From positions 1-47,655 of the forward strand of contig JAOTTP010000015.1 in assembly GCA_029864405.1 (NCBI GenBank): a DNA stretch of 47,655 nucleotides, given 5' to 3'. Below, in pieces: positions 1 to 47,655 of the stretch. The first letter of the stretch is position 1, and each line of letters begins with the position of its first letter. Below the pieces are notes generated by a model. The model was not told where the DNA came from, made no database searches, and saw only the letters and a program-made list of their open reading frames with translations. The DNA comes from Nitrospirota bacterium. GTDB taxonomy: Bacteria > Nitrospirota > Nitrospiria > Nitrospirales > UBA8639. Made by a program: the position numbers and the translations under genes.

Positions 1-196
1 TTTCTTGTATTGTCTGGATGGGAAAGCTGCTTCAAGGGGACCCGATTGATCTTCGGAAACGACCACTCTATTGATAAATCTGATGAAGGATATTCCAAGG
101 AGAATAGAGGTCTGAACGATGTCTGTTGGACAGATTTATTGGCCTTTGGCGGGATGGGGAGAAGAAGTCTGATCCTCATGGTGGTCGTTTCTCCCG

Positions 197-1375
197 TTAC
201 TTGGAATTGAAGGCCGAGGGCTTCTGAGCGTGTTGGCGATCCTGTTGGGCCGGTGGGAGAAGACCGACTTGTTCAAAAAGATTGGCTCGTTGGGTGAGAG
301 AGAGCATATCGGTGGGATCGGTGTGAAGGCGTTCTGATAACGCCCATATGGCGTCATACCAGAGGCCTGCCTCTACGAGTGGTTCAACGGGAGTAGCGTT
401 GATGGATGGGAGATGGGTGAGTTTTGCTACATTGGCCGGAGGCGAAACCCGCATGATCCACCCACTGGTTGTGTGGTTTTCCCCTGGAAGCCTGCCTTGA
501 AGGATGATTTTCCATTGATAGGTCGTATTGGCCTGGAGTCGGATCCCATAATCCTTGAGTTCGATCTTATGAATGCCCGGTTGAACAGGAGGGAGCATGC
601 GGATGTCGAGAAGCATTTGGGTGTTTCCCTCATCCGTTATCAGCACGTCCACGGATTGGGATGTGGGCTGGGCAATATACCAGAAGAGCGCAGGCTGCTC
701 GAACATGGTCAATCCAATATGGTTCGGGGATAAGACGGAAAGATATAACGGGTCTTTTCCGGATTCGTGCTGATCAACCACCACCCGGGTACCTTGCGAA
801 GAAAGGTTAGGGGCATGATAGAGCTGTGCATTGTTTGGGCTTGATGAATCTCGTGGTGAGGGTAGAGAAATCGGCTGTTCCTCCTGTAGTGGTTGGGACG
901 GGATGGGTGTTGGCGTTGGGATGGATACGGGCACCTCCGTTTCTAGGCCAATTGGAACTTGAGGTATGGGAGTTGGAGCCTTGATGATTGTTGGTGGTTT
1001 CGCCGGTGCCTTGGTGGATCCTCTGGCCTCTAGCCGAATACCCCCTGGGAGCAAAAGTTCAATCAGGTATTCATCGTCCCTGTGGGGACGAGTGAGGGCC
1101 ATGGCAGAAAATAATTCGTATTGTTCGTGAGTTAGGGGTTCTGCCTGAATGGTGATACCGGGTTTGCCCCCTTCCGGAGTGAGTCGTAATTCCGAAGGTC
1201 CGGTTTGTTCAATATAATATTTTCCGGGACCTAAGTTGACGGATGTGCCATCGGGGGCAGAAAAATGGAGTGCGCGGCTTAAGACAATGTTGGGAGATGC
1301 CGCCAACAGATGAGTAGGGTTCAAGACTAGCAGACACCACAACACACAGTGGATGGCCAGAGGGAGTTTCTTCAA
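197..1375 (-). CDS. Exported PGxY-domain protein with DUF928
   Basis: The 392-residue product starts with a Sec signal peptide (about 1-26), followed by one PGxY domain (about 29-120; it contains RALHF and GPGKYYIE). A Pro/Thr-rich linker runs to about 200. The C-terminal 170 residues match my memory of DUF928: the motifs LTMFEQPALFWYI and LKDYGIRLQ and the ending EAGLWYDAIWALSE are characteristic. DUF928 is of unknown function and is known mainly from cyanobacteria. The start codon is TTG, preceded by AAAGGTG at suitable distance. Unlike its relatives, this copy lacks the S-G-x-x-S-R-G end of the domain, and no GAACC-N17-GAC site was found upstream. The product should be periplasmic or surface-located; its role is unknown. 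Confidence 0.8.
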   Translation of the reverse strand: MKKLPLAIHCVLWCLLVLNPTHLLAASPNIVLSRALHFSAPDGTSVNLGPGKYYIEQTGPSELRLTPEGGKPGITIQAEPLTHEQYELFSAMALTRPHRDDEYLIELLLPGGIRLEARGSTKAPAKPPTIIKAPTPIPQVPIGLETEVPVSIPTPTPIPSQPLQEEQPISLPSPRDSSSPNNAQLYHAPNLSSQGTRVVVDQHESGKDPLYLSVLSPNHIGLTMFEQPALFWYIAQPTSQSVDVLITDEGNTQMLLDIRMLPPVQPGIHKIELKDYGIRLQANTTYQWKIILQGRLPGENHTTSGWIMRVSPPANVAKLTHLPSINATPVEPLVEAGLWYDAIWALSERLHTDPTDMLSLTQRANLFEQVGLLPPAQQDRQHAQKPSAFNSK

Positions 1376-2449
1376 GGTTGCACCTTTGGGCTGAAAAAGT
1401 AGGCTTTCAATCGTTTACCTTACGGGAAATTCAAAAGGTTGTGCAATCCGATGGCTGCAGGGAACCCCTCCGGAATAAGGATGGGACCGTGGAATTCTTC
1501 GGAGATCAGTCTCAGAAAATGGACGGCTCGCGATCCTAGGCGAATTGGATGAGGTTTATGGCTCTTGGCCGTGGCATGTTTGGCCTCGGCCTGCATCGTT
1601 TTTCCCAAAAAATGATTCTGTTGGGAGTCCGCCTCAATCAATCATGGAATCGTCGTCAGGCCTGTACTGTCTGTTTCCTGAACAGAGTCTGTACGGTCAA
1701 CACGGTCAAATGGATGTCTCACATCGTTTTTCATAGAGGACGATTTGCCAAGATGCCGAGGGAAGATTTTGTGAGGGGTGATAGATCATATGGATGAGAG
1801 GCCGTTTGCAGAGAACCAATGGGCTGGAAGGCTCCAGGCCTGTCAACCGAAAACCAGGCCCTGGATACACGACTCAAGAAACAGGTTGAGCGAGTCTTGT
1901 TACAGTGGGGTGAGAGGCATTACTTCTTCAAGTCTGCGCCGTCCGTGGTCGGCTCGTGTGATTTCGGGGTTGGGATCGCTGAGCGTCGACGGGATTGTTG
2001 TTTTTCTTCCGGAATGGGTATACGGGGTTCCCATTCCTCGACCAATCCGGCCGTCCCGCGTTGGCCCCAAGTGGATAGGTTGATGGTGGAATTTTTTCTT
2101 AGACTGGCGACCATGCGTTCATTCTCCTATTTGTGAATGGTGAATAGCGTCTGGTAAATGACTCTTGATGTGGGATTTTCCCTTCAAAAGCTTCCTTTAC
2201 AGCCCATTTTTTACGAAAAACCCATATTTTAAAATTAAACAGCAATTTAGATGCCAGGTCAAACAGAGGTGTTTCGGCTGGTGCGGATTTGATCAGAAAT
2301 GGACGCGAGGAAATGCTGGAATGAGGAACATACTCGTTTAGATTCTTGATGTACTGAAAAGGCATGATGGAGCGTTGGAATGTAGGAAGGGGTAGAAAAA
2401 GAGGGGGAACGTCGGTTGTGGCTCCCGTAATTTCGGGGAAGAGACAAAA
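1376..2449. other. Intergenic stretch without a convincing gene
   Basis: About 1.07 kb. Several short open frames occur on both strands. None has a good ribosome binding site together with a recognisable protein sequence. I see no RNA gene, repeat or clear terminator. Confidence 0.5.
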
Positions 2450-2881
2450 TTATTCTGAACCTTTTCGCAAAATACCTGGAAGTTCGTTCAGAATCTTTGT
2501 CGGGGAAATGGGTTTTGGCCAAAATGCAGAGCCACCAGCTCCTAAGGCAAGCTCACGGTTTGTTCTATCCGATTGCGCGCTCATGAGGATAATCGGGGTA
2601 TGCTGAAAATCATCATGTGCTCGAAGTCGTTCACATACTTGGAATCCATTAAGGCCAGGCATTTTCACGTCCATGAAAATCAAATCGGGTTGGACACGTT
2701 TCGCCTGTTCTAGGCCGCTCTCGCCGTCTTCTGCACACACAATCTGATAGCCTTCTCCTTCCAAGATATCCCCGAGAATCATCAGATTATCCTGGGAATC
2801 GTCAATGAGAAGAACGGTGACGGGATAGGTGGCGGATTTCTTTTCGAATGCCTGTGGTGAAGGTAACGTCATGTTCATCAT
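2450..2881 (-). CDS. Stand-alone response regulator receiver protein
   Basis: A 143-residue CheY-like protein made of a single receiver domain with no output domain. Visible signature elements are the acidic pair in LLIDDSQDN, the phosphoacceptor Asp in LIFMDVKMPG, the switch Ser in ILMSAQ and the conserved Lys in WPKP. The first 20 residues form a short extension. A GGGAG ribosome binding site precedes the first ATG. No histidine kinase lies nearby, so its partner is unknown. It probably acts in the cytoplasm by phosphorylation-dependent binding. Confidence 0.9.
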   Translation of the reverse strand: MMNMTLPSPQAFEKKSATYPVTVLLIDDSQDNLMILGDILEGEGYQIVCAEDGESGLEQAKRVQPDLIFMDVKMPGLNGFQVCERLRAHDDFQHTPIILMSAQSDRTNRELALGAGGSAFWPKPISPTKILNELPGILRKGSE

Positions 2882-4282
2882 TACTCCCTCCCTTATCCTC
2901 TTGGTATTACCTCATCCAATTCTATTACACCAAGATTGAGCAAAGTAGGTGCCACATGGGTTGAAAACTCTATTATGTTGAAATGTATCGAAAATTTACC
3001 ATGAATCGCATTTGATTTGGTGCCAGGGGGTGTATCATGGGACAGACAGGATGAGACAGAAAATTTGGTTGGGACAGTACCAAGAGTCAAGCAGCAAGGG
3101 AGCAACAACATCAACTATGAGTGCTGTGGTTCAATTCGTTGGTCACTGCAGCCTTTGACAATGCCATTGGCGGTAGTGGGGGACGGTCCTGCCAATTACC
3201 CGGCTTCATGCCGGGCTTCATTTGAAGTTTCGGAAGAATCAATTGGCCAGAGATTTTTCCGGGAATAGGAGGTCGTTCAGTCACCTTTTGAATGTCCTCT
3301 TTGAATTGTTGCAAGGCTCTTCCTTTGAAGGATTGTCCCAGTCCGTCAGGATTGGTTGGTATGATCCTGTTGCCTTTTTCAACACGAAAACGCCTACTGG
3401 GATTCAACGACTCTTGAATAATAGTTGGGGTTCAGCTCCCGCGATTAATTTTTCCCTCACGCCTTTTCCAACTAACGAAGCAGTGTTGCATTGGTGCCTA
3501 AATGCAATTCAAAAATTCTTTCGGTTGAAAAAAATGAGGTGGACTGATCAATTGGACTGCCGTTTGACCAATGGACATAACATCCGAGGAGTGTTCCATT
3601 TCCAGAGATTCTGCAGAAGAGGAGTCCTCAAATTTAAAGACCTGGAGATTCTGATTGTTTAACCGAAGAGTGTATCTAGGAGCCTGTCGGACTTCGGATG
3701 AATCGGCTGCAAAAATGTCTAAGCGGTCCATATTTCGCCGCTTTCTTGGCCCATAGTCCCACTATGGGCCGGCAAAATCGTCAAAATCTGACCTCGCTCA
3801 GCCATCTTTTCGCTATCAATCCCCAAAGTCCGACAGGCTCCTAGACATTGGGAAAGATGGTTGGGAAATAAGCCCCGTGGGTTCACCCGTCAAATTCTGA
3901 GCACGGACGGTATCGACCAAACTGACATGATTGCGAACCGGTCCCCCGTGGGAGGGTCAGAACCGTTGCATCCTGTTACTGAAAACTGGGAAAAAATGGT
4001 TCCGTACATGCCGAAAAAAAACAAAGAGATCGCAGTTGGCCATGAACATGTTTGAAAGCTTTTACAGAGTCTGGGTGGCGGGTTGAGAGAGGCGATATCC
4101 CTATGCACTCCCGGGTTGGCCACTCAAAAGGTTGATGAATCTCATAGTCAAAAAATCCAGAGTCGGCCATTGTCGGGTACTTCACCCAAAAAGAAATAAA
4201 ATTGAAAGAGAATTTCCTTAGGGTTCATGGTAGGGTACTTCCCATCCTCTTCATATTCATACCCCAGTGAGTTCGAAGAGAC
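2882..4282. other. Long intergenic stretch containing a MITE-like element
   Basis: About 1.4 kb between a leftward response regulator and a rightward glycosyltransferase. Open frames of 77-146 codons exist on both strands, but none is recognisable or well started. The only clear structure is the inverted-repeat element at 3675-3845. Confidence 0.5.
3675..3845. repeat. MITE-like inverted-repeat element
   Basis: Perfect 20-bp terminal inverted repeats at 3675-3694 and 3826-3845 enclose about 130 bp with no open frame. Inside is a second perfect palindrome with a 10-bp stem (GGCCCATAGT at 3748-3757) and a 3-base loop. Size, terminal repeats and lack of coding capacity suit a miniature inverted-repeat transposable element. 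No transposase with matching ends is present in the window. Confidence 0.75.
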
Positions 4283-5059
4283 ATGCAAATGGTTCAAGAT
4301 GAAAGCAGTGGAAATGCTCAATTGGTGAGTATAATCATGCCGGTATACAACGAGCGAAAAACCATTGAGAGGATTGTGAAACGAGTGCAGAAGGTCGATA
4401 TCATCAAAGAACTTATCATTGTCGATGATGGATCCACTGATGGAACCCGTGAATGGCTCTATGAGCAGTTTAGTCAGGCCTCTGTAGATGAGGAAAAGGA
4501 CCGAAAGGATTGCGGCGAAGCATTGACTGATCGTCGTCAGGTCCGAGTGTTGACTCACCAACACAATCAAGGGAAGGGGGCAGCCTTAAAAACCGGATTC
4601 CGGCATGCAAGAGGGAACATCGTGATCGTGCAGGACGCCGATTTAGAATATAGCCCCGAGGATTACCCCAGGCTGTTGGAGCCGCTGATAACCGATCAGG
4701 CCGATGTCGTATACGGGTCCCGGTTTTTGGGGACATCAGAAGGGAAGTGGCCACTGGTCTCCTGTCTGGGGAACAAGATTTTCACCGCGTTAACGAATGC
4801 TGCGACAGGTTTATCGTTGACCGATGTATGGACTGGTTACAAAGTTTTCAAGAAAGAAGTCTTGGAGGATATCTCCCTCGAAGAATCAGGGTTCGAAATG
4901 GAATTGGAGCTGACCCTGAAAGTGGCTCAGAAGAATTGGCGCGTGACAGAAGTGCCGATTTCTTACCTACCTAGAAGTAAAGCGGAGGGGAAGAAAATCC
5001 GTTGGAGAGATGGAATTCAGTCCGTCAAAACTCTGTACCGGTATCGTCATACCTCATAA
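4283..5059 (+). CDS. Family 2 glycosyltransferase (polyprenyl-phosphate sugar transferase type)
   Basis: A 258-residue GT-A glycosyltransferase. Visible motifs are SIIMPVYNE at the N-terminus, IIVDDGSTDGT, the metal-binding region VQDADLEYSP, and VYGSRFLG. The single-domain length without membrane segments resembles dolichyl/undecaprenyl-phosphate mannosyl- or glucosyltransferases, which load a sugar onto a lipid carrier at the cytoplasmic membrane. Donor and acceptor cannot be told from sequence. It is the only plus-strand gene in the first 33 kb and stands alone. Confidence 0.88.
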   Translation: MQMVQDESSGNAQLVSIIMPVYNERKTIERIVKRVQKVDIIKELIIVDDGSTDGTREWLYEQFSQASVDEEKDRKDCGEALTDRRQVRVLTHQHNQGKGAALKTGFRHARGNIVIVQDADLEYSPEDYPRLLEPLITDQADVVYGSRFLGTSEGKWPLVSCLGNKIFTALTNAATGLSLTDVWTGYKVFKKEVLEDISLEESGFEMELELTLKVAQKNWRVTEVPISYLPRSKAEGKKIRWRDGIQSVKTLYRYRHTS

Positions 5060-5084
5060 TTCGTCGTGTTGCTTCCCCTGCTGG

Positions 5085-5105
5085 CGACACATTCCGCCTG
5101 TGTCG
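5085..5105. terminator. Weak hairpin between converging genes
   Basis: CGACACA (5085-5091) pairs with TGTGTCG (5099-5105) across a 7-base loop, followed by GAAATTTTG. It lies 26 bp after the glycosyltransferase stop and could end that transcript. There is no proper U-tract, so confidence is low. Confidence 0.35.
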
Positions 5106-5233
5106 GAAATTTTGATAATTGCTACATCCTTATCGCGGTAGACCCCCTGAAGTAATCCCTTGAACGGCGCCATTCGATTTTGATGATTCTCGTACCATGG
5201 AAGGTCAAGAACCAAGTATAAGAAAAATGAGGG

Positions 5234-5740
5234 TTACCAAATGTTTCCGGCGCCGGGACTGTAGCTTTGAGCGGTGATAGTGGTGGTCATCATCGTGTTG
5301 GCCTTCAACATGCCATGGACTCCTGCAATGGCAGCTTTCACGTCCACAGTGCTACCGGACATATTCAGGTTTCCTCCGGCGTTAATGTTAAGGGTTCCTG
5401 GCGCTTGAATGGTGACAACGCCGGAAGAATTCACCGCAATCACCTGTTTGAGTTGGGCAATGTGTTGAGCCTGAACGGTGACTTGATTTTGGAGGGTCGC
5501 CACGGTTTGTTCAAGTTTTGCCATCTTAGAAAAAAGCAGGTTGAATTTTTGTTCGGTCGTCGGTTGTTTTTTTGTGACGGGTTCCCGTCCTGAAGGGGCA
5601 AGGATCTGTCCCTTTGACGGGGAGGAATACCGATCTTGGATTCCCGTATTGGGGTCCAGTGCAAAGGCGGTGGAGATGGACAGACAAAGGCTCATCATGA
5701 AAAGGGCGCTCAGAATGAGAGAAGTTTTGAAGGGCTGCAT
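5234..5740 (-). CDS. Exported coiled-coil protein with phage-spike-like C-terminus
   Basis: 168 residues: a signal peptide (about 1-27), a motif TGIQDRY near the mature N-terminus, a predicted coiled coil (about 60-100, AKLEQTVATLQNQVTVQAQ), then a short Gly/Asn/Val repetitive tail. The tail contains GTLNINAGGNLNMSG and ends SYSPGAGNIW. Such alternating repeats and the GAGNIW ending resemble, from memory, the beta-helical tips of phage or type VI spike proteins. Here the protein carries a Sec signal, which phage spikes lack. It is downstream of the 5840-7207 gene, separated by a hairpin. The function is unknown. Confidence 0.75.
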   Translation of the reverse strand: MQPFKTSLILSALFMMSLCLSISTAFALDPNTGIQDRYSSPSKGQILAPSGREPVTKKQPTTEQKFNLLFSKMAKLEQTVATLQNQVTVQAQHIAQLKQVIAVNSSGVVTIQAPGTLNINAGGNLNMSGSTVDVKAAIAGVHGMLKANTMMTTTITAQSYSPGAGNIW

Positions 5741-5785
5741 GACAACCTCCGTTTCACGATTATGAGGATTGGTTGTGTCAATCGT

Positions 5786-5813
5786 CCGGCCTGGCTCTTC
5801 AAAGCCAGGCCGG
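5786..5813. terminator. Strong intercistronic hairpin
   Basis: A perfect 11-bp stem (5786-5796 with 5803-5813) with a 6-base loop lies between the 5840-7207 gene and the 5234-5740 gene. No U-tract follows on the minus strand. It may be an mRNA-stabilising or partial-termination element that lowers expression of the downstream gene. Confidence 0.5.
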
Positions 5814-5839
5814 AAAATATTCCCCAGTAGATTTCAGGA

Positions 5840-7207
5840 CTAGTACTTCCAGGAGTGAGTATAGGAAAAGGCTCCGTCCACCGGAGACACTCCGAAGCCG
5901 ACTCCCGGCCCAAACCCGAATCCCTGAAATTGCTTGACGGTTTCGTCTAACATGACGTCGACAGCGCCGGAGACAACTTTTGAGGGCGGTCCCGCTGACA
6001 GTCCTACTCCTGCCCCCCAATCATCAAAGGAGCTTAGAGGGACATTGGGGAAAAAGGCCACTTCGGCCGTTAGGCCGACGGCTGCGTTTGTGATTCCTTG
6101 TGGACCGATAAACCAGTATTTGCCCCCATTGCCACGGAAATCGGTGACGCCCATGAGTCCCACTTGGGCCCCAATGCCAACCCCTCCGCCAAACGAGATT
6201 TGATAGCCCATATAGAAATGGGAATCGTCAGCTCCTCGACCACGAACTACTGCGAATTGAGGCGACAGGCCCGCTTGAATCAACTTCTGGTCCATTGTAG
6301 CAATGGAATCCGTGCAAAAATTGTCCGTGCCGAAGATAGCATCCAATTTTCCTCGATTTTGGGGATTATTCATGGCAAGTGCAATGTGCTTTAATTCCGG
6401 AACTTTATCTTGATAAGCCTGAAGGCGGTTGGTGATTTGTGACAAAAGCTGGTTGCGATAGTTGGCGTCATTCTTAAATTGATTTTGGGCACTGTCCCTT
6501 CGTTGTTTGGCAGTGGGGAGCACCTGCTGCATGAAACCGGCTACCGCTTTTCCGGCTTTCATTGCTCCAACTGTAGCCTTGCATGCCGTGATTTTGGCAA
6601 ATTGAGCTGCCTTAGCAGCCGCTTCTCTGGCTTTCGCTGCTGCAGCTTGGGCTGCTTGTTCCGCGGCTTGTTTGGCTTTCAGGGCCGCGATGCGGGTGGC
6701 TTCTGCAGCCTGTTTGGCTTTTGCCGCTGCGGCTCGTCTTGCGGCTTCCGCAGCGGCCCTGGCTCTGGCTGCCGCTTTCTTCGCGGCATCAAACAGCCCA
6801 CGCGATTGGATCCCGCTATAGGTGCCAGTCGCCACCATGCTGGTGCCGTCTGGATTGAGGAGTTGCACCACGTGGACATCTAATTCGTCCGGTTCACTGC
6901 CTGGGGTGGAAATCACAATAGGAATTTCTACCTTCACCTCGTGTGTGCCTTTTTGTACTTCAATCAACAAGGCATTCCGGCGTTCGGTTCCGGGAATGAG
7001 TCGAAGCCACTCTTCTGCGGGTTCCACAGAATATTCACCGGGGTCCGCGACCACATCACTGCCATCCGTCCCGGTGAAATGCACGGTCTGGTCGAGAGTG
7101 ATGGTGGTGGTTTCATCAGGCACCGAGGCCTGAGCGGGGAATATTGGGCTAAATAATGTACAGGCTACGAATACACTCAGAATTTTTTTTGATAGGGGGA
7201 CTTGCAT
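5840..7207 (-). CDS. Exported PGxY protein with Ala-rich coiled coil and Gly-rich beta C-terminus
   Basis: 455 residues from the ATG at 7205-7207, chosen because AGGAAGGG sits 8 bases upstream and a clear signal peptide follows; longer frames upstream cross the promoter. Order: signal peptide (about 1-27), PGxY domain (about 33-135, with DQTVHF and PGEYSVEP, ending SGIQSRGLF), a long Ala/Lys/Arg/Glu helix (about 145-230), then a Gly-rich region ending in HSWKY. The last 120 residues alternate like an outer-membrane or lipid-contacting beta structure. It is a paralogue of the 19325-21145 product, sharing FQGF and SPVD near the C-terminus. Localisation is inferred; the function is unknown. Confidence 0.82.
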   Translation of the reverse strand: MQVPLSKKILSVFVACTLFSPIFPAQASVPDETTTITLDQTVHFTGTDGSDVVADPGEYSVEPAEEWLRLIPGTERRNALLIEVQKGTHEVKVEIPIVISTPGSEPDELDVHVVQLLNPDGTSMVATGTYSGIQSRGLFDAAKKAAARARAAAEAARRAAAAKAKQAAEATRIAALKAKQAAEQAAQAAAAKAREAAAKAAQFAKITACKATVGAMKAGKAVAGFMQQVLPTAKQRRDSAQNQFKNDANYRNQLLSQITNRLQAYQDKVPELKHIALAMNNPQNRGKLDAIFGTDNFCTDSIATMDQKLIQAGLSPQFAVVRGRGADDSHFYMGYQISFGGGVGIGAQVGLMGVTDFRGNGGKYWFIGPQGITNAAVGLTAEVAFFPNVPLSSFDDWGAGVGLSAGPPSKVVSGAVDVMLDETVKQFQGFGFGPGVGFGVSPVDGAFSYTHSWKY

Positions 7208-7265
7208 GAAATTGACCCTTCCTGTTGAGTTACGAAAGACATACATCATTGGTGTTACCTGCTGA

Positions 7266-7290
7266 GTCGTTCCCAGGGTGATGAGGGTTC
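7266..7290 (-). promoter_or_regulatory. Candidate ECF promoter, GAACC-N17-GAC
   Basis: GAACC (7290-7286) and GAC (7268-7266) are separated by 17 bases, about 60 bp upstream of the ATG at 7207. It follows the terminator at 7396-7438, so the 5840-7207 gene can have its own transcript. The same layout precedes other genes of the cluster. Confidence 0.6.
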
Positions 7291-7395
7291 GATGGGCTTG
7301 GAATTTTTGAAAGCCCAGAGTAGTTTCAGTAAAGAGAGGGTTGTGAGTGAATGTCAAGGGAAATGCGGGTTTTGCAGGCAAAAACGCGGGGATCT

Positions 7396-7438
7396 AAAAA
7401 AAACCGGCCGGGCTCTTAATGAATAGCGCTCGGCCGGT
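7396..7438 (-). terminator. Rho-independent terminator after the 7613-8512 gene
   Basis: On the minus strand an 11-bp stem with one mismatch (7428-7438 with 7403-7413) is followed directly by eight T residues. It separates the 12.8-7.6 kb transcript from the 5840-7207 unit. Confidence 0.85.
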
Positions 7439-7612
7439 GGAATCGACCATGAAGGATTCACCAAGAAGAATATCTACATTCCTTGAGAGAGTTCTCCTTG
7501 CAGTCTGACTTCCCTAATAGTGCCAATCGGGCGGCTTCTAGGCATGACTACTTGCCGCTTGTTGGTGACTTCGGTCTGACTTTTCCTAAAAAGAATCGGC
7601 ACACACCTCACC

Positions 7613-8512
7613 TTATTTGTTGCCCACCTTCAACTTGTTCCCGCACACATTGACTGTGATTTTGGTCAGTTCATTTCGCATCAGTGAACCCAAAATATCG
7701 TTCATGGTGAAATTCACCGCTTCCCGGACGGCGTCTTTGGCGAGCTTATCCAGATCATTTTGTGTGTTGTAGATATTTAAGTCTCCGATGGACACACGGA
7801 ATTCATCGGGTTTCTCATTCCAGCTCAAACGGCAGAACCCCTGTTCATCGAAGGTTAAGGTTGGACGGGCTTTGTAGACAAATTTGACATCGGAGAGCCT
7901 GAATCCGAACCCGCCCGCATTCTCAAAGCATGGGCCTAATTGCCATTTGATCTTGATGCCATCATTCGAAATTCGACTGATGTTCTGTGTGACAGTCAAT
8001 CCCTGGAAATTAAGGGTGAATTGGGGGACATCCACCCGCAAGGCAAAGCCACTGGTGACCTTGAGCCGGACACACGACAGCCGAATCCGTTTGCCGGTAA
8101 TCGGATTCCTGGGGCCATACACATCCTTTTCATAGGTCTTATTGAGAAAGGTAAAATTGATGTCGAGCAACGAAGCATTTTTCACCGCGGCGGCCATCAT
8201 CTGTTGGCCCTGAGGGTGTTGAGCAAGTGGCATGGGAACATTCGCCGGAGTCGTTGGCGGTGGAGCAGGGTGTGAAGAGCTTTGACCGGACCCGGCAGAC
8301 GGTGCGAGAGGCCTGGGTTGGAGACGGGGAGGTATTGGAATGCCGCGGTCCTGAATGGCATCTTGAGCGGGTACCTCCTCTAGGATACCTTCACTGTTAG
8401 AGGGCTGCTCAAGTTGTGGGTGGTCTTCAGCCCAGGCCGGATTGGTCATGGTGATAAGAACAAAGAAAACGATTCCTAGCGTAAAGGCATGATGGAGAGG
8501 ATGGGATAACAT
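7613..8512 (-). CDS. Exported protein of unknown function with DRG motif
   Basis: 299 residues with a signal peptide (about 1-28) and AGGAGG upstream of the ATG. The mature N-terminus is Pro/Ser-rich and carries IQDRGIP. The folded part (about 110-295) alternates beta strands with a terminal amphipathic helix region (DLDKLAKDAVREAVNF) and contains four Cys. Overall shape resembles the middle of the neighbouring 10428-12065 product, where beta strands are again followed by a helix-rich end. A lipid-binding or lipoprotein-like fold is possible, but I do not recognise a family. It is the last gene before a terminator. Confidence 0.75.
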   Translation of the reverse strand: MLSHPLHHAFTLGIVFFVLITMTNPAWAEDHPQLEQPSNSEGILEEVPAQDAIQDRGIPIPPRLQPRPLAPSAGSGQSSSHPAPPPTTPANVPMPLAQHPQGQQMMAAAVKNASLLDINFTFLNKTYEKDVYGPRNPITGKRIRLSCVRLKVTSGFALRVDVPQFTLNFQGLTVTQNISRISNDGIKIKWQLGPCFENAGGFGFRLSDVKFVYKARPTLTFDEQGFCRLSWNEKPDEFRVSIGDLNIYNTQNDLDKLAKDAVREAVNFTMNDILGSLMRNELTKITVNVCGNKLKVGNK

Positions 8513-8633
8513 CTTGTGCCTCCTTTTGACTGGGGTAAGAGAGCGGTACGTTCACCTTCCGTCTTCAGGTTCGTAGAGTCTTACGGTCATGTATCAGATC
8601 TTTCGAGGCTCTTTTCCCCGGTTATCCTTCTAA

Positions 8634-10265
8634 CTACCCACAGGTCGGAATGAGCTTTGCAGATAGTTGGTCCAGGTTCAGTTGGCTTGGCCAGCCGTTT
8701 GGTAGATTGCCTTGGCGAAAACCTCTGTTGCGCAAGTCAGAAAGATAACGGTTTTTGAGATATTGCTGACTGAAGGATCCGAGACCGTTAAAGTACACCG
8801 ACGCGAGATGAGCGGGATCCAGGGCGAGTTCACCACTCGGTATTCGTGAAAGAACGATGCCATTCACCACCACTCGATCGTCATCATGATCATCCCAGGC
8901 CCAGGGAAGATGAGCGGCATTCTCCGAGCAGGTAACCGTTATGCCATTTCCACAGCCGCCTCCTTTATTGCCTTTAAAGGTTCCCCACTTATGATATATC
9001 TTTGTGGCAGAGCTGGACTGTTTGGCTTCAGCGAGTTGACCCTCCCACAGCCCGCCATTGGAAAAAATATCGACTAATCCGTAGTTGACGTGCCGGTCAT
9101 TGCCGTTTTTCGGAACCTGTCCGGCAGTGCGGGCGGGGTAATAAATGATTCCGTCTTCATTTGGTTTTCCGTGAAAATCCGACGTGTAGGGGAAGGCTTT
9201 TAACCCATGACCTTTGGCCTGCTGCACGGTCAGTGGACGCAAAGAGCCCTCGTATGGCTGCAACGTGAGCCGGCCATCGACGGTCTCTCGCCCGTTCCCC
9301 AAAGGACTGCCGGAAGGAGTAAACGAATAAAAATCGTTATGATAGACCGTGACCATTCCTTCGAGTTTGCCGAACCGTGAGCCATCCTTTCTCACGATGC
9401 TCAGCAACCCTTCCAGGTCATTTTCATGCTCCTGATCCGCGGCGCTATCGGTCCAGTCGCGCGGATGGAAGAAGCCATACACAATAAACCAATGAGTACA
9501 GGATTCGACCACGGAATAATAGGCATGCCCCATGAGCGGATATCTTTTGAGGTTTTCCCAATTATCAGTGGCTACCATGTTACCGTCATAGTCAAACCGC
9601 GTGATGTAATCGGCTTGGGCATTAGTATTATCGGTGTCTTGATAGTGGATCGGTGCATGGGAAAAGGCCAATTCAAAGTCAGAAGCATTGCTGGGTGCCG
9701 GAGGACGATGATCTCGAACGATGGGCGCAATGGTTCCTGGTGTGGGGGCCACTGGTGGTCGAGGAGGAGGAAGTACTTTCGGCTGCCCTCGATGATCTCG
9801 TACGACAGGAGCCTGCTGTGCGACCGCAACCTGGATCTGCGCTGTGGAGGCCAGAAGGTTTGAAAAACCTCTGGAGCGGGTTCCGGAGATTGAACCCGGC
9901 GCATCCAACGCCTGGCCGTTCTGCAGCAACAGGACGATATGCACCACATCGGGGTCTTCACCGCTAACCGTGACCGCCAGCGGTGCCTCGATCTCCTCGC
10001 TGTGGGTCGTTGCGTGCGCGTCGAGAAACAACGTGTCTCCCCCTTCCACGTTTAGCCGGAGCCGGGAGCCGACCAACGTCTCCACTTCGTACGTGCCGGC
10101 CTCTACCATGACATCGCTCCCGTCTGACTCCAGAAAATGGACAGATTGCTCTAAGGTGATAATGGGTGCCGCCTCGGCCACGGGGTTGAGTCCCATGCAA
10201 AGAACCCATGTGCCCAGTGCTAGGGCAAAGATACTTCCCAACGAACAACCAGATAGTCTATTCAT
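8634..10265 (-). CDS. Exported PGxY protein with large unrecognised C-terminal domain
   Basis: 543 residues: signal peptide (about 1-32), PGxY domain (about 35-135, with EQSVHF and AGTYEVE, ending SGTRSRGF), a Pro-rich linker with two VRDHR motifs, then a domain of about 340 residues. That domain is rich in His, Asp and Trp (APIHYQDTD, CTHWFIVYGFFHPRDW, AHLPWAWDDHDDDR). It looks catalytic or metal-binding, and is vaguely like bacterial Vps62-type proteins, but I cannot assign it. AGGAGG lies before the ATG. The VRDHR linker is shared with the upstream gene at 10428-12065. Confidence 0.8.
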   Translation of the reverse strand: MNRLSGCSLGSIFALALGTWVLCMGLNPVAEAAPIITLEQSVHFLESDGSDVMVEAGTYEVETLVGSRLRLNVEGGDTLFLDAHATTHSEEIEAPLAVTVSGEDPDVVHIVLLLQNGQALDAPGSISGTRSRGFSNLLASTAQIQVAVAQQAPVVRDHRGQPKVLPPPRPPVAPTPGTIAPIVRDHRPPAPSNASDFELAFSHAPIHYQDTDNTNAQADYITRFDYDGNMVATDNWENLKRYPLMGHAYYSVVESCTHWFIVYGFFHPRDWTDSAADQEHENDLEGLLSIVRKDGSRFGKLEGMVTVYHNDFYSFTPSGSPLGNGRETVDGRLTLQPYEGSLRPLTVQQAKGHGLKAFPYTSDFHGKPNEDGIIYYPARTAGQVPKNGNDRHVNYGLVDIFSNGGLWEGQLAEAKQSSSATKIYHKWGTFKGNKGGGCGNGITVTCSENAAHLPWAWDDHDDDRVVVNGIVLSRIPSGELALDPAHLASVYFNGLGSFSQQYLKNRYLSDLRNRGFRQGNLPNGWPSQLNLDQLSAKLIPTCG

Positions 10266-10427
10266 CGCAGATCCTCCTCATGCACACAAAACCATTCCAA
10301 AACTGAAATCACACGAGTGACATCCTGAGGCTGAAAGGGCGTGATCGGCCCATTGCCCTGTTCACCGTGTGCTCTGAGCCGCCGCTGTATCGCGTGCGTC
10401 CTCCTCCTTGCGTCTCTAGTGAATTAT

Positions 10428-12065
10428 CTATGGCGCGGTTGGTGGTGGTGCTCCACCTTCCGGTGTCCCAGATTCCGTCTCCGGTTGTTCGCCTTCGACT
10501 CCGCGCTTCATGATGGTGCCTTGGATTGCCTGGTTGAAGAGGCCCGGCTTCACGGTTCCCGGGGTCGGGGAGGTCCCCAGACCTGGGTCGGCAGACAGGT
10601 TCCCGGGAGCGGTGATCTGAACGGTGAGCTCGTAGGCGTCGACCGGGACCTTGTATGGTTTGGCGCCCGTCTTTGGATTCGCCTGCACGATATAGAACTT
10701 TGGAATCCGGATTGTCCGCGTTCCGTTTCCATAATTCATAGTTTTGCCTAGGACGAGGAAGGCGCTGTCCGTGGGTTGGGTGTTCACGGCGACGTTTTGA
10801 ATGATATTGGCGACCAGGACCAGTGGCTCATTGTTTCCTGGAGGGTTCATCCGCAACGGCTGCGCATTCAGCGGAATCTGCTGCCCTTCTTGGATCGGAG
10901 AGAGCGGCAGGTAGAAATGCTGGGAGTTCGCATAGAATTCCAATGCCGGAGCTTCTGATGCCTGGTAGAGCACCGCTCCGTAAAGGTCGTGCGCCACGAG
11001 ACGCCGTAGGCCTACCAGGTTGACGCTGATTTGATTGAGGGCTGTGGTGCCTGTGACCACTGACCCAGGTGCCCGGTGATCCGAATAGACGACGAGATCG
11101 TCGGTTGGTGTATTGGCTGCCCCTTGATCTCTGCTCAGGGCATTACACGCGAAAGGGAGATTGGTCGAGCCATTCGTAATGGGAATTACGGAAATCTGCT
11201 GGCGCACTTGGCTATCGATAAAATCGGTCAGGTGGCCATTGAGAAAAAAATTCACCACTTGCTCAAGGGTCCCTCCTTGATTAGGATCCATGTATGGCCG
11301 ATCAATTTTGGCCACGAGCTTGAGGGCCCCTTTCCCCGTTTCCCACTTATCGCAGAACATCTGAATGGTAATGGAATGGGAGATCTTTCTCGTGACGGAA
11401 GTATTAAACCATTCGCCTTTGATATTCTTTTGCACATCGTAGACTTTATAACCGACCATGTAGGGGATAGCCACATAGCGTTGATTCGGACGATCGGTAT
11501 AGGTCGTCGCACTCATGTTGGGCCCATAAACGGTAAAGGATTCGACGAGGATTTTGGCGCGGATGCTTGTTTGCTGCGCCATATTGGCATTGACCGCCGC
11601 AATCGCGGTGTCGACTTGACCACGCACACCAATATTTTTCCCGTTCTTATCTCTGAGATTGGTGATTGTGAGATGGATGGGAAGTTCTTGCACCGGCGCT
11701 ACTGGATCGGGCGGACCGATCGGAGGGGGTGCGCCTTGAGCTGCGGCCACGGGTGCTGAAGACGTTGTCCCTCCTGGCTGTTGGCGATGATCACGCACGA
11801 TGGGTGCGGGAGTGACTTGGCTAGGAGCAGTCGTTTTGGGAGGAGCAGAAAATTTAGGCTGTCCTCGATGATCCCGGCTCATCCCGCGTTCTACGACTCC
11901 TCCCTGATCGGCGGAGACAGTTGGTTCTTCCTGGATGGTTTGAGGAGGGTCCGGGGTGTCTCCTGCCTGTGTTTGAGAGAAGGCGGTCCCTCCCGTCAAC
12001 ATCAATAGTGCGAGGCTCATTGCGTATAACATGCATCTGAAACGTTTGCTCTGTGGGCTGTTCAT
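10428..12065 (-). CDS. Exported protein with VRDHR linker and RGVEGE C-terminal tail
   Basis: 545 residues: a signal peptide (about 1-33), VVERGM near the mature N-terminus, then a linker with RDHRGQP and VRDHRQQP. Two beta-rich regions follow (about 125-310 and 340-500), and the C-terminus carries MKRGVEGEQP and a Pro/Glu end. The tail is the same as in two Cys-rich neighbours. The first beta region with its helical end (EQVVNFFLNGHLTDFIDSQV) resembles the 7613-8512 product. No PGxY domain is present. It probably shares a transcript with the 12200-12742 gene above it and the 8634-10265 gene below. The function is unknown. Confidence 0.78.
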   Translation of the reverse strand: MNSPQSKRFRCMLYAMSLALLMLTGGTAFSQTQAGDTPDPPQTIQEEPTVSADQGGVVERGMSRDHRGQPKFSAPPKTTAPSQVTPAPIVRDHRQQPGGTTSSAPVAAAQGAPPPIGPPDPVAPVQELPIHLTITNLRDKNGKNIGVRGQVDTAIAAVNANMAQQTSIRAKILVESFTVYGPNMSATTYTDRPNQRYVAIPYMVGYKVYDVQKNIKGEWFNTSVTRKISHSITIQMFCDKWETGKGALKLVAKIDRPYMDPNQGGTLEQVVNFFLNGHLTDFIDSQVRQQISVIPITNGSTNLPFACNALSRDQGAANTPTDDLVVYSDHRAPGSVVTGTTALNQISVNLVGLRRLVAHDLYGAVLYQASEAPALEFYANSQHFYLPLSPIQEGQQIPLNAQPLRMNPPGNNEPLVLVANIIQNVAVNTQPTDSAFLVLGKTMNYGNGTRTIRIPKFYIVQANPKTGAKPYKVPVDAYELTVQITAPGNLSADPGLGTSPTPGTVKPGLFNQAIQGTIMKRGVEGEQPETESGTPEGGAPPPTAP

Positions 12066-12143
12066 GGATTCATTCCTTTCTGCATCTCACAGGAAACTTA
12101 AGAAAATCTAAAAAGCTTCTGATTCGGACATGGGAGCCGATTG

Positions 12144-12325
12144 GTGCCAGCCCCCATCATGAGTTTTCTGACTGGTTCATTATTTCTCCTTGCGAAACCC
12201 TACTGAGATTTTGGCGCACTCGATTGCTCAACCGATTCAGGCTTTGCCGGAGCTGTTTCTGATGAATTCTCAGGCGCGGTTTCCGCAGGCTGCTCGCCTT
12301 CGATGCCGCGCCGCATAATGGCTCC
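12144..12325. repeat. Direct repeat copy A (3' end of tail gene plus downstream DNA)
   Basis: This segment and 14218-14387 are clearly similar at nucleotide level. The similarity spans the tail-coding 3' ends of two genes, their stop codons and about 60 bp beyond. The non-coding part shares CCAGCCCCCATCATGAG and TGACTGGTTCATTATTT. Conservation of non-coding sequence points to a fairly recent segment duplication. Confidence 0.8.
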
Positions 12326-12742
12326 ACCTTGAAACCCCGGTGCGTACCGGCGGGGTTGTTTCGGCTGACCTTGAATCAGCGGCGCCATTTGCCCTGGGGT
12401 GATGTGGTTCTGGGGTAGTTGGCTTTGCGCGGCAGCTGTGCAGTCCCTCACATTCGAATAGGAGGTTTTTTCGAAACATTTTCCAATATTGGGCCCGCTC
12501 GTCTCGCACTCGTCGTATTTACAGTAGTCGGCCGTGCACTTCATAGCCTTGCCGGTTCCCTCTTCCTTCCCGTTCACAGTGGTCGTCCCCGATGACTTGC
12601 AGGATTGGCCACCAGGGCCCTTCGGCACGGCCAACACATTGGAAGGGGCAAGCAGGGTTAGAAGCCCCAGGAACAGAAATACTGCCGAAATACCGAACGA
12701 GAGGTGTGAGTATGGCCGGGTCATTTGTTTTGAAATGGACAT
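12200..12742 (-). CDS. Small exported Cys-rich protein with RRGIEGE tail
   Basis: 180 residues with a good AGGAGG site, a signal peptide (about 1-38), and a short Cys-rich domain (about 45-105) with seven Cys, including CTADYCKYDEC. The C-terminal segment carries IMRRGIEGEQP and ends in an Ala/Glu/Ser/Pro-rich stretch. The tail is nearly identical to that of the 14274-14807 product, although the Cys-rich parts differ. Disulfide formation in the periplasm would suit the DsbA-type protein at 15112. An ECF-like promoter lies 40 bp upstream. The function is unknown. Confidence 0.8.
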   Translation of the reverse strand: MSISKQMTRPYSHLSFGISAVFLFLGLLTLLAPSNVLAVPKGPGGQSCKSSGTTTVNGKEEGTGKAMKCTADYCKYDECETSGPNIGKCFEKTSYSNVRDCTAAAQSQLPQNHITPGQMAPLIQGQPKQPRRYAPGFQGGAIMRRGIEGEQPAETAPENSSETAPAKPESVEQSSAPKSQ

Positions 12743-12781
12743 GTCGTCCTCCTTTGTTTGAAAAAGCCTGTCTGCCTATGA

Positions 12782-12808
12782 GTCGCGAGTGAATGTGTAA
12801 AGGTTCAA
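12782..12808 (-). promoter_or_regulatory. Candidate ECF promoter, extended form
   Basis: TTGAACCTTT (12808-12799) is followed after exactly 14 bases by GAC (12784-12782) on the minus strand, 40 bp before the ATG of the 12200-12742 gene. Identical bases and spacing occur at 18778-18804, 31863-31889 and 33415-33441. Confidence 0.75.
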
Positions 12809-12820
12809 GGGTTCACCATG

Positions 12821-13387
12821 CTACCGCGCTCCCGATGGTTGCTTCGGAACGAATGGGACCTGCTGCTTTCTGGTGTTCGATCGTTTCGGCGGCGGGGGAG
12901 GAGGAGGAGGAGGAGGTGGGGGCGGGTTCCCGAGGTCCCCTGCCTCCTCATCCATCAACTGGGCTTTGCCCATTTGAGCAGTTATAAGTAAGCGGAGTCC
13001 CTCGCGTGATGTGACGCCACTCGGTGATCCCACCACGTCGATGGCTTTTCCTTCCGGTAGCAGGAGCACGAGATGATGCTCGTTTTCGTTCACTGGTACG
13101 GAGAGTGCTACAGGTACCTTTACAGGGCCAGCGTGACCTTCTATGACGATGGGAGTTTTGCCATCCACCGGGGTGAGCTTGAGTCCCGACTTTCCTGCTA
13201 ATTCAACCTGATATTCCCCCGGCCCGATGACAATAGCTTGGCCTTTCACGTCGGTGAAATGGACCGCCTGAGTCAACGACACGGTGGGTACTGCTTTCGC
13301 ATCCCCAGCCAATGCGGGTGCCCCCATCAGCATGGCGAATCCAACGAGTATCAAATTGATCATGGCGATTCGTGTTCTTATGTCCAT
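12821..13387 (-). CDS. Short exported PGxY-domain protein with polyproline tail
   Basis: 188 residues from the ATG at 13385-13387, which is preceded by AAGGGTGG and begins a signal peptide (about 1-28). The rest is essentially one PGxY domain (about 36-135, TQAVHF, GPGEYQVEL, LLLPEGKAIDV, ending SGVTSREG), followed by a run of 14 or so prolines and a basic end. The tail may project the domain or bind a partner. The S-R-G ending is altered to S-R-E-G. It has its own ECF-like site upstream. Confidence 0.82.
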   Translation of the reverse strand: MDIRTRIAMINLILVGFAMLMGAPALAGDAKAVPTVSLTQAVHFTDVKGQAIVIGPGEYQVELAGKSGLKLTPVDGKTPIVIEGHAGPVKVPVALSVPVNENEHHLVLLLPEGKAIDVVGSPSGVTSREGLRLLITAQMGKAQLMDEEAGDLGNPPPPPPPPPPPPPKRSNTRKQQVPFVPKQPSGAR

Positions 13388-13520
13388 TTCGTCCACCCTT
13401 CTTGATAGCCTCACGGCTTGTCTATTCACTTTTCAGTCGTTTTTCTGCATGCCGAGTTCCTTTGCGTATCTGTCATTGGTCGAGTGACCGCTCGCTCCTA
13501 TGCCGCTCTTTGCCGGGTGG

Positions 13521-13545
13521 GTCGTTCCCTCGCCCCTCTGGGTTC
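13521..13545 (-). promoter_or_regulatory. Candidate ECF promoter, GAACC-N17-GAC
   Basis: GAACC (13545-13541) and GAC (13523-13521) lie 17 bases apart in the gap between the 13581-13973 gene and the 12821-13387 gene, about 135 bp before the ATG of the latter. Bases before GAC (GGGAAC) match the site at 7266. Confidence 0.6.
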
Positions 13546-13580
13546 ATCGTCGTGCCAGAAGCCACAGGCTCTGGGAAGCC

Positions 13581-13973
13581 CTATCGTATGAGCGCCGCTT
13601 TCTTGGTGCACGTGCACTCCGCCGATCCGGATGTGAAGGTGCACTCCAACGTTCCTGAGCATTTCCCGGACCCTTCCAGATCCTTGCAATCTACGGAGCC
13701 CCGGCATCCACAAAGTGTGGATCCAGGTGGACAACTGTAAGGCAGCGGGCCTGTGGGCCTGAAAGTTTTACTCTGAGGGGCTTTGGGAGCTGGTGTGATG
13801 ACACCGTCTCGAACGCCACGCTCCTGCACCCCCGCAGCATCCTCCGATGAACTCGTACCAGTATTTTCCTCGGAGTACACAATCATGGGACTGAGGCACG
13901 TCAATATTCCCACGCTGATGATCATCAGTAGGAAGAGAGTATTTTTGTTTGGCCATTGTGCGGGTCGTTCCAT
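13581..13973 (-). CDS. Small exported Cys-rich protein with ERG motif
   Basis: 130 residues from the ATG at 13971-13973 (AAGGAGG upstream); longer frames run through the remnant gene before it. It has a signal peptide (about 1-37), then VQERGV, a linker, and a C-terminal domain of about 45 residues with eight Cys (CGCRGSVDCKDLEGSGKC and CTFTSGSAECTC). The Cys spacing is close to that of the 14274-14807 product and the 13984-14250 remnant. It lacks the RRGIEGE tail. Probably disulfide-bonded in the periplasm; the function is unknown. Confidence 0.78.
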   Translation of the reverse strand: MERPAQWPNKNTLFLLMIISVGILTCLSPMIVYSEENTGTSSSEDAAGVQERGVRDGVITPAPKAPQSKTFRPTGPLPYSCPPGSTLCGCRGSVDCKDLEGSGKCSGTLECTFTSGSAECTCTKKAALIR

Positions 13974-13983
13974 GAAGTCCTCC

Positions 13984-14250
13984 TTATGCGAAGTAGTGTT
14001 TATGCTGATTACCGTGTGAGGGGGGGGCTTGCATGGGCGCTCGCGGAGCTTTCCTACCAGTCTTGGGTTGCACTGTACTGGCCCACTCGCAGGAACAATT
14101 ATTGCCAGCCAGATCGCACTCCATAGTCGTAATGCAGCCACCTTTCGGTTGTTTAATACAACAGGCTCCTCTGTTTTTTAGCCGGGAACAGTCGACGAAG
14201 CCTGGACATGAACATTTGCGCCAGCCCCCATCATGAGTGTTCTGACTGGT
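13984..14250 (-). pseudogene. Remnant of a Cys-rich exported protein gene
   Basis: An open frame without a start codon encodes a Cys-rich domain in the same pattern as its neighbours (KCSCPGFVDCSRLKNRGACC, then TTMECDLAGNNCSCEW) and ends 10 bases before the next gene's ATG. No signal peptide or tail can be found in this frame. A stop codon closes it upstream at 14251-14253. It is best read as a 5'-truncated paralogue left by duplication. Confidence 0.7.
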
Positions 14251-14387
14251 TCATTATTTTGCCGTGCGAAACCTTACTGAGATTTCTGCTCACCTGAATG
14301 CTCAACGGATTCAGGCTGTGCCGGAGCTGATTCTGATGAATTCTCAGGCGCAGGTTGCTCACCCTCGATGCCTCTTCTCATAATAGC
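14218..14387. repeat. Direct repeat copy B
   Basis: Counterpart of 12144-12325. It covers the 3' end of the 14274-14807 gene and the upstream edge of the Cys-rich remnant. The repeat boundary beyond the stop lies close to where the remnant's Cys-rich frame begins. Confidence 0.8.
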
Positions 14388-14807
14388 CCCGCTTCTTGGA
14401 GCCATCGGTGTTCTATTAAATTTCGTTGGTGGCCTCTTCAACGATACAGTGCATGTACAGGGACTCCCTGTAAGTTCACAGCTCAAGAGTATGGTGCATC
14501 CTTCGCGTATCCCTCCCTTACAGCAGTCACTGCTCTTTTTCATTTTGTCGCAATCCACGAAATTAGTGCATGTACACTTTTTGGGACCATCGATGGGGGT
14601 GTCGCATGTATATCCGAGACCACCTCCCCCCCCGCTGATCGCTCGTTCCACCACCTCCCCGGTATCTCCCTTTTCGATAACCTGTTTTTCCTTCGGTTGG
14701 GTCGGCTCTTCGGCGTGTACCATCAGCATGCCGGTCAAGTTTCCACTCAGCATCAAAATAAAAATTCCAGGCAACACCACCTTCAAACGTCGGGTTAGTG
14801 ATTTCAT
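14274..14807 (-). CDS. Small exported Cys-rich protein with RRGIEGE tail
   Basis: 177 residues: signal peptide (about 1-32), then VVERAI and a Gly run, a domain with ten Cys (about 70-125, including CTCTNFVDCDKM, DCCKGG and SPCTCTV), a linker, and a tail IMRRGIEGEQP with an acidic Ser/Pro end. A GGAG site precedes the ATG. It is a paralogue of the 12200-12742, 13581-13973 and 17975-18469 products. The dsbA-like gene lies directly upstream on the same strand, with about 300 bp between them holding an ECF-like promoter. Confidence 0.8.
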   Translation of the reverse strand: MKSLTRRLKVVLPGIFILMLSGNLTGMLMVHAEEPTQPKEKQVIEKGDTGEVVERAISGGGGGLGYTCDTPIDGPKKCTCTNFVDCDKMKKSSDCCKGGIREGCTILLSCELTGSPCTCTVSLKRPPTKFNRTPMAPRSGAIMRRGIEGEQPAPENSSESAPAQPESVEHSGEQKSQ

Positions 14808-14969
14808 GTGGCCACTCCTTTCATGAATGGTTATTGGTAATGATTATTGGAGAAAAGCTCTCTGCAATCCAAAAGCACCTTTTCCCCTCCTGTCACACAC
14901 TAAGGTCTAAGCTCTTCTTGAAGTCTCATGTTCCTTCCTTTACTTCAACTACTTCCCCTCTTGCAGTTG

Positions 14970-14994
14970 GTCGTTGGTCCTGCCCAAAAGGTTC
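14970..14994 (-). promoter_or_regulatory. Candidate ECF promoter, GAACC-N17-GAC
   Basis: GAACC (14994-14990) and GAC (14972-14970), 17 bases apart, in the 304-bp gap 14808-15111. The site would give the 14274-14807 gene a leader of about 155 bases. A 60-codon TTG-started frame also lies in this gap but is not convincing. Confidence 0.6.
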
Positions 14995-15111
14995 ATGCTT
15001 CATCCGTGGCCAAGAAGCGGGGGCTTTGCGATATGCATGGTGTATCCCTCTGTCATCACCTTTAGCCGATTGGGCAATCTCCTTTGAGGGATTCTTCCCA
15101 AAGTGCAACTC

Positions 15112-15888
15112 TCAACTATTCTTCTGGCGAACCTGCTTGATGAGGTTTTTCAGATCTTTCAAGTCCAGGGCACCAGGGACCAGTTCTGTCCCGATAATGA
15201 ATCCCGGAGTGCCGTTGATGCCCAACTCCCTGGCGAGCGCTCGATTGCGTTCGATGGTGGTCTGAATCGAAGGAGATTCCATGTCTCTGCGAAGTTTTTC
15301 GGTATCCAATCCGACTGCAGTTGCCATTGCTAAGATTGTTTCTTGGGTCAATTCCTCTTCCGTGGCCAGCAGCGCTTCATGAAAGACCACATGTTTGCCT
15401 TGGGCTTTTGAGGCTAAGGCGGCACGCGCGGCGAACACTGAGGCTTCTCCAAGAATGGGATAGTCTTTGTATACGACCCTCACATTGGGATCGTCGTGTT
15501 GCAGTTGAGTCACCGTGCCGGCGACCCGTTTGCAGTAGCCGCACCGGTAGTCGAAAAACTCCACCACCGTGACATCCCCCTTGAGGTTTCCGCTGACGGG
15601 TGAATTCGGATCGTTCAGCAACTCTGCCTGTTTGGTCGCGATCAGGTTTCGGACACGTTCCCGTTCCTCGGCTTCGCGTTTAGCCTGCAAGGCTTGCAGT
15701 GTTTGTTCGATGACCTCGGGATGAGCACGAATGTACTGTTCCACGACTTGTTCTACTGCCTGTTGAAAGGCCGGGTCGGACTGTGCTGGAGGAGATTCGG
15801 CGTTGGTCAAAACGGGAAGAAGTCCAAGAACCCCGCTAAGGACAAGTCCACAAGTTTTCGTTCGAATACTCATTACACGAAATGACAT
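15112..15888 (-). CDS. DsbA-family periplasmic thiol:disulfide oxidoreductase
   Basis: 258 residues with a signal peptide (about 1-30) and an AGGAG site. A helical N-terminal segment (about 40-95) precedes a thioredoxin fold with active site C116-G-Y-C119 in FFDYRCGYC, and a cis-Pro region in GTPGFIIG near the C-terminus. This architecture matches the Com1/DsbA-like family (DSBA-like thioredoxin domain), which makes or shuffles disulfides in exported proteins. Small exported Cys-rich proteins on both sides are obvious candidate substrates (inference). The 15928-16602 gene ends 40 bp upstream, so they are probably co-transcribed. Confidence 0.9.
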   Translation of the reverse strand: MSFRVMSIRTKTCGLVLSGVLGLLPVLTNAESPPAQSDPAFQQAVEQVVEQYIRAHPEVIEQTLQALQAKREAEERERVRNLIATKQAELLNDPNSPVSGNLKGDVTVVEFFDYRCGYCKRVAGTVTQLQHDDPNVRVVYKDYPILGEASVFAARAALASKAQGKHVVFHEALLATEEELTQETILAMATAVGLDTEKLRRDMESPSIQTTIERNRALARELGINGTPGFIIGTELVPGALDLKDLKNLIKQVRQKNS

Positions 15889-15927
15889 AGCAATCTCCTA
15901 AAGTGTGTGGATGTATTGGTTGTTCTC

Positions 15928-16602
15928 CTACTGTTTCTTTGCACAGATTCGGCATCTCCGGAGTAACGATTGTCGAGCCTTCGCATCAAGTTGGATACGG
16001 CCCTGTTCCAGTGTCACCCGCCCGTAAGAAGGGGCCACGTTCGAATGAAGTCTGGACATTGCCGATGAGGAGACGGCCTCCTGTTCATTCAAATCGGCAT
16101 CCGTGGCCACTCGACCTTGCTGCATGACAATTCCCGTATATCGCCGAGTTGGGATGAACAAAGACCTCGTCGGATTGCCTGCACCTCGCGAAAGGACTTC
16201 CTGACCCAGACTTTCCGCGTCTAATCCCTGGCCATCGGGAAGCAGGAGTATCAGGTGCACGTGCCCCTGCTTTCCGGCTTCTTCTATGAGAAACGGGTAA
16301 GGAACTGTCAAGGATTCCGTGTGGATCAGGATTGTGGAATGCAGATTCTGTGTTTCCCCTGTCGAAGTAGAAATTAGTTGAAGCGTGTCTGGTCCTTTTG
16401 CAGCAACCAAATAGGTCCCGGATGGAATGTTCGAAGGCAGACCATCGCTGTTGAGGAACCGTACCGGTTGATCTATTTGGAGAACGGGTAATTTCCCTGA
16501 AGGTTTCGTCGGAACCGGCGATTCGGAAGATGCCAGCACGGCACCGGCCATGAGCAAAAGGTAGAGCGTGAGAGTGATTGATATGGGCCGACTGTGTCTC
16601 AT
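15928..16602 (-). CDS. Exported PGxY protein with baseplate-like QQGRV motif
   Basis: 224 residues: a signal peptide (about 1-25), a PGxY domain (about 40-140, DQPVRF, PSGTYLV, LLLPDGQGLDA, ending EVLSRG), then a 70-residue C-terminal part. This contains TRRYTGIVMQQGRVATDAD and NEQ. That motif resembles, from memory, the conserved start of DUF6519-type proteins linked to phage or contractile injection baseplates. A second, weaker copy follows (LEQGRIQLDAK), and the protein ends with two Cys in a basic stretch. The gene ends 40 bp before dsbA. The function is unknown. Confidence 0.78.
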   Translation of the reverse strand: MRHSRPISITLTLYLLLMAGAVLASSESPVPTKPSGKLPVLQIDQPVRFLNSDGLPSNIPSGTYLVAAKGPDTLQLISTSTGETQNLHSTILIHTESLTVPYPFLIEEAGKQGHVHLILLLPDGQGLDAESLGQEVLSRGAGNPTRSLFIPTRRYTGIVMQQGRVATDADLNEQEAVSSSAMSRLHSNVAPSYGRVTLEQGRIQLDAKARQSLLRRCRICAKKQ

Positions 16603-16671
16603 GATGTTTTTCTTTTCCCGTCCTCTATCGCCATGGCCTTACGAACAAACTGAAACCTTTAGGAAACTCAG

Positions 16672-17127
16672 TTACTTCATATTTCGAATGATCGTTTCTT
16701 CTCTGGAGCTTCTGGTTCCTGACACGCAGCAACGGTTGGCCACCGGCTGCGGCTCCGAGCGTTTCAAAAAACATTGTCCTTGAGCGGGCCCAGGGTTTGG
16801 CTTCACGAAAGTGAAGGCCTGACAATTTCCATCTCCCGCGCAGCGAGTACGGCAGGATTCGGGACTGACTTCCATGTGTTGTGCATAGTCATTGCCAGGC
16901 CGATCGAAATCGTTCTCCAATTGAAATGGTCCCTGTAGACTCTTGAGGATATTCGAGAGGGTTTCCATGGCCTTTGCTCTCCTTTCCATATACATCTGTA
17001 GCTTTAACTGCTCAATTTCCCCCTGGCTTCCCAATCCTTCCCGATATTGTGCGGAAATATTCGATTGATCCGCCGGAAGCCGGCGGCCCTGTTGTCCGTC
17101 GCCAAACCGGACGACTCCGTGGCCTGA
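16672..17127 (-). CDS. PAN/apple-domain segment, probably 3' part of a frameshifted PGxY gene
   Basis: The frame stays open from a stop at 17128-17130 down to 16672 and has no ATG before about 16995; only a TTG at 17032-17034 could start it earlier. Its C-terminal 75 residues match the PAN_4 type (DFDRPGNDY, CRTRC, CQAFTFV, ending CCVSG), a disulfide-bonded adhesion fold. The sequence upstream of the TTG also reads like protein (GRRLPADQSNISAQYREG, then QGEIEQLKLQ). It overlaps the end of the PGxY gene at 17004 in another frame. I infer a single PGxY-helix-PAN gene split by an indel or by frameshifting between 17004 and 17127. Confidence 0.65.
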   Translation of the reverse strand, partial: SGHGVVRFGDGQQGRRLPADQSNISAQYREGLGSQGEIEQLKLQMYMERRAKAMETLSNILKSLQGPFQLENDFDRPGNDYAQHMEVSPESCRTRCAGDGNCQAFTFVKPNPGPAQGQCFLKRSEPQPVANRCCVSGTRSSREETIIRNMK

Positions 17128-17669
17128 TCAAGTTGGTAGCGTCTGGTGACACGAAAATTTCCCCTGGTCTGGATGCCGCTGACCGAACCGGTAGCCTCAA
17201 GAGCCATACCATCGGGTAGAAATACGACCACATGATGAATATCTTGGTTGTCATCCTCACGGATCAGATGCGCTTCCGGAGTCTTCACACGTTGGTCGTG
17301 TGTGGTTCGAGTGGCTTGGAGCCTGACCGTTCCGTGTTCGTGCCAAAAGACCAGTCGGGGTTCACCTTGAGTGAGGGGCTCGACCAGATACGCGCCGGGG
17401 GGAGCAACAACTGGCTTGCCATCGGGGCCACCAAAATGCAGAGCTTGGTCCAAGTGAATCAACAGATAAGTCAGCGTATCGTTTGCCAGCGTCGACGTGT
17501 CCGGTTCTCCCGCAGCCGTTGCTGACCAGGCGGTGGAGTAATAAGTTTCAAGATTGAGAAGAGTCCACACGAACAAGAGACAGGCTGCGGACAAGGGACA
17601 GGCTGCGGAAAGGATGTTCGGTAAACTCATGGATTGTCCTTTTCTTCCAACACGTATCTTTTTCCCCAT
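17004..17669 (-). CDS. Exported PGxY-domain protein, probably truncated by frameshift
   Basis: 221 residues from the ATG at 17667-17669 (AGAAGGG upstream). A longer frame upstream is out of phase with the tail remnant there. Order: a long signal peptide or anchor (about 1-50), PGxY domain (about 75-175, DQALHF, PPGAYLVEP, FLPDGMALEA, ending SGIQTRGNF), then about 45 Arg-rich residues that look less protein-like than the overlapping alternative frame. The alternative frame leads into the PAN domain. The S-R-G end is followed by VTRRY, as in the 15928-16602 product. Confidence 0.75.
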   Translation of the reverse strand: MGKKIRVGRKGQSMSLPNILSAACPLSAACLLFVWTLLNLETYYSTAWSATAAGEPDTSTLANDTLTYLLIHLDQALHFGGPDGKPVVAPPGAYLVEPLTQGEPRLVFWHEHGTVRLQATRTTHDQRVKTPEAHLIREDDNQDIHHVVVFLPDGMALEATGSVSGIQTRGNFRVTRRYQLDQATESSGLATDNRAAGFRRINRIFPHNIGKDWEARGKLSS

Positions 17670-17688
17670 ATTGAACCCTTCTTCTCTG

Positions 17689-17961
17689 TCACTTTCCTTT
17701 TTCCTCCGGTACCGGCGGTGAGGGAGTGGTTGCCTCGCCCTCAATGCCATGCCACGAGACCGGGGCATTCTGATCGGGGAGGACCGAAGGCCTCGTCTCC
17801 CTAAGCACAGATGAGGGAGGTGTCTGTGCATAGGTCCTTGCACTGCTTAATGAATAGGGCAAGTCCGTTATACCGTGCGAGTTGTCAGCGTCTAGTGAGA
17901 AAATTCTTGATGTCCGCGCTACCTGCCCATTCGGAAACGCTGTTTCTGAGGCGGTGACAAC
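17689..17961 (-). pseudogene. Orphan C-terminal tail of the GIEGE family
   Basis: An open frame with no ATG or GTG start of useful length (one TTG at 17860-17862) encodes a Ser/Pro-rich stretch ending SWHGIEGEATTPSPPVPEEK. This corresponds to the RRGIEGE tail of the Cys-rich proteins, with the Arg pair replaced by Trp-His. It begins within a few bases of the end of the 17975-18469 gene but in another frame. It is probably the decayed or frameshifted end of that gene. Confidence 0.6.
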
Positions 17962-17974
17962 CTACTGCATCGCC

Positions 17975-18469
17975 TTACCTCCACGGCTGAACCCCCGTGA
18001 TAATTGTTGCCCAAGCGCATCTGGCTTCGCACGTGGATCCTGCACCTTTTCCGCAGTGTGCCTCACTTCCTATTATAGCCGTTGAGCATGTATCTTCAGT
18101 CATGGTGCCCTCAGAAGTTACACATCTACAGCTCAAACTGGTCGCTCCCTGACCGCCTCCACTCCCCCCGGCAATTCGTGCCGTTACTTGATTGTTCGGT
18201 CCTGGTTCGAGCACGTAGCCCGGCTGCGCTACAATTTTGTTTCCTTGCCGAACAAATCCCTGCCGTGTTTTTGGAGGCGGTTGCACTTGCTCGAATTGTG
18301 CATCAGGAGTCGCCATACGCGGCACCGCACGATCTTGTACCTCTTGATCGGTCTGGGCTGAGGATGTGGACGGCTCCCCAGCCTGCACGGAGATTGTGAC
18401 GCCGAGTCCGAGTGCTAATGCGAGAGCCGCCGAACCGAATGCTGCAAGACGAGTGGTAGACCGTTTCAT
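17975..18469 (-). CDS. Small exported Cys-rich protein with DRA motif
   Basis: 164 residues from the ATG at 18467-18469, chosen for AGGAGGG upstream and the signal peptide that starts there (about 1-31). VQDRAVP follows, then a linker and a C-terminal domain with six Cys (LSCRCVTSEGTMTEDTC, AHCGKGAG, CEARC). It is related in layout to the 13581 and 14274 products. The expected RRGIEGE tail is missing here and appears out of frame directly downstream. A remnant of dsbA lies 80 bp upstream, mirroring the dsbA-then-Cys-rich order at 15.9-14.3 kb. Confidence 0.75.
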   Translation of the reverse strand: MKRSTTRLAAFGSAALALALGLGVTISVQAGEPSTSSAQTDQEVQDRAVPRMATPDAQFEQVQPPPKTRQGFVRQGNKIVAQPGYVLEPGPNNQVTARIAGGSGGGQGATSLSCRCVTSEGTMTEDTCSTAIIGSEAHCGKGAGSTCEARCAWATIITGVQPWR

Positions 18470-18549
18470 AAATCCCTCCTGTTGGTTGTGGATTGAGTTG
18501 CTGTGTCTGTCTTCCTCATTTCTCATTTCCCGTGCGTTTGATCAATTCC

Positions 18550-18663
18550 TTATAGGCCATTCAGATCCAACGCCCCCGGCACGAGTTCTGTGCTGAGGAT
18601 GAACCCAGGTGTGACGCTGATACCGAGGTCCTTCTCGAACGCCCGATTGCGGTCGATTGATAA
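18550..18663 (-). pseudogene. 3' remnant of a second dsbA-like gene
   Basis: In one frame this stretch encodes DRNRAFEKDLGI, TPGFILSTELVPGALDLNGL and a stop, closely matching the C-terminal 36 residues of the DsbA-like protein at 15112-15888 (RNRALARELGI, TPGFIIGTELVPGALDLKDL). Similarity ends abruptly at about 18663, and there is no start codon or active site. It keeps the cis-Pro region only. Confidence 0.85.
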
Positions 18664-18777
18664 GGTTTTTCTGTTTTGGAAGGATGTAATGAAAAATACG
18701 AGTGGGACTTCATTTGTTCTTCTCTTTCCCGAATTCCTTGTTCACAGGTTAAGGTGATATGGGCTGTGTAGTGGTAT

Positions 18778-18804
18778 GTCGAAAAAGATATATAAAAGGT
18801 TCAA
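18778..18804 (-). promoter_or_regulatory. Candidate ECF promoter, extended form
   Basis: TTGAACCTTT (18804-18795), 14 bases, GAC (18780-18778). It stands upstream of the dsbA remnant and the 17975-18469 gene. The spacer is AT-rich (TATATATC), unlike the GC-rich spacers at other sites, so the match is unlikely to be copied with a larger duplicated block. Confidence 0.7.
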
Positions 18805-19235
18805 TGACGCGAAGTCGTTGGGAAATAAAGGAGAGAGTAAAGAAGTTGGAAGGGCAAGCAAGAGGGAAGGGCTTGCTCTCGAATGCCCGGGAGAGGAAAG
18901 AGAATCGGGTTAACAGTTCAGGAGGATCGCATCCGTGGCGGTACCGCCCAAAGGGATAAAAGGGACGGTGGAGGAGATGGAGGATCCAGGTTGGAAACCG
19001 GCCATGTTCCATGGGACGTGAACCCTTTCATTTCTGATTGCTGGAGAACGGTACTCCGAATCAAGAATAACCGCAATATCCGCATTTCTTTTCGGGGAGA
19101 ATTCGGGCTTGAGGCTCTTTCAGATGTGAATAGACATGAGGGGAATTTCATGAATCCTGGTTGGAGGAACTGTGGCATGGGTTTACGTTAAAGGGTTGCG
19201 ACTCGCAGGAAAGATAGGTCTCACAGTTTAGCGGG

Positions 19236-19261
19236 GCGGAAGGAGGGGATCCTCCTTCCGC
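19236..19261. terminator. Hairpin downstream of the 19325-21145 gene
   Basis: A perfect 11-bp stem (19236-19246 with 19251-19261) with a 4-base loop, 60 bp after the stop at 19325. There is no U-tract on the minus strand, while TCACTTTT follows on the plus strand. It probably ends or stabilises the transcript. Confidence 0.55.
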
Positions 19262-19324
19262 TCACTTTTCATCTGATTTCAGAGGGGGCTCCTTGGAGCT
19301 ATACAATCATCAGGGACCCTACAC

Positions 19325-21145
19325 TTACTGTTGCTTGGAAAGGCGGATACCTACGCCTGCTTTTAACGCAATGTCCACGGGTGAAATGCTTTTGCCCGCC
19401 CCTACACTGACGGCAAATCCTTGAAAGTGGTCTAAAAAGAATTTGGGGGAGGTCAAGTCCCATTTCGGTTTGAAGGGGGCTTCGATCCGAAGTGGAAAGT
19501 CAAAGAAGACGTCCAGGCCGGCGTCCATGACTTTGGCCAGCTTGGGGTGAGGGAAGGGAAATCCGACCCCGGCTCCTAGGAACCATCCGCCGACGTCAAC
19601 CGGATTGACTCGTGGAAAGATGCCGACTGAGACTCCGCCGCCGCCACCCACATTCGTTTTCACCATTGCGGCCAGATCCAAGTACCAATGAGGTTGGTTT
19701 ACGAAATCGAACGCATAGCTCGCGCCCAATTCGCCTCCTCCGATTTTCGCCAAATTTCCTCCGATGCCGATGTTTGCTGAGGCCACGGAACCTCGAGAAC
19801 GGACACCGGAACTATTCGCGTTTTGTGATTCGTTCAAAGCTGCCCGTAACGGAGCTCCGACCATCTTTTCAAATGTGTTTTGGACTGTGGCCGCAGGTTT
19901 TTCGCATATGAGGTTTGGATCCATCATTTGATTGACCGCACGGGCATTTTTGGGATCTGCAAGAGTCAATCCGGCGTTAATCGCTTGTTGAATGGCCGGT
20001 CCCTGTTGTTGTTTGATGGTGTTGATGGCCTGTCTGAGCGCGTTCTGTGCTTGATCAAGTTTCAGCGCTTTTTCGAGGACGGTCATGATCGGTCCTAAAA
20101 TTCTGGCTTGCACTTCTGCCGCCACACGTGAAGCGGTGAGGCCGGCCTTGCACACCGCTTTGGCGGCAATCAGGGCACCTTGCGCCGCCTGTTTGGCCAC
20201 CCATTCCGCTTTTCTCTTGGCTTCCAACGCCGCTTTTTGAGCGAACTGTCCTGCGCTCTGTCCGGTCTGTTGGATGCCCTTCCCGATTTGCTGGGTTGTG
20301 CGTTTGGCGCCTTGTCCTACCCGATTGACCGTACTTTTGGCGCGGTTCACCGTTTTCCTCGCCCCTTTGGCAATATTTTGAAAGAGTCCCCGTTGATGAA
20401 TTCCGCTATAGGTTCCTAAAGCCTGCAAGCTTTCTCCAGTGGGAGCCATTAGGACGATAAAATGTAGATCAGCTTCTTCTTCGGCATCACCTGGTAAAGA
20501 CAGCGCTACTGAGGTGTCCAGAGCCCCATCATTTTTGTCTTGTTGGGCTTCCAAAAGGAGGCCCTCCCCTTTTTCAGGAGTCATCAACCGAATCCCTTCC
20601 CCCGCACTCTCCACGGTATAGGTCCCTGGCTGCACCTCAAGGCCATTCCCATCAGGGCTAAGAAAATGCACCGACTTTTCCAGATAGATTTTCATCGGAT
20701 CAGTGATCAGGGATTGCGGATCAACTGTGCGGGAGCGGATGCCGCTATACGTGCCTTCAGCTTCATAGACAAGCCCGCTTGGTAAGAACAGTGCCAGTAC
20801 GTGCTGGTCCGAGAAATCTCCCTCCGGCATCCCGGGAACTGAGACGGCCACGGGTTCAGTCAGGTCCTGATTATGCGTGTCCAAGGTAATGGCCAATTGG
20901 ATGGGTGATTTTCCATCTTGGGGACTGACTTGCAGGCTGTCAGCCAAGGGGGCTATCTCATAGCTGCCAGGCTGGAGTTGTACATTGTCTCCACTCAAGG
21001 TGGCAAAGTACGCGGGCTTTTCCAATTCGATAGTTCGGTTATTCAGGGAGTCATTCGCTCGCGCGCTGGTATTTAAGTCCATCATTGTCGCCGCCGTGAG
21101 ATATATCACCAGGGCTATAGATTGTTGCATTCGGGAGAATCGCAT
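19325..21145 (-). CDS. Exported protein with two PGxY domains, coiled coil and Gly-rich beta C-terminus
   Basis: 606 residues, GGAGG before the ATG, signal peptide (about 1-30). Two PGxY domains in tandem (about 37-140, ending SGIRSRTVD, and about 150-252, ending SGIHQRGLF) are the only doubled case in the window. An Ala/Lys/Gln-rich helical stretch (about 255-340) and a further helical region precede SGVRSRGS. A Gly-rich C-terminus of about 170 residues follows, with FQGF and SPVD. The last part resembles a beta-barrel or membrane-contacting sheet. It is a paralogue of the 5840-7207 product with one extra domain. The function is unknown. Confidence 0.83.
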   Translation of the reverse strand: MRFSRMQQSIALVIYLTAATMMDLNTSARANDSLNNRTIELEKPAYFATLSGDNVQLQPGSYEIAPLADSLQVSPQDGKSPIQLAITLDTHNQDLTEPVAVSVPGMPEGDFSDQHVLALFLPSGLVYEAEGTYSGIRSRTVDPQSLITDPMKIYLEKSVHFLSPDGNGLEVQPGTYTVESAGEGIRLMTPEKGEGLLLEAQQDKNDGALDTSVALSLPGDAEEEADLHFIVLMAPTGESLQALGTYSGIHQRGLFQNIAKGARKTVNRAKSTVNRVGQGAKRTTQQIGKGIQQTGQSAGQFAQKAALEAKRKAEWVAKQAAQGALIAAKAVCKAGLTASRVAAEVQARILGPIMTVLEKALKLDQAQNALRQAINTIKQQQGPAIQQAINAGLTLADPKNARAVNQMMDPNLICEKPAATVQNTFEKMVGAPLRAALNESQNANSSGVRSRGSVASANIGIGGNLAKIGGGELGASYAFDFVNQPHWYLDLAAMVKTNVGGGGGVSVGIFPRVNPVDVGGWFLGAGVGFPFPHPKLAKVMDAGLDVFFDFPLRIEAPFKPKWDLTSPKFFLDHFQGFAVSVGAGKSISPVDIALKAGVGIRLSKQQ

Positions 21146-21197
21146 GATCGCACCTCCGTTCTATAATGAGTAATCAATGATGTTGTTGTCTTTGTCA

Positions 21198-21222
21198 GTC
21201 GAATGAAAAATGAAAATGGTTC
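21198..21222 (-). promoter_or_regulatory. Candidate ECF promoter, GAACC-N17-GAC
   Basis: GAACC (21222-21218) and GAC (21200-21198) with 17 bases between, about 53 bp before the ATG of the 19325-21145 gene. The remaining gap to opgH (21223-21476) shows nothing else. Confidence 0.65.
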
Positions 21223-21476
21223 ATCTCTGATGAGAGCTCATCACAGTGACCATTACTGGCGCCCGGTTGTAAGGGAAGGGGGGATCTTATCGAATAGGCG
21301 TGGGGTAATCCAGTCTGGTGCGCTGGGGGAGAATTTGGACGATGGAATGTGGAGACGAAAAGAAAATGGCGAATATCCGAAAATTGGTTATAGCCGGCTA
21401 TGCGCAGCGCTGACGTAGGCAGATGTCATGTGGTGTATGGACAGGCCAGGAATGGTGAGGTGATGGGCAAATCCGT

Positions 21477-23600
21477 TCAGTGTTGAAAATGATGGTGAAG
21501 GGCTTTGCCCCAGTAGGAGTCAGGCGCAGCCTGCCAGGCCTGTTCATGGAGCCATTGCAAGCTGGCGCGGTCGCGTACCAGATGACAGAGTTCTTTTTGC
21601 GTGAGGGTGTGCGGGCCATGTTGAAAGCATCGTTTGCGGAGCGCGAGGATCATTTCCTGTTTTTTGCCACCTCGATGGGCATGAGCCATGGCTTGATGCA
21701 CCTGATTCAGCACCGGGTCCAGGATAGCCTGTATGGCGGGAGAAGATCGTTCAGTGTACGTCTCCAATTGAGGATAGGTCCTGGCATAGACATCATCCAG
21801 CAATGGTGAGCCATGACGTTCCTCAGGAACTTGTAAGAATCCCCAGCGCTTCAGTCGTTCACCTGGTCCCACCCGACTGAGAAAGACGGAGGTGGGTGCG
21901 GCAAACACGAGTGGTCCTGCGACCGGGAGGGACCAGAAAAAAAACATTTGATCAAGCCAGAAGGCGAATGCGGCCCAGGCTCCGGCAATCAGCGTCCCCG
22001 GTGCTTGATTCAAAATGGCAGCTGACCAGCGAGTTTCGTCTGTCCGATTCTGTCCGGCCCAACGCAACGTTGTGTTGAACAGTGCTTCCAACACAAAACG
22101 GGTATGGGCCAACATGCGGATGGGCGCCAGGAGGGTGGACACCACTATTTCCAACACGACACTGAACAGGAGACGAATAATTCCACCGTGCTGCTTTCCC
22201 CGTCGACATCGGATGACATCGATCACCGCAAGAAATTTTGGCAGAAAGAGCAGAAACAATGTGCTGCTGGCCAGAATGATTGCCCATTCCGGATTCCATT
22301 GTGGCCAAAGCGGAAACAGGCTATGAGGTTCCGGAAAATAATTAATCGGATACAGCACCAGCCGTGCGGCTTCAATCGTTGTCAACACCAAAAAAACTAA
22401 CCATAACGGGGAGGCCAGGTAGGACATAATTCCGTTCAAAAAGGCCATTCGATGAGCAGGCCGCAACCCAGGTTCAAACAGCATGAGCCAGAGATGCTGT
22501 AAATTGCCCTTGGCCCAGCGTTTATCGCGTTGCAGGTCATCCACCAGCGTGGGAGGGGATTCTTCATAGCTGTGAAACAGATCCGGTTCCAGCCAGACTT
22601 CATACCCGCCACGCCCCATAAATGCCGCTTCCACAAAATCGTGGCTGAGGATCGAGCCGTGAAAAAGCCCCGGTCCGGGAAGGCGCTTCAGTCCGCCATG
22701 CTCCATAAACGCCCGTGTGCGAATAATGGCGTTATGGCCCCAGTAGACCGCTTCACCAAGTTGCAGAGAGGCGAGTCCTGTCGTAAACAATGGGCCGTAG
22801 ACGTGATTGGCGAATTGCTGGACCCGTGCAAACATCGAACGGGCATTGATCAAGGTGGGGCTGGTTTGCAGAATGCCTGTTCGAGGTTCAGCCTGCATGA
22901 GTTGCACCATCGTGACCAGGGTGGATCCACCCATGAGACTATCCGCATCGAGAACGATCATATACTCATAGCCGCTACCCCAACGGCGAAGAAAGTCGGC
23001 AATATTGCCGCTTTTATAATGTTGGTTCAGAGACCGGCGCCGATAAAAGAGATGTCCGCCCGCTCCCAATTCCTGACATAACCGGTGCCAGGCGGCTTGT
23101 TCAGCCAACCAGACATCCGGGTTGCGGCTGTCGGAAAGAATAAAAAAATCAAAATGGTCTATATGTCCGGTCTTTTGCAATGATCGATACATCGCGCGAA
23201 TCCCGCCGAATGTCCGCTGAATGGGTTCGTGGTAGATCGGCATGACCACGGCTGTCCGTGATAGGGGTTGGGTCTGTAACTCCGCAGCGGTATGGCGTCC
23301 CAGTGGGGACAATCGATCACCGCCGAAACACCGGAGGACAAAGCCGAACATGCCAATCCAAAATCCAACTGAAATCCAGACGAATAGCACAAAAAACAGG
23401 GTGATAATCGCGATCTCCAGCATATTCCCACCGTGATAGGGAAGGATGGCGGTCATATAGAAAGAGGCCACACATGATTGGGCGAGAACTAAAAGCGTCA
23501 GTAGGGCGCGTCGGAGACCTGCGGCCATTCTCCAGCTCAGTTGTCTGGGGGTCGCGAGTGGACGTTGGGCCTCGTCGAATGTGCCTTCACCAATTTTCAT
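21477..23600 (-). CDS. opgH: Periplasmic glucan glucosyltransferase OpgH/MdoH
   Basis: 707 residues, an inner-membrane family 2 glucosyltransferase that makes the beta-glucan backbone of osmoregulated periplasmic glucans from UDP-glucose. Visible: N-terminal membrane segments (about 30-90), the GT core with VLDADSLMGG, the acceptor-side SHDFVEAAF, and the QRDKRWAKGN motif (Q-x-x-R-W type), then several C-terminal membrane helices. Length is shorter than the roughly 850 residues of E. coli OpgH, mainly at the N-terminus. Its ATG overlaps the stop of the 82-residue gene before it (ATGA), indicating translational coupling in an opgG-orf-opgH operon. Confidence 0.95.
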   Translation of the reverse strand: MKIGEGTFDEAQRPLATPRQLSWRMAAGLRRALLTLLVLAQSCVASFYMTAILPYHGGNMLEIAIITLFFVLFVWISVGFWIGMFGFVLRCFGGDRLSPLGRHTAAELQTQPLSRTAVVMPIYHEPIQRTFGGIRAMYRSLQKTGHIDHFDFFILSDSRNPDVWLAEQAAWHRLCQELGAGGHLFYRRRSLNQHYKSGNIADFLRRWGSGYEYMIVLDADSLMGGSTLVTMVQLMQAEPRTGILQTSPTLINARSMFARVQQFANHVYGPLFTTGLASLQLGEAVYWGHNAIIRTRAFMEHGGLKRLPGPGLFHGSILSHDFVEAAFMGRGGYEVWLEPDLFHSYEESPPTLVDDLQRDKRWAKGNLQHLWLMLFEPGLRPAHRMAFLNGIMSYLASPLWLVFLVLTTIEAARLVLYPINYFPEPHSLFPLWPQWNPEWAIILASSTLFLLFLPKFLAVIDVIRCRRGKQHGGIIRLLFSVVLEIVVSTLLAPIRMLAHTRFVLEALFNTTLRWAGQNRTDETRWSAAILNQAPGTLIAGAWAAFAFWLDQMFFFWSLPVAGPLVFAAPTSVFLSRVGPGERLKRWGFLQVPEERHGSPLLDDVYARTYPQLETYTERSSPAIQAILDPVLNQVHQAMAHAHRGGKKQEMILALRKRCFQHGPHTLTQKELCHLVRDRASLQWLHEQAWQAAPDSYWGKALHHHFQH

Positions 23601-23845
23601 GGTTTAAAACTCATGCTGCCGCGTGTGATGGGTGGAGCGGTGGTTGGAAGATCAGGATTTTGAATCGCAAAGTGGTCATGCACTCTCGTCATCACAAATT
23701 GCAGTGGATCTTTCTGCTCTGAAGCCAGTCCGGCCTCAACCAAGGTCAGAGCCTGCAGCATGACGTCGCGGGTTAATTCCACTCCCATAGCCGAGAGATA
23801 ATCGCAGACCCGTGAGAGGCTGTGTTCGGCAAGCGATCGGGCCAT
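23597..23845 (-). CDS. Small conserved-position protein between opgG and opgH
   Basis: 82 residues, no signal peptide, mainly helical (about 1-60, SLSRVCDYLSAMG, DVMLQALTLVEAG) with a Pro/Thr-rich end. It overlaps opgG by one base (TAATG) and opgH by ATGA, so the three are translationally coupled. In the enteric opgGH operon the two genes are adjacent, so the insert is unusual. A cytoplasmic regulator or assembly partner of OpgH is a guess from position; I do not recognise a family. Confidence 0.75.
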   Translation of the reverse strand: MARSLAEHSLSRVCDYLSAMGVELTRDVMLQALTLVEAGLASEQKDPLQFVMTRVHDHFAIQNPDLPTTAPPITRGSMSFKP

Positions 23846-25386
23846 TATTCTTTTTCTTGTGCCAGAATGTGATTATTCGTTGGAAGACGGTAGGTCCAGG
23901 TTTCGGTTAAGGTCGTCGAATCGGTCTTGAGAAATGCTCGCACATGAAGGGGCTTTTTGTCCGCAGGTTTTGCCAGGATAGACAATCGCCATCCTTGTAT
24001 CTCCTCATGGTATTCCACAAAGTGCTCAAAAATCTCGCTATTGTCCAATGCGGTGACCTGCCCGTTGATGGGAGCATTGGCAGGCAGTTTGCTCAGTGGG
24101 CCGCCAGCAAAATCGATAATGATACGATACGCCTGGGGAACCTTTCCTCCCCCGATAAGATTGCCATCTCCGATAAAGGTGTTGACCACGGCTCCCATCG
24201 GATTTTGAGAGATATTGGCTTTCCCAAAGCCCACATCATAGGCCAGCGCTACAGGCGTATCGCGCGTCACGGGCGCTTGGGGTGTCCAAAACGCGACGAT
24301 GTTGTCATTGGTTTCATCGGCGGTGGGCAGTTGGACGAGCACCACTTTCCCTTGCCCCCAGTCACCCTGTGGTTCTACCCAGGCGCTTGGACGTTGTTCA
24401 TAATGAGCGCCAAGATCTTCGTAACCTGAAAATTTTCCCTCACGTTGCAGCAAACCGAATCCTTTTACATTGTCCGTGCTAAAAAAATCCATTTCTAGGT
24501 TGGCGGGATTCAGCAAGGGGCGCCACAGCCACTCACTGGTGAGGCCATCATGAATCTGTAATCCGTCCGAATCATGCACTTCCCGTCGCCATTCTCCCCT
24601 GGGGCGTGGTGTATTCTCTCCGTAAAAGAACATGCTGGTCAGGGGGGCCATGCCCAATAACTGAATAGGCTTTCTGGGGAAGAGTTCGGTACGCACTTTG
24701 ATCTTCGTTTGGCTGCCGGGAACAATGGTGAACTGATAGGCCCCGGTGAGACTGTCGCTGTCCAGTAACCCATAGACCACCATTTCTTTGGCATCTGGAG
24801 ACGGGCGCACCAGCCAGAACTCCGTGAATGCCGGAAATACCTCCCCGCTGGGCAGTCCCGTATCAACGGCCAGGCCTCGTCCTGATATCCCAAACGTGTT
24901 TTCCTTTCCGACGCCGCGAAAATAACTTGCCCCCGCGAATACCATAAACTGATTTTGCTCATTTTTGCTTTTTAAGGGGAAGGTCAATTTGAACCCGGCA
25001 AACCCCACATCGGCCGGCACTCGTTTTTCTACTTCGGGGTCGGAAAAGACAAAGTCGGTTTTTTTAAAGAGCAGTGGCCGTGGGCCTTCGGCTTCGATGA
25101 CATTCACAGTCACCGGGTGGGTGTAATACAACCCCGGGGCAATGAACATGACTTGAAAATTTGATTGACTCTCTTTCCACAGACTGCGGTCAGGATTGAA
25201 CCGGATTCCCTGATACGCTTCATAGGAAATTTCACGCATAAATTTTGGGACAGGTTGAGGAGCTTCATATGGTTTGTCCGCTAAGATTTTCGCTTTCTGC
25301 ACCACCTGATCGAACGTGAAACCTGCTGCAACATGCAGGGGGAACATCATGACTATCGCGACAATACCAGCAACCAATATTCTCAT
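23845..25386 (-). CDS. opgG: Periplasmic glucan biosynthesis protein OpgG/MdoG
   Basis: 513 residues from the ATG at 25384-25386 (AGGAG 8 bases upstream; a GTG directly before is possible). A signal peptide (about 1-22) is followed by the OpgG N-terminal beta-sandwich (FDQVVQKAKILADKPYEAP, MREISYEAYQGIRF) and the smaller C-terminal Ig-like domain. OpgG acts in the periplasm on nascent glucans, in the step that gives branched products; it is essential for glucan synthesis in E. coli. Full length for the family. Confidence 0.95.
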   Translation of the reverse strand: MRILVAGIVAIVMMFPLHVAAGFTFDQVVQKAKILADKPYEAPQPVPKFMREISYEAYQGIRFNPDRSLWKESQSNFQVMFIAPGLYYTHPVTVNVIEAEGPRPLLFKKTDFVFSDPEVEKRVPADVGFAGFKLTFPLKSKNEQNQFMVFAGASYFRGVGKENTFGISGRGLAVDTGLPSGEVFPAFTEFWLVRPSPDAKEMVVYGLLDSDSLTGAYQFTIVPGSQTKIKVRTELFPRKPIQLLGMAPLTSMFFYGENTPRPRGEWRREVHDSDGLQIHDGLTSEWLWRPLLNPANLEMDFFSTDNVKGFGLLQREGKFSGYEDLGAHYEQRPSAWVEPQGDWGQGKVVLVQLPTADETNDNIVAFWTPQAPVTRDTPVALAYDVGFGKANISQNPMGAVVNTFIGDGNLIGGGKVPQAYRIIIDFAGGPLSKLPANAPINGQVTALDNSEIFEHFVEYHEEIQGWRLSILAKPADKKPLHVRAFLKTDSTTLTETWTYRLPTNNHILAQEKE

Positions 25387-26080
25387 CACTGACGCTCCTG
25401 TTTATAAAGATGATAAAAATGCAACAGCCAATATAAAATATCCCATTGAGTCACGTCCTTTTAAGGCCTGCTCGGTGGGGAAGGAAATTCTGAGTGAGGG
25501 GATGGTCCACCTACTTAAACTGTGATCGGCGGCATATTGTACTACATGGGAGTATGAAAAACTGAGGGGATGAGGGGAATTTCCTGGAAGACACTCACTG
25601 GACAGAGAACCTGTTCTCCTTCTTTCCCGGGGTTGGTCGACAGAAAACCCCTTTGAGACGCTAGCAGTTAAAGATCTGGTCCTGGTCGGTGTAGGTAACA
25701 CGTCGATTGAATTCCTGCCTTGGTTGGCTGATGGAAGCGTATATTCCTGTAAGGAAAGTTGCTCAATATTATAGCATATTGGGATCTGATATCTATCTGG
25801 TTCTCTGCTGTTTCTCAAAGGTTTGTTACCCATCCATAAACAAACTTTTTAATGTTATCGATTGGCATCCTCGATTGGAAGAAGAATCCGTTCACCATCC
25901 CATCGTGCTCTTCACATTTGTGGGAAAAGGCCTAGGTGCAGTGAGCTCTCCAGAGTCTTCCATGCCACTCAGGACGAGTCTGCGGGATCAGCAGCCAAGG
26001 AGCGGTGCGTATCCTTGTGTGCCTAGGGAGAGTGGTTGAAGGTGAAGCTGGTGTCTGCCCTCATGGTGGCTAGTTTGAGA
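25387..26080. other. Intergenic stretch upstream of opgG
   Basis: About 690 bp. A 143-codon minus-strand frame and a 110-codon plus-strand frame overlap each other here; neither has a recognisable product or a clear ribosome binding site. It presumably contains the opgG promoter, but I see no convincing consensus. Confidence 0.45.
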
Positions 26081-27037
26081 TCATGGACATTGCCCTTGCC
26101 CTTGAGTGAAGAAAGCGCTGTTGGGGACCTTGATCGCGTTATCGCTTTGGCGACACCAGGGGTCGGTGGGTTGAATGGTCGGGCGGGCAGTTCCTGGTTC
26201 GAACCACACATGGACGGTCCAGAATCTTCCGTGCTTGATATCGAAACTTTTTGTTTTCAAGTGTTCTTTGGCAATGCCGATGCATCCGCTCCGGTCGATG
26301 TTCTTGCCGTCTTGCACTGCTGATTTTTTTAGATCATCGTCAGTTGCGCAGGAAAACCCACCATCACCGGGTGAGTGATGGTAGCCCGCCTCATGAATCA
26401 GCCACGCATCGGCTGGGATTTCTGGGATTGTAGTAGGTGGTGCTTCCCCGTCGCGATCAAAGGCAAAGGTATACCCCATCCCAATAATCTTCCAATCGTC
26501 CTGCTTCTTTCCGTCCTTATGAAAGAACAGTAAGGTTGGATCGGTCAGCGAACCTGAGGCATTGTCTACCGGGTTCGGCCATTTGCCCTGAATCATTGTG
26601 ATTCCGAAGCCTTGTAATTCCCCGTGATTGGTCGCCAACATTCCCGACGGGTGCGCATCAAAGTAATGGGGATCTTTGGCCTTTTGTGCGGCATTGAAGT
26701 TTGGGTACTTTCCGGTAACTGTTTTTGCAGCTTGTCCGAGTGTGCTGTTTTCTGCTTCGACATGAATCGTGCCTCCACATGAAGATCGAACGTCTTCTGC
26801 GGGCCTGGAACTAGACAGAAGGTCATCGGGAGTCTTTGGGCAATCGGGATCGTTGGGGCATGCGGCCACATTGCACTTGCCATCGGCTCCGCACGGAACA
26901 GTCGTCGTTCCTGTTTTGGGATCTTTTGTCGACAAAGCGGCTAGAACATGTTGACTGGGCCCCACGGCAAGAGAAAAGAGCATTCCCGTTATCGAGATCA
27001 CAAGAACAATGAGCTTCGGCTGAATTTGCTCTTTCAT
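26081..27037 (-). CDS. Exported protein of unknown function with HEAGYHH motif
   Basis: 318 residues with GGGAGAG before the ATG, a signal peptide (about 1-33), a short Cys-rich segment (CGADGKCNVAACPNDPDC), then a domain of about 200 residues. The domain contains AWLIHEAGYHHSPGDGG and later HVWFEPGT, which would suit metal binding. Cys residues also occur in the domain. No PGxY domain, R-G motif or GAACC-N17-GAC site was found, so membership in the neighbouring regulon is not supported. I do not recognise a family. Confidence 0.7.
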   Translation of the reverse strand: MKEQIQPKLIVLVISITGMLFSLAVGPSQHVLAALSTKDPKTGTTTVPCGADGKCNVAACPNDPDCPKTPDDLLSSSRPAEDVRSSCGGTIHVEAENSTLGQAAKTVTGKYPNFNAAQKAKDPHYFDAHPSGMLATNHGELQGFGITMIQGKWPNPVDNASGSLTDPTLLFFHKDGKKQDDWKIIGMGYTFAFDRDGEAPPTTIPEIPADAWLIHEAGYHHSPGDGGFSCATDDDLKKSAVQDGKNIDRSGCIGIAKEHLKTKSFDIKHGRFWTVHVWFEPGTARPTIQPTDPWCRQSDNAIKVPNSAFFTQGQGQCP

Positions 27038-27130
27038 CGGTCTCTCCCTTTTTTATCTAGAAAATTCTAGAATTCTTTTAATCTCTTTTTCGCAGGGGAA
27101 CCTCCGTCGTTCCGTTTGGAGTTTAGGTAT

Positions 27131-28477
27131 TTACTGGTGTTGGAACCAGCGGGTGATGCGCAGGTCTTCCCCGGCGGTTTTGACGAAGTAGGTGGTGGGA
27201 AGTAATTCCTGTTGCTGGTTTTGTGAAGTTTGGAAGGCAAAGGGAAATGAACCTGGATGTGCCCCGGAATACCCGTTGGGAATAATGGCGGGTTCGCTGA
27301 CGGCTTGCGGTTTTTCCGCCGGGTTTCGTTCGCGGCCGGTAATGGTCGTCAGAATCTGTTCAATATCCTGGCGCGGTGCGCGGGAGGCCACCACAAAGAC
27401 GGTTTCAATGCCCTTGAATTGATCCAGGCTGAACCAATTGGTTCCTTCCGGCAGAATGTGTTGTTCCCCGGCTTTGACCGGGTTGGCGAACGGGCTGGAA
27501 GCCGAGGGGAATAGACCCTGCGCCCAGGCCGAGCCGTCCACTGTGATCACATAGATGTAGCAATCGGTATTCGCGCGGAACATGACACGAAATTTATCAC
27601 CGGACTGCGGATTGCCTCTCCCATCCAGAAGAATGTCCCCGTCCTTGATGGGCAGGTAGGATTGCACGCCATTCACCAGATTTTTTTTGACCAGCAACAC
27701 ATCTAGGCTGATCGGGGCGGCGGCGGGGTTTGCCGTTTCGGGCTGAGCCGTCGGGTGACCGAGTGAACCTTCGGGTTTATTTGGATAGGCGGGTGCGGAT
27801 GTCATTCCTGCATGGCCATAAGGCGTCGGAGAGAATTGCCCTTGCTGGTTCTCCGGGTAGGAGGTATTCGGATACGGTTGGCCTTGGTCGGGATATTGAG
27901 GCTGATTCGGATAGGGCGCCTGATTCGAGTACGGGTTCTGATTTGGATAGGCATTGGGCTGTTGGCCTTGCTGCGGATATTGATTGTGAGGATAAGAGGA
28001 ATATCCGGGGACCGAGGCTTGTTGATTGGGATAGACGGGATTGTTCGAATTGAGATTTTCTTGTTGCCCTTGGTTCGGGTACTGGTTATTCGGGTAGGGA
28101 ATATTCCCGCTGTATGGCGGCTGCTGATTTTGATAGGGATCATAGGCTTGTTGAGAGGAGTCCTGCGAGGTGGGATATCCTTGTGCCGTCTGGTAATCCT
28201 GATTGGGATACCCGGTTTGTTGATACCCGCCAGTTTGTCCGTACGGATTGGCAATGATGCCTTGCGGCATCATCGGATTGGTCCGCTGTTGAAGCGACAC
28301 CATCAGGTTTTCCATGTTTTGTTCATGGGTGTCCCCGTAGTTGTTGAACGCTGTTCTCAAGAGGTTGGCCCCGAACTCTACGAGTGGGGGAATTAAAAAC
28401 GGGAGCGCCATACAACCGCTGAAGAGAAGGCTGATGACCAGGAGCAGCCAGGGACGTGGTGTGGGGGATTTAGACAT
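27131..28477 (-). CDS. DUF4384 lipoprotein with Tyr/Pro/Asn/Gln-rich linker
   Basis: 448 residues. A lipoprotein signal ends at LLFSGC. A helical segment (about 35-65, LLRTAFNNYGDTHEQNMENL) is followed by a low-complexity linker of about 160 residues dominated by YPNQ units. The C-terminal part is DUF4384 (about 285-390: LVNGVQSYLPIKDGDILLDG, then GDKFRVMFRANTDCYIYV and NWFSLDQFKGIETVFVV). It is the third of three tandem paralogues. DUF4384 is a beta domain of unknown function often seen next to proteases and kinases. The linker may span the periplasm. Confidence 0.88.
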   Translation of the reverse strand: MSKSPTPRPWLLLVISLLFSGCMALPFLIPPLVEFGANLLRTAFNNYGDTHEQNMENLMVSLQQRTNPMMPQGIIANPYGQTGGYQQTGYPNQDYQTAQGYPTSQDSSQQAYDPYQNQQPPYSGNIPYPNNQYPNQGQQENLNSNNPVYPNQQASVPGYSSYPHNQYPQQGQQPNAYPNQNPYSNQAPYPNQPQYPDQGQPYPNTSYPENQQGQFSPTPYGHAGMTSAPAYPNKPEGSLGHPTAQPETANPAAAPISLDVLLVKKNLVNGVQSYLPIKDGDILLDGRGNPQSGDKFRVMFRANTDCYIYVITVDGSAWAQGLFPSASSPFANPVKAGEQHILPEGTNWFSLDQFKGIETVFVVASRAPRQDIEQILTTITGRERNPAEKPQAVSEPAIIPNGYSGAHPGSFPFAFQTSQNQQQELLPTTYFVKTAGEDLRITRWFQHQ

Positions 28478-28526
28478 GGGAGGTCTTTACTACTAATTGA
28501 TCGGCAGTCATTTCCTGTCGTCCGAA

Positions 28527-30095
28527 TTACTCGTGGCGGAACCAGCGGGTGAGCCGAAGATCCTGCCCGGCCTTTTGCGCCAGATAACTTGTGGGAATAA
28601 TGGTGTGATCCTGTCCGGACCCTTCGGAGAGGCCGAACGGTTTGGCGCTCGGCCGGGTTCCTCCGACCCCATAGGGCACCATGGCCACCTTTGTCACCTG
28701 TTGGGGACTTTCAGATGCCGGACGCTCATGTCCGGTGATGCTTTGAAGGATTTCCTCGATATCCTGCCGTTTGTCTTGCGACACGACGAAGAAGATGGTT
28801 TCAATCCCCTTGAATTGATCCAGGCTAAACCAGTTGTTGCCTTCGGGAAGAACATATTGCTCACCCGCTTTCACCGGATTGGCCAAGGGGGAAGTGGGCG
28901 GTGGAAAGATGCCTTGCGCCCAGCCTGAACCGTCAATGGCGATGACGTACACATGGCCATCGCTGTTGGGCCGGAACATGATCCGGAATTTGTCACCCGC
29001 CGCCGCATTCCCGCGCCCGTCTCGCAAGAGGTCGCCGTCTTGAATCGGCAGGACCACCGGGGCTCCGTTCCGTATGGTTTTCTTTACCATGACGACATCC
29101 AACCCGATCGGAGTTCCGGTCTCTTGGGTTTGGATTCCTGTCTCCGTTCCTATCTGCGTATTGGGGTCTTGCGGATACGTGTGTTGGGCATAAGGATCCT
29201 GCTCTGGATAGCCCGAAGCATTTGGATCTTGAGGATATCCTTGTTGAGCGTAGGGATCAGATGGATAGCCTTGAGCATTTGGATCTGAGGGATATGCTTG
29301 TTGGCCATAGGGGTCGTAGCCCTGGCCCTGAGCATTTTGATCATTGGTATAGGGCTGTCCTGGTTGCGCCACATTATGAGGATCGTAGCCGTAGGGTTGG
29401 TTTTGTGGATAGCTGGTCTGGTAGGCCTGCGGGTTTATCTGTTGGTCGCAAGGGGTTGAGGGAAAGGTGGCGTGAGGAAGCTGACCCGGTACTCCACGCG
29501 ATTGGACATCATTTGGATAATTCGGATCAAATCCGTCTTGCGGGACCCCACCATCGAATGGTTGGGATTCGCCAAACCCCGTGCTGGAATCTCCGGGAAA
29601 TTGCCCAGGGTGAAACCCTTGTTGGTCTCCAATGGGGAGCCCGGTATTGGGATCAAACTGAATAGGCAGGCCGGTGTTCGGGTCGGTTTGAATGGGAAGA
29701 CCCGTATAGGGATCGACCTGTACCGGAAGGCCCGTGTTGGGATCAATAGGTTGTCCTTGCTGGAATCCAGGGTCGACGAATTCCTGGTCGGATGTCTTCT
29801 TCTTTTTTTTCTTTTTCGGTGTGACGAGTTTTGTGAGGAGCGTGTTCAACTTGCCTGTGTACTGTTGGCTGTAATTCGCGGCAGCGGTTGCCAACAACGT
29901 GCCGCCGATATTGGCCAACGGATTGAGAATGGCCTGTTTTGCAAACGACGCCATCGGACTTTCGGTAAATTGCGCGCCGCCGGGTTGGCAGGGAATGTTT
30001 TGAGAAAGTCCGCCTTGTCCATTGGGGGTGGCGCAGGAGACCAGCATGGCTGAGACCAGGACGGTGGCGATGATGGATCGGGTCTGTGTCTTCAT
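28527..30095 (-). CDS. DUF4384 lipoprotein with repeat-rich linker and SRG motif
   Basis: 522 residues from the ATG at 30093-30095. The lipobox is MLVSC. A helix similar to the neighbouring paralogues (LLATAAANYSQQYTGKLNTLL) is followed by a run of Lys (PKKKKKKKT) and Thr-Gly-Leu-Pro repeats (DPNTGLPIQ units). VQSRGVP and a Tyr-Pro-rich region (YPQDPNA units) come next, and DUF4384 lies at about 375-480. Intergenic distance to the gene before it is 14 bp, so the three genes form an operon. This is the only one of the three with an R-G motif of the kind seen in the exported cluster. Confidence 0.88.
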   Translation of the reverse strand: MKTQTRSIIATVLVSAMLVSCATPNGQGGLSQNIPCQPGGAQFTESPMASFAKQAILNPLANIGGTLLATAAANYSQQYTGKLNTLLTKLVTPKKKKKKKTSDQEFVDPGFQQGQPIDPNTGLPVQVDPYTGLPIQTDPNTGLPIQFDPNTGLPIGDQQGFHPGQFPGDSSTGFGESQPFDGGVPQDGFDPNYPNDVQSRGVPGQLPHATFPSTPCDQQINPQAYQTSYPQNQPYGYDPHNVAQPGQPYTNDQNAQGQGYDPYGQQAYPSDPNAQGYPSDPYAQQGYPQDPNASGYPEQDPYAQHTYPQDPNTQIGTETGIQTQETGTPIGLDVVMVKKTIRNGAPVVLPIQDGDLLRDGRGNAAAGDKFRIMFRPNSDGHVYVIAIDGSGWAQGIFPPPTSPLANPVKAGEQYVLPEGNNWFSLDQFKGIETIFFVVSQDKRQDIEEILQSITGHERPASESPQQVTKVAMVPYGVGGTRPSAKPFGLSEGSGQDHTIIPTSYLAQKAGQDLRLTRWFRHE

Positions 30096-30109
30096 AAATA
30101 ATGATACCT

Positions 30110-31747
30110 CTATTCGTGACGGAACCATCGAGTGACTCGTAAAGCCTCACCGGCTTTTTGAGTGAAATAGGTGGTAGGCATCAAGCCCTGGTCTGATGAG
30201 CTGTCCTGGCCAAGGGTAAATGGCGTAGTGCTTTGTTGGCGACGATGGAAACCTGCCGGAATGATCGGCGCTTCCGTGACTTGTTGGGGTGTGGCTGCGG
30301 GATGGCGTTCCCGTCCGCCAATACTCGCCAGGATATCCTCGATATCTTGGCGTTTGTCCGGTGAGGCCACAAAGAAGACTGTTTCAATTCCTTTGAATTG
30401 ATCCAAACTGAACCAATTATTGTTGTCGGGGATGACGTATTGTTGTCCCTTCTTGACGGGATTGGCGAAGGGCGACGTGAGCGAGGGAAAGATTCCCTGT
30501 GCCCAGGCGGATCCGTCAATGGCAATGACATAGACATAGCAATCCGTATTCGCCCGGAACATGATCCGGAATTTGTCACCGGCCTTCGCGTTCCCACGTC
30601 CGTCTTTCAGGATATCACCATCTTGAATTGGCAAAAGTGTTTCGGCTCCATTGACGAAGGTTTTTTTGACGAGGGCGACGTCAAGTTGGAGCCCTTCGAC
30701 GAGCTGAATCGCGGGTGGCGTTGGTGCTTGCACGCTCGGGTTGGAAGGATACTGAGGGGTTGCGGGTTGAGCATATGCCGGTTGTTGCAGCGGAGGTGGA
30801 GAGGTGACCTGGGGTTGATACGGGTCATACCCGCCTTGCGGCGAGGGTGGAGCCGGCTGCCCAGGGTATCCCCCTCCACCATATTGATAGGAGGGGTCTT
30901 GTCCTCCTTGTTGCGGATAAGGGGACGCTGGATAACCGGAGCTGCCAATATTGGGATTGTTTGGCGGGTACCCTCCCTGTGCCTGACCGTATTGATTGGG
31001 ATTGCCAGACGGATAATTGCCATAACCGGCATCGGCGGGGTATCCCTGGTTTAGATTTTGGCCATAGGGTTGGCCTTGGGGATACCCCTGGTTTGGATAT
31101 TGGCCATAGCCCCCACCTTGTTGCCCTGTCTGTGGATATGCGCCGTAATTGGGATCGGTTGGATAGGCTCCCTGATTTTGCCCATAGCCCCCACCCGAGG
31201 GATAGCCCTGGTTGGAATTGTAAGGGTCATAGGAGCCTTGACCCTGCGAATAGGCATTGGGATCGCCAGAGGGATACCCGCCATAATTGGGATCGCTCGG
31301 ATAGCTGGATCCAGGGGTTTGCCCACCATACCCACCCTGCTGCATTCCCTGATCATATCCCGGATTTTGTCCGTACTGATTCCCTCCATATTGGTTGCCA
31401 TAGTTAGGGTCGGTTGTGCCATAGGGAGCGTTCGGGTCATAAGGATTCTGACCACCGACTGCATTGGGGTTATAGGGGTTTCCTGGTGTGATTCCCTGAA
31501 TAAACGGTTGATTACCCACTCCCGGTTGACGCAGGGACTGGAGTAATTGGCCTAACTGTTGTTCATATTTATTGGTGTAATTGATCGCCGCTTTCGCCAG
31601 GAGATCTTTTCCAAAGTCGAGAGCTTTATCAAGAAAGGCGGCATGTCCGGACCCTGGGAACATTAGTAATAGACTCAAGACAGCCGTTACCGCCCCCCTT
31701 GTTACGCCATGGGGACCCAAGAAAACCTGTCGGTTCGATGGTGGCAT
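30110..31747 (-). CDS. Exported DUF4384 protein with Gly/Tyr/Gln-rich linker
   Basis: 545 residues from the ATG at 31745-31747 (a TTG four codons upstream is possible). A Sec signal without a lipobox Cys, then the helix LLAKAAINYTNKYEQQLGQLL, a linker of about 250 residues rich in Gly, Tyr, Gln, Asn and Pro (NQGYPQG and YGQ units), and a C-terminal DUF4384 (about 385-490, FRIMFRANTDCYVYV). First gene of the operon; an ECF-like promoter lies about 115 bp upstream. The linker resembles prion-like or adhesive low-complexity sequence, so surface display or phase behaviour is possible (inference). Confidence 0.87.
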   Translation of the reverse strand: MPPSNRQVFLGPHGVTRGAVTAVLSLLLMFPGSGHAAFLDKALDFGKDLLAKAAINYTNKYEQQLGQLLQSLRQPGVGNQPFIQGITPGNPYNPNAVGGQNPYDPNAPYGTTDPNYGNQYGGNQYGQNPGYDQGMQQGGYGGQTPGSSYPSDPNYGGYPSGDPNAYSQGQGSYDPYNSNQGYPSGGGYGQNQGAYPTDPNYGAYPQTGQQGGGYGQYPNQGYPQGQPYGQNLNQGYPADAGYGNYPSGNPNQYGQAQGGYPPNNPNIGSSGYPASPYPQQGGQDPSYQYGGGGYPGQPAPPSPQGGYDPYQPQVTSPPPLQQPAYAQPATPQYPSNPSVQAPTPPAIQLVEGLQLDVALVKKTFVNGAETLLPIQDGDILKDGRGNAKAGDKFRIMFRANTDCYVYVIAIDGSAWAQGIFPSLTSPFANPVKKGQQYVIPDNNNWFSLDQFKGIETVFFVASPDKRQDIEDILASIGGRERHPAATPQQVTEAPIIPAGFHRRQQSTTPFTLGQDSSSDQGLMPTTYFTQKAGEALRVTRWFRHE

Positions 31748-31862
31748 GGGTTGTTCCAATCGGTCTCAATAATTCGATTTTATTCTAGATTCTGCTGAAA
31801 GAAAGGGCAAATTCGCCATTTCACGCTGCACCTTTCTGGACGACCCTGTTGTCGGGAAGTCA

Positions 31863-31889
31863 GTCGAGAGGAACACCAGAAAGGTTCAA
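31863..31889 (-). promoter_or_regulatory. Candidate ECF promoter for the DUF4384 operon
   Basis: TTGAACCTTT (31889-31880), 14 bases, GAC (31865-31863). It overlaps the last codons of the anti-sigma gene and lies about 115 bp before the first DUF4384 gene. Identical fixed bases and spacing precede the metacaspase on the opposite strand. Confidence 0.8.
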
Positions 31890-32578
31890 GGGTGCAGGTA
31901 CGCTGCTGTGTTGATGAGGTCTGTATGGGCGTTGAGAGCGGATAGGATGGATTCAGAGGAATCGGTCTCTTTTGGTTCAAATCCGAGCGTATACAAGCCT
32001 TCAGATGTTGGGCCGCTTATTATTTGCCCGCCTAGGCCCTGCACCAGGCGACGGATATGGATTTCTTGGGCCGTTTCGACGAATGTGACCTGAATCTTGA
32101 TGAGGGGAATTACTGGAGTTCCCTGTGGAACGCCTCGTTCAATGATTGGACCGGAACCAGGGCCAACCTGCCCATCCGGCCCTCCGAGGACTGCAAGCAG
32201 GATGACCGCCTGTCCGACAATCAATAGGCTGGCAAGGGCCGGAGCCCATCGGACCTCGAATAGGGAACGAACGCTTCTTTCAATTGATTCCAACCAGGAG
32301 GTCTCGGTTCCTATGCGAATGTCCTTTGGCGCCGTTTGGGTTTCCTGGTGAATACGGCTCATGACCTTGGCAAAAGCCGCTGGTGAAGGCCCTGGACGTT
32401 TTTCGATGGCGGTTTTGATTGCGGTGTGCATGATCTTTATCTCCTGAAGCTCCTGCTGGCAGGCAGCGCATGATTGCAAATGATGGTCCACCTCTTGGCG
32501 CTCGTCGGGAGTCAGCGTGTGGCTCACATAGCCCGGGAGGAGGGTGGCTTCGGTATGTATCGGTTGTTCAGGTTCCAT
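31886..32578 (-). CDS. ZAS-type anti-sigma factor with periplasmic ERG motif
   Basis: 230 residues. The N-terminal zinc-binding anti-sigma motif is H33-x3-C37-x2-C40. A cytoplasmic linker precedes one membrane helix (about 111-133), after which comes a Gly/Pro-rich stalk with PIIERGVPQG (Arg148-Gly149). A C-terminal domain of about 75 residues ends the protein (VTFVETAQEIHIRRLVQGLG), of a kind also found in subtilase propeptide-like regions (weak). It should hold the co-encoded ECF sigma factor at the membrane until cut. The gene starts 5 bases after the sigma stop. The R-G site lies about 15 residues outside the membrane, where site-1 cleavage typically occurs. Confidence 0.9.
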   Translation of the reverse strand: MEPEQPIHTEATLLPGYVSHTLTPDERQEVDHHLQSCAACQQELQEIKIMHTAIKTAIEKRPGPSPAAFAKVMSRIHQETQTAPKDIRIGTETSWLESIERSVRSLFEVRWAPALASLLIVGQAVILLAVLGGPDGQVGPGSGPIIERGVPQGTPVIPLIKIQVTFVETAQEIHIRRLVQGLGGQIISGPTSEGLYTLGFEPKETDSSESILSALNAHTDLINTAAYLHP

Positions 32579-32583
32579 CTCGT

Positions 32584-33168
32584 TTACATAATCTCCTTCG
32601 TCACTCCCTGGTGCTGGAGATTTTTTTTGAGCTGCTGCTTAGCATAGTACACACGGGTTTTCACAGTATTGACCGGAATGTGTAAGAGCTCCGCAATTTC
32701 GGGATACGACAATTCTTCGTAAAAGGCCATGTGGAGAATTTCCCGGTGATCAGGTGATAACGTGGTGATGGCTTGATTGGTCAGCGCGGCCATCCGGTTT
32801 TGTTGGGCGTCTTCCAAGGGGTTATGTCCTGATTCGGCTGTTTCCACGATGTCGTCCAGTGGGGTCCCACCCCGTTGCTGACTGGTGATCTTGCGCAGGG
32901 CGTCCACGGCTTTATGATGAGCAATCCCAAAAATCCAGGTGGAGACTTTGGATTGTCCTTGAAAGGTCTGGAGGCTTTTCCATATGGCCAGCATCACTTC
33001 CACTAAAGTTTCCTCAGCTAATGTCGCCTCATTCATGATCGTCATGAGGTACTGAAAGACTCGTTTCTCATAGCGCTGATAAAGGGCGGCAAAGGCTTCC
33101 TCATTGTTCGGGACACAGGCTTTAAGCAAGTCCGAATCCGTGAGGTCTTGCCAGTTGGTCGAGCTCAT
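32584..33168 (-). CDS. ECF sigma-70 factor
   Basis: 194 residues with sigma region 2 (about 20-90: AFAALYQRYEKRVFQYL, FQGQSKVSTWIFGIAHHKA) and region 4 (about 125-180: LSPDHREILHMAFYEELSYP, then IAELLHIPVNTVKTRV). No region 1 or 3, as usual for group 4 factors. It directs RNA polymerase to special promoters in response to an envelope signal relayed by the anti-sigma factor downstream. A GAACC-N17-GAC site overlaps the start codon, suggesting self-regulation. A downstream TTG at codon 14 is a possible alternative start if transcription begins inside the frame. Confidence 0.95.
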   Translation of the reverse strand: MSSTNWQDLTDSDLLKACVPNNEEAFAALYQRYEKRVFQYLMTIMNEATLAEETLVEVMLAIWKSLQTFQGQSKVSTWIFGIAHHKAVDALRKITSQQRGGTPLDDIVETAESGHNPLEDAQQNRMAALTNQAITTLSPDHREILHMAFYEELSYPEIAELLHIPVNTVKTRVYYAKQQLKKNLQHQGVTKEIM

Positions 33169-33184
33169 GGGGCTAGCGGTTCAA
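33158..33184 (-). promoter_or_regulatory. ECF-like site overlapping the sigma gene start
   Basis: TTGAACC (33184-33178), 17 bases, GAC (33160-33158). The start codon (33168-33166) lies between the two boxes, so a transcript from here would begin inside the frame. It could be a self-regulating site, a promoter for a shorter form, or chance. Confidence 0.4.
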
Positions 33185-33414
33185 TTTCAGAGGGAAATCC
33201 AGCTGGTACGCTCCCCTGGGGGAGGCAGTAAGCGACTATGGCTGTGTCAGTTGGCTCTCTAGCATAGGGGAGAAGGGTTGAGAAGACAATAGGGGAAAGC
33301 CTAATGGATGACCTCCAAAGTTTTTCAGCTCGGACGCTGATCATGCGCCCCTCTATTTAGACGAGAGGCATTCAGCATGGGTGAATGGCCAGTGAGTGTG
33401 CACTTACATCTCGC

Positions 33415-33441
33415 TTGAACCTTTTTAGGGAAGGCGCAGAC
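33415..33441 (+). promoter_or_regulatory. Candidate ECF promoter for the metacaspase gene
   Basis: TTGAACCTTT (33415-33424), 14 bases, GAC (33439-33441), 26 bp before the ATG at 33467. It is the only plus-strand member of the set. The surrounding gap (33169-33466) is the divergent control region shared with the sigma gene. Confidence 0.8.
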
Positions 33442-33466
33442 ATACTACACAACAAAAGGTTGAGAG

Positions 33467-35827
33467 ATGAAACAACAACCGATAGACTATTTAACCATTA
33501 CCGGCAGAATTGATAAGAGGTTCATCATGAAAATGCGCCCGAGCTTTCCCACCCTGGTTCTACTCCTGATTGTCGGCATGTTCCTCGGACACACGTTGAT
33601 GGCGACCCTGCCAGCGGCTTTCGGGGCAGGCGCGCCTTCCGTTCGGAGAGCCCTCTTGATCGGGATTGGGAAGTATCAGGTATTGCCACGGCTCCCGGGC
33701 TCAAAAAATGATATTGATTTGGTGCATCAGGTCCTGGTGTCCCGTTACGGGTTTTCCGAACAGGATATCCACACGGTTATGGATGAAGCGGCAACCCGGG
33801 AGGGGATGCTGGCGGCTTTCAATCGGATCGTTAAAGAAGCGGGTCCCAATGATGTGGTCTACATTCATTATTCAGGGCATGGATCGCAAGTCCAGGATCT
33901 GAATGGGGATGAACCAGATGATCAACTGGATGAGACGATTGTTCCGGCCGATGGTCGGACCGAAGGTGTCCCCGATATTACCGATGATGAGTTGGAAGAG
34001 ATTCTTTCCCGCCTGAAAACGCCCAAGGCGGTGGTCGTACTCGATTCCTGCCATTCCGGGACGGCCACAAGGGGCTTAGAAGTGCGTGTGCGATCTGTTC
34101 CGAAGGACAACCGGGTCACCCTCTATAAAAAAGGTGGAGTGACTACCAGGGCCATTGTGCCGGTGAATCTTCATCCGTATGTGCTATTCAGTGGAGCGGC
34201 TTCCCATGAAGAGGCCTTGGATGGGCCAGTGGACGGCCGATACCATGGATTTTTTACGCATTCTCTTTTTAAGAGTTTGCAATCCGCTCCCATGGGTGCG
34301 TCAACCAGTGAGATTTTTTCCGGAGCCAAACAGGAGCTGAAGCGGATTCAAAATCAATTCGGGCGGACCAGCATGCCCGAACCTCAGTTAGAAGCCTCCA
34401 CAGAGCGGATTGCACTGCCATTTTTTGCTGCTTTCGGCGAAGAGAGCGCCATCGCTAAAGCTCAGACCGATTCCGCCCGTCGTTCCTGGGTGGCGGTGCA
34501 ACCGCAAACAGGGGATCAGGTGATGTTAGTTAACGCCCTGTCGCTCGGAGCTGATCCCGGTTCGGTGTGGGGGATTTACCCGGAAGGAGAAACGGCATTT
34601 GAGCCGGCCAAAGCCCAGGCGTTTGCGGTGGTCAAGGCGGTGAAGAATCAGGATGCGGTGGCGATGATTTCACCCAAACGCGCCAAGGTGTCTTCCAAGG
34701 GCCGTGCTGTGTTGGTTGCTCCGGCCCCGGAATCCAAAGCCATTCCGGTTGCACTTCGAAATGTTCCACCCGCGCAAGCCAAGCAATTGAAAGAGTTGTT
34801 GGGGAAGCAAATGGGTGATGTGAAATTTGTGGGGGATCAGGAATTTGCCCGCTTCGTCGTGGAAAGCCGGGGGGATGGGCTGCATGTCTTAAGCGCGGAT
34901 GGCACCAAAGAGTTGATGGCATTGCCCGTGAAGCCCAACACTCAAGCGATTGCTTCATTGTCTCAGGTATTGGTGCAGTCACGGAATGCTTCGCAGTTGT
35001 TAAACCTGGAAAATCCCGCGAGCCAGATGAATGTGAGTGTACGGGTGGTTCAGGTCGGGGAACGGGGAATCGCCGTGGTAAGCGACAAAATGGAAGCCCC
35101 GGTCTATCACATCCGGCAGTCGAATCAACCTCGCTCTTTGTCCAACAGTCTGCAATTGGAAGTGGCCTCCGATACGGATGCGTACATCACGATCGTGGAT
35201 GTGGATGCGGAAGGGAACGTGAATGTGCTGTTCCCGAACTCGTATCAAAATCCCCGATATTATCCGGACGGATTCATCAACGCGGGCCGCACGGTGTTGT
35301 TGCCTGATTCATTGCAATCCGGAAATCAAGCGGGATTCCACTGGGATTATGCGAATCCTCCGGGTGTCGATACGATCCGGGTGTTTGCGAGCACGACTCC
35401 TGAATTAGCCCAACGGATTCGTCAGGCGGTGGCAGGCGGCAATGCCCAGGGCCTTGGGAGTCCTCAAAAGACCAACTCATTAGCCCATTTGGCAAGTCTG
35501 AGGCAAGAGTTAGTCGGAAGTGTGACACGAGGGTTGATCACCGTTCCGGATGATTCTGCGGCTCCGGTTTCTCAGCCGGCTATGAATGCAGTGGAACAAC
35601 CGCAAGTGGCCATGGTCGATCAAATGTCGGTCCAGAGTTCTGTGCCGGAAGGCATCGGCTATATTCAAGACAGTCCTGCTCAATCGTTTCAGCCTGATCC
35701 ATCTATGCCGGGCGGCATGAATACGGATCAAACGGTTGATTCTCAAATGCAAGCTCAGGCCATGCCGGTGGGTTTGCCGGTCTCTGATTGGACGGCGGTC
35801 TCGGCCACGGTTCTGGTTCAACCATAG
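33467..35827 (+). CDS. Exported metacaspase-type protease (peptidase C14) with C-terminal DUF4384
   Basis: 786 residues; AAAGGTTGAGAG precedes this ATG, but an ATG at 33527 (AGAGG upstream) would start directly at the signal peptide. The caspase-like domain (about 57-300) has the catalytic dyad His138 in YSGHGSQ and Cys195 in LDSCHSGTATRG. A middle region of unclear type (about 320-540) is followed by DUF4384 (about 555-650, VASDTDAYITIVDVD, VLFPNS), then a Pro/Gln/Ser/Met-rich end. Known metacaspases cut after Arg or Lys. The DUF4384 domain links it to the three divergently transcribed DUF4384 proteins. Expected in the periplasm or at the surface. Confidence 0.92.
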   Translation: MKQQPIDYLTITGRIDKRFIMKMRPSFPTLVLLLIVGMFLGHTLMATLPAAFGAGAPSVRRALLIGIGKYQVLPRLPGSKNDIDLVHQVLVSRYGFSEQDIHTVMDEAATREGMLAAFNRIVKEAGPNDVVYIHYSGHGSQVQDLNGDEPDDQLDETIVPADGRTEGVPDITDDELEEILSRLKTPKAVVVLDSCHSGTATRGLEVRVRSVPKDNRVTLYKKGGVTTRAIVPVNLHPYVLFSGAASHEEALDGPVDGRYHGFFTHSLFKSLQSAPMGASTSEIFSGAKQELKRIQNQFGRTSMPEPQLEASTERIALPFFAAFGEESAIAKAQTDSARRSWVAVQPQTGDQVMLVNALSLGADPGSVWGIYPEGETAFEPAKAQAFAVVKAVKNQDAVAMISPKRAKVSSKGRAVLVAPAPESKAIPVALRNVPPAQAKQLKELLGKQMGDVKFVGDQEFARFVVESRGDGLHVLSADGTKELMALPVKPNTQAIASLSQVLVQSRNASQLLNLENPASQMNVSVRVVQVGERGIAVVSDKMEAPVYHIRQSNQPRSLSNSLQLEVASDTDAYITIVDVDAEGNVNVLFPNSYQNPRYYPDGFINAGRTVLLPDSLQSGNQAGFHWDYANPPGVDTIRVFASTTPELAQRIRQAVAGGNAQGLGSPQKTNSLAHLASLRQELVGSVTRGLITVPDDSAAPVSQPAMNAVEQPQVAMVDQMSVQSSVPEGIGYIQDSPAQSFQPDPSMPGGMNTDQTVDSQMQAQAMPVGLPVSDWTAVSATVLVQP

Positions 35828-35890
35828 GGAAACAATGAGAGACGTGATAAGCCAACGATAGGCCACTCCGTTTCTTGGTGATGTCACCAT

Positions 35891-35921
35891 GAGGCCCCCT
35901 GTGTGATGTGCAGGGGGCCTC
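35891..35921. terminator. Bidirectional terminator hairpin
   Basis: A perfect 11-bp stem (35891-35901 with 35911-35921) around a 9-base loop lies between the converging metacaspase and PLP-enzyme genes and overlaps the stop codon of the latter. No U-tract is evident on either side. Confidence 0.7.
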
Positions 35922-36972
35922 ACTCGTTTGAGAGTGAGGTAAACAACGCAAGGGTTGAGCGGATGTCGATACTTGGTGTGTCGGTAGTCCAGGAGACACG
36001 GATCGAAAGGCTTGAGGGATAGGAGGGATGGGTGAGGGTTTTCCATGCAATGGAATGAGTGGAGGAAAGGGTGTGCATGGCCTGTTCCGTGTGTTCGTCA
36101 AGGCAGGCAAACGATAAGATGCCGGGAGCATGGGGCCCGTCCCATTCGATAATCCGAATACCAGGATAGTGTCCGAGGCAGACTTTCCATTCTTCTCGCA
36201 CCTGTTCAAGGATTTGGTTGTGTGGATTTTTTTGAGCCTTGAGATGGCAAGCCTTGGCAAATCCGGCGATCAAGCCAATATTCTGGGTGCCCAATTCGTA
36301 TCCGGCCCAATAGGGTTGGGTGTCTTGGTGACCATCTTCCCCGATGATCAAGGCACCGGTTCCCATAGGACCTACGCACCATTTATGGCCAGGGAAAAAG
36401 TAGGCATAGGGAGAAATCTCTTGAAAAGAAACCGGAATATGCCCGATGGCTTGCGCGCCATCTACGATAAGTCGCGTGTGGTGTGACTGAGCCAGGCTTT
36501 GGATTGTGGTGATAGGAAATATACGCCCATCAAAATGAGAGACGTGACTGATGACGATGGCCTGAATGGGTTGTTCATCTAGAGTGCGTTCAAGAGCGGG
36601 AAGGAAGCCGGAGGGGACATCCGGGTCGAGTGCGATGATGCGGACTCCACGGTCACCCAGTTTTTCGATCTCATGGAGAATCGTGGAATTTTCATGAGTG
36701 GTCGTCAGAATGACATTTCCCGGTTTCCAATTGATTCGAGCAAGGACAAGACTGCATGCGGTTGTGGTATTCGGCATGAAGGCTAGCCGTTGCTCATCAT
36801 TCAACGTCAACCAATCCGCAATGGTTCGTCGGCATCGCTGAAGCGTGTCTCGGTAATGTTGAATGCCGGCTTCCGCATACAACAAGTGGCTGAACGTGTC
36901 GAGTGTCCGGGAAATTTCTTGTTGCACGTCAGGATGGAACGGAGCGAGTCCGGCCGGATTGAGATAGATCAT
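35920..36972 (-). CDS. Class V PLP-dependent aminotransferase/lyase, EgtE-like
   Basis: 350 residues from the ATG at 36970-36972 (a GTG at 36991-36993 is possible; neither has a strong ribosome binding site). The fold-type I PLP signature is clear: SHVSHFDG, LIVDGAQAIGH and the Schiff-base Lys in FFPGHKWCVGPMGTG. The family includes cysteine desulfurases, isopenicillin N epimerase-like enzymes and EgtE, the C-S lyase of the last step of ergothioneine synthesis. Position directly downstream of egtD favours the EgtE role (inference). It lacks a mobile Cys-loop typical of SufS. Confidence 0.75.
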   Translation of the reverse strand: MIYLNPAGLAPFHPDVQQEISRTLDTFSHLLYAEAGIQHYRDTLQRCRRTIADWLTLNDEQRLAFMPNTTTACSLVLARINWKPGNVILTTTHENSTILHEIEKLGDRGVRIIALDPDVPSGFLPALERTLDEQPIQAIVISHVSHFDGRIFPITTIQSLAQSHHTRLIVDGAQAIGHIPVSFQEISPYAYFFPGHKWCVGPMGTGALIIGEDGHQDTQPYWAGYELGTQNIGLIAGFAKACHLKAQKNPHNQILEQVREEWKVCLGHYPGIRIIEWDGPHAPGILSFACLDEHTEQAMHTLSSTHSIAWKTLTHPSYPSSLSIRVSWTTDTPSIDIRSTLALFTSLSNE

Positions 36973-37067
36973 GAGAGAAAGTTGGCGGGGCACCCTACCG
37001 TTGTGAGGTTATGAGCTCGGGTATGAACCATGCTGGAGAAGGTCTCGCCCTTCTCAAAAAATCCGGC

Positions 37068-38051
37068 TTAGGGTTTTTTCGTGAGCGCGAGGCCAATCAG
37101 GCTGTCAGGGTCCGAGTACCATTTGACCAATTCAAAACCGGAAGAGGCCAGAAGTTCCTCGGCCAAGGGGCGGTCATATTTTGTGCTGATTTCAGTGCGG
37201 ACTTCCTCCCCTTGTTTGAAGTGGACCTGTAAATCTAAGTCCTGGATGTCCAGGGTTTGTTCTTCTCGCGAACGGAGCCACATTTCTATGCGATGGTCGG
37301 CTTCATTATACCTGGCGACGTGGTCAAACGACTCAGGATCGCTAGGAGTTCCGAAATCGTTACGAAGAACCCGAATGATATTCTTGTTAAATTTTGCCGT
37401 AATGCCCTCTTTGTCATTATATGCGGCTTCCAACCGACTATGATCCGTGATGAGCTGCACACCCAGTAAGAAATAATCCCCAGATGCCATTTCCGTATTC
37501 ACGGAGGAGAGAAACTCTTGAGCGGCGACAGCAGGAAGGTTGCCAATAGTTCCTCCAAGGATGACGACCAGGCGTTTGCCGCCTTCCGGAATATGTTCCA
37601 AATGGAAAAGAAAATCTCCCACCACTCCATGTATGTGGAGTCCGGGGTATTCCCGGACCAGCTCTTCAGAGACTCGCCGGACAATGCTTTCATCGACATC
37701 AAACGGAACGTAATAGCGCAGTTGGTCGACCTTGGCCATGGCATCGAGGAGGACCCGTGTTTTTGTGGCCGCGCCGGATCCTAATTCCACAAGTTCTTCC
37801 GCCCCGCTGAGGGCGACGATTTCGTCAGCCCATCTGGTGAGCAGTTGATGCTCTGTGCGGGTTTGATAATATTCCGGCAACTCACATATTTGCTCGAAGA
37901 GGGTGGATCCCTGCTCATCATAGAAAAGTTTGGATGGAAGAGTTTTGGGATTGGCCAACAGTCCCCGGGTAATTTGGGTTTTGAGCAAATCCGGGTCTTC
38001 TCTGGTGAGTGGAAGATCGATGGTAATTGATGGATCTGTTTGCGATGTCAT
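37068..38051 (-). CDS. egtD: L-histidine N-alpha-methyltransferase EgtD
   Basis: 327 residues from the ATG at 38049-38051 (GAGGAGGG upstream). This SAM-dependent enzyme trimethylates histidine to hercynine, the first step of ergothioneine synthesis. Characteristic segments: NPKTLPSKLFYDEQGS, CELPEYYQTRTE, VELGSGAATKTRVLLDA (SAM loop) and LGGTIGNLP. Length is normal for the family. The ABC transporter genes lie upstream and the EgtE-like gene about 95 bp downstream, all on the same strand. Confidence 0.93.
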   Translation of the reverse strand: MTSQTDPSITIDLPLTREDPDLLKTQITRGLLANPKTLPSKLFYDEQGSTLFEQICELPEYYQTRTEHQLLTRWADEIVALSGAEELVELGSGAATKTRVLLDAMAKVDQLRYYVPFDVDESIVRRVSEELVREYPGLHIHGVVGDFLFHLEHIPEGGKRLVVILGGTIGNLPAVAAQEFLSSVNTEMASGDYFLLGVQLITDHSRLEAAYNDKEGITAKFNKNIIRVLRNDFGTPSDPESFDHVARYNEADHRIEMWLRSREEQTLDIQDLDLQVHFKQGEEVRTEISTKYDRPLAEELLASSGFELVKWYSDPDSLIGLALTKKP

Positions 38052-38447
38052 GAGCCCTCCTCGGGGGTGTACCCTGAACAAAACTCTGGCCTCCCTCAGG
38101 CAGCAGCGCAGACGGTACGATCTTTTGAATAAGACGGAAGCAAAACGTGCAAGAAAATGAACATTCTTCGGTTCAGGTTTTTCCAGTTACATGCTGGACG
38201 ATGGGAAGTAGTCGTTCGATGAGCCTCATGATCGGCCTTCAAGGAGCAAAACTGAAACGACTCAGTCCATAAATGGATGATGACAAACGTGGCCGGAGTG
38301 CATGAATAATTTCACTATACCCGCAGGAAGGCTTATGGGCAAGGCAATGCCATTGAACACTTCCGATGGGTGTTGAACTCTTTTGTCCTCCTAACCGACA
38401 CGTTGGCTGGGGTGCTATTCCATACATCATCTGGCGATTCGGTGTGG
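38052..38447. other. Intergenic stretch upstream of egtD
   Basis: About 400 bp between the transporter gene end and egtD. No open frame, hairpin or motif of note was found; it may hold an egtD promoter. Confidence 0.45.
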
Positions 38448-40046
38448 TCATCGAACCGGTTCTAGGCCGCGTGGCTTGATCCCATGTTCGACCCAAGCCA
38501 AGAGGGCATCCACAGCCAGAGCCAGGATCGTGGCTGGCAACGCTCCTGACAAAATTAAATTCACATCCGCCAGTTGCAGCCCTGCCACAATGGGAACGCC
38601 CAGTCCTCCTGCTCCGATGAAGGCGGCCAATGTTGCTGTTCCCAGAGTCCAGATGGCGGAAGTACGAATGCCGGCCATGATGGTGGGCGCGGCTAAAGGC
38701 AACCGCACGGACCTGAGGATTTGCCATTCCGTCATGCCGAGTGCCCGTCCGGTTTCAACGACGTTGGGCGCAGCATCCCGCAATCCCGAATAGGTGTTTC
38801 GAAGAATGGGAAAAAGAGAATAGATCCACAATGCCATGATAGCTGGAAATGTGCCGACACCGAATAGCGGAATCATGAAGGCCAAAAGCGCGATTGACGG
38901 AATGGTCTGAGACATGCCGATGATCCGGATCATGGTTTCGGCTCCTTTGCGCCATCGTTCCAAGATCAAACCAAGGGGAATCGCCAGAGCAATACCAAGC
39001 AAGAGTCCGAGGCCGGCCAGACCCAAGTGTTCCACTGTTCGAAGAGCCAGGGTTGCACGCATGTTCCACATGTAGACAAACAGAGATTGGGAGTCCCGGT
39101 GTTGGCTTGATGTTGGAAGAGGCTGAGAGTCCGTTAACAAGTGGAGGTCCTGCAACATCTCGCGGGCGACCAGGGTGACGGGTTGTCCTTGCTCTTGAAC
39201 TAGAAGGTTCCAGCTTCGCATGCGTTCGGGGGTCAGGGCATTGGTTAATAAGCTGAGCACTGACGCGAGTTCGGGGTGTCGCTCAAGCGTTTCTCCCCGG
39301 ACGAGAGCTGTCGCATCATAGGGCGGAAAGAAATGGCGGTCATCTTCGAGCACGAGAAAATCATAGACGGAAAGACGGCCATCGGTGGTATACACATCCA
39401 GGAGATCCACATCCCCGTTCGCTGTGGCCTGATACTTCAGCGTTTGTTGCATCCCCACGACTTCTTTAAATTGCAGGCCGTATTGTTGTTGTAACCCCGG
39501 GAGTCCGTCCGGACGTTTGATAAATTCGTAACCGAATCCGGCTTTAAGCGTTGGCGCGATTCGACTTAAATCGGAAATGGTCCGTAGTCCCAACGCTTGT
39601 GCCCGGTCACGGCGAAGGGCCAAGGCATACGAATTATCGAACCCGAGTGGGGCGATCCACCATATATTCCATTTTTCCAAAAATTGAGTTCTGACTCGAT
39701 TCAGGACTGCGGTGGGTTCGTTCATGGGTGCCTCACCGAGTATCGTGACCAGGCCCGTCCCCGTGTATTCGGGATAGAGGTCAATTCCTCCCGTTTTTAA
39801 GGCTTCAAAACAGACTTGAGTGCCGGCGAGTCCTAGGCGACGCGTGACGGTTAATTTTGTTCGGGCTTCAATGAGTTGAGCAAACATTTCGGCAAGAAGC
39901 CGGCTTTCCATGAAATTCTTTGATCCCACCACAATGGTGTCAGAGGCCCAAGCTGGAAGGGAGAAGGAACAGAGAAGTCCCAGGAATCCAACTATGATTC
40001 CTCTAGAGATCCTCCCTGTGCTTTGCCTGCCTCGATGGGTGTTCAT
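38448..40046 (-). CDS. ABC transporter fusion: substrate-binding domain plus permease (OpuC/EgtU-like)
   Basis: 532 residues from the ATG at 40044-40046 (AGGAAGG upstream). Signal peptide, then an OpuAC/ProX-type binding domain (about 40-310: VVGSKNFMESRLLAEMF, DLYPEYTGTG). A permease domain with about six membrane helices (about 335-525) follows, with the EAA-like loop ETGRALGMTEWQILRSVRLP. The family imports quaternary amines such as glycine betaine or choline; the related EgtUV systems import ergothioneine. In EgtU the permease comes first, here the binding domain does. Next to egtD an ergothioneine or hercynine substrate is plausible (inference). Confidence 0.9.
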   Translation of the reverse strand: MNTHRGRQSTGRISRGIIVGFLGLLCSFSLPAWASDTIVVGSKNFMESRLLAEMFAQLIEARTKLTVTRRLGLAGTQVCFEALKTGGIDLYPEYTGTGLVTILGEAPMNEPTAVLNRVRTQFLEKWNIWWIAPLGFDNSYALALRRDRAQALGLRTISDLSRIAPTLKAGFGYEFIKRPDGLPGLQQQYGLQFKEVVGMQQTLKYQATANGDVDLLDVYTTDGRLSVYDFLVLEDDRHFFPPYDATALVRGETLERHPELASVLSLLTNALTPERMRSWNLLVQEQGQPVTLVAREMLQDLHLLTDSQPLPTSSQHRDSQSLFVYMWNMRATLALRTVEHLGLAGLGLLLGIALAIPLGLILERWRKGAETMIRIIGMSQTIPSIALLAFMIPLFGVGTFPAIMALWIYSLFPILRNTYSGLRDAAPNVVETGRALGMTEWQILRSVRLPLAAPTIMAGIRTSAIWTLGTATLAAFIGAGGLGVPIVAGLQLADVNLILSGALPATILALAVDALLAWVEHGIKPRGLEPVR

Positions 40047-40056
40047 CACCTTCCTG

Positions 40057-40806
40057 TCAACCTCGATGAGCATGATAATGCTGAATGAGCAAATCCACAT
40101 AGGGTGTGGCTGGGGCATGGAGGAGTTCGGGCGGGGTTCCGACTTGATGGATGTGGCCTTCTTTGAGGATTGTGATTCGGTCGCTTAGCCGGAAGGCTTC
40201 CGATATGTCATGGGTGACGAGGACCATCGTTTTTTGCAGACGGGTTTTAAGTGAGAGGAATTGATCCTGCAGGTCATAACGGGTAAGCGGATCCAACGCC
40301 CCAAACGGTTCGTCAAGCAGGACGATGGGAGGATCGGCCGCCAGGGCGCGTGCCACGGCCACGCGCTGCCGCTCTCCCCCTGAGAGTTCAATGGGGTAGC
40401 GTTCGGCAATCTGCGCGGGATCCAGGTTCACGAGAGATAAGAGCGTGTTGACTTGTTCGAGTTGTTGTTTCAGTGTCCAGCCTAATAATTGAGGGACGAG
40501 GCAGACGTTTTGCCTGATGGTCCAGTGAGGGAAGAGCCCGCCATCTTGTGGGACGTACCCGAGGCGTCGACGAAGTTGAATGGGGTCCTGAGAACAAGCC
40601 GGGTTCCCTTGAATGAAGACGGCGCCGGCCGTCGGTTCTACCAGCCGATTCAGTAGCCGCAATAAGGTGGTTTTGCCTGACCCGCTCTCACCAATAAGCG
40701 CCATGGTTTCCCCATCCTGCACACTCCATTCAATATTCTGAAGGGCATAGGTGCCATCGGGGAATTGTTTACTGACTTGATGGGTTTCCAGTGCCAATGG
40801 GGTCAT
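40057..40806 (-). CDS. ABC transporter ATPase (OpuC/ProV/EgtV-like)
   Basis: 249 residues with Walker A GESGSGKTT, signature LSGGERQRVAVARAL, Walker B IVLLDEPFGALDP and switch His in VLVTHD. It powers the binding-permease fusion encoded 10 bp downstream. No C-terminal CBS pair is present, unlike classical ProV/OpuCA osmotic regulators; the protein ends soon after the ATPase core. That absence speaks weakly against simple osmotic gating. Confidence 0.93.
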   Translation of the reverse strand: MTPLALETHQVSKQFPDGTYALQNIEWSVQDGETMALIGESGSGKTTLLRLLNRLVEPTAGAVFIQGNPACSQDPIQLRRRLGYVPQDGGLFPHWTIRQNVCLVPQLLGWTLKQQLEQVNTLLSLVNLDPAQIAERYPIELSGGERQRVAVARALAADPPIVLLDEPFGALDPLTRYDLQDQFLSLKTRLQKTMVLVTHDISEAFRLSDRITILKEGHIHQVGTPPELLHAPATPYVDLLIQHYHAHRG

Positions 40807-41130
40807 GGAGGCTGGGTCCTTGTTGTCGAGTAAAACGGAATATGACAGATGATGGGAGGAAAGATCTTTATCATCATGGACGGGCAGGAAAACACTTTGT
40901 TCAGGATAGCAGGGTTAAGGAAGAGAGACTAGTTAATCTGCCAGCTTACGCCTCCAATGTTGCATTGGAAGTCTATCCTTATGTAGGAAAGGTGAAAACG
41001 CAATGAAAAGCATTTTGGGGCCCCCATCTTTGGTCGCTTTGGTATGTAGAAGGACGACAACCCATCGGCCCCTTTCATGTAGGGAATGTTGAAAGAACAT
41101 GTCCTGAGTCATACCGAAGAGTTGCCTAGT
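40807..41130. other. Intergenic stretch before the IS3 element
   Basis: About 320 bp with no supported gene; probably contains the promoter of the transporter-egtD cluster. No clear consensus was seen. Confidence 0.45.
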
Positions 41131-41198
41131 TATAGTGGACCCCAAAATTCAGACCACAAGTTTAGTAAGATTGGGCCGTGGTTTGAAAGGGGGACGCG

Positions 41199-41486
41199 AT
41201 GGGGAAAAAACGGGTCAGGCACAGTGCTGAGTTTAAAGCCAAGGTGGCTCTTGAAGCCTTGAAGGGGCTGAAGACCGTCAACGAGTTGGCCGGGCAGTAT
41301 CAGGTGCATCCGACGCAGATCAGCCAATGGAAGCGGCAAGTGCAAGGGGGAGCACGCGAACTTTTTGCCGGAGCTCGTGGGAAGGGCGACCAAGAGTCCG
41401 AAGCCGTTCAAGCGAAACTGTACGAAGAAGTCGGTCGCTTGAAGATGGAGTTGGACTGGATAAAAAAAACTGCCGGGCTCGGTTGA
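41199..41486 (+). CDS. IS3-family transposase OrfA
   Basis: 95 residues: helix-turn-helix DNA-binding protein of the transposase_8 type (RHSAEFKAKVALEALKG, QISQWKRQ), followed by a leucine-zipper-like helix. It is intact. The run of eight A residues at 41462-41469 near its end is the usual place for the frameshift that makes the OrfAB fusion; OrfB lies in the +1 frame here rather than the usual -1 frame, so a small indel may also have occurred. Confidence 0.93.
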   Translation: MGKKRVRHSAEFKAKVALEALKGLKTVNELAGQYQVHPTQISQWKRQVQGGARELFAGARGKGDQESEAVQAKLYEEVGRLKMELDWIKKTAGLG

Positions 41487-41505
41487 CGTCAAACGGCAGT
41501 GGATT

Positions 41506-42228
41506 GTGCCAGGCCATCCGCAGCTGAGTATTCGACGGCAATGTGAGTTACTGAACCTTGGACGAGCCAATTGGTACTACCACCCTATTAAGGAAACCGC
41601 GGACACCCTGGAGCTCATGCGACACATTGATCAGCAATATACTCGGACGCCCTTTTACGGCAGCCGACGGATGGCTGTCTATCTGAATGGCGTCGGCTAT
41701 GAGGTGAATCGCAAGCGTGTGCAGCGCCTCATGCGGCTGATGGGCTTGGAAGGTGTGGCTCCTGGTCCACACACGAGCCGCCCGCATCCGGCTCACGCCA
41801 TCTATCCCTATTTGTTGCGGGGTCTGGTGATTGATCGGCCGAACCAGGTGTGATGCACCGATGTGACGTATATTCCCATGCACCGGGGCTTTATGTTTCT
41901 GGTGGCCATTCTGGATTGGTCTAGCCGCTATGTTTTAGCGTGGATGGCGTCGAACACCCAGGACACGACCTTCTGTCTGGATGCTCTAGAGCAGGCATTC
42001 ACCCACGGTTGTCCGGCGATTTTCAATAGTGATCAGGGCTGTCAGTTCACGAGTGCGGCCTTCACGAGTCGGCTCGAAGCGGCTGAGGTCCAGATCAGTA
42101 TGGATGGACGAGGCCGCGTTTTTGACAACATCTTTATCGAACGACTGTGGCGCACGGTCAAGTACGAAGACATCTATCTGCACGACTATCGGAACGGGGT
42201 CGATCTGGAGCGGGGCGTAACCACCTAT
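41506..42228 (+). pseudogene. IS3-family transposase OrfB, interrupted
   Basis: DDE integrase-type transposase. An in-frame TGA at 41851-41853 replaces the Trp expected in NQVWCTDVTYI, a single-base TGG to TGA change. Catalytic residues remain (TDVTYI, NSDQGCQF, DNIFIERLW). The frame is then cut after Tyr at 42226-42228 by the IS200/IS605 element and resumes exactly in frame at 42796-42903 (FQFYNTDRPHQALDYRTPEQ to the stop). Confidence 0.93.
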
Positions 42229-42795
42229 CAAAGTTAGCGCGGAGGACCACGGGGCGTGAGCCCGTGGGTGAAAGCGCTCCCCGCCAGAGGCGGGGGATTT
42301 CTTGCCATTTGAGGGGTTTTTGACTCAAGCATGGAAGTTCGGCTCAGTGCTCATGGGGCCTATCAGCACCAATATCATGTGGTGGGGATCCCCAAATATC
42401 GTCGACGTATTTTGCGGGGGGGCGATCAAGCTCTTTGTCCAGGAGCATTTACCACAGATCCAGCACGATCACCCCGATGTCGAGGTACAGTAATGGAGTG
42501 TGCAGGTCGATCACATTCATGTCGTGATGGGGATTCCTCCGAAATACGCGGTCTCGAGTATCGTGGGCAAGATGAAAGCGAATTTAAGTCGGCAACTTCG
42601 GCTCCGGTATCCCGAGCTGAAACGGACGTACTGGGGAGCGGTGTTGTGGTCTCCCGGGTTCTTCTCGTCGACCGTTGGGTTGAATGAGGCGGTGATCCGG
42701 CGGTATGTGGATCATCAAGAACGAGTGGACAAAGGGCAGATTCAACTCGAGTTCGAATTTTAAGTGCCACGCGGCGTAAGCCCGTGGGTATCTAC
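42229..42795 (+). mobile_element. IS200/IS605-family element nested in the IS3 orfB
   Basis: 567 bp with no terminal inverted repeats. Each end has a subterminal hairpin around GCGTRAG: CCACGGG/CCCGTGG at 42247-42267 (left) and an imperfect equivalent at 42767-42787 (right). A second hairpin near the left end (42279-42295, CCCCGCC/GGCGGGG) precedes the transposase. The boundaries follow from restoring the orfB frame. Confidence 0.88.
42331..42763 (+). pseudogene. IS200/IS605 HUH transposase TnpA, broken
   Basis: The N-terminus (EVRLSAHGAYQHQYHVVGIP) is in one frame. After the run of G residues at about 42416-42422 the homologous sequence continues in another frame, with a TAA at 42491-42493 (DVEVQ, stop, then WSVQVDHIHVV). 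The HUH motif (HIH) and the catalytic Tyr in RRYVDHQE are still visible. At least one frameshift and one nonsense change make it inactive; it could only move with help from an intact copy. Confidence 0.85.
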
Positions 42796-42957
42796 TTTCA
42801 ATTTTACAACACCGATCGGCCCCATCAAGCTTTGGATTATCGCACGCCAGAACAAGTCCATTTCGAGAAGTCGGCTACGCACGGAAATACGTATAAACCA
42901 TGAATTGAAGCTTACTTGTTTTCCTATTTCAGTGGTCTTGACAATGGGGTCCACTAT

Positions 42958-43359
42958 ACTAGGTTTGTTCTCCTAGATCGTCTTATTCTTCGGACCACCT
43001 GTGTGCCTCGTCCTCATCGCTTCGTACGGCCTTCCCATTGACTGCCTCAGGGCAGGACTAGAGTGGCCAATTTAATGTAATGAACTTGTGCCTTTTCGCT
43101 CACCTTGATCTGTGCATCTACGCTCGGTTCCCTTATATGGGGTGACTTTAAGTTCTGTTTCTTGGATGTACTAAATGAATTTTATGAGGGAAGTTTCTCA
43201 TCCCGTGTTTTTGTCAGTCAGGCATAACGGTTGCAGAATTTTCATCGGATTAGGAAATGAAAGAGGCAGGTCTCGGGTATCTCCCGACTCTTCAGTCAAC
43301 ATGTTAATCATGAAATTTCTTTTGCCTGCGGTTCTTTGCTTACGGAATAGGAGATTGGA
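42958..43359. other. Intergenic stretch after the IS3 element
   Basis: About 400 bp. A 62-codon frame at 43175-43363 is not convincing. Nothing else was seen. Confidence 0.45.
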
Positions 43360-43605
43360 ATGAAAGGCCACCTTCTTGAAAATAATCATCGTGGCTCTAG
43401 CCAGAACGTGAAGGTTGAATCGTTTGGCTGTCGTCGATGTGGTGGACTCATGCAGCCGGAGTCTGTCTTTGATTTAGTTGAAAACGAAATAGAATTCATG
43501 GCGGCTCGCTGTCTTCAATGTGGGGATATCGTGGATCCTGTGATTCTCCTGAATCGAGCAGGAAAAGGTGTTTTGCTCGGTAGCTCTGGGAGGGCTCGGC
43601 ATTGA
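43360..43605 (+). CDS. Small zinc-ribbon protein
   Basis: 81 residues with GGAG upstream of the ATG. Two C-x2-C knuckles (FGCRRCGG and RCLQCGD) spaced by 29 residues suggest a single zinc ribbon. No signal peptide, so probably cytoplasmic. Such proteins are often nucleic-acid or protein-binding adaptors; the partner is unknown. A response regulator follows about 175 bp downstream on the same strand. Confidence 0.75.
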   Translation: MKGHLLENNHRGSSQNVKVESFGCRRCGGLMQPESVFDLVENEIEFMAARCLQCGDIVDPVILLNRAGKGVLLGSSGRARH

Positions 43606-43780
43606 TTCTGGGGGGGCGGGTTTAGAATTTAGAAAGGCCACTGGGCTTGGTTGCCTTCTTTCTCCCTGGAAGGATTGGATCAACTGAAGGATGTTTCTGC
43701 CGATGGCCTATTGTGGGATGTTGATTCGAGTTCCCTGAAGGGATGAGTTGTCGTGTCTCAGCTTTAAGGGAGGAACCATC

Positions 43781-44281
43781 ATGATGCCTTTATGGTTTGC
43801 CGACTTGCAGAAACGTTCTCCTATAAATCCATCTATTAGCGTAGAGTCTCAGGAGAAATCAGATGGGAAAAATCCTGAATCTTCAAACCCTGCCTCTATT
43901 CTGATTGTCGACGACAGCATTGATTGTCGCATGATACTCCGTACAGCCATGGAAGGAGAGGGTTTTTGTTGCCTAGAGGCAGCAAATGGAATGGCTGCTC
44001 TCAAGGTATTTCATGAAATAAGGATTGATTTCATCATCACAGATTTTCAAATGCCACATATGAATGGATGCGAGTTCCTTGAAGAATTATCAAGGGAGGC
44101 CATCTGTTGTCCTCTTGCGGTGATGATTACAGGCAGCCTTGCCGATTCTGTTCGGATGAGAGCGATGCACGCCGGGGCATTGGCCGTCCTCTCAAAGCCT
44201 TTTGATCAAAAGAAGATTCTGGAGATCGTTCGGGAAGTCGTGCATCGCAAGCAAAAGGCTCTTCATTTGCTGAACGATTAA
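43781..44281 (+). CDS. Stand-alone response regulator receiver protein
   Basis: 166 residues from the ATG at 43781 (GGGAGGAACCATC upstream); a longer frame begins at 43748. After a 45-residue N-terminal extension comes one receiver domain: LIVDDSIDC, the phosphoacceptor Asp in FIITDFQMPHMNG, switch Thr in VMITGS and Lys in LSKPF. No output domain and no kinase gene nearby. It is similar in kind to the protein at 2450-2881 but not a close copy. Confidence 0.87.
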   Translation: MMPLWFADLQKRSPINPSISVESQEKSDGKNPESSNPASILIVDDSIDCRMILRTAMEGEGFCCLEAANGMAALKVFHEIRIDFIITDFQMPHMNGCEFLEELSREAICCPLAVMITGSLADSVRMRAMHAGALAVLSKPFDQKKILEIVREVVHRKQKALHLLND

Positions 44282-44860
44282 ACTTCCACACTTCCATCCC
44301 AATTTTCTTGCTGGTTGTACCGTTCTATCCTGAAGCTTCATTCTTCGGGCACAAAGTTCGCTTTCATTTCAACTAGAGGCAAGAGACTAAGCTATGAATT
44401 GTTCTCAGCTAAAACGGCGTGAACTCGTAGCTCTTTACCAATTCAGAAGACCTGCTATAAGCGGTGTTTTCTCCGAACCGGCCTCTCCATAAGTGCCTGG
44501 ATTCTTCTTGCCTCTTCCTTTTTAATGCTCTGCCGGGTATCGGTGTTCTCAATGAATTGCTTGCTCACCCGGCGGTGTTCTCATGCGAAGAGCTTTATGC
44601 AGGTTGATTCTTCTTGGCGATGAGAAAGGATCACGAATCGGGATGTGATACAGGTTTTTCGATGCCTAAGGGGAGGAAGAATTCTTTGGCCGGGATAGTA
44701 AGAAAAGGGAGGGTGCTCATCACAGAAGAGAGGTGTGATGGGTGTATCCAGATCTTGAGCCTTTGCGCTTATGAAGATTTCAACGAAAATCCAGGCAATA
44801 CGGTTGTTGAAGCATGTTGAGGAGTCTCCGGAGAATGTGCGGTCTTCAAAGGTGAGAATT
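44282..44860. other. Intergenic stretch between converging genes
   Basis: About 580 bp. A plus-strand frame of 68 codons (44614-44820, TTG start) has three Cys and no recognisable match. I cannot support a gene here. Confidence 0.45.
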
Positions 44861-45601
44861 TCAATAGCCCACGAACTCCTCGGAGCGAATGCTGGTTTTG
44901 TGAATTCCGGCAGACTCAAGCATCTTTTGTAATCCATCGACCATTGCAGGTGGCCCCACAACATAAAACATTGCCGTCTCCATATCTTTGACATATTTCC
45001 TGAGCATGACCTGGTCTATGCGGCCGGTTTCACCGTTCCAGGTTTCAGTGGCTCCGGTTGGATTCGTCATCGTTCCAATACACGTGTAGTTGGGATTTTC
45101 TTGTTGGAGGGCTTGCAGTTCATCAAGGAAAGCCGCATCTTCCAGACTGCGATTTGAATACATGAGAATGAGACGATGAGGAAATTTGTTGTGGGCTGCT
45201 TCAACCAGCATGCTTCGGAACGGTGTAATCCCGATTCCTCCTGCGAGAAAGACCCTCGTTGGAGAATCGTTGTCCGGCAGAGTGAATTGTCCGAATGGAC
45301 CTTCAAGATCAATTGTCGTCTCAAGAGGCATTTCTGCCAACATGCGTTTAAAGGCGGTGTCCCGAAGACGCGTCGCGACCATAAGCTGTTGTTCGGAAGG
45401 AGCGCTGGCCAGGGTAAAGGCTCGGGTATGGCCTTGTGGATCCGACGCTGAAAGATCAGGTAATGACAAGTCGATAAACTGGCCGGCTTTGAATATGAAT
45501 GCAGCCGGTCGATCAAAATAGAATGCCATTGTGCCTTTGGCGACTTCCTGACGTTTCTTCAATCTCACGTGATGAATGGAAGGCTTGCTGAAATTTTCCA
45601 T
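44861..45601 (-). CDS. FAD-binding NAD(P)H oxidoreductase, ferredoxin-reductase type
   Basis: 246 residues. An FAD-binding beta-barrel (about 10-105, with the flavin-contact motif RAFTLAS) is followed by an NAD(P)-binding domain (VFLAGGIGITPFRSML, YVVGPPAMV) and the C-terminal EEFVGY. It is a bare reductase module, without ferredoxin, globin or membrane domains, and should pass electrons between NAD(P)H and an unknown partner such as a ferredoxin or iron-sulfur protein. It stands alone. Confidence 0.9.
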   Translation of the reverse strand: MENFSKPSIHHVRLKKRQEVAKGTMAFYFDRPAAFIFKAGQFIDLSLPDLSASDPQGHTRAFTLASAPSEQQLMVATRLRDTAFKRMLAEMPLETTIDLEGPFGQFTLPDNDSPTRVFLAGGIGITPFRSMLVEAAHNKFPHRLILMYSNRSLEDAAFLDELQALQQENPNYTCIGTMTNPTGATETWNGETGRIDQVMLRKYVKDMETAMFYVVGPPAMVDGLQKMLESAGIHKTSIRSEEFVGY

Positions 45602-46317
45602 TGAGATCGCTCCTTAGGAAGGTGAGGAAAAATCTTTTAGCTCAATGCCGGACAAGTCAAATGATTTCCGGTCCCCGATAGCGTCATGCGATATTTGGTG
45701 ACACCGAGCTGATATCATCCTATCGTTTACGTATAGTGTTACGCCAATTCCTTCGCCCCTTCCCTTCTTCGCCTCGTTAAGACGAATCGACCGGTTTCTT
45801 CTTGGTGGAAAGATTTTTCCACCGTCCCAGGCATTGAGGGGACATATTCCGATTTCGACTAGTCGAAATCTCGTTTGGTTCGATGGTTGAATCTGTCTCG
45901 ATCAAGGGTAGAAAGACCGTGGAACGAATGAAGAGAAATTCCGGGTCTGAGGGAAAGTTGCGATTGTGCGCACCAGGAAGCTCCCCATGGCTATGACTTG
46001 GTGCCCAAACATATAGTTAACGCGAGTGTCAACTTGAATTCGCTGCGGGTTAGCATCATGCTCTTTGGGCGAAAGCGGTCGTTTCAGATACGCGTTGCGC
46101 AGGATTCAAAACTGATTCCCCCTCACGTTGAGCTGCCCTCCTGTCGATTGAACAGTGGGCCGGTTCTTCTCACTCCTGGGCTTTGAATCATGACGAACAT
46201 TCATTGAACTTTTCTGGGGGGAGTCGAGTTCGGTATAGTTAGTCTGGTGACGTGGGAGATCTTGTGAGGGGTATTGGTGTGTATTCATTAGCTGAACCAT
46301 GGCTAAGGAGAGGCGAA
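45602..46317. other. Intergenic stretch between diverging genes
   Basis: About 715 bp separating the reductase and egtB-like genes. It must hold both promoters, but no clear consensus or hairpin was found. A 62-codon frame at 45998-46186 is not supported. Confidence 0.45.
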
Positions 46318-47529
46318 ATGGCGCAATTGGCCAAATTGCAGAGTGAATTAGATGAAGCCCGGCTACGCACGGATAGGCTCTTTTCGCTTATGAGTGCTGA
46401 AGCAATGTATGAGCGTCCCATCCCTGAGCGGAACCGCATGATTTTTTACCTGGGACATCTCGAAGCGTTTGACTGGAATCAAATTTGTCGATGGACATTG
46501 GGTATGCCATCGTTTCATGAGTCCTTTGATCACCTATTTGAAGCGGGTATTGATCCATCGGATGGGAATCTTCCCACTGATCAACCCTTCGATTGGCCAA
46601 CGGTAGAAGAAGTGCAACGATATAATACGCGGGTTCGTAAAGAGGTGGATCGCGTCTTGGGTTCTGCCCCAGAGTGGATCATTCATGTGGCGATTGAACA
46701 TCGTCTGATGCATGCCGAAACCAATGCATATTTGCTCCACCATCTGGATTCGAAGCACAAGCATGCGCCATCAGATTCTCTTAACCTTTCGGGTGAAGCA
46801 CCGGCGGATGAGATGGTGAACATTCCTGAAGGCATGGCGACTTTAGGTCGTCAGCCGGAAGAGGGATTTGGCTGGGACAATGAATTTGCGCGACATGAAG
46901 TCCAAGTCCCGCCGTTTTTGATCAGCCGGTATAAAGTGACAAACCAACAATATCTGCGATTTGTTCAGGATGGTGGGGAGCCGCCGGCGTTTTGGGTCAA
47001 ACGAGGGGATGCCTGGTATGTGCGCACAATGTTCCAGGAGGTTCCATTACCGCAATCTTGGCCGGTGTACGTGACGCATCGACAGGCACAAGCTTACGCT
47101 AATTGGGTCGGGATGGCCCTTCCTACCGAAGCGCAATTCCATCGGGCTGCTTTTGGAGCCCCCTCCGGGGTTGAACGATCTGTCCCCTGGGGTAATGGGG
47201 CGCCTCGTTTTCAACACGGGAATTTTAATTTTCAAGGTTGGGATCCCGTTCCTGTTACGGCCCAGTCTTCTGGCAACAGCGGGTTTGGTGTGGCGCAGTT
47301 AGTGGGAAATGGCTGGGAATGGACATCGACGATTTTTCATCCCTTTGCCGGATTCTCGCCCCTTCCGACGTATCCTGGCTATTCCGCCAGATTTTTTGAC
47401 CAGGATCATTATGTGGTGAAAGGTGCCGGCCCTTATACCGCAAGCCGGTTGTTGCGCCGCTCATTTCGAAATTGGTTTCGACAGGGATATTCCTATGCGC
47501 ATATCGGCTTTCGCTGTGTGCAGTCCTAA
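46318..47529 (+). CDS. egtB: EgtB-like hercynine sulfoxide synthase
   Basis: 403 residues from the ATG at 46318 (AAGGAGAGG upstream); a GTG-started frame from 46252 is less likely. The N-terminal DinB-like helical domain carries the iron-binding His triad of EgtB: His47 in LGHLEAF and His128-x3-His132 in EHRLMHAE. The C-terminal formylglycine-generating-enzyme (FGE/SUMF1) fold shows YKVTNQQYLRFV, LPTEAQFHRA, NGWEWTS and a final FRNW region. EgtB joins a thiol to hercynine using oxygen. The protein also resembles SenA of selenoneine synthesis. It lies 8 kb from egtD across the IS elements. Confidence 0.82.
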   Translation: MAQLAKLQSELDEARLRTDRLFSLMSAEAMYERPIPERNRMIFYLGHLEAFDWNQICRWTLGMPSFHESFDHLFEAGIDPSDGNLPTDQPFDWPTVEEVQRYNTRVRKEVDRVLGSAPEWIIHVAIEHRLMHAETNAYLLHHLDSKHKHAPSDSLNLSGEAPADEMVNIPEGMATLGRQPEEGFGWDNEFARHEVQVPPFLISRYKVTNQQYLRFVQDGGEPPAFWVKRGDAWYVRTMFQEVPLPQSWPVYVTHRQAQAYANWVGMALPTEAQFHRAAFGAPSGVERSVPWGNGAPRFQHGNFNFQGWDPVPVTAQSSGNSGFGVAQLVGNGWEWTSTIFHPFAGFSPLPTYPGYSARFFDQDHYVVKGAGPYTASRLLRRSFRNWFRQGYSYAHIGFRCVQS

Positions 47530-47655
47530 TGGGTGACGCTGGGTTTTCACCGTGTTGCGTGTCGAATTGAACTTTTTCATGCGACAGATCTTGCAAAGAC
47601 GTGGGCATTGGGGGTGTTTCCTCCTTGTCTTGATTCTCTGGGGGAATTCAGTCTT

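Follow-up and report, generated by a model that had tools for sequence, protein, structure and literature searches.

A probable ECF sigma factor regulon in a Nitrospira relative, and an arginine motif that suggests its link to an exported metacaspase

Which genes does the ECF sigma factor of this locus control, and what connects it to the exported metacaspase encoded beside it? An earlier note on the window, i.e., the whole stretch of DNA analysed (47,655 nucleotides), had assigned a repeated motif, GAACC-N17-GAC, to the local sigma factor. The following genes and candidate cut sites are central to the question.

32584..33168, minus strand: ECF sigma factor with regions 2 and 4 only (Pfam Sigma70_r2 and r4_2, above cut-off)
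31886..32578, minus strand: membrane anti-sigma with zf-HC2, one TM helix and a periplasmic domain (Pfam zf-HC2; TM helix and linker)
32129..32146, minus strand: IIERGV codons, candidate cut site with Arg at P1 directly after the anti-sigma TM helix (conserved motif)
33527..35827, plus strand: exported metacaspase (Peptidase C14) with a C-terminal DUF4384 (Pfam); start probably 33527, not 33467
34139..34156, plus strand: VTTRAI codons in the p20/p10 linker, candidate self-processing site (conserved linker motif)

The sigma factor also scored above the NCBIfam sigma70-ECF cut-off, and a two-block promoter-like motif with a GAAC-type -35 lies at its own locus, as in ECF factors generally; the gene adjoining it, encoding zf-HC2 and a TM helix, has the form of a class I zinc anti-sigma. 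The metacaspase carries the His-Cys dyad in p20 and aligns with yeast metacaspase-1 at the His, the Cys and two Asp, and His118, Cys175, Asp62 and Asp173 were invariant in the six sequences aligned. The two Asp (Asp62 and Asp173) may form the basic-residue pocket; the predicted structure was poor (pLDDT 46) and too weak to judge an Arg/Lys pocket. The protein fell below the NCBIfam EACC1-caspase cut-off (66 vs 140 bits), and PADLOC returned only a weak 'caspase' for the 8 window proteins submitted.

All nine sites of the earlier note are present, as follows.

7266..7290, minus strand: promoter-like site of 5840-7207, 59 bp to the start at 7207
12782..12806 (GAACC-N17-GAC), minus strand: promoter-like site of 12200-12742, 40 bp to the start at 12742
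13521..13545, minus strand: promoter-like site of 12821-13387, 134 bp to the start at 13387
14970..14994, minus strand: promoter-like site of 14274-14807, 163 bp to the start at 14807
18778..18802 (GAACC-N17-GAC), minus strand: promoter-like site upstream of 17975-18526, 252 bp to the start at 18526
21198..21222, minus strand: promoter-like site of 19325-21145, 53 bp to the start at 21145
31863..31887 (GAACC-N17-GAC), minus strand: promoter-like site of the DUF4384 operon, 200 bp to the start at 31663
33158..33182, minus strand: promoter-like site at the sigma start codon, TGAAC..ATG..CGAC in all 8 loci compared
33417..33441, plus strand: promoter-like site of the metacaspase, AGAC form, conserved in 6/6 loci compared

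A tenth exact match, absent from that note (7000-7024, minus strand), lies within the coding region of 5840-7207. The claimed excess over chance held, with 10 exact GAACC-N17-GAC matches in the window vs a shuffle mean of 1.89 and a maximum of 5 (100 shuffles), as did the presence of the longer form TTGAACCTTT-N14-GAC in four sites (12782-12808, 18778-18804, 31863-31889 and 33415-33441). CGAC follows N16 in 9 of the 10 window sites, the metacaspase site having AGAC. As the note had described, eight sites lie a short way (40–252 bp) upstream of the next called or likely start; the distance from the metacaspase site is 86 bp to 33527, or 26 bp if the start is 33467. The ninth (33158-33182, minus strand) does overlap the sigma start codon, and, puzzlingly, no conserved start codon remains downstream of it. 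Site 31863-31887 also reaches two bases into the end of the anti-sigma gene.

Across the whole genome, GAACC-N16-CGAC occurred 38 times vs 33 for the reversed-pattern control, hardly above it, so not every match can be counted as a promoter; the local excess stood, with 9 of the 38 in this contig, which makes up 1.65% of the genome (binomial 1e-8). Outside the window there were 29 matches, and of the 21 examined, 10 fell within a called gene. Over the window plus 20 island stretches from related genomes, selected for holding stringent promoter matches, 58 of 67 matches lay outside genes with a start no more than 350 bp further on, and only 2 lay inside genes, though 85% of the island DNA is coding. 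Equal motif density inside genes, which the note had named as grounds for rejecting its claim, is therefore not found within islands; for the loosest pattern genome-wide, as judged by pattern searches and sampled stretches, the outcome is ambiguous.

The assignment to the local sigma factor is supported by how the motif follows sigma identity. When both strands of the 400 bp before each sigma start were searched, it was present at 14 of 16 loci with orthologs of at least 46% identity, at 5 of 21 with 35–46% identity, all five facing sigma, and at 0 of 13 ECF genes below 35%; G137 and G206 were without it in this interval, and reversed and scrambled controls gave 0 of 50 loci. These 50 loci were the window plus L031-L085, minus L035 (same genome as L058), L056 (identical to the window), L046 (near a contig end), and L049, L052 and L055 (partial matches). 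Among the 14 close-ortholog loci with the motif, 6 have a site facing sigma and 8 only one facing the divergent neighbour. Stringent matches numbered 121 vs 40 for the reversed control in the ten genomes with a sigma ortholog, and 59 vs 37 in thirteen genomes without one. It is thus very probable that the window sites serve as promoters for the ECF sigma factor encoded at 32584-33168. That a different ECF factor encoded in this genome uses the motif is very unlikely: the genome does encode two further ECF relatives (3 matches in the sigma search), but the motif tracks this sigma factor across genomes and also occurs upstream of its distant orthologs in Acidobacteria, Troglogloeales, Acetothermia and Eremiobacterota bins. 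Even less probable, if anything, is that the sites are an operator, a mobile repeat or chance matches, although an inverted repeat flanks the metacaspase site; the two blocks keep a fixed spacing of 15 or 16 around a variable spacer and stand before starts, and no sequence common to the window sites was seen beyond the two blocks. A mobile-repeat origin was rejected on this last ground.

Besides the DUF4384 operon, the window encodes an island of exported proteins; both are listed with the evidence in brackets.

30110..31663, minus strand: DUF4384 protein, encoded at the head of the operon that follows site 31863-31887 (Pfam)
28527..30095, minus strand: DUF4384 lipoprotein with VQSRGV (Pfam; motif)
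27131..28411, minus strand: DUF4384 protein (Pfam)
19325..21145, minus strand: exported protein with two HF domains (HF domain search)
17975..18526, minus strand: exported protein with VQDRAV (motif)
17004..17630, minus strand: HF-domain protein, probably exported (HF domain search)
15928..16602, minus strand: HF-domain protein, probably exported (HF domain search)
14274..14807, minus strand: small Cys-rich exported protein with VVERAI close to its N-terminus and IMRRGI close to its C-terminus (motif)
13581..14141, minus strand: small exported protein with VQERGV (motif)
12821..13387, minus strand: exported HF-domain protein (HF domain search)
12200..12742, minus strand: small Cys-rich exported protein, IMRRGI near the C-terminus (motif)
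10428..12065, minus strand: exported protein with VVERGM and a C-terminal IMKRGV (motif)
8634..10265, minus strand: exported HF-domain protein (HF domain search)
7613..8512, minus strand: probably exported protein with IQDRGI (motif)
5840..7207, minus strand: exported HF-domain protein, IQSRGL directly after the domain (HF domain search; motif)
197..1375, minus strand: exported protein, diverged HF domain without the end Arg, plus DUF928 (domain searches)

HF is a new all-beta domain family, N-terminal in many island proteins. In the 22 domains aligned, of 46, the Arg is one of 4 invariant residues; in a set of HF domains from which one duplicate row had been removed, the two DUF928-type domains do not carry it. 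The model has a confident fold (mean pLDDT 91), with the Arg in a low-confidence tail after it; no PDB match was below E 0.001 (best 0.023), so no function was drawn from the fold. HF was present in 11 of 245 genomes of the phylum, including all ten with a sigma ortholog (E<1e-50, a threshold set after viewing the match list), and each of these ten also carries a metacaspase ortholog (E<1e-140). Among the other 235 genomes, an HF match occurred only in G242 (diverged) and such a metacaspase only in G212. The exported metacaspase, the HF domain and the motif [VI]-x-x-R-[GAS]-[VIL] travel together.

In its strict form, [VI]x[SDE]R[GA][LIVM], the arginine motif was found in 48 of 217 exported island proteins (169 are without it) vs 4 of 183 controls, with genes called by our own script and 'exported' defined by a crude hydropathy rule. 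The count was 40 of 185 without the window and G206, and the motif was seen in 7 of 8 relatives (0 of 3 proteins in G189). Kinship inflates these counts, the proteins forming 83 similarity clusters, 20 of which have a site. A first set of 202 exported proteins, to which three window ORFs had been added by hand (the 217 include no such additions), contained 53 sites vs a shuffle mean of 3.2 and a maximum of 9 (200 shuffles), and 1 and 7 for the Lys-for-Arg and reversed patterns, respectively. Island proteins not called exported were also enriched (11 of 147, 12 sites; 2.8 vs 0.7 per 10,000 aa), some of them perhaps being exported proteins whose signal peptide was missed. It was in the island proteins themselves that the motif had first been spotted, and the only new stretch after it was fixed was L174 of G206 (L175 overlaps L035, whose sites had already been seen). 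There the strict motif occurred in 1 of 11 exported proteins (3.1 per 10,000 aa vs 0.4 and 0.9 in controls) and the wider [VI]xxR[GAS][LIVM] in 4 of 11 (12.5 vs 3.4 in control exported proteins). A DNA pattern for E[VIM]xERG, searched in 245 genomes, was too noisy to separate module genomes (2–9 matches) from others (9 in unrelated G119, 10 in G022) and was discarded.

Similar motifs occur in the anti-sigma and the metacaspase. Directly after the TM helix, [VI]xxR[GS][VIL] was present in 17 of 17 metacaspase-linked anti-sigmas and in the linkers of 0 of 12 others with no C14 nearby in the sequence covered; of these 12, L066 stops short of the linker, and the flank covered is only about 1.5 kb in 7. 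The L038 anti-sigma gives a regex match where its TM helix ends, which was not counted, L035 was dropped, and other ECF loci (L071, L072, L074-L076, L078-L085 and others) were left out of this comparison. All 13 module metacaspases have V/I-x-T-R-[AGQ] in the p20/p10 linker, and 9 fit the full motif; the 4 others depart from it, as do G212 (AKTRAI) and G242 (SRPRGV). None of the 10 non-module metacaspases examined had the linker motif.

The promoter distribution, conserved sites and co-occurrence are in our view best explained overall by a sigma regulon in which the metacaspase cuts both the anti-sigma and exported proteins (probability roughly 50%). The zf-HC2 membrane anti-sigma (31886-32578) would hold the sigma factor, which, once free, would transcribe the island of exported proteins, the DUF4384 operon and the divergently encoded exported metacaspase, and probably also its own operon. 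The metacaspase would activate itself by a cut in the p20/p10 linker, and its most likely cut is after the Arg in [VI]-x-x-R/[GAS]-[VIL]. It has about an even chance, or slightly better, of splitting short propeptides, HF domains or C-terminal tails off part of the exported regulon. Nearly as plausible is that it cuts the anti-sigma directly outside the membrane, where site-1 cleavage usually takes place, and so frees the sigma factor. Such a loop would be self-reinforcing because the sigma factor would make more protease and more of its substrates. The cleavages are all inferred, and so are the inducing signal and the direction in which control runs.

Two other readings keep the ECF regulon and reassign the cuts. 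The arginine motif might be cut by another envelope protease or serve as a sorting or binding tag, the metacaspase being co-regulated and having other substrates; every link drawn here between protease and motif rests on association, and some motifs are found close to the C-terminus with an acidic tail behind them, as in sorting tags. We consider this doubtful, since the metacaspase itself carries a similar motif in its p20/p10 linker, several orthologs have two or more copies in the C-terminal half, and Arg at P1 agrees with the specificity of the family, whose members cleave after Arg or Lys (PMC3501461). Alternatively, the protease may cut exported proteins only, with the anti-sigma under another signal and its Arg incidental. 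P1' is Ser in 6 of the 17 metacaspase-linked anti-sigmas, a residue outside the strict exported-protein pattern, but P4 Val/Ile and P1 Arg are kept in all 17 linkers, which otherwise vary, and at that position TLSGP, TLTTQ or similar is read in 6 of the 12 homologs that have no C14 nearby, which makes this restriction unlikely. Taken together, the comparisons suggest an arginine-cut link between the metacaspase, the anti-sigma and part of the exported regulon.

The proposed cut of the anti-sigma recalls regulated intramembrane proteolysis in DegS-RseA-RpoE, RsiV and RsiP, in the ECF sigma factor and one-TM anti-sigma, with the first cut directly outside the membrane here only proposed. The site-1 proteases known to us all belong to families other than C14, and no C14 peptidase in this role was found among the literature records searched. 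To our knowledge, few natural substrates have been identified for bacterial metacaspases. The host is a Nitrospira relative, in which the repeated promoter-like motif apparently marks the genes of one stress-type sigma factor.

The nearest precedent is Csx29-Csx30-CASP-sigma of type III-E CRISPR, where the caspase-like Csx29, a CHAT protease activated by target RNA, cleaves an ECF sigma inhibitor, which in the authors' model frees the sigma factor; CASP-sigma has motif matches in its own locus, and an alanine scan of Csx30 revealed no essential residue (PMC10028731). The two systems are alike in the cut of a sigma inhibitor by a caspase-like protease (here proposed) and in the motif at the sigma locus. 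Ours differs in a C14 protease with a signal peptide, in place of CHAT, Cas7-11 and Csx30, in a zf-HC2 membrane anti-sigma, and in regulon proteins with a common motif; scans of 30 window ORFs with Pfam and of 8 with PADLOC detected no Cas protein. Metacaspase and sigma-70 genes also adjoin in operons of Myxococcus, Anaeromyxobacter, Haliangium, Sorangium, Ralstonia and Fibrobacter, for which section 13 of that source describes no promoter motif, anti-sigma site or substrate set (PMC3501461). Caspase and ECF sigma are likewise coupled in EACC2-caspase neighbourhoods, where the authors propose autopeptidase activation on a stimulus; the parts of that article treating them mention neither an HF domain nor a linker site in zf-HC2 proteins nor a regulon of exported proteins (PMC8195603).

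In its fullest form, which we put forward tentatively and with more doubt than its parts, the caspase would be both envelope convertase and switch: it would cut itself (VxTR) and the anti-sigma (IIER/G), the freed sigma factor would make the caspase and dozens of exported proproteins (HF-domain, N- or C-tagged), and the same caspase would mature them at the same consensus, the module being inherited as one unit, patchily, across Nitrospirales. If true, a caspase would gain a defined regulatory job, that of opening a sigma factor's brake, and the predicted list of substrates with a common cut site would be testable. A regulon and its promoter, together with a new domain family, would also be defined for an ECF clade of Nitrospirota so far uncharacterised.

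In the window, GAACC-N17-GAC occurred 10 times against a shuffle mean of 1.89; thus, the nine sites listed in the earlier note are present and exceed chance, and the tenth match (7000–7024, minus strand), absent from that list, lies within the coding region of 5840–7207. The following genes lie around the sites, together with three DUF4384 proteins, where "exported" denotes a call by a crude hydropathy rule.

32584–33168, minus strand: ECF sigma factor
31886–32578, minus strand: zf-HC2 anti-sigma factor with one transmembrane helix
33527–35827, plus strand: divergent Peptidase C14-DUF4384 protein (metacaspase) bearing a signal peptide
5840–21145: cluster of largely exported proteins without a Pfam family
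15112–15888: DsbA-like protein, within or beside the cluster
16672–17034: PAN protein, within or beside the cluster
21477–23600: glycosyltransferase, within or beside the cluster
23845–25389: MdoG protein, within or beside the cluster

The closest named relatives of the sigma factor were found in Nitrospirales and Nitrospirota metagenome bins (loci L036, 90%, and L031, 82%). Short ORFs at 41199–42237 (plus strand) presumably resemble fragments of an IS3-type transposase. Across the host genome (2.89 Mb, 66%-complete), GAACC-N16-CGAC had 38 matches versus 33 for the reversed pattern, yet 9 of the 38 sat in the window, which constitutes the entire contig C51 and 1.65% of the bases (binomial 1e-8); the genome-wide search proposed earlier therefore revealed a local excess but no genome-wide one. 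Two other contigs of this genome are likely further pieces of the regulon: C133 (6.8 kb; L028–L030), with three motif matches and domains of the HF type described below, and C79 (L017), where an exported protein with VRSRGI follows a motif match.

At 50 loci, including the window, both strands of the 400 bp preceding the sigma start were scanned for the motif. It was found at 14 of the 16 loci whose sigma factor had at least 46% identity, at 5/21 with 35–46% and at 0/13 below 35%, while reversed and scrambled patterns occurred at none of the 50; this tracking of sigma identity bears out the assignment to the ECF factor, which the earlier note had reached by inference, and on these sequence grounds the motif is very probably that of the sigma factor at 32584–33168. 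Among the 14 close-ortholog loci, six had a sigma-facing site and eight only a site facing the divergent neighbor; the two exceptions in this class (genomes G137 and G206) carried the motif where the anti-sigma gene ends. All five sites of the 35–46% group faced sigma, four of them in Acidobacteria, Troglogloeales, Acetothermia, and Eremiobacterota bins. TGAACC-N15/16-CGAC-NNA had 121 matches in ten sigma-ortholog genomes (reversed control, 40) and 59 in thirteen genomes without an ortholog (control, 37). The form TGAACCTT-N13/14-CGAC had 57 matches summed over the ten genomes (control, 8) and at most 5 in any of the remaining 235 genomes of the phylum set (maximum in G200).

Motif matches in relatives bunched within tens of kilobases. 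The window and 20 stretches picked for such matches (414 kb, hereafter islands) contained 67 stringent matches, 58 of which lay outside genes with a called start no more than 350 bp downstream, and only two within genes, though the coding share was 0.85; the expected enrichment near starts over gene interiors thus holds inside the islands. The products behind 44 of these 58 looked exported. Control stretches (400 kb) from four of the same genomes yielded a single match, within a gene, and exported products made up 202/349 island genes versus 86/361 control genes. Of the 61 genes that come first after the motif, 13 matched DUF4384 and 10 matched C14, part of the latter being exported WD40-C14 fusions, which, judged by sequence, are a second caspase of the regulon. 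Exported WD40-repeat proteins that are ~1035 residues long and end in a caspase-like domain follow the motif at L121:261–3374, L123:3985–7098, and L127:10021–13116.

Window paralogs shared an N-terminal domain undetected by Pfam, here called HF, whose profile gave 46 domain hits in 427 island or close-relative proteins (one of which arose because a single window gene was called twice) and none in 361 control proteins. The predicted fold was confident and all-beta (mean pLDDT 91), with no confident match among solved structures. The region past HF in 15928–16602 (minus strand) matched DUF6519 weakly, below the cut-off. HF occurred in 11 of the 245 genomes, namely the ten with a sigma ortholog (E<1e-50) and G242, which has a single, diverged copy. 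Metacaspase orthologs (E<1e-140) were present in these ten genomes and also in G212, where no HF was found and the 4.2-kb metacaspase contig also bears a piece of sigma and the anti-sigma. Co-occurrence gave Fisher values of 6e-17 each for HF and metacaspase, phylogeny being ignored; non-carriers were also present in four of six carrier genera (g1, g6, g7, and g9). Locus L170 (G242:C4) is a diverged version of this module, with a C14 protein without DUF4384, an adjoining ECF-like gene, and an anti-sigma with VTERSL.

An arginine site recurred in these proteins. [VI]xxR[GS][VIL] immediately followed the transmembrane helix in 17/17 metacaspase-linked anti-sigmas, reading IIERGV in the window and VTERSL in the second, distant module of G242, and was in the linker of none of 12 homologs without C14 nearby (L066 being too short to tell and seven having only a 1.5-kb flank), of which six read TLSGP, TLTTQ, or similar. 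In the segment joining the Cys loop to p10, all 13 module metacaspases carried [VI]-x-T-R-[AGQ], nine with the full motif; 10 non-module metacaspases had neither. The segment reads AKTRAI in G212 and SRPRGV in G242. HF usually ended in GS-SGI-[SPQT]-R-[GAS], absent in two DUF928-type copies, and its Arg, invariant in 22 aligned domains, is predicted to fall past the fold in a low-confidence tail. HF-less island proteins frequently carried E-V-Q-[SE]-R-G-V ~25–75 residues after the N-terminus or, close to the C-terminus, IM[RKS]RG[IV]EG-E. The strict motif [VI]x[SDE]R[GA][LIVM] occurred in 48/217 exported island proteins (20/83 similarity clusters), compared with 1/86 exported controls drawn from these genomes and 3/97 from four module-free genomes (Fisher 3e-10), and in 40/185 without the window and G206 (2e-9). 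It was seen in seven of eight relatives (exception G189, 0/3), was absent from most exported island proteins (169/217), and extended to those not called exported (11/147). The first protein set held 53 sites against a shuffled-protein mean of 3.2, with one site when Lys replaced Arg and seven for the reversed motif. L174, the sole stretch unseen before the motif was fixed, gave 1/11 strict and 4/11 in the wider form [VI]xxR[GAS][LIVM], which weakly supports the motif. His118, Cys175, Asp62, and Asp173 of the metacaspase were invariant in six aligned sequences and aligned with yeast metacaspase-1.

Two promoters depart from the common form. The sigma-start site (33158–33182, minus strand) overlaps the start codon, with TGAAC..ATG..CGAC kept in the eight loci printed and CGAC-NN-AC kept despite differing codons among orthologs (L031, L033, L034, and L036). 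With the usual ECF spacing, its transcript would start within the sigma gene, and close orthologs had no conserved downstream start codon; the site may repress sigma or feed anti-sigma. The metacaspase promoter (33415–33470, plus strand) has AGAC in place of CGAC in all six loci printed, a conserved downstream AAC-A-AAGGTTGAG that pairs with the -35 AACCTT as an inverted repeat, and a leader partly conserved as far as the probable ATG at 33527.

Metacaspases cleave after Arg or Lys (PMC3501461). The nearest known system is Csx29-Csx30-CASP-sigma (PMC10028731), and metacaspase-sigma neighborhoods were already noted in 2012 (PMC3501461, section 13) and likewise in EACC2 systems (PMC8195603). Among the matches listed, which cover subscription literature thinly, titles and abstract openings described neither an exported metacaspase cutting an anti-sigma nor this regulon.

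Overall, the promoter, island, HF, co-occurrence, and arginine-site data make a closed regulatory loop the simplest account. The exported metacaspase would cut itself and then the anti-sigma outside the membrane, and a site-2 protease would perform the membrane step, as is familiar from other systems. Sequence, position, and co-occurrence are observed, while each cut, their order, the membrane step, the signal, and the benefit are what we infer. The freed sigma would transcribe the metacaspase and exported proproteins, which would be cut at the same consensus as the anti-sigma and the metacaspase.
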